From the NCBI GenBank assembly GCA_964019165.1, contig CAXHSL010000120.1, positions 124,001-188,000 on the forward strand: a stretch of 64,000 nucleotides of DNA. Reading direction: 5' to 3'. Every line of letters begins with the position of its first letter. Positions within the stretch are counted from its first letter, which is position 1. The notes beneath the pieces were generated by a model. That model was not told where the DNA came from. It ran no database searches and was given only the letters and a program-made list of their open reading frames with translations. The DNA comes from Mastigias papua (lineage: Eukaryota > Cnidaria > Scyphozoa > Rhizostomeae > Mastigiidae). The position numbers were made by a program, and so were the translations under genes. Shown one piece after another: positions 1 through 64,000 of the stretch.

Positions 1-60
1 TTTGTTCCTTTTTCCCTTCTCTTTTATCAACACAACCTGGTAATAATAGAATGGGTGTTT

Positions 61-130
61 TGTTGTGTTTAAATTAAAAGAGCCGCGCATTCGTTTCTCT
101 TCTTTGCGCTCTTTTTAATTTAACACAACA
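61..130 (+). repeat. Hairpin, XY=GC
   Basis: Arms TGTTGTGTTTAAATTAAAAG and its partner. The tip reads AGAGC, C, GC, GC, loop, TTT, GC, GCTCT: the single unpaired C and the covarying GC/GC pair of the family rule. Confidence 0.88.
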
Positions 131-180
131 CAGGAACACAGGACAAAGAGAGCACACGGTTGTTTCCATTCCTTTGTTTA

Positions 181-239
181 ATTTCTTTTGCTTTAATTCA
201 TGCTTCATTCCCATTCCATTATAATTAAAGCAAAGAAAT
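181..239 (+). repeat. Hairpin, XY=AT
   Basis: Arm CTTTAATT, tip CATGC, loop, CATTAT, then AATTAAAG. Where most hairpins have CACGC with TTGT, this one has CATGC with TTAT. Confidence 0.88.
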
Positions 240-270
240 AAGACAAAGAAAGGAAAGACGAATGAAATGT

Positions 271-411
271 AGAGCCAATTATAAATAAAATACGCGCTCC
301 TTTGTATTAAATTAAACGAAGGTAATGAAATGAGCGAAGAGAACGGAAGCACGCTTCATTTAATTTAATACAAAACGAAGGAGCGCCTTTATTACATTTA
401 TAATTGGCTCT
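271..411 (-). repeat. Large nested hairpin, reverse orientation
   Basis: Outer arms AGAGCCAATTATAA and TTATAATTGGCTCT, a middle arm GCGCTCCTTTG, and an inner tip GTAATG to GCACG, which is the reverse-strand form of the rule with XY=GT. About 140 bp in all. Confidence 0.85.
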
Positions 412-425
412 CTTTGTGTCTTTTC

Positions 426-524
426 TCTTTGTTTCTCTTTTCGTTTCTCTTTATTTCAATTACACGCGTCTGTTTCACTTCCTTGCCATTGAAATAAAAG
501 AGAAAGAGAAAAGAGAAACAAAGA
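426..524 (+). repeat. Hairpin with variant tip TACACGC/TTGCC
   Basis: Arm ATTTCAAT, tip TACACGC, loop, TTGCC, then ATTGAAAT. The tip does not obey the main rule, but the same TACACGC/TTGCC pair closes the hairpin at 9,347-9,420 on different arms. Confidence 0.75.
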
Positions 525-539
525 ACCACAGCAGACTAA

Positions 540-780
540 CCCCACATTATGATTGTAACACTTGGAGACAGTGGAATAAGAGGATGAAGAGCGGCTGTAG
601 TGGAACGGTAAAGGGATTCCAATTGTGCTTTGTTCTTGGGCTTTATTCCACGGTCTAGTTCCAGCTCCTAAAGAAAGTGGAATCCAAGTGCCGGAATTAA
701 GGTGAACGAGAACGGGAATGAAAGAAGCGACTTGGTACATTATTCCTTTGGCTTCTGGGTGGCTGGTTTCGTTCCCTTCG
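540..780 (+). other. Long spacer between hairpins, unassigned
   Basis: About 240 bp without the usual hairpin tip. It contains spacer words found elsewhere: ACTTGGAGACAGTGG, GCTCCTAAAGAAAG and ATGAAAGAAGCGACTTG (718-734, repeated at 35,182-35,198). Coding potential is poor. It may hold fragmented rRNA, but no universal rRNA string is visible. Confidence 0.4.
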
Positions 781-1222
781 CTCATTATTTCACTCAATAC
801 ACTTACAGAAGATTATGAATGAGGAATAGGTGGAAAGCAAGGGAATCATAATGGTTGTGTCCCAAGTGCAAAGTATAGTAATGGTGGTGGTTTCTCTTCC
901 TTTCCTTGTTTAATTCACGCTTCATTCGTTCACTCTCACTCCATTGTAATTAAACAAGAGAAAGGAAGAGACCACCCATTTATTATTATTAGGTCTTTTG
1001 GACTTGGAAATTAAGGTGCTTCATCAACTGGGAACTCATTCCTCTTTCATCAGTTGTATCCTCGTACTTTGTTTAATCATCAACTGTGTCTTCCTTCATC
1101 ACCAGGCATCAACAGACCCAGATAAAGGAGAATGAAGAGTGAAATGAGAGAAAGGTAAGTGAGCGAAGTGACCGCACGCTTTCACTCTTTTCACTCTCAT
1201 TCTTTCCCACCTGGTTTCGTTC

Positions 1223-1292
1223 ATAATTACTTTAATTTAAACACGCACTCACTCACTTCGTTCTTTCACTTGTTTTAAATTAAACTAATTAT
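1223..1292 (+). repeat. Hairpin, XY=AC
   Basis: ATAATTACTTTAATTTAAA faces TTTAAATTAAACTAATTAT: a perfect 19-bp stem except one mismatch eight bases from the foot. Tip CACGC to CTTGT. Confidence 0.87.
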
Positions 1293-1649
1293 TCTCTTCA
1301 CTTCATCTTTGTTCTTGACTTACAGCTCTTGGATTCCTGGTGCCCCTAAGATTGTAACTCAGTCTCTAGTACACATTCACCCTCTTCACCCGTTCACCTA
1401 TAGAAACCTTGAATATAATGGAAATAAAGGGAATTCATGCTTTCGTTCATTACACTCACTCCATTATAATTCCCTTATTTCCATTACATTCCACTCACTT
1501 CATTCATTACACTCATTCCGTTCCTACAATCCTTTATCTAGTTCAACCTTGTTCTTGACAGTGTAGAATGAAGTGGAAAAGATAAGTGAAATGAACCATG
1601 CTTACACTCCGTTCATTATGTTCATTTCACTTAACTTTCCCTTCATTCT

Positions 1650-1802
1650 CCCATCCTGGCTGTTACCTTCACGACTCAACAGATTAACTCCTAGAGACAG
1701 AGGTGAGACGGTTGTAACTCAAGACACCTATCCCAGAGTTAGTTGACTGGTGATTCCCAAGGCTAATGGTAGGTGTAAGGTGAACTATAGGGAGAAGGTA
1801 TG
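1650..1802 (+). other. Spacer with GAGACAGAGGTGAGACGGTT
   Basis: Hairpin-free stretch between the 1.6-kb hairpins and the short repeat starting at 1,803. It contains CCTAGAGACAG, a word shared with the spacers near 11,180 and 17,690, and ends in junction words (GGCTAATGGTAGGTG). No gene is recognised. Confidence 0.4.
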
Positions 1803-1970
1803 AGGTGGGAGTGTAGGAAGATAACAGAAAGAACCTTGTCTGGTGGTGAACTCCAAGTCCCTGTGTGTAATGTTTAATGCTAATGAAATAAAGGTAAGGG
1901 AACGCACGCTTTATTTCATTACAATTAAACAACACACAGGGGAATGAAAGGGAAATGTAGGTGTGAAGAA
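1803..1970. repeat. 168-bp direct repeat R8, copy a
   Basis: Recurs at 6,100-6,267 (offset 4,297). It begins in the junction word AGGTGGGAGTGTAGG and ends inside a hairpin arm, GTGTGAAGAA, that is completed differently in the two places. Confidence 0.93.
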
Positions 1971-2381
1971 AGAAGCCGAAATGAACCACGCATTCTCTTC
2001 ATTCATTTGTGTTCATTTCGTGCTTCATTCTTTCTTCACACACACATTTCATTTCCCTATCATTACCAGGATTGTGTGGGAAAGAAAGTAAAGAATGAAG
2101 AGTGTGTGTTTTTATTAAATTTAATTCATGCTTTCACTCATTCTTCGTTTCATTATAATTTAATTTAATTAAAAGAACACACACTTCATTCGTACTTCCT
2201 TCTCTTCACCTAACCTTGGTAATGATAATAAAGGTTGAAAAGGAATGAATGGAATGTAAAGAGAAAGAAGTGAAATGAACCGTGCTTCCATTCCATTTCA
2301 TTACGTTCATTTCATTTACTTCTTTCACTTCACATTACATTCACAACCTAAAGATATAGATAAAAGAGAATGGAATGAAAT

Positions 2382-2458
2382 GTGTGGTTGTTTGTAATGA
2401 ATTAAACACAATGTAATGAGAATGAAAGCGTGGTTTAATTCATTAAAACAAACCACAC
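2382..2458 (-). repeat. Hairpin, reverse orientation, XY=AC
   Basis: Inner arm AATTAAAC, tip ACAATG to GCGTG, arm GTTTAATT. The outer arms GTGTGGTT and AACCACAC are offset by bulged bases. Confidence 0.86.
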
Positions 2459-2661
2459 ATCCATTCCATTATAATTCCAGTTCAACCTTAATTTCCAAGT
2501 CATCGTATCATTCTCAAGCTTCCTATAGGTTGAAAAGAGCCTAATTTTAAATGAAATAAAGCATGCGTTCCTTTCGTTCTCTTCTTTCACTCAGATCACT
2601 TATCTTTATTTCAATTAAAATTAGTTTCTTTTCCCTCTTCCTTTGTTCCAGATTTAGAGGT

Positions 2662-2743
2662 CGTGTGCTTCTTGTTTAATTGAAACAAAGCCGTGCTTCA
2701 GTTCCTTCCATTACGCTTTGTTTGTAATTAAACAAGGCACACG
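2662..2743 (+). repeat. Hairpin, XY=GT
   Basis: Arm ACAAAGC, tip CGTGC to ATTAC, arm GCTTTGT; outer arms CGTGTGC and GCACACG. Confidence 0.87.
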
Positions 2744-2781
2744 AATCTAGGTCTGTATAGGTGGTTGGTTTTCCAGGGGTT

Positions 2782-2866
2782 GTGTGGTGTGTTTTAATTA
2801 ATGAATTCACGCTTTCGTTCTTTCCTTTCACTCCATTGTAATTCATTAAATTAAAACAAACCACAC
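2782..2866 (+). repeat. Hairpin, XY=AC
   Basis: Arm TTAATGAATT, tip CACGC to ATTGT, arm AATTCATTAA; feet GTGTGG and CCACAC. Confidence 0.88.
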
Positions 2867-3429
2867 CAGGAATCTTACGGCCGCCACTCCACCGTTCCGT
2901 TCTCTTTCGTTCACTACTCTCACTCGAATCCAGGCCAGTTACAACCTTGTTCTTGACATTAATTCCTAGTTCACCAAGATCTTTCTAGCGGTTACAAATG
3001 ATTTCCTCTTCCAAAATCTTCATTTCGTTCCTTATTTCCTTTATTACAAATGAACAGAGTGAAAGAACGAATAATGGAATGCGTGAATAAAGGAAAATAA
3101 GGAACAGAAACAACAACAGGATTCACCAAGAGACCTAATTTAATGTGAGGAGATGAAGATAGTGAATTTCCCTTGTTATGTTTAATTGAATTAATTGTAA
3201 TGTAATGAACACAGTGAGTGAAAGCACGAATTAATTCAATTGAAGCAAAACAAGGGAAATGAGTGAATGAGTGGTGCGTTCTTCTTTCTTTGTTCTTTTC
3301 GCGCTTCATTATTATTCCATTGCAAAAGAACCAAAGAAAGAAGCACTCACTCATTCTCTTCATTTCCGTTCATTCCGGAGTTCTCGTTTACACGGTTAAT
3401 TACTTCTTTGTGTTCTCTTCGTTCACTTT

Positions 3430-4570
3430 GTTTACTTCATATTATTAAAGGCACAATTTGGATTCTTTGTCTTTTACTTATTTAAATTTACATTACTTTG
3501 CATGAATTAATAAAGTAGATGTAGAGAAAGCATGTTTTACTTCATATTTCGTACACTTCATTCACTTATTTCGTTACATTAATTCTTTTATTCCTGTCTC
3601 TCGTTCATTCATTCTGTTCCTCTTTCTTTATCTTCATTCTTCACTCTTATTAAATTTACGTTCTTTTCCGGTAATAAAAGCATGAGAGAAACGAGAGAGA
3701 AACGAAATAATGAAGTGAAATATGAAGTGAGTGAATAATGAATGAAATATGTAAAGAATGCTTCGTTTATATGTAATGAGTTTTGTTTAATTAATTCACT
3801 TCGTGCTTCTCTTTCTATTCCTTCTTTTCCCTAATTATTTTCCTTCTTATTGTTGTGTAATCTTAATGAAATAGACGTCTTTCTTAATGAGCTGTGGATT
3901 AATTGTAAGGGAGAACGAATTGTAAAGGGAATGAAGTAGGTGGAGTGAATTATAAGGGAAAGATGAATGAACCGTGTGAAGCGAATGGATGCCTCAATTA
4001 ATTAAAAACAAAGAAGAAAGAGAGAGAAGCGTCCATCCATTCCTTATTGTGTTTTGCATTAGAATGAAGATGAAGGAAGTGAGAAGCAAAAGACAAATGG
4101 AAAGAAATAATGAACAGAATGGGAAGTGAAATGAAAGTAAACATGAGGAAGGAAATATAAAGTGTAATGAATTAATCCACAATATAATTATGAAATGATG
4201 CATGCTTCTTTGTATTAAAATAGAAAACTTCCTTGCGAATCAATTATTACTTTATTCATCTTTACAAAGCATATTTTGGATTCATCATTCATTTGGCTTA
4301 TTTTAATTCTTTTGTCTTATTTTATTAATTTGCATAATGTTTTTCTTATTTAAATCATACAGCATTTCATAAGATTACAAATTTCGTAAAGAATGCATGC
4401 GTTAAATCTGTGGTTTTGTTCCTGATTCTCTTTATTCAATTCACTTATCATTAATTCCTTCTTTACAGGGTTTATTAGTAATTTAACATAGCTTTCTTTC
4501 CTTTCATTCAGTTCATTTTGGGTAATCTTTAATGTCTTGGGAATTCTCTTAATATTCTTTGTGTTTAATT
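3430..4570. other. AT-rich stretch with few clean hairpins
   Basis: More than 1 kb of T- and A-rich sequence in which the usual hairpins are rare or degenerate. Words such as GCATATTTTGGAT (4,269) and ATTTTAATTCTTTTG (4,300) recur in the AT-rich stretch at 37.1 kb. The longest open frames are short and biased to F, L, I and S, as expected from composition. No gene is supported. Confidence 0.6.
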
Positions 4571-5029
4571 ATAATGTTAGGGAAATGAGAGAAACGAAAG
4601 AGCGTAATGAATGCAATGGAACGAAATGAATGCAGTGGAATGAGTGAAATGGAATGAGTGAAGTGAAGAAAGAAAGCAAGACAAGGAACGCGTGCTTCTT
4701 TCTTTGTTCACTCTACATTTCTTAGGTCTATCATTCCCGTCTTCTGTTCACCTTAATTGATAATGGAATGGAAATGAAATGAAGCGAATGTAATTATAAT
4801 GTAGAGAAACGAAAGCATGAATTAAATTCGCTTCATTCTTCATTTCACCTTTCATTACGTTCCTTTGTTCACCTAACCTGTACATTCACCTTCTTCACAC
4901 CTATATCCTTGTCTGGCGGCCGCAGTGAGTTACCTTTAAGATTGACCGTACAATTACAGCCGCAAAGAACCCAGAGAACCAAAGCACATTAAGGGAAGAG
5001 AAGGGAGCGGATTTAATTACATTCATACC

Positions 5030-5215
5030 GTTAGCCGCTCCACAAAGGAAATTGGAATGATACAAAGAGAGCATTGAGTTTACTTGAAATCAAGAGCCGT
5101 TCCAGCGTTCCACCACTCATTCCTCTCTCACTAACTGTCGGCTCAAACTGTTCAATATGCTTCTTGGGTAGCCGGTTGGTAGGGAAATAACTGCTGGAGA
5201 CACAGGAAAAAAGGC
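5030..5215 (+). other. Hairpin-free spacer of 185 bp, possible rRNA fragment
   Basis: One of the longest non-hairpin, non-AT-rich stretches. Its right end reads GGGTAGCCGGTTGG, then GGAAATAACTGCTGG, loosely like the LSU domain VI string GGTAGCTAAATGCGG then GATAAGTGCTGAAAGC. No sarcin-ricin loop is visible upstream, so I do not assign it. The base composition is nearer to the rRNA pieces than to the hairpins. Confidence 0.3.
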
Positions 5216-5249
5216 AATGGAAAAGAACCCAATTTAATTTAAAATAAAG

Positions 5250-6114
5250 AAGACAAGGAACGAATGAGACGCGTGCTTCTTATTTTAATTTAAATTAGCT
5301 CTTTTCCCTTGTGCTTTTTCCTTTCTACCTCCAGCACAGAACCAGATTAAAGGAGGAGTCCCAAGCCTAAAGTAAAATGGAAATCAAGGTGCTGTGTCTG
5401 TTCCTCTTCCTTCTTTTAATTCATGCGGTTCATGCTTCCACTTCTTTCCATTATAACCGCATGAAAGAAAAGGGGAAGAGAGAACGGAAGAGAAGCACAA
5501 GGAACCACCTTTATGACTTGGAGATACCGTTCGCTGTGACTGTAATGAAATGAACCGCCAGTAAACAAGAAAGAACTATGCCTGATTTCCTTTATTCCCT
5601 TCTCTCTTTGTACTTGGTCTTTTACAATGTAATAGAATGAAAGCGTGAAAAGACCAAGACAAAAGAAGAACGAAATCAGCCGCTGTGTGAATGAAGTGTG
5701 TGTTTTATTTAAATGAATTAAACCACGCCTCATTTCTCATTGCGTTGTGTTTAATTCAATTAAATAACACACCCACCATTCATTCCACACAACCCTCGTT
5801 TCCCTTTTCCTTCGTTCCTTTTCCATTTGTGGTCAGTTTAATTACAATGGAAGGAAGTGAAGCGTGAATTAAACTGACACAAATAAGGAAAAAGAACGAA
5901 TGGGAAACGGCCAGACAAGGTTGGAAGGAAAAAGAACTAAATTAAAATAAACAAAGAGAATTCACGCTTCGTTAACACTGCATTGTAATTCTCTTGTTTA
6001 GTTTAATTTAGGTCTTTTATTATCTTCGTCTCAATCTTCTCTGAGTGCTTCCTATAGACTTGGAGACACACCATCCAGACACTTCCCAAGGCTAATGGTA
6101 GGTGGGAGTGTAGG
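5250..6114. repeat. 865-bp repeat R4, copy a
   Basis: Recurs inverted at 32,570-33,434 (coordinates sum to 38,684). The left break is inside a hairpin just after the tip GACGCGTGCTTCTT and the right break is in the junction word GGTGGGAGTGTAGG. It contains several nested hairpins and no gene. Confidence 0.94.
5930..6018 (+). repeat. Hairpin, AAAAGA-foot family
   Basis: Feet AAAAGAACTAAATT and AATTTAGGTCTTTT pair except at the seventh base. Inner arm AGAGAATT, tip CACGC to ATTGT. Inverted copy at 32,666-32,754. Confidence 0.87.
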
Positions 6115-6267
6115 AAGATAACAGAAAGAACCTTGTCTGGTGGTGAACTCCAAGTCCCTGTGTGTAATGTTTAATGCTAATGAAATAAAGGTAAGGGAAC
6201 GCACGCTTTATTTCATTACAATTAAACAACACACAGGGGAATGAAAGGGAAATGTAGGTGTGAAGAA
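6100..6267. repeat. 168-bp direct repeat R8, copy b
   Basis: Second copy of 1,803-1,970. It overlaps the right end of R4 by 15 bp at the junction word, showing several duplications sharing one breakpoint. Confidence 0.93.
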
Positions 6268-6330
6268 GCATGCGTTCCCTTATCTTCTTCACTCCACATT
6301 TCCCATTCATTCCACAACATTTCATTCCTC

Positions 6331-6410
6331 TTATTTTGTGCTTATTGAATAGAAATAAACCGTGCGTCATTCTTCCTTACGTTTATTTCAATTCAATAAG
6401 AACAAAATAA
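6331..6410 (+). repeat. Hairpin, TTTTGT-foot family, XY=GT
   Basis: Feet TTATTTTGTGCTTATTGAAT and its partner pair except one G-to-T difference just after TTTTGT. Tip CGTGC to TTAC. Confidence 0.86.
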
Positions 6411-6699
6411 CCCACATCATTCCTGTGTTTCGTTCATAATTCGTTTAATTTAAACACGCATTCCTTCGTTTCACTCATCATTTGTTTTAAATTAAACGAA
6501 TTATTCTCTTCACCTAATCCTGTGACTTAATTCTCTAGGTCGTGTGTTGTGTTTAAATGTAATGAAAACGAAATCACGCATTCATCATTTGTATTTCGTT
6601 TCATTATATTTAAACAACACACGGCTCATTCCATTCACTGCGTTCATTTCATTACAATCCCAGATCTTGATTCCTTCTTTCCTCTGTCTTCACCTTACA

Positions 6700-6850
6700 T
6701 TCTGGCCTTTGGGTTCACCTTCGTTCTGGGCTTACTATTCACCTACTAATCAAGGTACTTCCCTTCTTTCTGGGTTATCTTCCTACACTCCCACTCCCAC
6801 CTACTAATCCTCTTTCCCTTCCTACACTCCGTTCCTGGTGCTTCTTATTC
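6700..6850. repeat. Junction-word cluster upstream of R3
   Basis: Contains ACCTACTAATCAAGG, CTTTCTGGGTTATC and CTACACTCCCACTCCC, then enters R3 at TCCTCTTTCCC. Confidence 0.8.
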
Positions 6851-6858
6851 TTAGGGTG

Positions 6859-6921
6859 CTTTGTTTCGTGGCTTGTTTCACGCTTCCATTACTTTCCATT
6901 GTAAACAAGCCACAAACAAAG
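6859..6921 (+). repeat. Compact hairpin, XY=AC
   Basis: Arm GTGGCTTGTTT, tip CACGC to ATTGT, arm AAACAAGCCAC: a perfect 11-bp inner stem. Copies in R2a and R2b. Confidence 0.9.
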
Positions 6922-7059
6922 GACAAAGAACCTTGAACAGTTGGAATTATACCGTGGCAGCCGTCAGTGAACCCTGGAAAGTAGACTACCTCCAAGAATG
7001 ACTTGATGAACTAGGATATAACTGATAGAAACCATGCCTGGCGGTGGGAGTGGAACGGC

Positions 7060-7150
7060 CGTGTGCTTGTTTCCATTCGTTACGTGGTTTAATTACAATA
7101 AAGCGAAGCGGAAGCGTGAATTAAACCACACGAATGGAAACAAACACACG
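7060..7150 (-). repeat. Hairpin, reverse orientation, XY=AC
   Basis: Arm GTGGTTTAATT, tip ACAAT to GCGTG, arm AATTAAACCAC. The outer feet CGTGTG and CACACG close it. Copies at 19,966-20,056 and inverted at 54,732-54,822. Confidence 0.9.
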
Positions 7151-7153
7151 ACA

Positions 7154-7221
7154 TAAAAGAACTAAATTAATGTAAAAAGCGTGCACTTCGTTTACCTTTT
7201 TCAATTAATTTAGGTCTTTTA
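7154..7221 (+). repeat. Hairpin, AAAAGA-foot family, short loop
   Basis: Feet TAAAAGAACTAAATTAA and TTAATTTAGGTCTTTTA with the conserved seventh-base mismatch. Arm AAAAAG, tip CGTGC to TTTAC with only six bases between. Confidence 0.88.
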
Positions 7222-8324
7222 TTCCTTTCTCACATCCTTCGTCTCACAACCCTGTTCCTGATTCTGTTCCTGTGTGTTAATTAAATGAACGAAGAGACAA
7301 AGAAGAGAAACGTATGCGTGCTCTTCGTTCTATTTAATTAAAACACAGGGGTTCGTGTTTGCTTTCTCTTTCCAATTAATTCACGCCTCATTCTTGCGTT
7401 GTAATTAATTGTAAAGGAAAGAGAAACGCGAACGGAATCAGGAACAGGAACGAAAGGGAAATGTAAAGGAACAAAAACAATGAAGAGAAACGTAAGCGTG
7501 TTTTGTTCCTTTTCATTTCTCTTTCTCCAATCTTAAGGTTGTAGAAAAGGAAAGGAAAGAAACGAATGAACCGTGCTTTCATTACGTTCATTTCGTTCTT
7601 TCCTTTTCCTTTTCCCTATTCTTGTAAGCCTGGAAAGAGTGATAGCGGTCTAGCTCCAGTTCGTTCAGTCACATTCCCATTTTGTACTAATTGAATAGAT
7701 TAAAAGGTAAGTGAACGCAGTGAGTGCACGCTTTTACTCTATTCAATTAATACAAAATAAGGGGAAAGAAGATTATGAAGAGAGCACTGTGTGGAATTTA
7801 GAATGAAGAAAAACAAATGAAACGAAGTGGAATGCGTGTTTTCTTCATTTTAAATTTAACACAGTGGGAACGAAATGTGTGCTCTTTCTTCATGTCACAG
7901 CGGTTTAAATTTAATAATAAAATCATGCTTCCATTCCATTCACTCACTTCGTTCTTTCCTTCCATTCCATTATATTTTATTATTAATTAAACACGCTGTC
8001 CATGAAGAGCACAACACACGCGGCCTTTATTTCTTTTACCTTTTATTATCAGGCCGCAACTATAATGGAATGTGAAGAGAATAATGTGCTAAGTTTAATT
8101 GAAGAAAAACAAATGTAGTGTGAACGGAATGCGTGTTCATTTAATTTAAACTGGACACAAGACACCACACTTTCTAAACTTTAGAATATTGGAAATTCAT
8201 AAATTTTATAATCTACAACTTTTTTATTGGCATTTTCTTGAAATCTTATGGTTATTTATCTTTCTAGTCTTTTATCTTTACTTTCTAGTTCCTTTATGGT
8301 TGGGTCTCCAGGTGAAAGGAACCC

Positions 8325-8424
8325 CAAAAGACCTAAATTATAATGAAGGAAGTGAGACAAATGAAAGTAATGATGAATGAAGTGAATGCGTGCTCACTTC
8401 GCTCACTATAATTTAGTTCTTTTG
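8325..8424 (-). repeat. Hairpin, AAAAGA-foot family, reverse
   Basis: Feet CAAAAGACCTAAATTATA and TATAATTTAGTTCTTTTG. Inner arm AAGTGAG, tip ACAAATG to GCGTG, arm CTCACTT. Confidence 0.85.
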
Positions 8425-8956
8425 TCATTTTGTGCTAATTAAAACAAAGAAAGCATGCGTTTTACTTATCTTTCTTTGCTTTAATTAAACAAAATGCATT
8501 CATAAGATTGTAGGTGTAATGAAAGAGAGAATGGAATGAACCGAATGAATGAAACCAAGACTTAGAGACGAAGAACGAAGAGAATGGGAAATCTTATTGT
8601 GCTTTTTGTTCAATTAAAATTAAGGCGCGCGTAAACTTGCCCTTTATTTTAATTAGAACAAAGCACAAGAGATTTCTACTGGAAAAATCCTCAATCATAA
8701 GCTGTGTCCTTGTTCCGTTCATATTGTTTCGCCTTTTGTTCAATAAAACCACGCATTCCGTTTCTCTTCATTCCACTTCATTTGTGTTTTATTAAAGCAA
8801 AAGTGAAACAATATTCTCTTCCTTTCTATCTCCTCTTTGTGTTATTTCTTTCTTCTTTTGGCTATTTTATAATGGAATGAAGATAGTGAATGAAAGCATG
8901 AAAATAGCCAAAATAAAGAAGAAATGAAATAAAACAAAGAGAAGGAGAATAATGTG

Positions 8957-9057
8957 TGAGCCGCTTTGTGTTTCCTTCATTTTAATTTAACCGCGCTTTC
9001 TCTTTGTCGCTACATTGCGTTAAATTAAAATGAAGAGAACACAAAGAAAGCGGCTCA
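8957..9057 (+). repeat. Hairpin, XY=GC, TGAGCCG feet
   Basis: Feet TGAGCCGCTTTGTGTT and partner. Inner arm AATTTAAC, tip CGCGC to ATTGC, arm GTTAAATT. Confidence 0.88.
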
Positions 9058-9166
9058 TTCCATTGTCTAACAGTAGGTGTGGAATGAAGAAGGAATGAAG
9101 TGAGCGAAATACAAGTGAAAGGAATAAACGCGTGATTTCGCTCTCTTCATTCACTTCTTTCATTCC

Positions 9167-9234
9167 ATTTTGTGCTAATTGAATTAAATAAACCGTGCTT
9201 TCATTACGTTTATTTCATTCAATTAGAACAAAAT
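9167..9234 (+). repeat. Hairpin, TTTTGT-foot family, XY=GT
   Basis: Feet ATTTTGTGCTAATTGAAT and ATTCAATTAGAACAAAAT differ at one base after TTTTGT. Tip CGTGC to ATTAC with a very short loop. Confidence 0.88.
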
Positions 9235-9269
9235 ACCATTTCATTCATTCTTATCTGGAACAAGTTGGA

Positions 9270-9337
9270 CAAAAGAACTAAATTAATAAGAATTACAAGT
9301 GAACACGCGTGAATTCTTTATTAATTTAGGTCTTTTG
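9270..9337 (-). repeat. Hairpin, AAAAGA-foot family
   Basis: Feet CAAAAGAACTAAATTAATA and partner with the conserved mismatch; tip ACAAG to GCGTG. Inverted copy in R7b. Confidence 0.86.
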
Positions 9338-9346
9338 CTTCTTTGT

Positions 9347-9420
9347 GCTTTGTTTGTTCCTTTTATTTCGCTTACACGCATTCTTTGCCAGCGAAATAAA
9401 GGAACAACAAAGAACAAAGC
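9347..9420 (+). repeat. Hairpin with variant tip TACACGC/TTGCC
   Basis: Arm TTATTTCGCT, tip TACACGC to TTTGCC, arm AGCGAAATAA. It is a close relative of the hairpin at 61,882-61,946, which has the same arms but a shorter stem and an ordinary tip. Confidence 0.85.
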
Positions 9421-9429
9421 AGGAAGGGA

Positions 9430-9600
9430 ACGGAGTGTAGGAAGATAACCCAGAAAGAAGGTGAAGGTACCTTGATTAGTAGGTGGAACTACCTTGATTA
9501 GTAGGTGAAGGTACCTTGATTAGTAGGTGGGAGTAAGTCAGGTGTAAAGGTGAAGGTACCTTGATTAGTAGGGAAGGAAAGACAATGACAGGTGGGATGG
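9430..9600. repeat. Junction-word cluster upstream of R1a
   Basis: Reverse-strand words: TACCTTGATTAGTAGGTG three times in about 80 bp, with GGAGTGTAGGA and CCAGAAAGAAGG. It separates R7 from R1a. Confidence 0.82.
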
Positions 9601-9610
9601 ATTCCAGGGG

Positions 9611-9687
9611 CAAAAGACCTAAATTAAAGTAAAAAGGTAAGCGAAAGAAAAGAGCGCACGCTTTTTACATTTAATTTAGTTCTTTTG
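9611..9687 (-). repeat. Hairpin, AAAAGA-foot family, XY=GT
   Basis: Feet CAAAAGACCTAAATTAAA and partner with the seventh-base mismatch. Arm GTAAAAAG, tip GTAAG to GCACG, arm CTTTTTAC. Confidence 0.88.
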
Positions 9688-11287
9688 TGGAATGAAAAGG
9701 AATTAAAGAGAAAGCGTGCGCTTCACTTACCTTTCTCTTTACTTCCATTTCATTCACTTTGTTCATTCCATTTATACCTATCTCCTGTTATCCAGATAGA
9801 AGATTAGACAACGAGAATGATATGATGAATGAATGAAGTGTGAAGAAAGCATGCGCTCATTCCTTTCACTTATCTTTCTTCACACATTCATTCATCATTA
9901 CATTCCCTTCTCAATCACTGGTACCCTTCCTGGTTGTAAGGGAAAAGGAGTGAACGAATTAATTAAACGAAACAAACGGAAAGTAAGAGAAGTGCGTGTT
10001 CGTTCTTAATTCGTTCTTTTCTCTTTTCACCATTCATTCTTATCATTCTTCGTTATCATTCCAATGTCAAGTGACTGTGTGGTAGCGGCTTGGGAATGAA
10101 GAGAGCAAAAAGGAATTATAATGGAATAGAATGAAAGCATGAATTCATTTTGCTCTCTCATTTCCATTCCACTTTCCTTTCCACCTACTTTCCAACTAAT
10201 CTCAGATCAAGAACAATGATTCGTGTGTTCATTTGTATTAATTAAACACACTCATTCCCCACTGCGTTTATTCTGTACAAAATAGAAATCATCACTCATT
10301 TCATAACAATTAATGATTTGTGTTTTAATGAAGCATGTTTTCCTTCCTATTGTGTAGTTTTATTTGAATTAAACATAACGTAGTGGAATGAAGGCATGGT
10401 TTAATTCAATTAAAACAAACAAAGGGAACGAACCATGATTTCCTTCTCATATAGGTGCTTTTGTTTAGTGCTTTGTGTTTCCTTTCAATGAAATGTAATG
10501 AAATGGAATGAAAGCGAGAAGGAAACACAAAGAACAAACGAAGCACAATAACCCAACCTCTGTTTCCAAGTCTTTTGTTCCTTTGTCTTTACTTTAATTT
10601 AGCTCTTTTACAATGGAATAAAGGGAAGCGTGAAAAGGGCTAAATTAAACAAACACAAAGGGCTGTGACTTAATTTTAAACTAAACAAAGCATGCTTCAT
10701 TCCACTGCATTCCATTCCATTATCTTTGTTTAGTTAAAATTAGACACAGCACAACAAGACTTAGAGACAGCTGTGAGGTTGGGATAAAAGAAATAAGTGA
10801 AATGAAAGGAAGAGAGCATTCTTTGTTTATTCTTTTTCAATTGACTCTCTTCATTTCATTCACTTATAACACAGATGGAACTAGATGAAATAAAGAAAGC
10901 ATTCATCTCACGGTGCCATCAGTTCATTCATCGTTTACTGGCGGTCGAGAGGAAAAGGCAAAGTGAATATGAACAAAGCGTGCACTTCTTTCGTTTACCT
11001 TTGTTCAATTCACTTGGGCCTTTTGGGAGCGGTAAAGGAAGAGAAAGACGAACCCCCGAACGGAATGGTACAGAAGGAAAAACTCCAAGTCAAAGAAGGT
11101 TCGTTCCATTTCATTTAATTACAAGCGATAAAAGGAAAGAGCGCGTGAATTAAATGAAATGAAAACGTACCTCTGTCTCTAAGAGTTATTGAGTCACACC
11201 AGCCACGAACTAAATCCTAGATCCACCAGTAATAATGAAGTGAGAAGTGAGTCACAGGTGTACAGGAATCTCTCATGCTTCGTTCAC

Positions 11288-11374
11288 ATTCGTTTCTATT
11301 TAATTAAAAGAAGCACGCTTTCACTTCACCTTCGTTCCTTTACATTGCCTTCTTTCTAATTAAATTAAACGAAT
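11288..11374 (+). repeat. Hairpin at the cox1 3' end
   Basis: Arms ATTCGTTT, TTTAATTAAAAGAAG and partners, tip CACGC to ATTGC (one of the two tip pairs mismatched). The right arm carries the last codons and the TAA stop of cox1. Copy at 26,247-26,333. Confidence 0.82.
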
Positions 11375-12876
11375 GGAGAACGAAATAGGAACCCAAAAGA
11401 TAGGAAAGTTATTCCTGATCCAATAGATGACAGGGAATTCCAGGAATTAAAAGAATCTGGAAAGGATGGGATTCTTCTTGGCATAACATTAAATCCTAAG
11501 AAATGCATTGGGGAAAAGGTAAGAAGAATACCAATAAATATTAAATGTAGATGTAAAAGAGAAAGTGTACTAGAGGATGAAAATAATAAATTCTTAGTAC
11601 CAACAATCTTTTCTCCATTAAAAATTATTCCAGAGAAGATAGAAATTATAGCTCCTAAAGAAAGAACAAAATGAAAATGTGCTACAACATAATATGTATC
11701 ATGTAATCCTAGATCTACTGCAGCATTTCCAAGAATTATTCCTGTAGAACCACCTATAGTAAACATTAATAAAAAGAGATGTGAGAAGAAGACAGAACTA
11801 ATTCTAAGGTGTAATAATGGTGGATTTCCAAGATATGTAAAAAGCCAATTAAAGATTTTTGTACCAGTTGGTAAGGATATTAAGATTGTAACTCCTGTAA
11901 AATAAGCTCTTGTATCACTTTCTAAACCTACAGTATACATATGATGCCCCCAAACAAGACTTCCAAGAAGAGAAATAGATGACATGGCAAAGATCATTGA
12001 TTGGTTACCAAAGATTATTAATTGTAAAATCCCAGAAATTATTATGGAAATGATCCCAAATGCAGGAATTATTAAGATGTAAACTTCTGGATGTCCAAAA
12101 AACCAAAATAAATGTTGATAGAATATAGGATCTCCTCCAAATATAGGATCAAAGAAAAGTGTATTAGAATGAAGATCACCCAATATTAAAAGAAGTGTAC
12201 CAGATAAGATTGGTAATGTTAATAAAAGCATGAAAGCTGTAATCAAGAAAGCCCAAGGAAATAATGGGATAGTCTTTAATGTCAGATAATAAGATCTCAG
12301 ATTTAGAATTGTTGTCCAAAAGTTAAGAGATGTAAGACATGAAGATATACCAGAGATTAATAATCCAAATATAAGATTTCCTGTACTTGAAGGTGATAAA
12401 GTCATAAAAGAAGTGGATAATGGTGGAAAAAATGTTCATCCTGTACCACCTCCAAATTCTGAGATTATAGAAAGGATTAGGAAAAGATATGAAAGTAAAA
12501 GAATTAAGATAGAGAAATTATTGACTCTAGGATATACCACTTCTGGAGACCCTTGAAAGATAGGTACAAAATAATTTCCAAATCCACCAAACAAGCCAGG
12601 CATTACTAAAAAGAAGATCATAAGAAAGCCATGCAATGTAATGCTTATATTATAGAAGTTCTGGTTTTCTGGAGATATAATCCTATTTCCTGATGAATAT
12701 AATTCTATTCTTATAAGGACTGATATTAATGTTCCGGAGATTCCAAAGATGAATCCAGATAATAAATAATAAATTCCTAAGCCTTTATGATTACAATTTT
12801 TAACTAGTGATAGAAATGTGGGAAGTGTGATGAATTTATTTACAATTAATCGTGCATTCACTCCACTTCACTTCAT
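11365..12876 (-). CDS. cox1: Cytochrome c oxidase subunit 1, copy 1
   Basis: Catalytic subunit of respiratory complex IV in the inner mitochondrial membrane; it reduces oxygen and pumps protons. Numbering residues from the in-frame GTG at 12,859-12,861, the gene gives 498 residues with all metal ligands: heme a His77 (TLHGF) and His397, heme a3 His395 (AHFHF), CuB His257 with Tyr261 (HPEVY), and His306-His307 (HHMYT). NCNHKGLG, MPGLFGGFGNYF and NVMPRRIP are family signatures. TGA at 12,436-12,438 stands at the invariant Trp of GGGTGW; the six other Trp codons are TGG. An in-frame ATG at 12,874-12,876 would add five residues but needs a second TGA read as Trp, so the true start is uncertain. 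The first codons lie in a hairpin (12,843-12,896) and the TAA stop in the arm of another (11,288-11,374). No intron is visible. Length is normal for the family. Confidence 0.95.
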
Positions 12877-12896
12877 TCGTTTCTTTACATTAATTG
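12843..12896 (+). repeat. Hairpin at the cox1 5' end, XY=GT
   Basis: Arm CAATTAAT, tip CGTGC to TTAC, arm ATTAATTG. On the minus strand it supplies both candidate start codons and the codons for NARLIV. Copies at 27,802-27,855 and 45,519-45,572. Confidence 0.85.
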
Positions 12897-13063
12897 AAAT
12901 AAATTAAACACACTTACCATTAATATTTGACTTATAATTAATGACACCTTGTTTATGCTGTAGATTGACTGTTCTTTCCTTCTCTCACTCTTTCGTTCAT
13001 TCCTCTCTCTCTCGTTCGTTCTCCCTTTGTATTTGGGTGTAAAGAATGCTCTCTTCATCTCTC

Positions 13064-13170
13064 TGTTCGCCTTTGTTCTTTCCCTTCGCTTAATTCATGC
13101 TTACATTCCTCTTTCTTTCCATTCCATTATAATTAAGCGAAGTGAAAGCAACAAATGAACAAGGCGAACA
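13064..13170 (+). repeat. Hairpin upstream of cox1, XY=AT
   Basis: Outer arms TGTTCGCCTTGTTC-like and GAACAAGGCGAACA; inner arm CGCTTAATT, tip CATGC to ATTAT, arm AATTAAGCG. Copies in R1b and R1c. Confidence 0.86.
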
Positions 13171-13499
13171 AGGATTCCAAGAGCCAAAAGTAATAGAATG
13201 AGAGGAATGAATGAGCCGAAAGAATAGAAAGGAAAGAAGTCATGCATTGAATAGAATGAGAGCCGTGAATGAATAGGAAATAATGAAGGGAACGTATGCT
13301 TCATTAATTATAACACAGCGAGAGAGATACCAAAATGAAATGAATGAAGCATGCGTCCTTTTACTTCGTTCTTCCTTTGCTCTTTTGTTTTTATTAATAC
13401 AAATGAACACGCGTCCCTCTTCGTTCCCTTGTTTCATTTGTATTAATTAAACAAAGAGCAGAGACGAACGAACTGGGAACAACAGTGAAGAGTGGAATA

Positions 13500-14350
13500 A
13501 GAGGTGAAATTAGTAAAGGAAATAAGGGATGCGTCTTTCACTTTTAACTTCTGGATGTTTTCCTTTATTCCTCCTTCTTTGTCCTTCACTTTTATTAAAT
13601 TTAACTCATTTCCATTACATTATTATTAATTCATATCTTTCCTGTGTTGTATTTCACTCGCATGCCAATATGAATTAAAGAAAGCATGCGTAATACATTA
13701 TAATTTACTTCGTTCTTTCATTTCATTCATGCTTTCCTTTTGTTGTATTGAAATAAAGCATTCGTTCTTCCCTTTCATTCATCTTTTTCCTATTGTTGTA
13801 TTAAATAAAGCATGCATTCACTTCGTTTCTATCTTTTCACACATTCATCATCATCTTTTTAATTTAATTAATTAAAGCAAACATATTGTGACATTACATT
13901 TCTCTTCTTCTTAATGTTTTACTTTATGGTTAATTCATTTCATTCTCACTTCATTCTTTATGTCTTCTTCATTGATTACAAAAGACCCAAAGAAGAATGA
14001 AGTGAAGAGAGAAGAATGAAAGCAACGTAGTGAAGAGACATAAAAGATTAGAATGAACAAGTGAAGATAATGGAAATGAACTGAATGTAATGTAACTGAA
14101 CGCAGTGAAAGTGAAAGCACGATTCCACTTCATTTCCATTATATTCACTTCATTCTTTATATTTTACATCTTTTGTTTCATTACTTTTCCTTGGCAGTCT
14201 TTAATTCTTTGTCTTTTCCATTTTATTCTCGTTGTTTCTGATTTCCTTCATTATATTCAATTAAATTAAAGAAAGACTCATGCATACATTTGTTTAGTTA
14301 ATTCTTTCTGTAGCGTATTTCACTTCATTCAAGCATTTCCCACATTATAG
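13500..14350. other. AT-rich stretch in R1
   Basis: T-rich, hairpin-poor sequence with repeated TGTTGTATT and GCATGCATTC words and no gene. Copies at 28,459-29,309 and 46,176-47,026. Its right end has TAATAAAAGCACATTTGGGA, which recurs with a two-base gap at 41,837. Confidence 0.55.
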
Positions 14351-14689
14351 GTAATAAAAGCACATTTGGGACAGATACGAATGAAACGAGGAATTAAAGA
14401 AGTCACTTCATATAATTAGGGTTCTCTGCGGTTGTAAAGAATAAGGGAATACGTGTTCAATTATAATTAAAGGAGAAATAAAAACCGTGCTCTCTTTCCC
14501 TTCATTCCATTTCCCTTTGTTATAATGTAATGTAATGAAAGCATGAAGAAAGGGAAATGAGAATGAAAGAAAGAGGAGCGGTGTATTTATTTCTAATTAA
14601 CCACAGCATCCATTATTTCTTTGCTTCTTTATTCCACTCTTTCCAGAATAAAGAACACATTTCATTTCCTTACGTTTAATTATAGACTT

Positions 14690-14830
14690 TAGAATGCCAG
14701 GCGAAGGTGCTCTCGGTTAGTTCGGTCATAATGGTTCGTGAACGGTAAAGGAACGGTATTATTCTATTTCCAAGGTTTACAACTGTTGATTTCATTCATT
14801 ATAAATTAGGATCAGATGTGGAAAGGATAT
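14690..14830 (+). other. Hairpin-free spacer near 14.7 kb, possible rRNA fragment
   Basis: Spacer containing CCAGGCGAAGGTGCTC and GGTTAGTTCGGTCATAATGG, with no inverted repeat across it. Copies lie at 29,649-29,789 and 47,366-47,506. GGCGAAGG recalls small-subunit rRNA near E. coli 720 and AGTTCGGTC recalls LSU domain V, but neither match is long enough to name it. Confidence 0.25.
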
Positions 14831-15369
14831 GAAGTGAAGTGAATAATGCGCTTTCGTTTCTTTCAATTAAACACAAGGCACGAATGGAAAGAGAAACGCG
14901 TGGTTTAATTGAACAGAAACAAAGCGCATATGAACGAAAGAAGTGTGATTAATTGAAATGAAAGAAGACAAAGAAGGGAAACGGATGCGTGCTTCTTTCA
15001 TTACAATTAACCACACAACGGGAACAAAGGGAATGAGCGAAGAGAGTGAATGAAAGAAGAGAATGAAGAACGAAGCGAAATGAACACGCATTTCATTCAT
15101 TCCATTCTTTCATTTGTTTCATTTCTTTGTTCTTTCATTCTCTTTACTTCCATTCATTTAGCATTATAAGAAAAGGTCCAATTTTAATGAGTGGGAAATG
15201 TAATGGAATGGTAAGTGAGTGAAAGGAGAGAACGAATGGAATGGAAGCACGATTTCCCACATTAAGTTAAAATTGGCCCTTTTCACTCATTTCATTTCTT
15301 TTGTTTACATTTTTCACGCGTCTTCACTTGTAAAAATGTAAAACAAACGAAAGGAAATGGAGAAGAGTG

Positions 15370-15412
15370 TGAGCCGCATTTGTTTCCATTTAATATTAAT
15401 AAATGCGGCTCA
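15370..15412. repeat. Hairpin without the family tip
   Basis: TGAGCCGCATTT faces AAATGCGGCTCA as a perfect 12-bp stem with an AT-rich loop. The C-XY-GC tip is absent although the foot TGAGCCG is the same as in rule-obeying hairpins. Confidence 0.8.
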
Positions 15413-16202
15413 TGTTTTAATTCACTTCTCCTTTGGTACATTTTAATTAATGAATCCTGCATTTTTACTTCTATTTCCTTTCATTAATTGTGTTCTGTTT
15501 TACTTCTTTTCAATTAATTCTTTCATTCTGGTTCATATTTCTCTTCTCCTACATTTGTTGTTTATTATAATTCTATTTAACTTTTTACCTTTTTAATTAG
15601 GGATCATTCCATAGAAATCTTTACTTGTTTTAATTATACATCTAATTCTCCACATTCTTTCTCGCTTCTCATTTTCTAAGGGTCCAGTATTTAATTATAA
15701 TAAGACCTAAGAAAATAATGTAATGTAAAGATGAAGAGAACACTGTGTTTAATTGAATTAAAGAAAGACAAAGAACGAGAATGAAGAATGAATGAAGTGA
15801 TGCGTGCTTTATTTAATTCAAGCGAAACACAGTGAGAACGAAAGACAGGATTTAACAGATAACCGTCTATAACCAAGAATTATTGACCATTGACTGCCAA
15901 GGAACAAATCATCCAAGAAGCATTCTATCTCTCATGGTTGTTTCCCTCGTTTGTTCGTTCTTTTTCCTTATTCAATTACAAGTGATGTGAGTGAATGATG
16001 TGTAATGAGTGAACGAAAGGAACGCGTGAATTGAATAAAAGGGAAAGAAGAGAACGAAGAGAAGGGAAACAAAACCAGGAACAACAGTGAAGTGAATCAT
16101 TCGCTAGTTTAATTTACTTATTTGTAATGGAATGGAGTGAAATAATGAGAACGAATGAAGCACGAAATAAGTAAATGAAACGAAGCGAATGGGAAGGAAA
16201 CG

Positions 16203-16258
16203 AGGAATTAGACCGTTATGAGCGTGAGCCGTTCAGTCACAGCATTATGATTGAGTCT
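16203..16258 (+). rRNA. Candidate LSU rRNA fragment (CGTGAG..GTTC.GTC)
   Basis: Spacer between two hairpins with TTAGACCGTTATGAG followed by CGTGAGCCGTTCAGTC. This resembles the A-site loop TTTAGAACGTCGTGAGACAGTTCGGTC near E. coli 23S 2580 with an insertion. Copies lie at 31,162-31,217 and 48,879-48,934. A related string, ACCGTTATGACCGTGAGCCG, occurs near 21,770, which weakens a specific rRNA assignment. Confidence 0.25.
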
Positions 16259-17175
16259 TTTGTTGCTTTCTTCTCACACTCACCAAGACCTAATAATAAT
16301 GAAGTGAGTCTTTTGTGAACAATTGAAATAAATAAAAACAAGTGATGAAAGAGCGCGTGTTTTATTTAGTTCAATTGAAACAAAAGAGGAATGGAATGAA
16401 GGCAACGGATCACTGTTCTTCTATTCCCTTTCACTCATGGTTTGGTTTCGTTTAATTAAAAGCAAAAGAAGATAAGGAAATGTGAACGAAGTGGAATGAA
16501 CGCATGCTTCTTTGCTTTAAATTAATAAGAAACCGTACCATCGTGAGTCTTTCTACGTGACAGGAACTCGCTTCTCTTTGTTCTCGTTCTCTTATTTTCT
16601 TCACTTCTTATTGTTTAATGAATTTACAATGGAAAAGAACGAAGAGAATAGGAAGCGTGAAATTCATTAAACAAAGAGAAGAAAATAATGAACGAAAGTA
16701 AGAGAAGCGAAGGAAACGAGAGCAAAGAACACAAATTAACTGAATTAAACCGTGCATTCGTTTCACTACTTTACGTTTAATTCAATTTAATTTGGTCCTT
16801 TGTTCGTTCCCTTACTTTCCAACCATACCATTAGAATATAGGTGTAAGAAGATATGAAGTGAATCACAAAGCCTAAATTAAATGAACAAAGACAAGTGAA
16901 GAGAACGAAGTGAATGAATGCGTGCTTTGTTCTATTTAATTTGCGCTTTGTGAAGAACGAAATGTGGTGAATTAAATGAAGAAAACACGCGTCTCCACTT
17001 GTTTTTCTTCATTAAATTCAACACACTTCTTTCACTTCATATCTTCTCCTAATTCTGTTGTTTCCTTTCGTTGTTCTTTGTTCCCATTCCATTTACAATG
17101 AGAGAAAGAAGAGAACGAAGCGTGAAATGGAATGGAATGGAACAAAGAGAAACGAAAGAGAAAGAAGAACAACAG

Positions 17176-17214
17176 AATTAGGCTTAGAAGATTATGAAAG
17201 TAAATAGCTGGTTT
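17176..17214 (+). rRNA. LSU rRNA fragment, GTPase-associated centre (domain II)
   Basis: GGCTTAGAAG is followed by an AT-rich stretch and then GAAAGTAAATAGCT and GG. This matches the order of the E. coli 23S region near 1060-1105 (GGCTTAGAAGCAGCC, then GAAAGCGTAATAGCTCACTGG), with a shortened middle. This L11-binding element is often a separate fragment in apicomplexan mitochondria. It is squeezed between two large hairpins that leave only about 40 unpaired bases. The ends are uncertain by about ten bases. Confidence 0.75.
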
Positions 17215-17584
17215 GTTCCCATTCCGTTTCTCTTTCTTTGCGTTCAGTTGTAATGAAAGAATGAAAGCACGAACTGAACGCAAAAGAAAAGAGAGAACGG
17301 AATTGAACAAAGAGCACAAGAACTGGATGGAATGCCTGCGTGTTAATTAAGTGAAATGAACGAACACGCGTCTCTCTTCACTTCGTTCTCGTTCACTTGT
17401 TTCGTTTCATTTCAATTAATTATAACGCAGGCACTGGAATCCAACCATCATCAACAGTCTTTCGGGAGTTTCCAATCTTATCTGGGTGCCGTGACTGGTG
17501 GTGGTTGTGTGTTTTCTTAATGTGTGGATTAATTCATGCTTACACTCCGTTCATTATAATTAAACCACACATTAAGACAACACA

Positions 17585-17700
17585 ACACCTACCATTAGCC
17601 TTGGGAATCACCTACTAATCAAGGTAGTTCCACCTACTAATCCTCCTATAGTTCACCTTTACACCTGGTTTACCTTCGTCTCTAGGAGTTACCATTATGA
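17585..17700. repeat. Junction-word cluster at the right end of R1a
   Basis: ACCATTAGCCTTGGGAATC, CACCTACTAATCAAGG and CTCCTATAGTTCACC. The R1 copies diverge here directly after AGCCTT. Confidence 0.82.
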
Positions 17701-17891
17701 TCTAGGTGTATAGCTGGTGAACTGGGGAACGGCCGTGTGCTCAGGGTCTAATGGCTCTATCTCTAGGTCTATCAGTAACTGGGTGGTGGAATGAATGGGA
17801 AATAATGGAACGAAGATAAGTAAATGAAAAGAGCGCATGCTTCGTTCCTTTATTTCCCCTTCATTACACTTACCATTATATCCTAATAAAT

Positions 17892-17969
17892 GTGTGGTGA
17901 GTGTTTAATTGAATGAATTACAAGTGAGAGAAGGGAGCGCGTGAATTCATTCAAATAAACACACCACAC
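17892..17969 (-). repeat. Hairpin, reverse orientation, XY=AC
   Basis: Feet GTGTGGTG and CACCACAC; inner arm GAATGAATT, tip ACAAG to GCGTG, arm AATTCATTC. Confidence 0.87.
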
Positions 17970-18109
17970 CAAGCTTACGAAATGTGGGAAGTGTGTGTTG
18001 TTTAAATTTAAATAAAGCGAAATCACGCGTCTCCTTGTATTTCGCTTCATTTAATTTAAACATAACACACTTCATTTATTATTATCTGGAACAATGGAAT
18101 GATATGAAT

Positions 18110-18180
18110 AAAAAGACTCAATTTAATGAAATAAAGGCAAGGAGACGCGTGCTTTATTTAAATTAAATTGGTTCTTTTTA
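18110..18180 (-). repeat. Hairpin, AAAAGA-foot family, wobble tip
   Basis: Feet AAAAAGACTCAATTTAA and partner with two mismatches. Arm AAATAAAG, tip GCAAG to GCGTG: one tip pair would be a G-T wobble. Confidence 0.8.
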
Positions 18181-18181
18181 T

Positions 18182-18272
18182 CCGTGTGCTTCTTTCGTTT
18201 GTCTTGTTTAATTCGTGCTTCCACTTCGCTCACATTACAATTAAACAAGCAACAAACGAAACAAGGACACGG
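18182..18272 (+). repeat. Hairpin, XY=GT
   Basis: Feet CCGTGT and ACACGG, arm TTGTTTAATT, tip CGTGC to ATTAC, arm AATTAAACAA. Confidence 0.86.
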
Positions 18273-18746
18273 TATCATTCCCTTGTCATTCATGCCTGGT
18301 GTTGTACGAATAAAGGAGAAATGAAAGGGAACAAAGGTAATGGAATGAAATGGAAGCACGCTTTGTTCCTTTTCATTTCCCTTTATTCACCAGGCTTAGA
18401 TTCGTGAAGAGAATAATTTGCTTCATTTTCACTTATTTAATTACAATGAATGAGTGAAGGGAATGAAGCGTGAATTAAATAAGGGAAATGAAACAAATTA
18501 TGAACGAAACAAGACTTAGAGAAGAATTAGGGAAGGGAAAGAGCTAAATTTATTAACAAAGAGAATTACAATGGAATGAAAGTAGTGAATGAAGCGTGAA
18601 TTCTCTTTGTTATAAATTTATTTCTTTTCCACCTGTACACCTATATTCTATTATTAGTGGTGTGGTGTTTATTTAATTTAATAAAATACAAGTGAATGAG
18701 TGAAGGGAGAAAACGCGTGATTTTATTAAATTAAACCACACCACAC

Positions 18747-18823
18747 ATATTTTGTTCTAATTAAAGCAAAGAAGCGCGCTTCATACTTCCATTGCCTTCT
18801 TTGTTTTAATTAGGACAAAATAT
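18747..18823 (+). repeat. Hairpin, TTTTGT-foot family, XY=GC
   Basis: Feet ATATTTTGTTCTAATTAA and partner with one mismatch after TTTTGT. Arm AAAGAAG, tip CGCGC to ATTGC, arm CTTCTTT. Confidence 0.88.
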
Positions 18824-18840
18824 ACCATTCCTTTGTCTTT

Positions 18841-18918
18841 GTGTGCTGTGTGTTTAAATGAAACAAAGCGTAATGAAATAGAATGAAAGCACGGCTTTGT
18901 TTGAATTAAACACAGCAC
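18841..18918 (-). repeat. Hairpin, reverse orientation, XY=GT
   Basis: Feet GTGTGCTGTG and CAGCACAC, arm AAACAAAGC, tip GTAATG to GCACG, arm GCTTTGTTT. Confidence 0.87.
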
Positions 18919-19376
18919 ACGAACCAAAACCTGGAAAAGAAGATAAGTGAAGTGAAAGAAATAAAACCACGCACTCACTGTGTTCACTTGTGTTTTATTC
19001 TTTCATTTCACTTCTCTTTCTTTTCATTCCTGTAGGCTTGAGAAGGAACCACCCATCACTCTTTCTTTTTGTTCCTGATCCTCTTTCCCTTGTGTTTCGC
19101 TTGTGGCTCGTTTCTTCCTTGTTCTTCTTTTCAATGTAATGAGTGAAAGGAATGAAAGCGAGAAAGAAGCACAAGAGAAGAACGAAACCACAAAGAAAAA
19201 CAAGGAAATCAGGAACAACTTCAAGCATAAGAGGGGAAATGAATATGAAGTGAAAGAGAAAAGAAAGAACGAAGTGCAAGGAACCCAAAACCCAGAGAGC
19301 CGTCGTGTGTTGAATTTAATTACAATTAACCACGCGTATCCTTGTGTTAATTGAATTAAATGTAACACACTGGGAA

Positions 19377-19462
19377 TCTGAGGTTGATCTGGGGCTGAGT
19401 CTTAATGTCTTGAGTTACTAACCGGCTTAGAGACCAGTCCAACCGCAGCATCCATCATTCTT
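19377..19462 (+). rRNA. Candidate LSU rRNA fragment (CTGGGGCTGA word)
   Basis: An 85-base spacer without hairpins. It contains GATCTGGGGCTGAGT, close to CATCCTGGGGCTGAAGT, which directly follows the peptidyl-transferase piece in a normal 23S rRNA (near E. coli 2495-2510). If right, the PTC region is split at the TCATTCC edge of the fragment at 21,441. Later conserved strings such as GTGGTACG are not seen here, so the match rests on about 12 bases. It may be an unrelated spacer. Confidence 0.3.
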
Positions 19463-19463
19463 C

Positions 19464-19745
19464 CTTCCTACACTCCTTCTCCTTCACCTACTAATCCTAC
19501 ACTCCCACTCCCACCTACTAATCCTACACTCCCACTCCCACCTACCATTAGCCTTGGGAATCACCTACTAATCAAGGTAGTTCTATCCTTTACACCTACT
19601 AATCAAGACTCCCACCTACCATTAGCCTTCTCCTTCACCTACACTCCCACTCCCACCTACTAATCCTACACTCCCACTCCCACCTACTAATCAAGGTAGT
19701 TCTATCCTATCATTCCTCTTTCCCTTCCTACACTCCGTTCCTGGT
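19464..19745. repeat. Large junction-word array
   Basis: The densest cluster of breakpoint words: CACCTACTAATC, CTACACTCCCACTCCCACC, TACCATTAGCCTTGGGAATC, AAGGTAGTTCTATCCT and TTCTCCTTCACC, joined in changing order. CCTACTAATC occurs at least six times. Words meet at ACC or AATC, as expected from recombination at 3-6 bp of shared sequence. It lies directly upstream of R2 copy a. Confidence 0.88.
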
Positions 19746-21440
19746 GCTTCTTATTCTTAGGGTGCTTTGTTTCGTGGCTTGTTTCACGCTTCCATTACTT
19801 TCCATTGTAAACAAGCCACAAACAAAGGACAAAGAACCTTGAACAGTTGGAATTATACCGTGGCAGCCGTCAGTGAACCCTGGAAAGTAGACTACCTCCA
19901 AGAATGACTTGATGAACTAGGATATAACTGATAGAAACCATGCCTGGCGGTGGGAGTGGAACGGCCGTGTGCTTGTTTCCATTCGTTACGTGGTTTAATT
20001 ACAATAAAGCGAAGCGGAAGCGTGAATTAAACCACACGAATGGAAACAAACACACGACATAAAAGAACTAAATTAATGTAAAAAGCGTGCACTTCGTTTA
20101 CCTTTTTCAATTAATTTAGGTCTTTTATTCCTTTCTCACATCCTTCGTCTCACAACCCTGTTCCTGATTCTGTTCCTGTGTGTTAATTAAATGAACGAAG
20201 AGACAAAGAAGAGAAACGTATGCGTGCTCTTCGTTCTATTTAATTAAAACACAGGGGTTCGTGTTTGCTTTCTCTTTCCAATTAATTCACGCCTCATTCT
20301 TGCGTTGTAATTAATTGTAAAGGAAAGAGAAACGCGAACGGAATCAGGAACAGGAACGAAAGGGAAATGTAAAGGAACAAAAACAATGAAGAGAAACGTA
20401 AGCGTGTTTTGTTCCTTTTCATTTCTCTTTCTCCAATCTTAAGGTTGTAGAAAAGGAAAGGAAAGAAACGAATGAACCGTGCTTTCATTACGTTCATTTC
20501 GTTCTTTCCTTTTCCTTTTCCCTATTCTTGTAAGCCTGGAAAGAGTGATAGCGGTCTAGCTCCAGTTCGTTCAGTCACATTCCCATTTTGTACTAATTGA
20601 ATAGATTAAAAGGTAAGTGAACGCAGTGAGTGCACGCTTTTACTCTATTCAATTAATACAAAATAAGGGGAAAGAAGATTATGAAGAGAGCACTGTGTGG
20701 AATTTAGAATGAAGAAAAACAAATGAAACGAAGTGGAATGCGTGTTTTCTTCATTTTAAATTTAACACAGTGGGAACGAAATGTGTGCTCTTTCTTCATG
20801 TCACAGCGGTTTAAATTTAATAATAAAATCATGCTTCCATTCCATTCACTCACTTCGTTCTTTCCTTCCATTCCATTATATTTTATTATTAATTAAACAC
20901 GCTGTCCATGAAGAGCACAACACACGCGGCCTTTATTTCTTTTACCTTTTATTATCAGGCCGCAACTATAATGGAATGTGAAGAGAATAATGTGCTAAGT
21001 TTAATTGAAGAAAAACAAATGTAGTGTGAACGGAATGCGTGTTTTCTTCCAATTAAACGAAGCACATATGAACGAAACCAGGAACAACAATATGATTAAG
21101 GGCTCCAAGTTCCAGGATGTGCGGTCTTCTTTCCCCGTGTGTTTTATTTAATTTAAATTAACGCAATGTAACGGAAGTGAAGAATGAACGGTAACGAGAC
21201 TTGGTTATTAGACTTGGGACTCTTTATATCTGGGGTCTAGTTCGTGGCGGCCGTGGTTTCATTCTTTCGGCTCCTTCGTTAACCGTGAACACCGTGTCCC
21301 GAAGGCAACAACCAGGCATGAATGATTCGTGTGTTCAGTTTAAATTCATTAAATACAAAGTAATGGAATGGATGCGTGATTTAATTAATTTAAACTGAAC
21401 ACACGGCTCATTCATCATCGGTTAACCCTTGATTTGTGGT

Positions 21441-21519
21441 TCGCCAAGGATAACAGGTTCTTGAATCCCAAGAGCTCCTACAAAAGGATTCTGATGGCAC
21501 CTCCATGTCGGCTCATTCC
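21441..21519 (+). rRNA. LSU rRNA fragment, peptidyl-transferase region (domain V)
   Basis: Matches the part of domain V near E. coli 23S 2440-2505. In order it has GGATAACAGG, CCCAAGAG, then TGGCACCTC and ATGTCGGCTCAT, all among the most conserved rRNA strings. The stem around CCCAAGAG is kept with different bases: GAATCC pairs with GGATTC where E. coli has CCGCC and GGCGG. That compensatory change supports a functional rRNA. The piece ends abruptly: a hairpin begins just after TCATTCC, and the next rRNA segment does not follow. Fragmented rRNA is typical of apicomplexan and dinoflagellate mitochondria. The 5' limit is uncertain; the preceding 20-30 bases may belong to it. Confidence 0.92.
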
Positions 21520-22189
21520 GTTCTCACTTCGTTCCTATTTTGCCCTAATTAAATTAACTTAAGGCAATGGAATGAAGAATGAATGAAGCGCGCTTAATTT
21601 AATTTAATTAATTTGGGCAAAATAAGGAAAAGAAGTGAAGACGGGACAGATTGAGCCGAAAGTGGGAAGGAACGGAAGACACGGGAATTAAAGAAGCCCA
21701 AGTCAAAGATAGAACCCCAGATAATAGAATCCTAGTTCCATCAGTAAGCTTCCTATAGTTCTTGGTTAGTTACCGTTATGACCGTGAGCCGACCGCCTGT
21801 AAATCATTAATGGTGAATGTGTTTAGTTTAAATTAATTAAACCGCAGGCAATGAAATAGAATGGAAATAAAGAGTGAATTACATTAAAATAGAAATAGAA
21901 ATGGAAATACGAAGTGAAATAGAATGCAATGGAAAGGAAAGCATGAATGAAATAAAGAGTGAATTAGAATTACATTATTATTAGAGAATTCTTTTGCTAT
22001 TAAATAATTCACTCACTCTGTTCTCTTATCGCATCAATATCATTCCATTGTATCCAGACATTATGAATGAGAGGTGATGTGGTGAAGAGATGAAGAACGG
22101 AAAGTGTGTTTATTACTATTAAAATGAAACGAAATATGTGGAATGAATGAAAGACACAAATGATGGAAAGTGCGGCTGCGTTTAATTAA

Positions 22190-22760
22190 ATATAAACAAG
22201 ACTTACATTTTATAATAAGTGAAATAGGTGGAAGAAGGAACCATGATGTGTAAAGTTGAAGAAGATATAGAGAAATAAGTGAATTAAAACAAGAGAATTT
22301 CCAGAATATAGAAATTATTAAGCAAAAGAGGTGAAATTATTAATTAAAAAGCAAAGAATTTCCCAAATTAAAAGGTGAAAAGGGTAAATTAAAAGGCAAA
22401 ATAAATATTAAATCCTTGTTTATTTCCTTCACTCTGTTCATTCTTTCCATTGCTTTCTTTATTCGCAAATCCACCAATATTAATAGGAAGTAAACAGCCG
22501 CTCATTCTTCTCGCATCTCCAGGAATTATTAATTACAGAATATGAAAGGAAAAGTGTGAATGAAGTGAAATAAGTAATCCAGATAAACGAGAAATTATTG
22601 TCCAAAATATGAAAGAAATAAGTGGTGGAATAGAATTATATCTGTAGCGAAAGTAATGGAATAGAAGAACGTAGTGAGAAGTGAAATAAGAAGTGAATTC
22701 ATTATAATTTAATTAAACAATGCATGCTACATTATATTAAATTAAGCACAGCGCATGCAT
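22190..22760. other. AT-rich stretch in R2
   Basis: A-rich on this strand, hairpin-poor. Its complement (52,028-52,598) has CATATTTTGGACAATAATTT, partly like the cox1 codons for FWTT and like the GCATATTTTGGAT word of other AT-rich stretches. No intact frame. Confidence 0.5.
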
Positions 22761-23792
22761 TATAATTAAATTAAACTAAAGACGGCTCATTCTGTTCACT
22801 CATGCATTCATTATAATTAAAGTAAACAAGACACACGGCACATGCATCCATTTCGTTGCCTTCATTATAATTAAACACAAAGCATGAAGAAGAGTGAAAG
22901 GAATGAAGGCACCATATGTTTAATTATAATGAAGAATGAAGATAATGAAGCGAAGCAAAAGACCATGAGATAGAAAGCTCTCTTTTAACTCAATACGCTT
23001 ACATTTCGTTCCTTTCTCTGTGTTAAATTTAATTGGAAATAAACACGCATTACGTTTCTCTCATTTGTTTTATTTCAATTAACTTAACACAGAGAACATT
23101 CACTTCATTTCTTATTCATAGCGGTCTGGCTCCTAAAGAAAGCATGATGGTTTATCTGGGATGACTTAGGAATTACTGTTAGGCCGCCACGGTTCATTCG
23201 TTCCTTGTCCCGAAAGACTCTAATTATAATGTATGAAGATTGAACCGTGGAGAGAGGAAGCACCATGAGATAGAAAGCTGCTTTTGGTTCAGGGATCTCT
23301 TCATTCTTTATAGGTGGTGGAAGAGAGAATGAACGAATTAAACACAAGTGAGCGAAAGAAATGAAGTGAATGCGTGCTTTATTTCGTTCTTCACTTCCAC
23401 ACATTCTAATTATTTTACTCTTTTATGCTTTCACTTATTTCATCATTTCTTTCATTAAAATTAAACGTAATGGAACGAAGAATGAAGTGAAAGCACGGTT
23501 TAATTTAATGAAAGACGCACCAGTTCTTGTTTCCATTACTTTCCACTCATTCCACCTATTCCCTGTGCTTCGTTTCTCTTTAATTAAATTCACGCGGCTC
23601 TCTCTTTTCCCTTGTAATTTAATTAAATGAAACGAAATGAAACAGGGTATAGGAGGAACGGTGGAAAGGGAAACAAGTACTGGATTCTTCATTCTAATTC
23701 TCTTTCCTTTTCTCTTTTATTCGGTTATAATGTAGTGGAATGAAGCATGAACCGAATAAAAGGGAAAAGAGAAAAGAGAAAAGAATGAATGC

Positions 23793-23872
23793 GTGGTGTG
23801 TGTTTTTAATTGAATTAATCACGCATTCTCTTATTTTCATTTGTATTAATTCAATTAAATTAAACACACCAC
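23793..23872 (+). repeat. Hairpin in R2, XY=AC
   Basis: Feet GTGGTGTG and CACACCAC, arm AATTGAATTAAT, tip CACGC to TTTGT, arm ATTAATTCAATT. Mirror copy at 50,916-50,995. Confidence 0.87.
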
Positions 23873-24454
23873 TCCATTTCGTTCCTTTCACTCACTTCAT
23901 CCTCTTATAATATGAAGAGAATAATGTGGGTTAATTTTAATTGAATAAAGACAAGGGAACGCGTGCTTTATTTAATTAAAATTAGACCACATATGAACGA
24001 AATGGGTGTTTTCATTTGTGTTTTTGTTTAATTAAATTAAATTCACGCACTTCCTTTCTGTTCATTTGTAATTTAATTTAACTAAATAAAACACAAAGGG
24101 AAAACGGAGTGAGTGAATGAATGAAGTGTGTTTATTTAAATTGAATAAAGCACGCACTCTCTTTGTCATTTGTCTTTATTCAATTAAATAAATAAACACA
24201 CTCACTTCATTATTCTTCCTTTTTGTTCCAGACTTTACGGCTGTCCTTTGTTTGCTTTGCCTTTTCCTTCTCGTTTGTCTTTATTACAAGTGAGCGAAGT
24301 GACCGCGTGAATAAAGCACAAACGAAGTAAAAGGAAAAGGCAAATTAAACAAAGGGGATAAAGGGAATGAAATGAAAGAAAGCGTGCGCTTCACTTACCT
24401 TTCTTTCCTTTCATTCTCCTTTATTGCTACAGCCGCACGGTCAACCCTGGAACG

Positions 24455-24560
24455 AAGGTGAACTATAGGAGGATTAGTAGGTGGAGTAAGTAGGTGAAGG
24501 ATAGAACTACCTTGATTAGTAGGTGGGATAAGAGGAAACAAGACTGACAGGTGGGATGGA
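24455..24560. repeat. Junction between R2a and R1b
   Basis: GTGAACTATAGGAGGATTAG and ACCTTGATTAGTAGGTGG link the end of R2 to the start of R1. Both repeat edges are inside these words. Confidence 0.82.
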
Positions 24561-26323
24561 TTCCAGGGGCAAAAGACCTAAATTAAAGTAAAAAGGTAAG
24601 CGAAAGAAAAGAGCGCACGCTTTTTACATTTAATTTAGTTCTTTTGTGGAATGAAAAGGAATTAAAGAGAAAGCGTGCGCTTCACTTACCTTTCTCTTTA
24701 CTTCCATTTCATTCACTTTGTTCATTCCATTTATACCTATCTCCTGTTATCCAGATAGAAGATTAGACAACGAGAATGATATGATGAATGAATGAAGTGT
24801 GAAGAAAGCATGCGCTCATTCCTTTCACTTATCTTTCTTCACACATTCATTCATCATTACATTCCCTTCTCAATCACTGGTACCCTTCCTGGTTGTAAGG
24901 GAAAAGGAGTGAACGAATTAATTAAACGAAACAAACGGAAAGTAAGAGAAGTGCGTGTTCGTTCTTAATTCGTTCTTTTCTCTTTTCACCATTCATTCTT
25001 ATCATTCTTCGTTATCATTCCAATGTCAAGTGACTGTGTGGTAGCGGCTTGGGAATGAAGAGAGCAAAAAGGAATTATAATGGAATAGAATGAAAGCATG
25101 AATTCATTTTGCTCTCTCATTTCCATTCCACTTTCCTTTCCACCTACTTTCCAACTAATCTCAGATCAAGAACAATGATTCGTGTGTTCATTTGTATTAA
25201 TTAAACACACTCATTCCCCACTGCGTTTATTCTGTACAAAATAGAAATCATCACTCATTTCATAACAATTAATGATTTGTGTTTTAATGAAGCATGTTTT
25301 CCTTCCTATTGTGTAGTTTTATTTGAATTAAACATAACGTAGTGGAATGAAGGCATGGTTTAATTCAATTAAAACAAACAAAGGGAACGAACCATGATTT
25401 CCTTCTCATATAGGTGCTTTTGTTTAGTGCTTTGTGTTTCCTTTCAATGAAATGTAATGAAATGGAATGAAAGCGAGAAGGAAACACAAAGAACAAACGA
25501 AGCACAATAACCCAACCTCTGTTTCCAAGTCTTTTGTTCCTTTGTCTTTACTTTAATTTAGCTCTTTTACAATGGAATAAAGGGAAGCGTGAAAAGGGCT
25601 AAATTAAACAAACACAAAGGGCTGTGACTTAATTTTAAACTAAACAAAGCATGCTTCATTCCACTGCATTCCATTCCATTATCTTTGTTTAGTTAAAATT
25701 AGACACAGCACAACAAGACTTAGAGACAGCTGTGAGGTTGGGATAAAAGAAATAAGTGAAATGAAAGGAAGAGAGCATTCTTTGTTTATTCTTTTTCAAT
25801 TGACTCTCTTCATTTCATTCACTTATAACACAGATGGAACTAGATGAAATAAAGAAAGCATTCATCTCACGGTGCCATCAGTTCATTCATCGTTTACTGG
25901 CGGTCGAGAGGAAAAGGCAAAGTGAATATGAACAAAGCGTGCACTTCTTTCGTTTACCTTTGTTCAATTCACTTGGGCCTTTTGGGAGCGGTAAAGGAAG
26001 AGAAAGACGAACCCCCGAACGGAATGGTACAGAAGGAAAAACTCCAAGTCAAAGAAGGTTCGTTCCATTTCATTTAATTACAAGCGATAAAAGGAAAGAG
26101 CGCGTGAATTAAATGAAATGAAAACGTACCTCTGTCTCTAAGAGTTATTGAGTCACACCAGCCACGAACTAAATCCTAGATCCACCAGTAATAATGAAGT
26201 GAGAAGTGAGTCACAGGTGTACAGGAATCTCTCATGCTTCGTTCACATTCGTTTCTATTTAATTAAAAGAAGCACGCTTTCACTTCACCTTCGTTCCTTT
26301 ACATTGCCTTCTTTCTAATTAAA

Positions 26324-27835
26324 TTAAACGAATGGAGAACGAAATAGGAACCCAAAAGATAGGAAAGTTATTCCTGATCCAATAGATGACAGGGAATTCC
26401 AGGAATTAAAAGAATCTGGAAAGGATGGGATTCTTCTTGGCATAACATTAAATCCTAAGAAATGCATTGGGGAAAAGGTAAGAAGAATACCAATAAATAT
26501 TAAATGTAGATGTAAAAGAGAAAGTGTACTAGAGGATGAAAATAATAAATTCTTAGTACCAACAATCTTTTCTCCATTAAAAATTATTCCAGAGAAGATA
26601 GAAATTATAGCTCCTAAAGAAAGAACAAAATGAAAATGTGCTACAACATAATATGTATCATGTAATCCTAGATCTACTGCAGCATTTCCAAGAATTATTC
26701 CTGTAGAACCACCTATAGTAAACATTAATAAAAAGAGATGTGAGAAGAAGACAGAACTAATTCTAAGGTGTAATAATGGTGGATTTCCAAGATATGTAAA
26801 AAGCCAATTAAAGATTTTTGTACCAGTTGGTAAGGATATTAAGATTGTAACTCCTGTAAAATAAGCTCTTGTATCACTTTCTAAACCTACAGTATACATA
26901 TGATGCCCCCAAACAAGACTTCCAAGAAGAGAAATAGATGACATGGCAAAGATCATTGATTGGTTACCAAAGATTATTAATTGTAAAATCCCAGAAATTA
27001 TTATGGAAATGATCCCAAATGCAGGAATTATTAAGATGTAAACTTCTGGATGTCCAAAAAACCAAAATAAATGTTGATAGAATATAGGATCTCCTCCAAA
27101 TATAGGATCAAAGAAAAGTGTATTAGAATGAAGATCACCCAATATTAAAAGAAGTGTACCAGATAAGATTGGTAATGTTAATAAAAGCATGAAAGCTGTA
27201 ATCAAGAAAGCCCAAGGAAATAATGGGATAGTCTTTAATGTCAGATAATAAGATCTCAGATTTAGAATTGTTGTCCAAAAGTTAAGAGATGTAAGACATG
27301 AAGATATACCAGAGATTAATAATCCAAATATAAGATTTCCTGTACTTGAAGGTGATAAAGTCATAAAAGAAGTGGATAATGGTGGAAAAAATGTTCATCC
27401 TGTACCACCTCCAAATTCTGAGATTATAGAAAGGATTAGGAAAAGATATGAAAGTAAAAGAATTAAGATAGAGAAATTATTGACTCTAGGATATACCACT
27501 TCTGGAGACCCTTGAAAGATAGGTACAAAATAATTTCCAAATCCACCAAACAAGCCAGGCATTACTAAAAAGAAGATCATAAGAAAGCCATGCAATGTAA
27601 TGCTTATATTATAGAAGTTCTGGTTTTCTGGAGATATAATCCTATTTCCTGATGAATATAATTCTATTCTTATAAGGACTGATATTAATGTTCCGGAGAT
27701 TCCAAAGATGAATCCAGATAATAAATAATAAATTCCTAAGCCTTTATGATTACAATTTTTAACTAGTGATAGAAATGTGGGAAGTGTGATGAATTTATTT
27801 ACAATTAATCGTGCATTCACTCCACTTCACTTCAT
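26324..27835 (-). CDS. cox1: Cytochrome c oxidase subunit 1, copy 2
   Basis: Second full copy of cox1, inside the second copy of the 8.0-kb block. The conceptual protein is the same as copy 1 on both sides of the in-frame TGA (27,395-27,397), with the same candidate starts (ATG 27,833-27,835; GTG 27,818-27,820) and the same TAA stop. The flanking hairpins are also duplicated. Identity over the gene and several kilobases of non-coding flank points to a recent duplication or continuing gene conversion, not selection on the protein alone. Both copies look functional. An assembly that unrolled one recombining locus would look the same. Confidence 0.94.
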
Positions 27836-30800
27836 TCGTTTCTTTACATTAATTGAAATAAATTAAACACACTTACCATTAATATTTGACTTATAATTAA
27901 TGACACCTTGTTTATGCTGTAGATTGACTGTTCTTTCCTTCTCTCACTCTTTCGTTCATTCCTCTCTCTCTCGTTCGTTCTCCCTTTGTATTTGGGTGTA
28001 AAGAATGCTCTCTTCATCTCTCTGTTCGCCTTTGTTCTTTCCCTTCGCTTAATTCATGCTTACATTCCTCTTTCTTTCCATTCCATTATAATTAAGCGAA
28101 GTGAAAGCAACAAATGAACAAGGCGAACAAGGATTCCAAGAGCCAAAAGTAATAGAATGAGAGGAATGAATGAGCCGAAAGAATAGAAAGGAAAGAAGTC
28201 ATGCATTGAATAGAATGAGAGCCGTGAATGAATAGGAAATAATGAAGGGAACGTATGCTTCATTAATTATAACACAGCGAGAGAGATACCAAAATGAAAT
28301 GAATGAAGCATGCGTCCTTTTACTTCGTTCTTCCTTTGCTCTTTTGTTTTTATTAATACAAATGAACACGCGTCCCTCTTCGTTCCCTTGTTTCATTTGT
28401 ATTAATTAAACAAAGAGCAGAGACGAACGAACTGGGAACAACAGTGAAGAGTGGAATAAGAGGTGAAATTAGTAAAGGAAATAAGGGATGCGTCTTTCAC
28501 TTTTAACTTCTGGATGTTTTCCTTTATTCCTCCTTCTTTGTCCTTCACTTTTATTAAATTTAACTCATTTCCATTACATTATTATTAATTCATATCTTTC
28601 CTGTGTTGTATTTCACTCGCATGCCAATATGAATTAAAGAAAGCATGCGTAATACATTATAATTTACTTCGTTCTTTCATTTCATTCATGCTTTCCTTTT
28701 GTTGTATTGAAATAAAGCATTCGTTCTTCCCTTTCATTCATCTTTTTCCTATTGTTGTATTAAATAAAGCATGCATTCACTTCGTTTCTATCTTTTCACA
28801 CATTCATCATCATCTTTTTAATTTAATTAATTAAAGCAAACATATTGTGACATTACATTTCTCTTCTTCTTAATGTTTTACTTTATGGTTAATTCATTTC
28901 ATTCTCACTTCATTCTTTATGTCTTCTTCATTGATTACAAAAGACCCAAAGAAGAATGAAGTGAAGAGAGAAGAATGAAAGCAACGTAGTGAAGAGACAT
29001 AAAAGATTAGAATGAACAAGTGAAGATAATGGAAATGAACTGAATGTAATGTAACTGAACGCAGTGAAAGTGAAAGCACGATTCCACTTCATTTCCATTA
29101 TATTCACTTCATTCTTTATATTTTACATCTTTTGTTTCATTACTTTTCCTTGGCAGTCTTTAATTCTTTGTCTTTTCCATTTTATTCTCGTTGTTTCTGA
29201 TTTCCTTCATTATATTCAATTAAATTAAAGAAAGACTCATGCATACATTTGTTTAGTTAATTCTTTCTGTAGCGTATTTCACTTCATTCAAGCATTTCCC
29301 ACATTATAGGTAATAAAAGCACATTTGGGACAGATACGAATGAAACGAGGAATTAAAGAAGTCACTTCATATAATTAGGGTTCTCTGCGGTTGTAAAGAA
29401 TAAGGGAATACGTGTTCAATTATAATTAAAGGAGAAATAAAAACCGTGCTCTCTTTCCCTTCATTCCATTTCCCTTTGTTATAATGTAATGTAATGAAAG
29501 CATGAAGAAAGGGAAATGAGAATGAAAGAAAGAGGAGCGGTGTATTTATTTCTAATTAACCACAGCATCCATTATTTCTTTGCTTCTTTATTCCACTCTT
29601 TCCAGAATAAAGAACACATTTCATTTCCTTACGTTTAATTATAGACTTTAGAATGCCAGGCGAAGGTGCTCTCGGTTAGTTCGGTCATAATGGTTCGTGA
29701 ACGGTAAAGGAACGGTATTATTCTATTTCCAAGGTTTACAACTGTTGATTTCATTCATTATAAATTAGGATCAGATGTGGAAAGGATATGAAGTGAAGTG
29801 AATAATGCGCTTTCGTTTCTTTCAATTAAACACAAGGCACGAATGGAAAGAGAAACGCGTGGTTTAATTGAACAGAAACAAAGCGCATATGAACGAAAGA
29901 AGTGTGATTAATTGAAATGAAAGAAGACAAAGAAGGGAAACGGATGCGTGCTTCTTTCATTACAATTAACCACACAACGGGAACAAAGGGAATGAGCGAA
30001 GAGAGTGAATGAAAGAAGAGAATGAAGAACGAAGCGAAATGAACACGCATTTCATTCATTCCATTCTTTCATTTGTTTCATTTCTTTGTTCTTTCATTCT
30101 CTTTACTTCCATTCATTTAGCATTATAAGAAAAGGTCCAATTTTAATGAGTGGGAAATGTAATGGAATGGTAAGTGAGTGAAAGGAGAGAACGAATGGAA
30201 TGGAAGCACGATTTCCCACATTAAGTTAAAATTGGCCCTTTTCACTCATTTCATTTCTTTTGTTTACATTTTTCACGCGTCTTCACTTGTAAAAATGTAA
30301 AACAAACGAAAGGAAATGGAGAAGAGTGTGAGCCGCATTTGTTTCCATTTAATATTAATAAATGCGGCTCATGTTTTAATTCACTTCTCCTTTGGTACAT
30401 TTTAATTAATGAATCCTGCATTTTTACTTCTATTTCCTTTCATTAATTGTGTTCTGTTTTACTTCTTTTCAATTAATTCTTTCATTCTGGTTCATATTTC
30501 TCTTCTCCTACATTTGTTGTTTATTATAATTCTATTTAACTTTTTACCTTTTTAATTAGGGATCATTCCATAGAAATCTTTACTTGTTTTAATTATACAT
30601 CTAATTCTCCACATTCTTTCTCGCTTCTCATTTTCTAAGGGTCCAGTATTTAATTATAATAAGACCTAAGAAAATAATGTAATGTAAAGATGAAGAGAAC
30701 ACTGTGTTTAATTGAATTAAAGAAAGACAAAGAACGAGAATGAAGAATGAATGAAGTGATGCGTGCTTTATTTAATTCAAGCGAAACACAGTGAGAACGA

Positions 30801-32134
30801 AAGACAGGATTTAACAGATAACCGTCTATAACCAAGAATTATTGACCATTGACTGCCAAGGAACAAATCATCCAAGAAGCATTCTATCTCTCATGGTTGT
30901 TTCCCTCGTTTGTTCGTTCTTTTTCCTTATTCAATTACAAGTGATGTGAGTGAATGATGTGTAATGAGTGAACGAAAGGAACGCGTGAATTGAATAAAAG
31001 GGAAAGAAGAGAACGAAGAGAAGGGAAACAAAACCAGGAACAACAGTGAAGTGAATCATTCGCTAGTTTAATTTACTTATTTGTAATGGAATGGAGTGAA
31101 ATAATGAGAACGAATGAAGCACGAAATAAGTAAATGAAACGAAGCGAATGGGAAGGAAACGAGGAATTAGACCGTTATGAGCGTGAGCCGTTCAGTCACA
31201 GCATTATGATTGAGTCTTTTGTTGCTTTCTTCTCACACTCACCAAGACCTAATAATAATGAAGTGAGTCTTTTGTGAACAATTGAAATAAATAAAAACAA
31301 GTGATGAAAGAGCGCGTGTTTTATTTAGTTCAATTGAAACAAAAGAGGAATGGAATGAAGGCAACGGATCACTGTTCTTCTATTCCCTTTCACTCATGGT
31401 TTGGTTTCGTTTAATTAAAAGCAAAAGAAGATAAGGAAATGTGAACGAAGTGGAATGAACGCATGCTTCTTTGCTTTAAATTAATAAGAAACCGTACCAT
31501 CGTGAGTCTTTCTACGTGACAGGAACTCGCTTCTCTTTGTTCTCGTTCTCTTATTTTCTTCACTTCTTATTGTTTAATGAATTTACAATGGAAAAGAACG
31601 AAGAGAATAGGAAGCGTGAAATTCATTAAACAAAGAGAAGAAAATAATGAACGAAAGTAAGAGAAGCGAAGGAAACGAGAGCAAAGAACACAAATTAACT
31701 GAATTAAACCGTGCATTCGTTTCACTACTTTACGTTTAATTCAATTTAATTTGGTCCTTTGTTCGTTCCCTTACTTTCCAACCATACCATTAGAATATAG
31801 GTGTAAGAAGATATGAAGTGAATCACAAAGCCTAAATTAAATGAACAAAGACAAGTGAAGAGAACGAAGTGAATGAATGCGTGCTTTGTTCTATTTAATT
31901 TGCGCTTTGTGAAGAACGAAATGTGGTGAATTAAATGAAGAAAACACGCGTCTCCACTTGTTTTTCTTCATTAAATTCAACACACTTCTTTCACTTCATA
32001 TCTTCTCCTAATTCTGTTGTTTCCTTTCGTTGTTCTTTGTTCCCATTCCATTTACAATGAGAGAAAGAAGAGAACGAAGCGTGAAATGGAATGGAATGGA
32101 ACAAAGAGAAACGAAAGAGAAAGAAGAACAACAG

Positions 32135-32173
32135 AATTAGGCTTAGAAGATTATGAAAGTAAATAGCTGGTTT
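32135..32173 (+). rRNA. LSU rRNA GTPase-centre fragment, copy 2
   Basis: Same sequence and hairpin surroundings as the copy at 17,176, carried by the second copy of the 8.0-kb block. Confidence 0.74.
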
Positions 32174-32569
32174 GTTCCCATTCCGTTTCTCTTTCTTTGC
32201 GTTCAGTTGTAATGAAAGAATGAAAGCACGAACTGAACGCAAAAGAAAAGAGAGAACGGAATTGAACAAAGAGCACAAGAACTGGATGGAATGCCTGCGT
32301 GTTAATTAAGTGAAATGAACGAACACGCGTCTCTCTTCACTTCGTTCTCGTTCACTTGTTTCGTTTCATTTCAATTAATTATAACGCAGGCACTGGAATC
32401 CAACCATCATCAACAGTCTTTCGGGAGTTTCCAATCTTATCTGGGTGCCGTGACTGGTGGTGGTTGTGTGTTTTCTTAATGTGTGGATTAATTCATGCTT
32501 ACACTCCGTTCATTATAATTAAACCACACATTAAGACAACACAACACCTACCATTAGCCTTCTCCTTCA

Positions 32570-33434
32570 CCTACACTCCCACCTACCATTAGCCTTGGGA
32601 AGTGTCTGGATGGTGTGTCTCCAAGTCTATAGGAAGCACTCAGAGAAGATTGAGACGAAGATAATAAAAGACCTAAATTAAACTAAACAAGAGAATTACA
32701 ATGCAGTGTTAACGAAGCGTGAATTCTCTTTGTTTATTTTAATTTAGTTCTTTTTCCTTCCAACCTTGTCTGGCCGTTTCCCATTCGTTCTTTTTCCTTA
32801 TTTGTGTCAGTTTAATTCACGCTTCACTTCCTTCCATTGTAATTAAACTGACCACAAATGGAAAAGGAACGAAGGAAAAGGGAAACGAGGGTTGTGTGGA
32901 ATGAATGGTGGGTGTGTTATTTAATTGAATTAAACACAACGCAATGAGAAATGAGGCGTGGTTTAATTCATTTAAATAAAACACACACTTCATTCACACA
33001 GCGGCTGATTTCGTTCTTCTTTTGTCTTGGTCTTTTCACGCTTTCATTCTATTACATTGTAAAAGACCAAGTACAAAGAGAGAAGGGAATAAAGGAAATC
33101 AGGCATAGTTCTTTCTTGTTTACTGGCGGTTCATTTCATTACAGTCACAGCGAACGGTATCTCCAAGTCATAAAGGTGGTTCCTTGTGCTTCTCTTCCGT
33201 TCTCTCTTCCCCTTTTCTTTCATGCGGTTATAATGGAAAGAAGTGGAAGCATGAACCGCATGAATTAAAAGAAGGAAGAGGAACAGACACAGCACCTTGA
33301 TTTCCATTTTACTTTAGGCTTGGGACTCCTCCTTTAATCTGGTTCTGTGCTGGAGGTAGAAAGGAAAAAGCACAAGGGAAAAGAGCTAATTTAAATTAAA
33401 ATAAGAAGCACGCGTCTCATTCGTTCCTTGTCTT
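32570..33434. repeat. 865-bp repeat R4, inverted copy b
   Basis: Mirror image of 5,250-6,114. Past its right edge the hairpin begun in the repeat is not completed as in copy a; the arm changes to an unrelated sequence. Confidence 0.94.
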
Positions 33435-33570
33435 TGTTTCATTAAATTGAACACAGCACGTTATCTTCTTTCTCTGGCCTTCATTTCACCTAACTTTCCA
33501 TTGCATCCATTATTCGTCTTTATTCCACCTATCCACGCCTGGTTTCCTTTCTATTCCATTCTACTTTCCA

Positions 33571-33653
33571 TTTCGTTCCCTTTTCCTTTGCGTTAATTGT
33601 AATGAAGTGGAATGGAAGCACGAATTAACGCAATGGAAAAGAGCGGAACGAAA
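33571..33653 (-). repeat. Hairpin, reverse orientation, XY=GT
   Basis: Feet TTTCGTTCC and GGAACGAAA, arm GCGTTAATT, tip GTAATG to GCACG, arm AATTAACGC. Confidence 0.86.
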
Positions 33654-34109
33654 TTAGGCTGCGAGAAGAAGGAACAGTGAATCAGGAACAATAAAGAAGT
33701 GAAGTGAGTGAAAAGAGCGCAAATTAAATAAAACAAACATGCGTTCCCTTATTTTGTTTTAATTAATTTGGCCTTTTCCTCTTCACTTCACTGCTTTTAC
33801 CTTTGTATTAATGGTGAGTTCCGGGTTTTGGTTCGTTCCTTTCTCCTTTTCCCTTCTTTGTTTCATTACAATTAAACGTAATGGAAGGAACTGAAGCACG
33901 GTTTAATTGAAATGAAAACAAAGAGGGAACGAACGGAACGAGACATAAGAAAGACAAGTGATTTCTGTTTTATTTCCTTCTTTTCCGTTCATATTTCGTT
34001 CATGCTGCGTTTAATTCATGCGATCACAGTGTTCACTTATAATATAAACGCAGCATTCACATCATATTTCACTTCTTATTCATATTATTAATGGTGCCTG
34101 GTGTTCTTT

Positions 34110-34186
34110 CCTTTGCCCTGTGTTAATTAATTACAAATGAAGAAAGAAGTGATGAAATGCGTGAATTAATTTAACACAGCGCAAGG
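34110..34186 (-). repeat. Hairpin, reverse orientation, XY=AC
   Basis: Arm GTGTTAATTAATT with tip ACAAATG to GCGTG and arm AATTAATTTAACAC; feet CTTTGC and GCAAGG-like. Confidence 0.84.
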
Positions 34187-35285
34187 AAACAACACACACG
34201 CCACATCCCCAGAACCAAAATAGGTGGAAGATAGACCTAAATTTGTAATGGAAATTGTAATGGAATGGGAACGAAGTAGAATGAAGCACGAATTTCCATT
34301 ATAAATTTTGGGTCATCTTCGTTTTTCTGTTCTTTTTCTTGTTGTGCTTTGTTCTTTTCGTGCTTCCATTCGCTCATTTCTTTCACTCCTTTCATTACAA
34401 AAGAACAAAGACAACAATAAGAAAAAGATAAGAAAAACACCAATCTCATAAAGACAACTTACGACATCTCCCTCGATTACCAGGATTCTTTGTTACCTTT
34501 AGGATTCTCTCCGCACCCCAGGAACCCAAAACTCAAGACCGTGTGTTCCGTTTAAATGAAAAGAAAGAAAGGAATGGAAATGAGGCGTGAACAAAGAGAA
34601 CACAAATGAAGATCATGAATGCGTGGTTCCTTTGTTCTCGCTCATTCTTCATTTCCATTACTTTTCTTCTTCACATTTATTCTTCACACTTCCTTCTTTA
34701 ATATCTGGTTTTCTGGAGTTACAATGCGTCTTTAGTTCCATTCCGTTCCTGTTTCCTTTGTGTTAAAATAAATAAAGCACGCATTCATTCCATTCCTTTG
34801 TCTTTATTTAATTTAACTTAAGGAAACAAGGAAAAGGAACGAAAGACTCTCTTCATCTAATCCTCATGTTTTCCTGTGGCTCCTTTGTGTTTCATTTAAT
34901 TAAATTACAAATGAGCGAAGTGATTGCGTGAATTTAATTGAAAAATGAAACACAAGGGAAATAGGAAGCCAACCGCCTGTCTAACCTTCCGGAATTTCTC
35001 TTTTCGTTCACCTTTGTGCCTAATTTAATTATAATGAAGAGAGTGAACAAAGAGAACGAACGGAAGCATGAATTAAATTAGGGCAAAGAAAGAACGAAAC
35101 AGAAATTACCAAAAGACCTTAATTATAATGTATTCCACCAGCCAATGGAAAACAACTATAAGATTTGGGAACGGATGTGGCATGAAAGAAGCGACTTGAC
35201 TGGTGATTTCTGGTTTACTGGTTTTCCAAGATTAATAGCGGTCTAGTTTCTACAGCAGCTTTGTTCTCCTAATCCTGTACCGTGT

Positions 35286-35365
35286 CAAAAGACCTAAATT
35301 TAAACTAAACAAATAAAGGACAAGGAACGCGTGCCTGTTTTGTTTAGTTAAATTTAGTTCTTTTG
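35286..35365 (-). repeat. Hairpin, AAAAGA-foot family
   Basis: Feet CAAAAGACCTAAATTTAA and partner with the seventh-base mismatch; tip ACAAG to GCGTG. Confidence 0.84.
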
Positions 35366-35661
35366 TCCTGTGTTCGTTTAAATTAAAGAGAATAAAGCGT
35401 GCTTACATTTCACTCCATTACCTTTATTCTCTTAATTTAAAGTGAACACAGGGTCGGCTGGCGGTTAACCTTGATTTCCAAGTCTTGTTTCGTTCCTGTG
35501 TCCTTTAATTAATTCACGCATTCGCTTCTCATTTGTAATTAATTAAAGGACACATGTGAACGAAACAAGGTCTTTTGGGGTTGTGTTTGTGTTTTGTTTT
35601 AATTAAACCACGCATTCTCTTTGTCATTTGTGTTTAATTAAAACAAACACATTAACACAAC

Positions 35662-35908
35662 ACACCTTGATTTCCAGGTAAAGGAGAATGAAATGAAAAG
35701 GTACAAAAGAAGGTAATGAAAGAATGGAAGCACGCTTCTTTTGTTCCTTTTCCTTTCATTCCCTCGTGTGTTTGTTTAACTTAATTAAAATCACGCATTC
35801 TTTGTATTTTAATTAATTTAAACAGCACACACGACCTTGAGTTTTACATCCAGGATCTAGTACACATTCTATCTTCTGCTTGGGTTCTATTCCACCTACT
35901 AATCAAGG
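35662..35908. repeat. 247-bp direct repeat R6, copy a
   Basis: Recurs at 38,537-38,783 (offset 2,875) and inverted at 62,068-62,314. It holds two complete hairpins and ends at CTACTAATCAAGG, where the three copies continue differently. Confidence 0.93.
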
Positions 35909-35995
35909 TAGTTCTATCCTTTACACCTCCTATAGTTCAAGTTCTTTCTGCGTTTATCGTTATAGTTCTATCCTTCTTTCTGGGTTATCTTCATC
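35880..35995. repeat. Junction-word cluster after R6a
   Basis: CTACTAATCAAGGTAG, TTCTATCCTTTACACC, CTCCTATAGTTC and CTTTCTGGGTTATC in order, leading into unique sequence. Confidence 0.8.
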
Positions 35996-36939
35996 CTCAG
36001 TTGTTCCAGACCGCTATCATTCGTTCCACTCATTTCCTTAGGTATAAAGGTGAATGTAATGGAATGAAATGAAGGAGAAACGAAGATAATGAAGCGAAGT
36101 GAAAGCATGCTTCGTTTCTCTCTTCATTCCATTTCATTCCATTCTTCTGTGAGAGAAATGAACGGAATGAAGTGGAAGCACGAATTAAATTAAAGAAACG
36201 TAAAGACGCCACCCCATTTCGTTCATAATTTGTTTCTTTTGCTTCTTTAATTCTCGCTTCATTCGCTCATTCATTGAAATTAAAGAAGTGAAAGAACCAA
36301 ATTATTCTCTTCCTCACGGCTCAAGCACTTGGAAATCCACCATTCATTCCCGTCTCTCGTTCATTCTTCACTCTTCTTCACCTTAATTTCCTGGTTATAA
36401 TTTCTATCTTCTGTTCCTGCTTTTGTTTCATTTCTTTGCTCCTTTGTTCATGCTTCGTTTCACGCTTTCACACGGTTACATTGTAAACGAAGCAAAACAA
36501 AGGCAAAGAAAGCAAACAAGACTGGAAGAAGATTATAACTGATGGCGGTTCCTTTGGCCTTCGGGAATAGAATGAAATGTAAGTGAGTCCCAAGGAAGCA
36601 AATGTAGTGGAAATAAAGGGAGAAACCACGCTTCATTTCTCTTCATTACATTCCATTGTGTTTCTCCCATTATTTTCATTACATTCACTTCATAATGGTA
36701 CAGGAATCTCTTTGTCTTGGCTTTTGGCTTCGTTCGTATTTCGTTCAATTGAAATAAACACGCATTCCCTTCTCTCACTTGTTTTATTTCAATTGTCCAA
36801 AAGACTCTCTTCATATCCTAGTTACATTTGAATCAATCCAAAATTCCAGGATGTGCTGAATTTAATTTAATTAAAGGGAAACAAGAACCACGCATCCGTT
36901 CTACTTCTTTGTGTTCTTTGTTTCATTTAATTATAATTA

Positions 36940-37560
36940 ACTTCACCACATTCCTTTCACTTCGTTGTTCGCTCATATTTTATTGCAATTAATTCTTTCT
37001 ATTTTAGGAGCTATAATTTAGTTCTTTCTTCCTGTTTGTTTCAATCCTTTCATTTCACTCACATTTCCTGTAATTAAAGAGCATATTTTGGATCATTTTA
37101 ATTCTTTTGCTCTATTCATTCTTTCCATTCATTCATATTTTGCTCCTATATTCATAATGCTTCGTTCATTCATCACGCATTTCATTCATTACATTATAGT
37201 TACATTCATCTTTCCTTTATATTCAATTCTAATTAAGATCTTTGCTTTATTGTAATTATAATAACTTCTCTTCGTTCCATTAAAGATTATGAGGTTGTAG
37301 AAGGAAGTGTGAAGGGAATACGAATGAAGTGGGAAAGAAATATGAACGAACCATGAAGGGAATACGTGGAAATCCTTAAAGTTAAACAAAAGATGCGGGA
37401 AAAGGAGAAATGAAAGACGCATCATAAAGTAAAAGCAAAGAATAAAGGAACCATAATGTAATGAAAATAATTATAATGTAATGGAAATAAGTTAAATTAT
37501 AATGTAAGGGAAACGAAGGTGAATTATAATGGAAAAGAGTTAATTAAATAAAGGGAAAGA
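36940..37560. other. AT-rich stretch in R5
   Basis: Hairpin-poor T-rich sequence with GCATATTTTGGATC at 37,081 and ATTTTAATTCTTTTG just after it; mirror copy at 63,291-63,911. No gene recognised. Confidence 0.5.
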
Positions 37561-38536
37561 ACGAATTGAATAAGTGAAAGAATAGAAACGAACGAGAACT
37601 GATGGTGGCGTCCTAATCTTATGACTGAACTAACTGTGAACTAGACAATTATGACTGGAGAAAGTGTACTAGATCTGGGGTCGTTCCTGTGGTTCCTTTT
37701 CTCTGTTGTCTTCGTTCAATTAAATTAAAACCACGCATACGTTCCTCTTTGTGTTTTAATTTAAATGAACGCACAACAGGGAAACGAACCAGCAACTGGG
37801 AACCTTGGAAATGATGAGACACCTTTATGACTTGGACTCGGTACGGTAATAGCCTTCGGGAACCCTTGGAATTATACCTAAGAAATGCATTGTAAGTCCT
37901 AAGTTGTAGAATAATATGAATGAAATGTGTTTGTTTGTAATTAAATGAAACGAAATCACGCGTTCTTTCCTCTCACTTGTATTTCGTTTTATTTAATTCA
38001 AACGAACACGGAATCTATGCCTGGTTCTTTGTGTCTCCTTTGCTTATTTAATTACAAATGAAACGAAGTGAATATGCGTGAATTAAATAAGCAAAAGGAG
38101 AAACAAAGGAGTCACAGCACCCTTGGAATCGCATGCCAGGTACGTTCCGTTCACTTCTTTCACTTCTCTTCCCAACCTAATGAATGAAATGGTCATTTTG
38201 TATTAATTAAATTGAATAAAACAAGGATACGCGTCTTTATTCATTTTAATTAACACAAAATGGGAATGAAGAGAACAGAGCGAACACGCGTTCATTTCTT
38301 TCACTTGTTTCGTTTCTCTGTTCATCTTCATTCGTCTTTCTTCACTACCTTCGCCTGGCTGTGTTCCATTTAAATTAATTAAACACGAAGAGAATAAGTG
38401 ATGCGTGCTTTAATTAATTTAAATTAACACACAGGCACCAGGATATGCGAGAATAAAAAGAACTAATTTAATTTATAATTGAAACAAACGAAGGGAATGA
38501 AGTGCGTGTTCAATTATAATTAAATTAGGGCTTTTT

Positions 38537-38783
38537 ACACCTTGATTTCCAGGTAAAGGAGAATGAAATGAAAAGGTACAAAAGAAGGTAATGAAAGAAT
38601 GGAAGCACGCTTCTTTTGTTCCTTTTCCTTTCATTCCCTCGTGTGTTTGTTTAACTTAATTAAAATCACGCATTCTTTGTATTTTAATTAATTTAAACAG
38701 CACACACGACCTTGAGTTTTACATCCAGGATCTAGTACACATTCTATCTTCTGCTTGGGTTCTATTCCACCTACTAATCAAGG
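38537..38783. repeat. 247-bp direct repeat R6, copy b
   Basis: Second copy of 35,662-35,908; it forms the right end of R5 copy a. Confidence 0.93.
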
Positions 38784-38851
38784 AGTTCCACCTACTAATC
38801 CTCCTATAGTTCACCTTCTTTCTGGGTTATAGTTATACCTTCACCTACTAA

Positions 38852-39027
38852 TCCTACACTCCGTTCCCTTCCTGCTTTGTTCTTTGTTGTTCCTTTATTT
38901 CGCTGGCAAAGAATGCGTGTAAGCGAAATAAAAGGAACAAACAAAGCACAAAGAAGCAAAAGACCTAAATTAATAAAGAATTCACGCGTGTTCACTTGTA
39001 ATTCTTATTAATTTAGTTCTTTTGTCC
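38852..39027. repeat. 176-bp repeat R7, inverted copy b
   Basis: Mirror image of 9,267-9,442, next to the junction-word cluster that ends R5 copy a. Confidence 0.92.
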
Positions 39028-39128
39028 TGTTCCTGATTTCTTTGTCATTTTGTTATAATTGAATAGAAACAAAACAAGCGTAATGAAAAGAAGCGCGTGT
39101 TTGTTTCTTTTCAATTAGCACAAAATGG

Positions 39129-39236
39129 GTTGTTGTGTGGTGTTTGTGTGGTTTAATTCACGCCTCGTTTCGCTCATTCTTCACTCACTGCGTTGTAATT
39201 AAACCACACCACACGAACACAACAACGTAATCAGGA
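39129..39236 (+). repeat. Long-armed hairpin, XY=AC
   Basis: Feet GTTGTTGTGT and ACACAACAAC, inner arm GTGTGGTTTAATT, tip CACGC to GTTGT. The middle of the stem is offset by an asymmetric internal loop. Confidence 0.86.
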
Positions 39237-40152
39237 ACAGTAATGGTATGAAAAGGGAAGTGTGTTTAATGAATGTGAACAAAGGGAACACACGCTTCAT
39301 TCTTCCATTGTTGTTCCTCTTTGTTCACATTAATTATAAACACACTTCCTTTTCTACCACTATATTCTAATAATGAATGAAATGTAGTGAAGAAAGAAGA
39401 ATGTGAACAAAGAAGACAAGCGAAAGAAGAGAGCGCGTGCTTCGTTCACATTCACTTTCTTCACTATATTTCATGTGTGGTGTGTTGTGAAGTGAATTAA
39501 TTCGTGCCTCGTTCTTTCCTATCACTGCGTTACAATTAATTCACTTCACATTAACACCACACCACCATTATGACCTGGAATTAGACTGTCAAGAACAAGG
39601 AAGGCAACAACTCATGCTGGACGGAACTCATGCCTGGCGGTGAGATTAGAAGAAGGATGTGAGGAAAGGGGAATGTTGGACGTACCTTGACTGGCGGTTG
39701 AACTCAGAGAATGATTCGCGAGTACACGGTCAACCTTGTTCCTGATTCCCTTCTCTTGTGGTGAGTTTTAATTGAATTAAATATAATGAAAGCATGATTT
39801 AATTCAAGCAAAACACGAACCACAAGTGAAGAAGGAATCATGAACAGCACCTGGAGACGGTGGTACGCTTCCGCTTCTCACGACCCTGTGTTCACTTTAA
39901 TTAAATGAAATAAAATATAATGTAGTGAAACGAAAGCATGATTTTATTTCTATTTAATTAAACGGAACACAGGAATGAAATGTAATGGAAATGTTGTGAA
40001 GAAAGCGTGCACTCACTGCGTTCACTTACCTTTCTTCACTTTACATTTCTTCATAACATTTCACCAGTAAACAAGACATAAGGAATGAATGGAAATAGGA
40101 CAAAGAAGGAGAATGAAAGGTAATAATGACTTCTTTCTCTTGATCTCTTTGT

Positions 40153-40288
40153 CCTAATAATAATAGAATGGATGTGTGGTTTTAATTTAAATGAATTAAA
40201 CGTAATGGAATGTGAGCGAAGTGAACGAATGAAGCACGGTTTAATTCATTTAAATAAACCACACCTCTCATTCGTTCTTATTATTAGG
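40153..40288 (-). repeat. Nested hairpin, XY=GT
   Basis: Outermost arms CCTAATAATAA and TTATTATTAGG, middle GTGTGGTTT, inner AATTAAAC, tip GTAATG to GCACG. About 136 bp. Confidence 0.84.
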
Positions 40289-40526
40289 CTTGGGTTTTGT
40301 GTTCTCTTCTTTTTCTTTCTTTAATTTATGGTTTTTTACTTCTATTATTCCACATCTTATGACTTACAATCTTAGGTTAATATGAGCCGCTGTGGGAAAG
40401 GAGGAAGAAAGAATGTTGTTCCTGATGGCCGTGGTTTTATTTCTATTTAATTTAACACAACGCAGTGAGGAAACGAACGAGGCGTGGTTAAATTAAATGA
40501 AAACAACCACGAACCACAGGAACCCT

Positions 40527-40606
40527 ATTTTGTGCTAATTAAATTGAATAAAGCGTGCGTTCTCTCCTTTCACTTACCTTTATTTCAATTTAATTAGAAC
40601 AAAATA
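40527..40606 (+). repeat. Hairpin, TTTTGT-foot family, XY=GT
   Basis: Feet TATTTTGTGCTAATTAAATT and partner with the G-to-T mismatch; arm AATAAAG, tip CGTGC to TTAC. Confidence 0.87.
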
Positions 40607-41386
40607 CCTTGAGGAGACACAACCCCGTGAACCGACAGTGGAAAAGAACTAAATTAATAAAAACAATTGAAAACAAGCGAAGGGAATGAGCGCGTGTTTC
40701 TTTGTTTTTAATTAATTTAGCCCTTTTCCCTTCGTGTTTGCTTTCCCTTTTCATTTTAATTCACGCACTTCGTTTGTAATTACAATGAAGGGAAAGAGAA
40801 ACACGAACCATGATTTCTATTGAGTTATACCTAAAGAAGATTGAATGTAACCAAGAATGATAGGTGTTTTACTGGGAAATAATGATGGTGGAGCTGGAAT
40901 AGGTGGAAGGAACTCACGGTTTGTTTCCTTTGTGTTTTAACTTTCGTTCGCCTTTATTACAATGATATGAAGTGAAGCGTGAATAAAGCGAACGAAAGAA
41001 CAAAACACAAATTAAACAAAGAGGAACCACATGCCAGGTACGTTCACTTCTTTCACTCATTACACTTACACCTATAGGAATGAATTAGAAGGGAATGAAG
41101 AGAACAGAAAGAACCAAACCACGCTTTCATTACGTTCACTTTGTTCTCTCATTACATTGTGTTTGGTTCTTTGTGTTCACTTCATTCTTCATTTCACTTC
41201 TTTATTATCTTCTCACTATATCCTTGTCTGGCTTGTTTTGTTCCCGTGTGTTTTCATTTAAATTGAATAAAGCGTGCATACGTTCCTTTTTACCTTTATT
41301 CATATTAAATGTAACACACGGGTACAAAATCAAGAACAAGGATGAACTATAACTATAACCCAGAAAGAAGGTGAACTAAGAGGAAT

Positions 41387-41487
41387 GAAGGATAGAACTA
41401 CCTTGATTAGTAGGTGGAATAGAACCCAAGCAGAAGATAGAATGTGTACTAGATCCTGGATGTAAAACTCAAGGTCGTGTGTGCTGT
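41387..41487. repeat. 101-bp repeat R9, copy a
   Basis: Direct copy of 62,054-62,154 (offset 20,667). It spans the words GATAGAACTACC and TTGATTAGTAGGTGG and the first arm of a hairpin (GGTCGTGTGTGCTGT) that is completed differently in each copy. Confidence 0.9.
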
Positions 41488-41649
41488 GATTAATTTAATT
41501 GAAACAAAGCCGTGCGTTTTATTTCATTACATTACGCTTTGTTTCATTTAAATTAAGCACAACACAGAACGAACAAAGCAAGACACGAACCTCTTCACCC
41601 GGAAATTAAGGTTAACCACGGCTCCCAGAATGTAAAGTGTCCCGAAGGC

Positions 41650-42115
41650 AGTAGAAAAAGACCCAATTTAAAAGATGTGGAACGAAAGATTTACAATGGA
41701 ATGCATGTTTACTTTATTAAAATGTAGAACAATAAAAGAAATGGATGATGGAAAATAGATTTTGGAAGAAGAAATGAAGTGAATAAGAAAGAAATCATCC
41801 ATCATTCTTCATTCTTTGTTCCATTTCACTTCATATTAATAAAAGCATTTGGGAAAGATTTCTATGGAATGAAATATAATGAAGCAAAATGAGTCAAATT
41901 CCATTAATTATAATTGAAGCAAATGTAATGGAACAAAATGGATGCATTGGAAGAAAGAACGCTCCATTCCATTCCTCTTTCACTCAATAATCCACCTATA
42001 ATATGAATATGAAGTGAAATAAATGAAACAAAGAAGTGAGAGAATTGTAAGAATAAAGAAGTGAAAGAGAGAGATTTGTTAAATTAAATAAAGGAAAAGT
42101 GAAAGTGAAAGCATT
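41650..42115. other. AT-rich stretch
   Basis: Hairpin-poor. It contains TAATAAAAGCATTTGGGAAA (41,837) and AAAGATTTCTATGGAAT (41,854), both shared with AT-rich parts of R1. No gene recognised. Confidence 0.5.
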
Positions 42116-42330
42116 AACAAACCTCGTAAATAGCTGAATTAAAAGAAAGAAGCATGCTTTCGTTTCACTCTCGTTTCTCTTCATTATCTTCTTTCTTTAA
42201 TTCAAATGAACACACCCCAGAAAACAAGACTTAAAGGTGAGGAAAGTTACAATCCTAGTTCGTGGTTCGTTTCCCCAGCTCATAACGGTCACAGAGAGCT
42301 AGATTTATAGGTGGTTCTCTGTTTCCTTTC

Positions 42331-42433
42331 GTTCCCGGTGTGTGTTTCTTTTAATTAAATAGAAATAAAACCGTGCGTCCCTTCATTTCCCTTACGTTTT
42401 ATTTCATTTAATTAAAGGAAACACACAGGGAAC
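42331..42433 (+). repeat. Hairpin, XY=GT
   Basis: Feet GTTCCC and GGGAAC, arm AATAAAAC, tip CGTGC to TTAC, arm GTTTTATT. Confidence 0.85.
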
Positions 42434-43110
42434 CGTGGGAACAAGACCTATAGGAGGTTTACAACTAATCTCAACACATTCATGCCTGGTGCTTCCTTCA
42501 TCATTCCCCTTTTCCTTTGTGCTTTTGTTTCAATGGAATGTGAATGAAGCGAGAACAAAGCACAATAAGGAAAAGAAGGGAATGAATGCGTCTTTTGGTC
42601 TTTTTACTTTGCCCTTTTTCCCTTTCCATTGCATTCATTCTTATCTTTCGCTTCTCATTCGTTCATTCTTCACTCATTCCCTGTTAAGTAGAAATAAAGA
42701 CGAAGCGAAGCGAATGGAAATGGAAAGAGAAAAACAATGAAGTGAAGAACGAAGTGAGAACGGAAGCGTGTTTTCTCTTTTCATTTCGCTTCGTTGTGCT
42801 TCGTGGCGTGTTGTGTTTAATGTGAACAAAGCGCGCATCCCTTTTCCCTTTGCCTTTGTTCACATTAAATTCATCACGCCCCAACCAAAAGACCAACCTT
42901 AATGAGCCGTATAGTTGAAGAATGAAGAGAGTTCTTTGTTTCATTCGTTTGCCTTTATTTCAATGGAATGTAGTGAGAGAAGAGTGAAACGAGAGAGCGT
43001 AATGAAGCGAGAATAAGGCAAACGAAAGAACACAAAGAAGGAACGAAAACCCGCCACCCAGAAGCCAAGTTACAATCATAAACTGTGGTCTTTCCGTTCA
43101 TTATTTCTTT

Positions 43111-43190
43111 CCCGTGCGTGTTTTCGTTTACAATTAATTCACGCGTCCTTTTATTCCCTTGTAATTAATTGAAACGAAATAACACACGGG
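43111..43190 (+). repeat. Hairpin, XY=AC
   Basis: Feet CCCGTG and CACGGG, arm CAATTAATT, tip CACGC to TTGT, arm AATTAATTG. Confidence 0.87.
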
Positions 43191-43912
43191 TTCCTTTGTC
43201 TTTCACTTTTACTTCTTTACAATGGAACAAAGAGGAAGCGTGAAAGAAGTAAAAGGGAAACACAAAGGGGAAATCAGTGAACGGTTAGACCAAGATATGA
43301 AATGAAGAATGTGGAACGAATTGAACGTAATGAAACAGAACAAAGTGGAAGAGAAAGCACGGTTCATTCGTTCCTCTTCATTTCATTTCTTTGTCTAATT
43401 CCGTTCATATTTTGTGCCGTGTCTTTCTTTGCTTTATTTCAATTCACGCACTTCGCTTCTCTTCATTTGTAATTGAAATAAGCGCAAAGAACACACGGCT
43501 CATTCACTCTCTTCACACCTCGTTTCCTTTGTGCTGCTTTCTTTGTTTAATTTAACGCAATGGAAAGAAGTGGAAGCGCGGTTAAATTAAAGCAAAGAAA
43601 ACCGCAGCACAAATTAAACGAGGGTTCGTGGTTCATTTCGTTTAAATTAATCGTGCATTCCGTTCATACACTTCGTTCTCTTCACTTCATTTACATTAAT
43701 TTAAACGAAATAAAACCACGAACGGAAGCACCTATAGAACTTGGAAACAGTGGTACGAATGAAAGGAGAAAAGGAAAAGTGCGAATTAATTCATGCTTCC
43801 ATTCGTTCCTCATTTCATTATAATTAATTCGCTCTGTTCCTTTTCCCTTCATTCCATTTCCCTTCTATTCAACTTCTCTTCATATCTTCTTCTAATGTTG
43901 TACCGTGTGTTG

Positions 43913-43985
43913 TTTAATTAAAAGAAACGAACACGCTTTCGCTTCTCTACATTGTTTCGTTTATTTTAATTAATAAAACACACGG
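43913..43985 (+). repeat. Hairpin, XY=AC, AACGAA arm
   Basis: Feet CCGTGTGT and ACACACGG, arm AAACGAA, tip CACGC to ATTGT, arm TTCGTTT. Confidence 0.87.
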
Positions 43986-44258
43986 GAATTCTCCTAATCC
44001 TTGTCTGGCTTGGTTTCTATCCGTTCCTCATTCCTACAACCTACTTATCATTCCCTTTCTTTGTGCTTGTTCGTGGCTTCTTTCTCGCTTCATTTAATTC
44101 ATTGAAAAGAAGCCACAACAAAGAACACACGAACCACTGGAATGAAAGAGGAATGGAAGGAAAAGGAAGAGTGAATTGAATTAATTCATGCATACGTTCC
44201 CTTCTTTATAATTAATTCAATTCACTTTCTTTTCCACACCATCTTTCGTTTAATTAAA

Positions 44259-44358
44259 CAAAAGAACCAATTTTAATTAATTTAAACGAAAGAAACACGC
44301 GCTCTCATTCTTTTCGCTTGTTTTCTTTCTCTTTAAATTAGTAAAATTGGGTCTTTTG
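44259..44358 (+). repeat. Hairpin, AAAAGA-foot family
   Basis: Feet CAAAAGAACCAATTTTA and TAAAATTGGGTCTTTTG, paired except the seventh base; inner tip CACGC to CTTGT. Confidence 0.84.
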
Positions 44359-45129
44359 GAAAGAGGTGGAAACTAGGAACGGAAATGTGTTGTGTTTAAT
44401 TGAATAAAGCGTGCATTCATTCCTTTCATTTACCTTTATTCAATTAAACACATTCCATTACATTTCCTCTTATTATTAGGATAGAATTATAATGAAAGGA
44501 ACGTTCCACTCATTTCACTCTCACAACCTAATTAATGACAGGTATAAACTCAACACAGTACATGATTCCTTTATTCCCGTCCTTGTTCTTGACTTTCTGG
44601 GTTCTTCACCTTCGTTTCCCGGTCTTCTTCCTGATCTTCGTTTGTTCCTATTTCTGTTCCCACCGTTTTACGTTTAATTTAAATAAAACACAAGAAATGA
44701 AGAGACGCGTGGTTTTATTTAAATTCAACGAATGAACGGTGGAAAGGAACAGAAAGAAGGAAATCAGGAACAAAAGACGAAAGAATTCTCTAATAAAAAC
44801 ACATGCCAGAAAGAATTAATAAAGCAAAATGGAAAGGAAATAAGGAAAAAGTGAAGCAGAAAGAAGTAAAACACAAAGAGAAACCATTAAGAAGAAAGCA
44901 TGGTCAGAATAAATTAATTAAAAGAATGGAAAGTGAAATAAATGAAGTGAATAAGAACGAATGAAGCGTGCTTCACTTTATTCCATTACCTTCATTTCGT
45001 TCTTTAATTCACTTCATTCTTTCACTTTCACTCCAGGACAAAGCACCTTGAGAATTAGCTCCTTTCCTGGTTCTTCCTTCATCATCGGCTCATTCTTCAC
45101 ACCTACAATCCTCGTCTGGCCGCCGTGTA

Positions 45130-45205
45130 CAAAAGAGCTAAATTATAATGGAATGCGTGCCTCGTTTACACTGCGTTACCATTTCATTATAATTTAGGTC
45201 TTTTG
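45130..45205 (+). repeat. Hairpin at the R1c boundary, AAAAGA-foot family
   Basis: Feet CAAAAGAGCTAAATTATA and partner; the mismatch position is G against G. It ends 14 bases before the truncated cox1 copy begins. Confidence 0.84.
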
Positions 45206-45218
45206 GGGTTCCTTTCAC

Positions 45219-45552
45219 CTGGAGACCCTTGAAAGATAGGTACAAAATAATTTCCAAATCCACCAAACAAGCCAGGCATTACTAAAAAGAAGATCATAAG
45301 AAAGCCATGCAATGTAATGCTTATATTATAGAAGTTCTGGTTTTCTGGAGATATAATCCTATTTCCTGATGAATATAATTCTATTCTTATAAGGACTGAT
45401 ATTAATGTTCCGGAGATTCCAAAGATGAATCCAGATAATAAATAATAAATTCCTAAGCCTTTATGATTACAATTTTTAACTAGTGATAGAAATGTGGGAA
45501 GTGTGATGAATTTATTTACAATTAATCGTGCATTCACTCCACTTCACTTCAT
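45219..45552 (-). pseudogene. cox1: cox1 5' fragment (truncated third copy)
   Basis: This copy keeps the cox1 5' end, 106 residues counted from the GTG at 45,535-45,537. It breaks inside the codons for the GSPE motif at the word CTGGAGAC. Past the break the frame runs through ten unrelated residues to a stop at 45,187. It keeps heme a His77 but lacks the CuB site and the heme a3 ligand, so it cannot encode a working subunit. The break is also the left edge of the third copy of the duplicated block. Gene fragments of this kind are common in dinoflagellate mitochondrial genomes. It could be a dead end or a recombination partner for the full copies. Confidence 0.93.
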
Positions 45553-48500
45553 TCGTTTCTTTACATTAATTGAAATAAATTAAACACACTTACCATTAAT
45601 ATTTGACTTATAATTAATGACACCTTGTTTATGCTGTAGATTGACTGTTCTTTCCTTCTCTCACTCTTTCGTTCATTCCTCTCTCTCTCGTTCGTTCTCC
45701 CTTTGTATTTGGGTGTAAAGAATGCTCTCTTCATCTCTCTGTTCGCCTTTGTTCTTTCCCTTCGCTTAATTCATGCTTACATTCCTCTTTCTTTCCATTC
45801 CATTATAATTAAGCGAAGTGAAAGCAACAAATGAACAAGGCGAACAAGGATTCCAAGAGCCAAAAGTAATAGAATGAGAGGAATGAATGAGCCGAAAGAA
45901 TAGAAAGGAAAGAAGTCATGCATTGAATAGAATGAGAGCCGTGAATGAATAGGAAATAATGAAGGGAACGTATGCTTCATTAATTATAACACAGCGAGAG
46001 AGATACCAAAATGAAATGAATGAAGCATGCGTCCTTTTACTTCGTTCTTCCTTTGCTCTTTTGTTTTTATTAATACAAATGAACACGCGTCCCTCTTCGT
46101 TCCCTTGTTTCATTTGTATTAATTAAACAAAGAGCAGAGACGAACGAACTGGGAACAACAGTGAAGAGTGGAATAAGAGGTGAAATTAGTAAAGGAAATA
46201 AGGGATGCGTCTTTCACTTTTAACTTCTGGATGTTTTCCTTTATTCCTCCTTCTTTGTCCTTCACTTTTATTAAATTTAACTCATTTCCATTACATTATT
46301 ATTAATTCATATCTTTCCTGTGTTGTATTTCACTCGCATGCCAATATGAATTAAAGAAAGCATGCGTAATACATTATAATTTACTTCGTTCTTTCATTTC
46401 ATTCATGCTTTCCTTTTGTTGTATTGAAATAAAGCATTCGTTCTTCCCTTTCATTCATCTTTTTCCTATTGTTGTATTAAATAAAGCATGCATTCACTTC
46501 GTTTCTATCTTTTCACACATTCATCATCATCTTTTTAATTTAATTAATTAAAGCAAACATATTGTGACATTACATTTCTCTTCTTCTTAATGTTTTACTT
46601 TATGGTTAATTCATTTCATTCTCACTTCATTCTTTATGTCTTCTTCATTGATTACAAAAGACCCAAAGAAGAATGAAGTGAAGAGAGAAGAATGAAAGCA
46701 ACGTAGTGAAGAGACATAAAAGATTAGAATGAACAAGTGAAGATAATGGAAATGAACTGAATGTAATGTAACTGAACGCAGTGAAAGTGAAAGCACGATT
46801 CCACTTCATTTCCATTATATTCACTTCATTCTTTATATTTTACATCTTTTGTTTCATTACTTTTCCTTGGCAGTCTTTAATTCTTTGTCTTTTCCATTTT
46901 ATTCTCGTTGTTTCTGATTTCCTTCATTATATTCAATTAAATTAAAGAAAGACTCATGCATACATTTGTTTAGTTAATTCTTTCTGTAGCGTATTTCACT
47001 TCATTCAAGCATTTCCCACATTATAGGTAATAAAAGCACATTTGGGACAGATACGAATGAAACGAGGAATTAAAGAAGTCACTTCATATAATTAGGGTTC
47101 TCTGCGGTTGTAAAGAATAAGGGAATACGTGTTCAATTATAATTAAAGGAGAAATAAAAACCGTGCTCTCTTTCCCTTCATTCCATTTCCCTTTGTTATA
47201 ATGTAATGTAATGAAAGCATGAAGAAAGGGAAATGAGAATGAAAGAAAGAGGAGCGGTGTATTTATTTCTAATTAACCACAGCATCCATTATTTCTTTGC
47301 TTCTTTATTCCACTCTTTCCAGAATAAAGAACACATTTCATTTCCTTACGTTTAATTATAGACTTTAGAATGCCAGGCGAAGGTGCTCTCGGTTAGTTCG
47401 GTCATAATGGTTCGTGAACGGTAAAGGAACGGTATTATTCTATTTCCAAGGTTTACAACTGTTGATTTCATTCATTATAAATTAGGATCAGATGTGGAAA
47501 GGATATGAAGTGAAGTGAATAATGCGCTTTCGTTTCTTTCAATTAAACACAAGGCACGAATGGAAAGAGAAACGCGTGGTTTAATTGAACAGAAACAAAG
47601 CGCATATGAACGAAAGAAGTGTGATTAATTGAAATGAAAGAAGACAAAGAAGGGAAACGGATGCGTGCTTCTTTCATTACAATTAACCACACAACGGGAA
47701 CAAAGGGAATGAGCGAAGAGAGTGAATGAAAGAAGAGAATGAAGAACGAAGCGAAATGAACACGCATTTCATTCATTCCATTCTTTCATTTGTTTCATTT
47801 CTTTGTTCTTTCATTCTCTTTACTTCCATTCATTTAGCATTATAAGAAAAGGTCCAATTTTAATGAGTGGGAAATGTAATGGAATGGTAAGTGAGTGAAA
47901 GGAGAGAACGAATGGAATGGAAGCACGATTTCCCACATTAAGTTAAAATTGGCCCTTTTCACTCATTTCATTTCTTTTGTTTACATTTTTCACGCGTCTT
48001 CACTTGTAAAAATGTAAAACAAACGAAAGGAAATGGAGAAGAGTGTGAGCCGCATTTGTTTCCATTTAATATTAATAAATGCGGCTCATGTTTTAATTCA
48101 CTTCTCCTTTGGTACATTTTAATTAATGAATCCTGCATTTTTACTTCTATTTCCTTTCATTAATTGTGTTCTGTTTTACTTCTTTTCAATTAATTCTTTC
48201 ATTCTGGTTCATATTTCTCTTCTCCTACATTTGTTGTTTATTATAATTCTATTTAACTTTTTACCTTTTTAATTAGGGATCATTCCATAGAAATCTTTAC
48301 TTGTTTTAATTATACATCTAATTCTCCACATTCTTTCTCGCTTCTCATTTTCTAAGGGTCCAGTATTTAATTATAATAAGACCTAAGAAAATAATGTAAT
48401 GTAAAGATGAAGAGAACACTGTGTTTAATTGAATTAAAGAAAGACAAAGAACGAGAATGAAGAATGAATGAAGTGATGCGTGCTTTATTTAATTCAAGCG

Positions 48501-49851
48501 AAACACAGTGAGAACGAAAGACAGGATTTAACAGATAACCGTCTATAACCAAGAATTATTGACCATTGACTGCCAAGGAACAAATCATCCAAGAAGCATT
48601 CTATCTCTCATGGTTGTTTCCCTCGTTTGTTCGTTCTTTTTCCTTATTCAATTACAAGTGATGTGAGTGAATGATGTGTAATGAGTGAACGAAAGGAACG
48701 CGTGAATTGAATAAAAGGGAAAGAAGAGAACGAAGAGAAGGGAAACAAAACCAGGAACAACAGTGAAGTGAATCATTCGCTAGTTTAATTTACTTATTTG
48801 TAATGGAATGGAGTGAAATAATGAGAACGAATGAAGCACGAAATAAGTAAATGAAACGAAGCGAATGGGAAGGAAACGAGGAATTAGACCGTTATGAGCG
48901 TGAGCCGTTCAGTCACAGCATTATGATTGAGTCTTTTGTTGCTTTCTTCTCACACTCACCAAGACCTAATAATAATGAAGTGAGTCTTTTGTGAACAATT
49001 GAAATAAATAAAAACAAGTGATGAAAGAGCGCGTGTTTTATTTAGTTCAATTGAAACAAAAGAGGAATGGAATGAAGGCAACGGATCACTGTTCTTCTAT
49101 TCCCTTTCACTCATGGTTTGGTTTCGTTTAATTAAAAGCAAAAGAAGATAAGGAAATGTGAACGAAGTGGAATGAACGCATGCTTCTTTGCTTTAAATTA
49201 ATAAGAAACCGTACCATCGTGAGTCTTTCTACGTGACAGGAACTCGCTTCTCTTTGTTCTCGTTCTCTTATTTTCTTCACTTCTTATTGTTTAATGAATT
49301 TACAATGGAAAAGAACGAAGAGAATAGGAAGCGTGAAATTCATTAAACAAAGAGAAGAAAATAATGAACGAAAGTAAGAGAAGCGAAGGAAACGAGAGCA
49401 AAGAACACAAATTAACTGAATTAAACCGTGCATTCGTTTCACTACTTTACGTTTAATTCAATTTAATTTGGTCCTTTGTTCGTTCCCTTACTTTCCAACC
49501 ATACCATTAGAATATAGGTGTAAGAAGATATGAAGTGAATCACAAAGCCTAAATTAAATGAACAAAGACAAGTGAAGAGAACGAAGTGAATGAATGCGTG
49601 CTTTGTTCTATTTAATTTGCGCTTTGTGAAGAACGAAATGTGGTGAATTAAATGAAGAAAACACGCGTCTCCACTTGTTTTTCTTCATTAAATTCAACAC
49701 ACTTCTTTCACTTCATATCTTCTCCTAATTCTGTTGTTTCCTTTCGTTGTTCTTTGTTCCCATTCCATTTACAATGAGAGAAAGAAGAGAACGAAGCGTG
49801 AAATGGAATGGAATGGAACAAAGAGAAACGAAAGAGAAAGAAGAACAACAG

Positions 49852-49890
49852 AATTAGGCTTAGAAGATTATGAAAGTAAATAGCTGGTTT
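49852..49890 (+). rRNA. LSU rRNA GTPase-centre fragment, copy 3
   Basis: Third copy, inside the truncated third block. Here the rRNA fragment is intact although cox1 in the same block is cut. Confidence 0.74.
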
Positions 49891-50261
49891 GTTCCCATTC
49901 CGTTTCTCTTTCTTTGCGTTCAGTTGTAATGAAAGAATGAAAGCACGAACTGAACGCAAAAGAAAAGAGAGAACGGAATTGAACAAAGAGCACAAGAACT
50001 GGATGGAATGCCTGCGTGTTAATTAAGTGAAATGAACGAACACGCGTCTCTCTTCACTTCGTTCTCGTTCACTTGTTTCGTTTCATTTCAATTAATTATA
50101 ACGCAGGCACTGGAATCCAACCATCATCAACAGTCTTTCGGGAGTTTCCAATCTTATCTGGGTGCCGTGACTGGTGGTGGTTGTGTGTTTTCTTAATGTG
50201 TGGATTAATTCATGCTTACACTCCGTTCATTATAATTAAACCACACATTAAGACAACACAA

Positions 50262-50345
50262 CACCTACCATTAGCCTTCTCCTTATCACCTACTTTCTGG
50301 GTTATAGTTATCATTCCTCCTATAGTTCACCTTCGTTCCAGGGTT
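50262..50345. repeat. Junction between R1c and R2b
   Basis: ACCATTAGCCTTCTCC, CTTTCTGGGTTATAG and TCCTCCTATAGTTCACC. Only 36 bp separate the end of R1c from the start of R2b. Confidence 0.82.
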
Positions 50346-53300
50346 GACCGTGCGGCTGTAGCAATAAAGGAGAATGAAAGGAAAGAAAGGTAAGTGAAGC
50401 GCACGCTTTCTTTCATTTCATTCCCTTTATCCCCTTTGTTTAATTTGCCTTTTCCTTTTACTTCGTTTGTGCTTTATTCACGCGGTCACTTCGCTCACTT
50501 GTAATAAAGACAAACGAGAAGGAAAAGGCAAAGCAAACAAAGGACAGCCGTAAAGTCTGGAACAAAAAGGAAGAATAATGAAGTGAGTGTGTTTATTTAT
50601 TTAATTGAATAAAGACAAATGACAAAGAGAGTGCGTGCTTTATTCAATTTAAATAAACACACTTCATTCATTCACTCACTCCGTTTTCCCTTTGTGTTTT
50701 ATTTAGTTAAATTAAATTACAAATGAACAGAAAGGAAGTGCGTGAATTTAATTTAATTAAACAAAAACACAAATGAAAACACCCATTTCGTTCATATGTG
50801 GTCTAATTTTAATTAAATAAAGCACGCGTTCCCTTGTCTTTATTCAATTAAAATTAACCCACATTATTCTCTTCATATTATAAGAGGATGAAGTGAGTGA
50901 AAGGAACGAAATGGAGTGGTGTGTTTAATTTAATTGAATTAATACAAATGAAAATAAGAGAATGCGTGATTAATTCAATTAAAAACACACACCACGCATT
51001 CATTCTTTTCTCTTTTCTCTTTTCCCTTTTATTCGGTTCATGCTTCATTCCACTACATTATAACCGAATAAAAGAGAAAAGGAAAGAGAATTAGAATGAA
51101 GAATCCAGTACTTGTTTCCCTTTCCACCGTTCCTCCTATACCCTGTTTCATTTCGTTTCATTTAATTAAATTACAAGGGAAAAGAGAGAGCCGCGTGAAT
51201 TTAATTAAAGAGAAACGAAGCACAGGGAATAGGTGGAATGAGTGGAAAGTAATGGAAACAAGAACTGGTGCGTCTTTCATTAAATTAAACCGTGCTTTCA
51301 CTTCATTCTTCGTTCCATTACGTTTAATTTTAATGAAAGAAATGATGAAATAAGTGAAAGCATAAAAGAGTAAAATAATTAGAATGTGTGGAAGTGAAGA
51401 ACGAAATAAAGCACGCATTCACTTCATTTCTTTCGCTCACTTGTGTTTAATTCGTTCATTCTCTCTTCCACCACCTATAAAGAATGAAGAGATCCCTGAA
51501 CCAAAAGCAGCTTTCTATCTCATGGTGCTTCCTCTCTCCACGGTTCAATCTTCATACATTATAATTAGAGTCTTTCGGGACAAGGAACGAATGAACCGTG
51601 GCGGCCTAACAGTAATTCCTAAGTCATCCCAGATAAACCATCATGCTTTCTTTAGGAGCCAGACCGCTATGAATAAGAAATGAAGTGAATGTTCTCTGTG
51701 TTAAGTTAATTGAAATAAAACAAATGAGAGAAACGTAATGCGTGTTTATTTCCAATTAAATTTAACACAGAGAAAGGAACGAAATGTAAGCGTATTGAGT
51801 TAAAAGAGAGCTTTCTATCTCATGGTCTTTTGCTTCGCTTCATTATCTTCATTCTTCATTATAATTAAACATATGGTGCCTTCATTCCTTTCACTCTTCT
51901 TCATGCTTTGTGTTTAATTATAATGAAGGCAACGAAATGGATGCATGTGCCGTGTGTCTTGTTTACTTTAATTATAATGAATGCATGAGTGAACAGAATG
52001 AGCCGTCTTTAGTTTAATTTAATTATAATGCATGCGCTGTGCTTAATTTAATATAATGTAGCATGCATTGTTTAATTAAATTATAATGAATTCACTTCTT
52101 ATTTCACTTCTCACTACGTTCTTCTATTCCATTACTTTCGCTACAGATATAATTCTATTCCACCACTTATTTCTTTCATATTTTGGACAATAATTTCTCG
52201 TTTATCTGGATTACTTATTTCACTTCATTCACACTTTTCCTTTCATATTCTGTAATTAATAATTCCTGGAGATGCGAGAAGAATGAGCGGCTGTTTACTT
52301 CCTATTAATATTGGTGGATTTGCGAATAAAGAAAGCAATGGAAAGAATGAACAGAGTGAAGGAAATAAACAAGGATTTAATATTTATTTTGCCTTTTAAT
52401 TTACCCTTTTCACCTTTTAATTTGGGAAATTCTTTGCTTTTTAATTAATAATTTCACCTCTTTTGCTTAATAATTTCTATATTCTGGAAATTCTCTTGTT
52501 TTAATTCACTTATTTCTCTATATCTTCTTCAACTTTACACATCATGGTTCCTTCTTCCACCTATTTCACTTATTATAAAATGTAAGTCTTGTTTATATTT
52601 AATTAAACGCAGCCGCACTTTCCATCATTTGTGTCTTTCATTCATTCCACATATTTCGTTTCATTTTAATAGTAATAAACACACTTTCCGTTCTTCATCT
52701 CTTCACCACATCACCTCTCATTCATAATGTCTGGATACAATGGAATGATATTGATGCGATAAGAGAACAGAGTGAGTGAATTATTTAATAGCAAAAGAAT
52801 TCTCTAATAATAATGTAATTCTAATTCACTCTTTATTTCATTCATGCTTTCCTTTCCATTGCATTCTATTTCACTTCGTATTTCCATTTCTATTTCTATT
52901 TTAATGTAATTCACTCTTTATTTCCATTCTATTTCATTGCCTGCGGTTTAATTAATTTAAACTAAACACATTCACCATTAATGATTTACAGGCGGTCGGC
53001 TCACGGTCATAACGGTAACTAACCAAGAACTATAGGAAGCTTACTGATGGAACTAGGATTCTATTATCTGGGGTTCTATCTTTGACTTGGGCTTCTTTAA
53101 TTCCCGTGTCTTCCGTTCCTTCCCACTTTCGGCTCAATCTGTCCCGTCTTCACTTCTTTTCCTTATTTTGCCCAAATTAATTAAATTAAATTAAGCGCGC
53201 TTCATTCATTCTTCATTCCATTGCCTTAAGTTAATTTAATTAGGGCAAAATAGGAACGAAGTGAGAACGGAATGAGCCGACATGGAGGTGCCATCAGAAT

Positions 53301-55074
53301 CCTTTTGTAGGAGCTCTTGGGATTCAAGAACCTGTTATCCTTGGCGAACCACAAATCAAGGGTTAACCGATGATGAATGAGCCGTGTGTTCAGTTTAAAT
53401 TAATTAAATCACGCATCCATTCCATTACTTTGTATTTAATGAATTTAAACTGAACACACGAATCATTCATGCCTGGTTGTTGCCTTCGGGACACGGTGTT
53501 CACGGTTAACGAAGGAGCCGAAAGAATGAAACCACGGCCGCCACGAACTAGACCCCAGATATAAAGAGTCCCAAGTCTAATAACCAAGTCTCGTTACCGT
53601 TCATTCTTCACTTCCGTTACATTGCGTTAATTTAAATTAAATAAAACACACGGGGAAAGAAGACCGCACATCCTGGAACTTGGAGCCCTTAATCATATTG
53701 TTGTTCCTGGTTTCGTTCATATGTGCTTCGTTTAATTGGAAGAAAACACGCATTCCGTTCACACTACATTTGTTTTTCTTCAATTAAACTTAGCACATTA
53801 TTCTCTTCACATTCCATTATAGTTGCGGCCTGATAATAAAAGGTAAAAGAAATAAAGGCCGCGTGTGTTGTGCTCTTCATGGACAGCGTGTTTAATTAAT
53901 AATAAAATATAATGGAATGGAAGGAAAGAACGAAGTGAGTGAATGGAATGGAAGCATGATTTTATTATTAAATTTAAACCGCTGTGACATGAAGAAAGAG
54001 CACACATTTCGTTCCCACTGTGTTAAATTTAAAATGAAGAAAACACGCATTCCACTTCGTTTCATTTGTTTTTCTTCATTCTAAATTCCACACAGTGCTC
54101 TCTTCATAATCTTCTTTCCCCTTATTTTGTATTAATTGAATAGAGTAAAAGCGTGCACTCACTGCGTTCACTTACCTTTTAATCTATTCAATTAGTACAA
54201 AATGGGAATGTGACTGAACGAACTGGAGCTAGACCGCTATCACTCTTTCCAGGCTTACAAGAATAGGGAAAAGGAAAAGGAAAGAACGAAATGAACGTAA
54301 TGAAAGCACGGTTCATTCGTTTCTTTCCTTTCCTTTTCTACAACCTTAAGATTGGAGAAAGAGAAATGAAAAGGAACAAAACACGCTTACGTTTCTCTTC
54401 ATTGTTTTTGTTCCTTTACATTTCCCTTTCGTTCCTGTTCCTGATTCCGTTCGCGTTTCTCTTTCCTTTACAATTAATTACAACGCAAGAATGAGGCGTG
54501 AATTAATTGGAAAGAGAAAGCAAACACGAACCCCTGTGTTTTAATTAAATAGAACGAAGAGCACGCATACGTTTCTCTTCTTTGTCTCTTCGTTCATTTA
54601 ATTAACACACAGGAACAGAATCAGGAACAGGGTTGTGAGACGAAGGATGTGAGAAAGGAATAAAAGACCTAAATTAATTGAAAAAGGTAAACGAAGTGCA
54701 CGCTTTTTACATTAATTTAGTTCTTTTATGTCGTGTGTTTGTTTCCATTCGTGTGGTTTAATTCACGCTTCCGCTTCGCTTTATTGTAATTAAACCACGT
54801 AACGAATGGAAACAAGCACACGGCCGTTCCACTCCCACCGCCAGGCATGGTTTCTATCAGTTATATCCTAGTTCATCAAGTCATTCTTGGAGGTAGTCTA
54901 CTTTCCAGGGTTCACTGACGGCTGCCACGGTATAATTCCAACTGTTCAAGGTTCTTTGTCCTTTGTTTGTGGCTTGTTTACAATGGAAAGTAATGGAAGC
55001 GTGAAACAAGCCACGAAACAAAGCACCCTAAGAATAAGAAGCACCAGGAACGGAGTGTAGGAAGGGAAAGAGGA
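50315..55074. repeat. 4.76-kb repeat R2, inverted copy b
   Basis: Mirror image of 19,714-24,473. It follows R1c, whereas copy a precedes R1b, so R1 and R2 are joined in opposite order and orientation in the two places. This is what homologous recombination across repeats produces. Confidence 0.95.
53269..53347 (-). rRNA. LSU rRNA fragment, peptidyl-transferase region, inverted copy
   Basis: Reverse-strand copy of the domain V piece, inside the inverted copy of the 4.76-kb block. The conserved strings and the compensatory stem are unchanged. The same hairpins flank it in mirrored order. Confidence 0.91.
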
Positions 55075-55185
55075 TTAGTAGGTGAGGTAGAGGATTAGTA
55101 GGTGGGAGTAAGTCAGGTGTAAAGGTGAAGGTACCTTGATTAGTAGGTGATTCCGAAGGCTAATGGTAGGTGTAAAGGAAAAAGA
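55040..55185. repeat. Junction-word cluster at the right end of R2b
   Basis: GGATTAGTAGGTG twice, GGTACCTTGATTAGTAGG and GGCTAATGGTAGGTG in sequence. Unique sequence begins after it. Confidence 0.8.
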
Positions 55186-55880
55186 ATGCGTGCTCTGTTC
55201 ACATTCTGTTTGTTCTTTTTCAATGAAAGCGAGAAAAGAACAAACGGAATGAATGAAAAGAGCACACATTTCTTTTGTGGCTGTGGTCTTGTTTAATTTA
55301 AATGAACAGAAAGGAAGCACGCATTCACTGCGTTCCTTTGTCTTCTCTTTCTTTCTGTTCAATTAAAGTAAACAAAGAACACAGGGAAGAGAAGAACGAA
55401 GTGAGAAATGAGTTAAATTTAATTGAAATAAGACAAAGGGAAAGGGATGCGTGCTTATTTCTAATTAAATTCCACTCATTTCCTTATTTCGTTCGCATTG
55501 TGTGGTTTAATTAAAAAGACAAAAAACCACGCATTCTTTGTGTTTTTTGCTTTATAATTAATCCACAATGCTCTCTTCACCTTTACACCCGTACCCTTGG
55601 AAATGACTTGGAAATAAAGGTGGTTCGTTCCCTTATTTTGCCTTATTTCTTTTGGCTCTTTTGTAATGGAATGAAATGAAGCACGAAAAGAGCCAAATGA
55701 AAAAGGAAAAAAGTGAACGAAACAAAAGAACTAAACTAAACGAATAAACAAAGCGTGCACTCGTTCCTCACTTACCTTTGTTTAGTTTAGTTTAGTCTTT
55801 TGTTCCTTCACCTTAATTTCCAAGTCTATGAATCATCAACTGTGGTTTATCCTGTTGTCCTAAAGGTAAATCATAATGGG

Positions 55881-55968
55881 TTCGTGGCTTTCTTTGCTCT
55901 TTTATTCTCGCTTCGCTTCCGTTTCACTCACGCTGCCATTGAAATAAAAGAGCAAAAACAGCCACGAA
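55881..55968 (+). repeat. Hairpin, XY=TC
   Basis: Feet TTCGTGGCT and AGCCACGAA-like, arm CTTTTATT, tip CTCGC to ATTGA, arm AATAAAAG. A rare XY class that still covaries. Confidence 0.86.
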
Positions 55969-56730
55969 GAATGAAATGACGGACGCTCCGCTCATTCTTT
56001 GTTACGTTTAATTGTAATAAAATAAGGGAACGCATGTTTATTACAATTAAAGTAAACAAAGAAGCGAGCGTCGTCTTTCTTTATTATTACTTTGCACTGG
56101 AAATAAAGGGCGTGTGCTTCTTTGTCTTTCTCTTTTACAAATGAAGAACGAAGTGAGATGCGTGAAAAGAGAAAGCAAAGAAGACACGCCACACGAACCA
56201 TCATGAGTGGTACGTTCTTTTCATTCACTTCTTGTTTCTGACTGTGTTCCGTTCGTGCTTCGTCTTTCCGTTTGCTTTATTTCAATGTAATGATGAATGA
56301 AAGCGAGAATAAAGCAAACAAAAGACGAAGAACACAGGGAACACACAGAACATTCATACCATTCCTGTTTCCTTTGTGTTTACTTTCGTTCTCTTTCCAC
56401 GGCAATGAATGTAATGAAAGCGTGTAGTGGAAAGAAAGAACGAACCAAAACCAAAGAGAAACAGAAACAGGAATGGAATGAAAAAGAGCCAAATTAAAAT
56501 AAACAAAGAAAAAGTGTTTATTTATTTTAATTTAGGCTCTTTTCCCTTGTGCTTCTCTTCACTTTGTGCTAATTAAATAAGGGAAAAGGAACGAAACCGC
56601 GCTTCATCCTTCCATTGCGTTTCTTTTCCCTTTCCACTTATTTTAATTAGAACAAAAGGTGAAGGGAAGAGAAGCACAAGGCAAAAGACTCAATCTATAA
56701 TGCATTTCTTAGGTTAATATGAGGAGTGAA

Positions 56731-56812
56731 TGAGCCGTGTGCGTTCTTTTCTCTTTAATTAAACACAAATTCGTGCGTGGTTTAATTTAAAGAGAAAAGA
56801 AAGCACGGCTCA
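56731..56812 (-). repeat. Hairpin with near-minimal tip, XY=AC
   Basis: Feet TGAGCCGTG and CACGGCTCA, arm AATTAAAC, tip ACAAA-TTCGT-GCGTG (15 bases in all), arm GTTTAATT. The loop is almost gone but the tip bases are intact. Confidence 0.88.
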
Positions 56813-57606
56813 CACTTTTAACTTGGGGCTTTTACGGTCACAACACGGTTCCAGCTCTTATGCTTCTGGGGCTGTGGGAAAAGAACAAAGGGATCATGCA
56901 TTATTTGGGTCTTTTAACTAATCTCAACATAAAGTACACGCTCCAATTAAAAGATTTGTAATTGTGTGGAGCGTCTTATTTCGTTCTCATTGTTTCATTT
57001 TCATTAAATTAAACCGCGCTTTCCTTCCTTTCTCTCACTACATTGCGTTTAATTTAATTCAATAAAACAATGCTCTCTTCATATTATTCTACACCATTTC
57101 TTCTTTCTCTTTTACAAATAATGAAATGATGAATGAAATGTAATGCGTGAAAAGAGAAAGAGAAAGAAACACAAAGAACCCTAAACTCAACAAGATTTCC
57201 CTTTGTAAATAGCTGATTCCGTTCCTTCCTTTTGCTTTAATTACAAGTGAAAGAACGAAGTGAATAAGTGCGTGAATTAAGCAAAAGGAACAGACGCCAC
57301 GAACCAGCTATTTAAATTGAATATTTTTCTAGTTTAATTTTAATGAAACACACGCTCATATTTCTCTTCTCTTTTTCTTTGTTAATTTCGTGCTTTCATT
57401 ATATTCCATTACAAATTAACAAAGGAAAAAGGAAAGAGAAGTGGAGCGTCTATTTCATTAATTATAAACTAGGAAGTGAGTAAGAATGAATTAACGGGTG
57501 AGTGAATTAAACGAAGCGACAAAGAAGTGAAACGAATGCGTGCGCTGCGTTTATTTCACTCAGTTCACCCGTTAACCAAAACCACCAAGTAATAGAAGTG
57601 AAGGAA

Positions 57607-57715
57607 GTGTGTTCTCTTTATTTTAATTCAATTAACGTAATGTAATGAATGTGAACGAAGTGAAGCGAAGTGAAGTGAAAGAAAGCACGGTTAATTGAAT
57701 AAAAAGAGAACACAC
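57607..57715 (-). repeat. Hairpin, XY=GT
   Basis: Feet GTGTGTTCTCTTTA and partner, arm CAATTAAC, tip GTAATG to GCACG, arm GTTAATTG. The purine-rich loop is about 50 bases. Confidence 0.86.
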
Positions 57716-57721
57716 GCCCCT

Positions 57722-57870
57722 TTCCTTCCTACACTCCTTCTCCTTCACCTACTAATCAAGGTACATTCTATCCTATCATTCCTCCTATAGTTCACCTCTT
57801 TCTGGGTTATACTTATCATTCCTCTTATCCCACCTTTACACCTGGTTTACCTTCGTCTCTAGGTGCTATT
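57722..57870. repeat. Junction-word cluster in unique sequence
   Basis: CTACACTCCTTCTCC, CACCTACTAATCAAGG, CTCCTATAGTTCACC and CTTTCTGGGTTATAC. No large repeat edge is visible here inside the window; a partner may lie elsewhere in the genome. Confidence 0.75.
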
Positions 57871-58513
57871 TCCAAGTCATAATGGTCTGTGGTTTTCTGT
57901 TGTTTACTGGTGATGTGGTTTTATTAATGGTTCGTGTTTCCATTTGTGCTTTTACTTTAATTACAATGTAACGAAGTGGAAGCGTGAATTAAAGCAAAAG
58001 CACAAACAAAACACGAAGGAAAAGAGCTAAATTTAATTAAAACGAACGAACCACGCATTCTTTCATCATTTGTGTTCGTTGTTTTATTTAAATTTGTCCT
58101 TTTCCACCATTCATTACGGTACAGGAACAGTGAATCAGGAACTAGGAACCCTTCATGACTCACTCTTACTTGACAACCATTGACAGAAAGAGGAATGAGA
58201 ATAATGAAAGGAACACATTGGAATAAAGTAATGAATGGATGACTTAGGAATGAATGAGGAATGAGTGTAAAGAATGAATCCAGGAACGAAGTGTATACCT
58301 TGGATATAATGGAATGTAGGCATGAATTACTTACGGTCATAATGTGCTTTAATTAAACTCAACACTCTTCCTTTATTATTATTATTAGGTCGTGCGGTGT
58401 GGAGCGGCTAACGGTTCAATCTTCTTTGTATACTTCCAATGTGACTGGAACTCAACTATAATGGAATCATCACCTCACCGTGGCATCCCTTGAATAATAG
58501 AATCCTAGTTCCT

Positions 58514-58605
58514 GTGTGTTTAGTTAATTAAAAGAAAGAAACACGCATGGTTCGTTCATTCTTCTCTTCCATTTGTTTTCTTTATTTTAATTAATAGAAA
58601 CACAC
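58514..58605 (+). repeat. Hairpin, XY=AC
   Basis: Feet GTGTG and CACAC, arm TTAATTAAAAGAAAG-like with tip CACGC to TTTGT. Confidence 0.82.
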
Positions 58606-58856
58606 TGGGAATTGGAACTGATGGAAACCAAGCCTAACAGATAAAGACCATGAGGTAGAAAGCATTCCCAAGTCATCAATGGTCAACCGTGGGCAGCGAA
58701 TGAAATGTATGTGTGGTTATATTAAATTAAAATCATGCTTCCGTTCCGTTCGTTCGTCTCTCATTCTTCTTTCCTCATTCCCTTCACTTCCCAGTCCTAA
58801 AGGTAAGACACAATGGAAGAAGGTGGAAAGTAAGGTGAACAGATTGAGCCGAAGGT

Positions 58857-58936
58857 AAAAAGAACCAAATTAAATTAATTAAAACAAACGAACGAAGTGA
58901 ACGTGCGTGTTTAATTATATTAAATTTGGGTCTTTT
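58857..58936 (-). repeat. Hairpin, AAAAGA-foot family
   Basis: Feet AAAAAGAACCAAATT and AAATTTGGGTCTTTT with the A/C mismatch at the seventh base. Confidence 0.82.
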
Positions 58937-60075
58937 GACGCTGTGAGTGAAGTGGAACGAAAGAGAGACGAAATGAACCGTGCTTTCATTACGTTCATTT
59001 CTTTTCTCTCTCTTTCGGTTCTCTTCATTCACATCTTTACAGGATTTCATGTTTAGGGTTCGTGGCTCTTCTTCCTCTTTAATTTAATTGCAAAGAAGTA
59101 GAACGCATGCGCGAATTAAATTAAAGAGAAGAAAAGAGCCACGAGTAAACCACTGTCTCAAGGTGCTGTTGTAGGTGTAATAATTGTGGTTCGTTTTTAA
59201 TTTGTGTTTTGTTCATATTAAATTAAATTCACGCTTCATTACATTCCATTGTAATTTAATTTAATTAGAACAAACACAAAGGAAAAACACACGGTGGAAA
59301 GAGTGAAATGAATGAGAAACGAAGCATGCGTTCCACTTATCTTCGTTTCTATTCATTTCAATCTTTCCCTTGTTTCTTTGTCTTGGTCTTTTTCACGCTT
59401 CCTTTCTCTCATTGTAAAAAGACCAAGAACAAATGAAACAAGGCATGAATGAAGTGAAAAGAGAGAAAACACGCGCTCATTCATTCCTTTCACTCGCTTG
59501 TTTTTCTCCTTTTCATTTCATTCATTCTTATTCTTATTATTAGGTTGTGGGAAAAGGAATGAAATAAAGAGAATGAAAAGTAATGGAATGTGAACGAAGT
59601 GGAATGAAGCACGTTTTCATTCGCTTTATCTTCATTTACTTTTCCACCATTATTATTTGGATTCCAGGGTGAAGAGAGCGGAGTGAACGAAGTGAGTGAA
59701 GTGAGATGAATGGTAAGTGTGGTCTTATTTCGCTTAATTATAAATGAAGTGCATGAATTAAACGAAAGAAGACACACGAATCCATGAATGAAAAGTGAAC
59801 AGAAACAGGAATGATTCCGTGGCCTGGTTTCGTTCCCTAATTTGTTTCTTTTGTTGCGTTTAATTCGTGCTTCATGCTTCCATTACAATTAAACGCAATA
59901 AAAGACCCAAATTATTACACTCACTTCACCCTTGTTCTTGATTCATTGTTCTTCTTTGTGCTTCTTTCGTGGCTTATTTCTCGCACTCCTTTCTCTCACT
60001 TGAAAATATGCCACAAAGAAGAACAATGAAGAGAAACCAGGCATGAATGGTAACTAAATCTAGGTGAATGAGTGG

Positions 60076-60145
60076 TTTTGTTCTAATTGAATTAAATTAA
60101 AAGGTAAAGAATGCACGCTTTTAATTTATTTCAATTAGCACAAAA
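60076..60145 (-). repeat. Hairpin with minimal tip, TTTTGT-foot family
   Basis: Feet TTTTGTTCTAATTGAA and partner with the mismatch after TTTTGT. Arm TTAAAAG, tip GTAAAGAATGCACG (14 bases), arm CTTTTAA. Confidence 0.88.
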
Positions 60146-60349
60146 TATAGAACGAACGGAAATTAAAAAGAACAAAACACGCTTCATTCTTCATTGTTTT
60201 TGTTCTTTTTACTTTCACTTCGTTCTACAACCTTGTCTGGATGGGAATGAAATGAAATGTAATGTGGAATGAATGGTATCTTCTGGTACACTTGGGATTA
60301 GTTCATGATGGCCGGCGGTTGATTTCCAGGTCAAAGAGAGCCGGAAGAA

Positions 60350-60900
60350 TGATCCAGGATTTACAATTATAGATTAATGAAAGGAAATAATGAAAGAGTA
60401 ATGAAAGTTCACAGTTAGTTCATATATAATTCTATGAAATGAAGAAATGAAAGAATGAATGTGCCAAGTTAAAAGAATTAAATTAACAAGAAGGAGATCA
60501 GGAACAAGAATATTAATGAAAAGATAAGAGAAACAAAATATTTTATTACAATTAATTCAAATAAACACTCTTCCTTTATTGTTGCCTTGTTCCATTTCAT
60601 TACATTCACCACAAGATATGAAATGAAGATAATGTGAAGGAAATAATGAGCGAGAATGAAGAATTAACGAAGGGAAAGATGAATAAAGGAGCAAAATAAT
60701 TATTCCTAAAGGTAAAAACGTAATTAATAACAAGAAGTCAAATACCAATAAATATTAAATTAGAAAAAAGAATGGAAATGAAATAAGCCAAATGTAAGAA
60801 AGTGAAGAGGGAAAAGAATGAAGATAATGGAATATGAAAAGAATGAAAGCATTAATTAAAATAAAATGATCAATTATAATTAAGGTGACATTAAAGATTA
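60350..60900. other. AT-rich stretch with a 20-base match to cox1
   Basis: Hairpin-poor. Bases 60,741-60,760 match cox1 bases 11,527-11,546 exactly and in the same sense, and the frame coding LIFIGI is open on either side if TGA is Trp. The flanking codons do not resemble cox1, so a relic is possible but unproven. Confidence 0.4.
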
Positions 60901-61132
60901 GGTGTAATGTAGTGATGAAAGAACGGAATGGAACGAATGGAAAGAAGCGCGTGTTTCTTTGTTTCGTGCCTTTGTGCTTTTCTTCTCTAGGCCAGGTGTG
61001 AATGTGTTTAGTTAAATTAAATTAAGCAAAAGTAATGAAATCATGCTTCCGCTCACTTCATTATATTTCATTACGTTCTTTTTGCTTAATTAATTAAAAA
61101 TAAACACATTTCATTCACCTTTGTTCTCTGGT

Positions 61133-61210
61133 TGTGTGGCTGGTGTGTTCATTTATAATTAATTCACGCGTATTCACTTGTAATTAATTATAAACAAACA
61201 CAGCCACACA
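61133..61210 (+). repeat. Hairpin, XY=AC
   Basis: Feet TGTGTGGCT and AGCCACACA, arm TATAATTAATT, tip CACGC to TTGT, arm AATTAATTATA. Confidence 0.87.
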
Positions 61211-61423
61211 TTCATTATAATTTAGGTCAACAGCTGATTTCCTCAATTCTTTCTTGTTTCCCTTGTTTGTTTATTTAAATTAACCGTGCTTCATTCGTTC
61301 ACCCTCTTCACTTCATTCCATTACGTTAATTTAAATAAAGTAAACAAGGGAAAAGAACGAACCGAGAGATGAAGATAGCAGATTTAGGGAACGGTACAGA
61401 AGGAAGAACCACCTTGATTTCCA

Positions 61424-61516
61424 ATTCGTGTGCTTGTTAATTAAAAGAAATGAAATCACGCATCTCACTTCGTTTCATTTGTATTTCATTTATTTTAATT
61501 AATTAAACACACGAAT
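61424..61516 (+). repeat. Hairpin, XY=AC
   Basis: Feet ATTCGTGTG and CACACGAAT, arm AAATGAAAT, tip CACGC to TTTGT, arm ATTTCATTT. Confidence 0.86.
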
Positions 61517-61702
61517 CTTTATCTTTACCACAAGGATATAGGTGTAAAGAATGAATTGAATATGAAGAAGAATGAATGAATTACAAACGAAAGTAAGAGA
61601 AGTGCGTGAATTCATTCCATTTCTTCTTTCATTATTCACTTCATTCCTTTCCCGTGGCTGGTTCGTGGCTCTTGGTGAACTACCTCCAAGTCATAAAGAA
61701 GG

Positions 61703-61795
61703 CAAAAGACCCAAATTAATATGAAATAAAGAGAATTATAAGGGAATAAAGGGACGCATGAATTCTCTTTTATTTCCATTAATTTAGCTCTTTTG
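61703..61795 (-). repeat. Hairpin, AAAAGA-foot family, XY=AT
   Basis: Feet CAAAAGACCCAAATTAAT and partner. Inner arm AGAGAATT, tip ATAAG to GCATG, arm AATTCTCT: the reverse form of the AT class. Confidence 0.85.
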
Positions 61796-61881
61796 TAATG
61801 GAATGGAAAGTGAAGTGAAGAAAGACAATGGAATGACAATGAAGCGTGCTTTCTTCACTTTACAATTTCCATTCCATTATT

Positions 61882-61946
61882 CTTTGTACTTTGTTGTTCC
61901 TTATTTCGTGCATTCTTTACAAATAAAGGAACAACAAAGAACAAAG
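61882..61946 (+). repeat. Hairpin with minimal tip, XY=GT
   Basis: Arms CTTTGTTGTTCCTTATTT-like and AAATAAAGGAACAACAAAG, tip CGTGCATTCTTTAC (14 bases). Homologous in its arms to 9,347-9,420, which has four extra stem pairs. Confidence 0.87.
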
Positions 61947-61949
61947 CAG

Positions 61950-62090
61950 GAAGGGAACGGAGTGTAGGATTAGTAGGTGAAGGTATAACTATAACCAGAA
62001 AGAAGGTGAAGGTACCTTGATTAGTAGGTGAAGGTATAACTATAAGCCAGAAAGAAGGATAGAACTACCTTGATTAGTAGGTGGAATAGA
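61950..62090. repeat. Junction-word cluster at the left edge of R5b
   Basis: GGAGTGTAGGATTAGTAGG, GGTATAACTATAA twice, CCAGAAAGAAGG twice and ACCTTGATTAGTAGG twice, immediately before R5b. Confidence 0.8.
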
Positions 62091-62154
62091 ACCCAAGCAG
62101 AAGATAGAATGTGTACTAGATCCTGGATGTAAAACTCAAGGTCGTGTGTGCTGT
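62054..62154. repeat. 101-bp repeat R9, copy b
   Basis: Second copy of 41,387-41,487, overlapping the edge of R5 copy b. Confidence 0.9.
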
Positions 62155-64000
62155 TTAAATTAATTAAAATACAAAGAATGCGTGATTTTAATTAAGTTAA
62201 ACAAACACACGAGGGAATGAAAGGAAAAGGAACAAAAGAAGCGTGCTTCCATTCTTTCATTACCTTCTTTTGTACCTTTTCATTTCATTCTCCTTTACCT
62301 GGAAATCAAGGTGTAAAAAGCCCTAATTTAATTATAATTGAACACGCACTTCATTCCCTTCGTTTGTTTCAATTATAAATTAAATTAGTTCTTTTTATTC
62401 TCGCATATCCTGGTGCCTGTGTGTTAATTTAAATTAATTAAAGCACGCATCACTTATTCTCTTCGTGTTTAATTAATTTAAATGGAACACAGCCAGGCGA
62501 AGGTAGTGAAGAAAGACGAATGAAGATGAACAGAGAAACGAAACAAGTGAAAGAAATGAACGCGTGTTCGCTCTGTTCTCTTCATTCCCATTTTGTGTTA
62601 ATTAAAATGAATAAAGACGCGTATCCTTGTTTTATTCAATTTAATTAATACAAAATGACCATTTCATTCATTAGGTTGGGAAGAGAAGTGAAAGAAGTGA
62701 ACGGAACGTACCTGGCATGCGATTCCAAGGGTGCTGTGACTCCTTTGTTTCTCCTTTTGCTTATTTAATTCACGCATATTCACTTCGTTTCATTTGTAAT
62801 TAAATAAGCAAAGGAGACACAAAGAACCAGGCATAGATTCCGTGTTCGTTTGAATTAAATAAAACGAAATACAAGTGAGAGGAAAGAACGCGTGATTTCG
62901 TTTCATTTAATTACAAACAAACACATTTCATTCATATTATTCTACAACTTAGGACTTACAATGCATTTCTTAGGTATAATTCCAAGGGTTCCCGAAGGCT
63001 ATTACCGTACCGAGTCCAAGTCATAAAGGTGTCTCATCATTTCCAAGGTTCCCAGTTGCTGGTTCGTTTCCCTGTTGTGCGTTCATTTAAATTAAAACAC
63101 AAAGAGGAACGTATGCGTGGTTTTAATTTAATTGAACGAAGACAACAGAGAAAAGGAACCACAGGAACGACCCCAGATCTAGTACACTTTCTCCAGTCAT
63201 AATTGTCTAGTTCACAGTTAGTTCAGTCATAAGATTAGGACGCCACCATCAGTTCTCGTTCGTTTCTATTCTTTCACTTATTCAATTCGTTCTTTCCCTT
63301 TATTTAATTAACTCTTTTCCATTATAATTCACCTTCGTTTCCCTTACATTATAATTTAACTTATTTCCATTACATTATAATTATTTTCATTACATTATGG
63401 TTCCTTTATTCTTTGCTTTTACTTTATGATGCGTCTTTCATTTCTCCTTTTCCCGCATCTTTTGTTTAACTTTAAGGATTTCCACGTATTCCCTTCATGG
63501 TTCGTTCATATTTCTTTCCCACTTCATTCGTATTCCCTTCACACTTCCTTCTACAACCTCATAATCTTTAATGGAACGAAGAGAAGTTATTATAATTACA
63601 ATAAAGCAAAGATCTTAATTAGAATTGAATATAAAGGAAAGATGAATGTAACTATAATGTAATGAATGAAATGCGTGATGAATGAACGAAGCATTATGAA
63701 TATAGGAGCAAAATATGAATGAATGGAAAGAATGAATAGAGCAAAAGAATTAAAATGATCCAAAATATGCTCTTTAATTACAGGAAATGTGAGTGAAATG
63801 AAAGGATTGAAACAAACAGGAAGAAAGAACTAAATTATAGCTCCTAAAATAGAAAGAATTAATTGCAATAAAATATGAGCGAACAACGAAGTGAAAGGAA
63901 TGTGGTGAAGTTAATTATAATTAAATGAAACAAAGAACACAAAGAAGTAGAACGGATGCGTGGTTCTTGTTTCCCTTTAATTAAATTAAATTCAGCACAT
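62068..64000. repeat. 1.93-kb repeat R5, inverted copy b, open at window end
   Basis: Mirror image of 36,851-38,783, still matching at the last base of the window, so the true repeat is longer. Its first 247 bp are the third copy of the short repeat at 35,662 and 38,537. No gene; it contains the AT-rich stretch 63,291-63,911. Confidence 0.95.

Follow-up and report, generated by a model that had tools for sequence, protein, structure and literature searches.

A covarying hairpin tip in the intergenic DNA of a dinoflagellate mitochondrial contig

Mitochondrial genes and origin of the contig

The DNA analysed here is a 64,000-nt portion (the window) of a 215 kb contig within a probably cnidarian assembly. 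Matches to cox1, cox3, LSUE and LSUG identify this contig as dinoflagellate mitochondrial DNA, and its source looks like a coral-type algal symbiont. Three cox1 features lie on the negative strand of the window, namely an open frame (11368..12903) whose N-terminal part overlaps a hairpin, a second copy (26327..27862) and a partial copy (45205..45579); copies of both cox1 and cox3 are present on the contig. LSUE and LSUG were matched by an rRNA motif scan of the contig, in which 5 of the 16 motifs were matched at the allowed mismatches and 11 were without a match. SSU900 hits, for which four mismatches were allowed, corresponded to hairpin-like sequence and were discarded as probably fortuitous; LSU2585 gave two single hits, each with two mismatches, that were left out of the evidence. 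The gene set expected of dinoflagellate mitochondrial DNA comprises cox1, cob, cox3 and fragmented rRNAs, with tRNA genes absent. No tRNA genes were found in the window or in three further 10-kb pieces, and no Rfam family matched the window at the gathering score. The gene matches and the window without tRNA support the dinoflagellate mitochondrial origin at which an initial sequence-only reading had hinted. Positions 1-8000 of the window had no match among phage records, a cox1 search of viral contigs returned none, and a cox1 search of prokaryote genomes returned 16 loci, every one titled as bacteria.

The contig is dense in inverted repeats. Hairpins occur about once per 220 bp and cover 43.5% of the contig and 43.6% of the window, compared with 5.5% of the cox1 frame, which they overlap at its 5′ end; the repeats are therefore mainly intergenic.

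The tip rule and its covariation

The hairpins share a tip in which the arm is followed by an unpaired C, a dinucleotide XY, GC, the loop, TT and the complement of XY (C-XY-GC/TT-Y'X'). With stems of at least 6 bp, 289 such tips (192 unique) were identified in the window, as against 0 or 1 per sequence in 20 Markov controls (10 of order 2 and 10 of order 4), and the whole contig contains 296 unique tips in 973 copies over 215 kb, or approximately 300 distinct hairpins. When complementarity of XY was not required, XY was complementary across the contig in 278 of 288 cases with an arm of at least 7, 254 of 256 with at least 8, and all 178 with at least 10. Among the 296 unique tips XY is AC in 147, GT in 70, AT in 54, GC in 13, TC in 11 and GA in one, the first base never being C, and an additional pair, N-N', covaries in 286. 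Aligning 48 window tips whose loops are 15 nt long shows pairing in 93.8% of cells, compared with 55.3% after shuffling, and a covariation score of 1.003 against 0.263 (sd 0.018). The hairpin family described in the sequence-only reading is thereby confirmed, more strongly than claimed, both in its enrichment over simulated sequence and in its covariation. The outer part of the tip stands as described, whereas the third pair N-N' and the structured loop had been missed and XY is restricted rather than free; moreover, the strand described was the one with a seemingly unpaired loop, and the better-determined structure lies on the opposite strand.

Near-miss tips are rare. The window contains 228 perfect inverted repeats that are unique (arm at least 10, loop up to 70); at the inner end 106 follow the rule completely, one shows three of its four features and 121 show two or fewer, many of the latter being the outer stems of rule-obeying hairpins. 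Both orientations occur, as had been noted, with 57 of the 106 on the positive strand and 49 on the negative. On the contig, 301 unique perfect inverted repeats have an arm of at least 11; of these, 146 end exactly at a tip, 113 have a tip further inside, 11 overlap a tip and 31 are without one. A tip-pattern scan of viral contigs gave four stretches, none of them a rule tip, another viral scan gave none, and the same tip code was found in none of the viral and prokaryote contigs scanned.

All 13 hairpins cited in the initial reading hold the tip and the XY assigned to them, with stems of at least 8 bp. Hairpins among them on the positive strand are those at 55..139 (XY=GC, tip 84-107; cited at 61), for which the listed strand is that of the C-XY-GC tip and the structured purine strand is opposite, 163..256 (AT, tip 199-222; cited at 181), 2649..2755 (GT, tip 2692-2714; cited at 2,662), 12819..12919 (GT; cited at 12,843), which lies at the 5′ end of cox1 with its structured strand the cox1 sense strand, and 13044..13177 (AT; cited at 13,064), upstream of cox1. 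Hairpin cores on the same strand are at 2800..2847 (AC; cited at 2,782), 6871..6910 (AC; 6,859), 8984..9026 (GC; 8,957), 9186..9215 (GT; 9,167), where the purine strand has TGAAA (N-GAA-N') as its 5-nt loop, 18767..18803 (GC; 18,747), 43132..43170 (AC; 43,111) and 55899..55950 (TC; 55,881), and a core on the negative strand is at 61730..61768 (AT; 61,703). Further hairpins on the positive strand include 862..1007 (AC, tip 916-947), with a 23-nt N..N' loop, 1565..1649 (AT, tip 1597-1619) and 13365..13472 (AC), upstream of cox1; a hairpin with a short loop is on the negative strand at 1859..1941 (GT, tip 1894-1908). A variant tip of a second class, TACACGC..TTGCC, was identified at 9362..9400 on the positive strand.

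Paralogous hairpins change in a compensatory manner. The hairpin at 18406..18509 (negative strand, XY=AC) shares 84.6% identity with 36217-36312 (XY=TC), X and its partner having changed together, and that at 39887..39971 (negative strand, AT) has a paralogue at 42341-42425 in which XY is GT and the partner is altered to match. The hairpin at 1223..1292 (positive strand, AC, tip 1242-1273) has a paralogue at 6427-6513 with some stem positions changed and a different loop. Across 129 pairs of similar hairpins, many of them low-complexity matches, 203 differences are both-sided and still paired, 264 are one-sided and 28 are both-sided and unpaired; most matches at 65-78% look low-complexity, and the examples given here are limited to pairs with matching flanks.

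Apex architecture on the purine-rich strand

The structured strand is purine-rich and opposite to the C-XY-GC strand. Its general plan is 5′-stem-XY-AA-N-apex-N'-GC-Y'X'-G-stem'-3′, where the apex consists of purine spacers with two-base-pair layers or of a GNA or GNRA loop. Stem sequence is free and only pairing is required, XY and N are paired almost always, and the bases that define the family are AA, GC and the extra G. The innermost regular stem is most often 8-12 bp up to the first irregularity (122 of 192 window tips, arm at least 5), few innermost perfect runs exceed 14 bp (17 of 191), and the lower stem beneath is irregular.

Loop lengths are quantised at about 6, 15 and 23 nt. The "loops" can be interpreted as layers formed by the purine strand, which would combine two-base-pair steps, spacers of opposed G and A (sheared-type) and GNA or GNRA loops. 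Five-nt loops are N-GNA-N' in 12 of 12 and six-nt loops N-GNRA-N' in 10 of 13; an A·G opposition is present in 71 of 79 15-nt loops, and tandem G·A and A·G in 17 of 18 23-nt loops each. The inner two-base-pair layer is complete in 25 of 73 unique 15-nt loops (9.8 when shuffled) and in 88 of 240 loops overall (44.2 when shuffled), is moderate in 23-nt loops (7 of 18 against 2.9 and 5 of 18 against 2.3), and does not reach significance when loops of 14, 16 or 24 nt are considered separately. On this strand the inner apex tolerates G·T and avoids A·C: the ten exceptions to N-N' pairing include nine G·T and no A·C, and across nine inner pair positions G·T was counted 33 times and A·C twice, against 51.9 and 26.6 in shuffles. 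Standard energy models prefer the purine strand modestly (212 of 296 as RNA, 185 of 296 as DNA). Of the features of N4-type hairpin promoters, stem pairing and a GNA sequence were found, and the sheared G·A fold is predicted from sequence.

Candidate function and competing explanations

A strict folded tip is kept while the stems vary freely, suggesting that the hairpins are recognised by shape by something in the mitochondrion. The earlier proposal of a recognised structure gains support from the strong covariation, the fixed unpaired bases and the few near-miss tips, and the latter, with the compensatory changes between paralogues, point to constraint on the hairpins. The best reading, held tentatively and at somewhat less than an even chance, is that of a DNA element recognised by shape by a putative mitochondrial protein, as with the hairpin promoters of phage N4. 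In a single strand, or in one extruded into a cruciform, the apex would form sheared G·A pairs; a putative nuclear-encoded mitochondrial protein may read it by shape and a few bases, and the hairpin would act at the DNA level. By analogy, the best guess would be a candidate binding or start site for a single-subunit mitochondrial RNA polymerase or primase, at which transcription might start or replication be primed on either strand; the model is the virion RNA polymerase of phage N4. The N4 promoters are likewise DNA hairpins in which non-conserved stem bases need only pair, and their three-base loop with a sheared G:A pair is bound by a T7-like polymerase (PMC4496689). However, the early promoters described there number three (PMC4496689), whereas about 300 distinct hairpins are present here, with one additional base, an internal loop of GC/AA and further layers. 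DNA is favoured over RNA because the stems have no wobble excess, both orientations are common and the strand is independent of gene sense; counting against the best reading are the sense orientation of the structured strand in five hairpins upstream of cox1 and cox3, the often incomplete inner layer and the modest energy preference. The fuller claim by the same analogy, that the non-coding mitochondrial DNA would be a dense array of distinct N4-like start or binding sites on both strands, read by shape through an apex of sheared G·A steps and covarying two-base-pair layers, and that the repeats would be transcription or replication signals rather than junk or recombination sites, is unlikely as a whole.

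The hairpin could alternatively work in transcripts, the purine strand signalling RNA processing, stability or RNA-protein assembly in a genome whose rRNAs are fragmented, which is considered somewhat unlikely. GNRA loops and consecutive G·A pairs should make the same apex stable as RNA too, and G·T(U) is tolerated on one strand. Three hairpins lie within 500 bp upstream of cox1 and two within 500 bp upstream of cox3, and all five have their structured strand in sense, as does the nearest one upstream of LSUE; the published S. minutum mitochondrial genome is described as transcribed almost throughout (PMC4558855). Against this, the structured strand is antisense next downstream of cox1 (11078..11190, negative strand), next downstream of LSUE and next upstream of LSUG; the nearest hairpins on either side of cox1, cox3, LSUE and LSUG are five sense and three antisense, the cox3-LSUE hairpin being counted for both, and 195 of 333 unique neighbour pairs are oppositely oriented. 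The hairpin strand does not follow gene sense and gives no clear support to RNA processing, one of the roles initially suggested. Pairing as RNA was also rejected for the stems, where 197 isolated mismatches on the purine strand comprise 20 G·T, 33 A·C and 144 others and show no wobble excess.

Spread of the hairpins themselves, also raised initially, would have a mobilising enzyme recognise the tip and continued spread maintain the family; their density and coverage of the contig are in keeping with this, as are families of paralogous hairpins that have lower stems in common and lie at scattered sites. The few near-miss tips leave little graveyard, yet 31 of the 301 strong contig repeats are without a tip; no palindrome with an arm of at least 10 and a loop of 0-10 occurs on the contig, and therefore there are no empty centres. 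The few near-miss tips and the lack of loopless palindromes count against simple selfish DNA, and spread is considered quite improbable. Identical loops of at least 14 nt (14-15 nt) with dissimilar arms form 10 pairs, compared with an average of 0 to 0.15 among Markov-generated loops, which would favour spread, but loop identity stems partly from loop constraints: the seven identical 15-nt pairs compare with 0.21 under position-specific chains and with 2.09 under a tree model with pair dependencies. Because that tree model reaches a maximum of 8 in 500 runs, an exchange of loop modules among hairpins is not claimed. Few wobble pairs, few long perfect runs and many compensated differences would also suit a by-product of copying, in which template switching or inter-arm repair keeps the arms complementary and the tip is the remainder where the process cannot act. 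Such a process does not predict the fixed C, GC and TT, the XY restriction, the quantised loops or the purine-strand G·A positions, and is highly improbable.

Related architectures are known elsewhere. Hairpins of (GGAAT)n/(TGGAA)n satellites and d(GCGAAGC) mini-hairpins alternate two Watson-Crick pairs with G·A (GGA-type) spacers and have a GNA loop; here, in contrast, the pairs vary with compensation, the units top a long stem and there is no tandem satellite. In integron attC and IS200/IS605-type sites, what is recognised is the shape of a folded strand together with its extrahelical bases, the stem sequence being free, and the present hairpins share the free stems and extrahelical bases, whereas large rearrangement breakpoints avoid them. 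Sponge RHE and Volvox palindromes are sequence families, unlike the present hairpins, whose arms are mostly unshared and whose structure is common. As with the sponge RHE (PMC2800124) and the Volvox palindromes (PMC2670323), many hairpins occupy mitochondrial intergenic DNA.

Inverted repeats are already known in the mitochondrial DNA of Crypthecodinium, Karlodinium and Amphidinium, where they are likewise dense and mostly intergenic; in A. carterae they are reported to be imperfect, the stems measuring 50-150 nt and the AT-rich loops approximately 10-30 nt (PMC2151934). In C. cohnii and K. micrum the repeats are described as G+C rich, whereas the stems here are A+T rich, and the available part of that account gives no conserved tip, covariation or loop code (PMC2151934). 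The role of such repeats is called unknown (PMC7800619, PMC4558855). No description of the tip code was found in the literature searched, including the available parts of PMC2151934, PMC7800619, PMC4558855 and PMC4496689. A strict code under apparent purifying constraint raises testable questions as to which protein reads the hairpin, whether as DNA or RNA, and at which step; the covariance model can be used to annotate dinoflagellate-type mitochondrial genomes, and the family offers evidence, from covariation in nature, for a hairpin architecture rich in G·A.

A recombination function, also among those initially suggested, is disfavoured for large rearrangements, and hairpins were rejected as sites of these, because breakpoints fall in hairpins less often than hairpin coverage predicts: 33 of 263 at 43.5% coverage, or 17 of 228 at 42.8% once identical contexts are merged, all from one assembly and not mutually independent. 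Breakpoints cluster in direct-repeat stretches outside hairpins, such as that of CTAATCAAGGTAG type at 38768..38837.

Tip rule and its covariation

All 13 hairpins cited in the sequence-only reading, which had proposed a family defined by a covarying tip, obey the rule of stem arm, unpaired C, XY, GC, loop, TT, Y'X' and arm, with stems of 8-17 bp. At stems of at least 6 bp, 289 such tips (192 unique) are found in the window versus no more than one in any of 20 simulated Markov sequences, and 973 (296 unique) are found on C121, the contig holding the window. The claimed covariation is borne out across this contig; when stem, C, GC and TT were required and XY complementarity was left free, XY is complementary to its partner in 278/288 tips with stems of at least 7 bp, 254/256 at 8 bp or more and 178/178 at 10 bp or more. 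The choice of XY is restricted among the 296 unique tips (AC 147, GT 70, AT 54, GC 13, TC 11, GA 1), and the next pair inside XY/GC, N-N', is Watson-Crick in 286 of them. Near-miss tips are scarce in the window, with one carrying three of the four features versus 106 full tips. The contig has no palindromes with arms of at least 10 and a loop of 0-10; of its unique perfect inverted repeats (arms of at least 11; 301 in all), 259 contain the tip, 11 overlap it and 31 lack it.

At least four of these 31 carry a second tip form. This class, TACACGC-N..N'-TTGCC, comprises at least four hairpins (window 9362-9400; contig 20544, 23794 and 69301), keeps AA/GC on the purine strand, the structured strand opposite the C-XY-GC tip that also carries an extra G, and allows the reading X·X' = G·T.

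Covariation was compared with shuffles in 48 window tips that have 15-nt loops and align without gaps. As these tips were preselected for the rule and a stem of at least 6, N and the inner layer are the only parts free of conditioning. Pairing follows the named structure in 93.8% of cells (55.3% after shuffling), and both sides have changed in 250 cells versus 79.2 in shuffles. The covariation score of 1.003, versus 0.263 (sd 0.018) in shuffles, falls to at most 0.21 when partners are slid by one to three columns. A covariance model made from these 48 tips gave 302 matches at E 0.01 in 229,358 bases from 19 sources, 165,358 of them controls; the 300 matches listed, which include the 48 training tips by construction, all lie in the window save one in L002, a locus that had been fetched by a tip-like pattern.

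Paralogous hairpins also change on both sides, from AC to TC with its partner between 18406-18509 and 36217-36312, and from AT to GT with its partner between 39887-39971 and 42341-42425. The inner stem is regular over 8-12 bp in 122/192 window tips and irregular beyond, the chance of a break per bp rising from 0.05 at 5-6 to 0.34-0.39 at 11-12; median stem length, gaps included, is 35. Some subfamilies share lower stems (TTTTGTGCTAATT / AATTAGAACAAAA; AAAAGAACTAAATT / AATTTAGGTCTTTT) in which the mismatch is fixed while upper stems and loops differ, with members at window 7152-7220, 9612-9689, 9167-9237, 40527-40608 and 60076-60146. Neighboring hairpins on C121 are more often opposite than identical in orientation (195 vs 138 unique pairs), and among tips spaced 40-80 nt from each other one arrangement predominates (-+ 46, +- 11, same 14).

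Loop architecture on the purine strand

The loops prove rich in purines and coded when read on the strand opposite the C-XY-GC tip. N-to-N' lengths in the 296 unique tips cluster at 5-8 (39), 12-17 (159), 21-27 (60), 31-34 (12) and 41-50 (8), with 18 falling between clusters and none at 10, 20, 30 or 35-40. Five-nt loops are N-GNA-N' in 12/12 cases and six-nt loops N-GNRA-N' in 10/13, and all ten seven-nt loops fit a reading of two pairs and a triloop, the second pair being T·G in three. The 79 loops of 15 nt place A opposite G in 71, G opposite A in 48 and purine opposite purine at the middle position in 60, and the tandem G·A and A·G positions of 23-nt loops are each filled in 17/18. Judged from sequence and known motifs, these opposed G and A would form sheared G·A pairs.

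Pairs further in also covary. In 15-nt loops, positions 5·11 and 6·10 are complementary in 51/79 and 48/79 (shuffled 30.3 and 27.4), and jointly in 25 of the 73 unique loops (shuffled 9.8; 0/2000 shuffles as high). Two layers of 23-nt loops pair in 7/18 (shuffled 2.9) and 5/18 (shuffled 2.3), and those of 14-, 16- and 24-nt loops, each length taken alone, do not differ significantly from shuffles. Overall, 88/240 loops of length 11 or more have at least one inner layer (shuffled 44.2, maximum 57), and roughly 8-9 nt per added layer matches the steps in loop length. Exceptions follow the strand, as nine of the ten N pairs that are not Watson-Crick read as G·T on the purine strand, with A·C absent, and nine inner pair positions (summed over rows of 15-, 14-, 23- and 7-nt loops, omitting two rows with neither) hold 33 G·T and 2 A·C, versus 51.9 and 26.6 in shuffles.

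Level of action and rearrangements

From this constraint we infer that the hairpins are recognised by some factor. Use at the RNA level is the main rival to a role on DNA. Stems show no wobble preference, the 197 isolated mismatches comprising G·T 20, A·C 33 and other 144 on the purine strand (G·T 12 and A·C 6 close to the tip); orientations are mixed, and the hairpin strand shows no clear agreement with gene sense. Together, these features make a DNA-level role more likely. Mitochondrial RNA polymerases are members of the T7-like group. The T7-like polymerase of phage N4 is described as reading hairpins extruded from DNA, in whose stems the non-conserved bases may vary freely provided they pair, and the N4 promoter hairpin loop holds a sheared G:A, offering both a precedent for this pair in a DNA hairpin loop and a close working parallel (PMC4496689). 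These points lead us to propose that the hairpins may be DNA-level recognition sites for a mitochondrial polymerase, a primase or another structure-specific binder.

A side observation concerns the lower stems on C121, where, at a distance of at least 14 bp from the tip, isolated mismatches number 27 A·C and 8 G·T on the purine strand, opposite to the asymmetry at the apex.

Large rearrangements speak against a recombination role, also suggested from sequence alone. Breakpoints of large duplicated segments (at least 300 bp, at least 97%) fall in hairpins in 33/263 distinct cases at a hairpin coverage of 43.5% of the contig, and in 17/228 after merging identical contexts, where hairpins make up 42.8% of distinct sequence. 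Direct-repeat stretches of the CTAATCAAGGTAG / AACTATAGGAGGATTAGTAGGTGGGAG type hold the majority of the 60 breakpoints listed. Within the window, segments of several kb are duplicated in direct or inverted orientation at 99.7-100% identity (9518-17602 / 24472-32561 / 45219-50293; 19714-24473 / 50315-55074).

Genomic setting and origin

C121 is a 214,761-bp contig in a 347-Mb assembly of 172 contigs, and encodes three full and two partial copies of cox1 and four of cox3. An rRNA motif search, in which 5/16 motifs tried gave matches, placed matches to the dinoflagellate mitochondrial fragments LSUE and LSUG on it; no tRNA and no Rfam matches were found in the window. The cox1 relatives are 81-91% identical among the 120 matches listed, the majority from a source labelled merc. 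A separate 16,455-bp contig (C172; loci L051 and L052) is animal-type mtDNA in which ARAGORN, run with the bacterial code, detected two tRNA genes only, Met and one with anticodon tca, a pattern we take to be cnidarian. This suggests a cnidarian host, and the window is therefore likely mtDNA of a dinoflagellate symbiont within the host assembly.

Base counts give C121 an A+T of 64.6%, close to the published 64.3% of Symbiodinium minutum mtDNA (PMC4558855). Dense inverted repeats in dinoflagellate mtDNA have already been published (PMC2151934), their role being stated as unknown in PMC7800619. The literature searched, which held few subscription papers and not the A. carterae report, yielded no account of a covarying tip or of a G·A-layered apex.

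The cox3-like frame at contig 4595-5239 (C121 of assembly G000), with three further copies, has one TAG inside. The cox1 frame at window 11368-12903 (-) has an in-frame TGA at codon 156, at an apparently conserved Trp (GGGTGWTFFPPL), and a second at codon 12, inside a hairpin at the cox1 5' end. These TGAs could reflect editing of the RNA, or non-coding sequence ahead of the true start.
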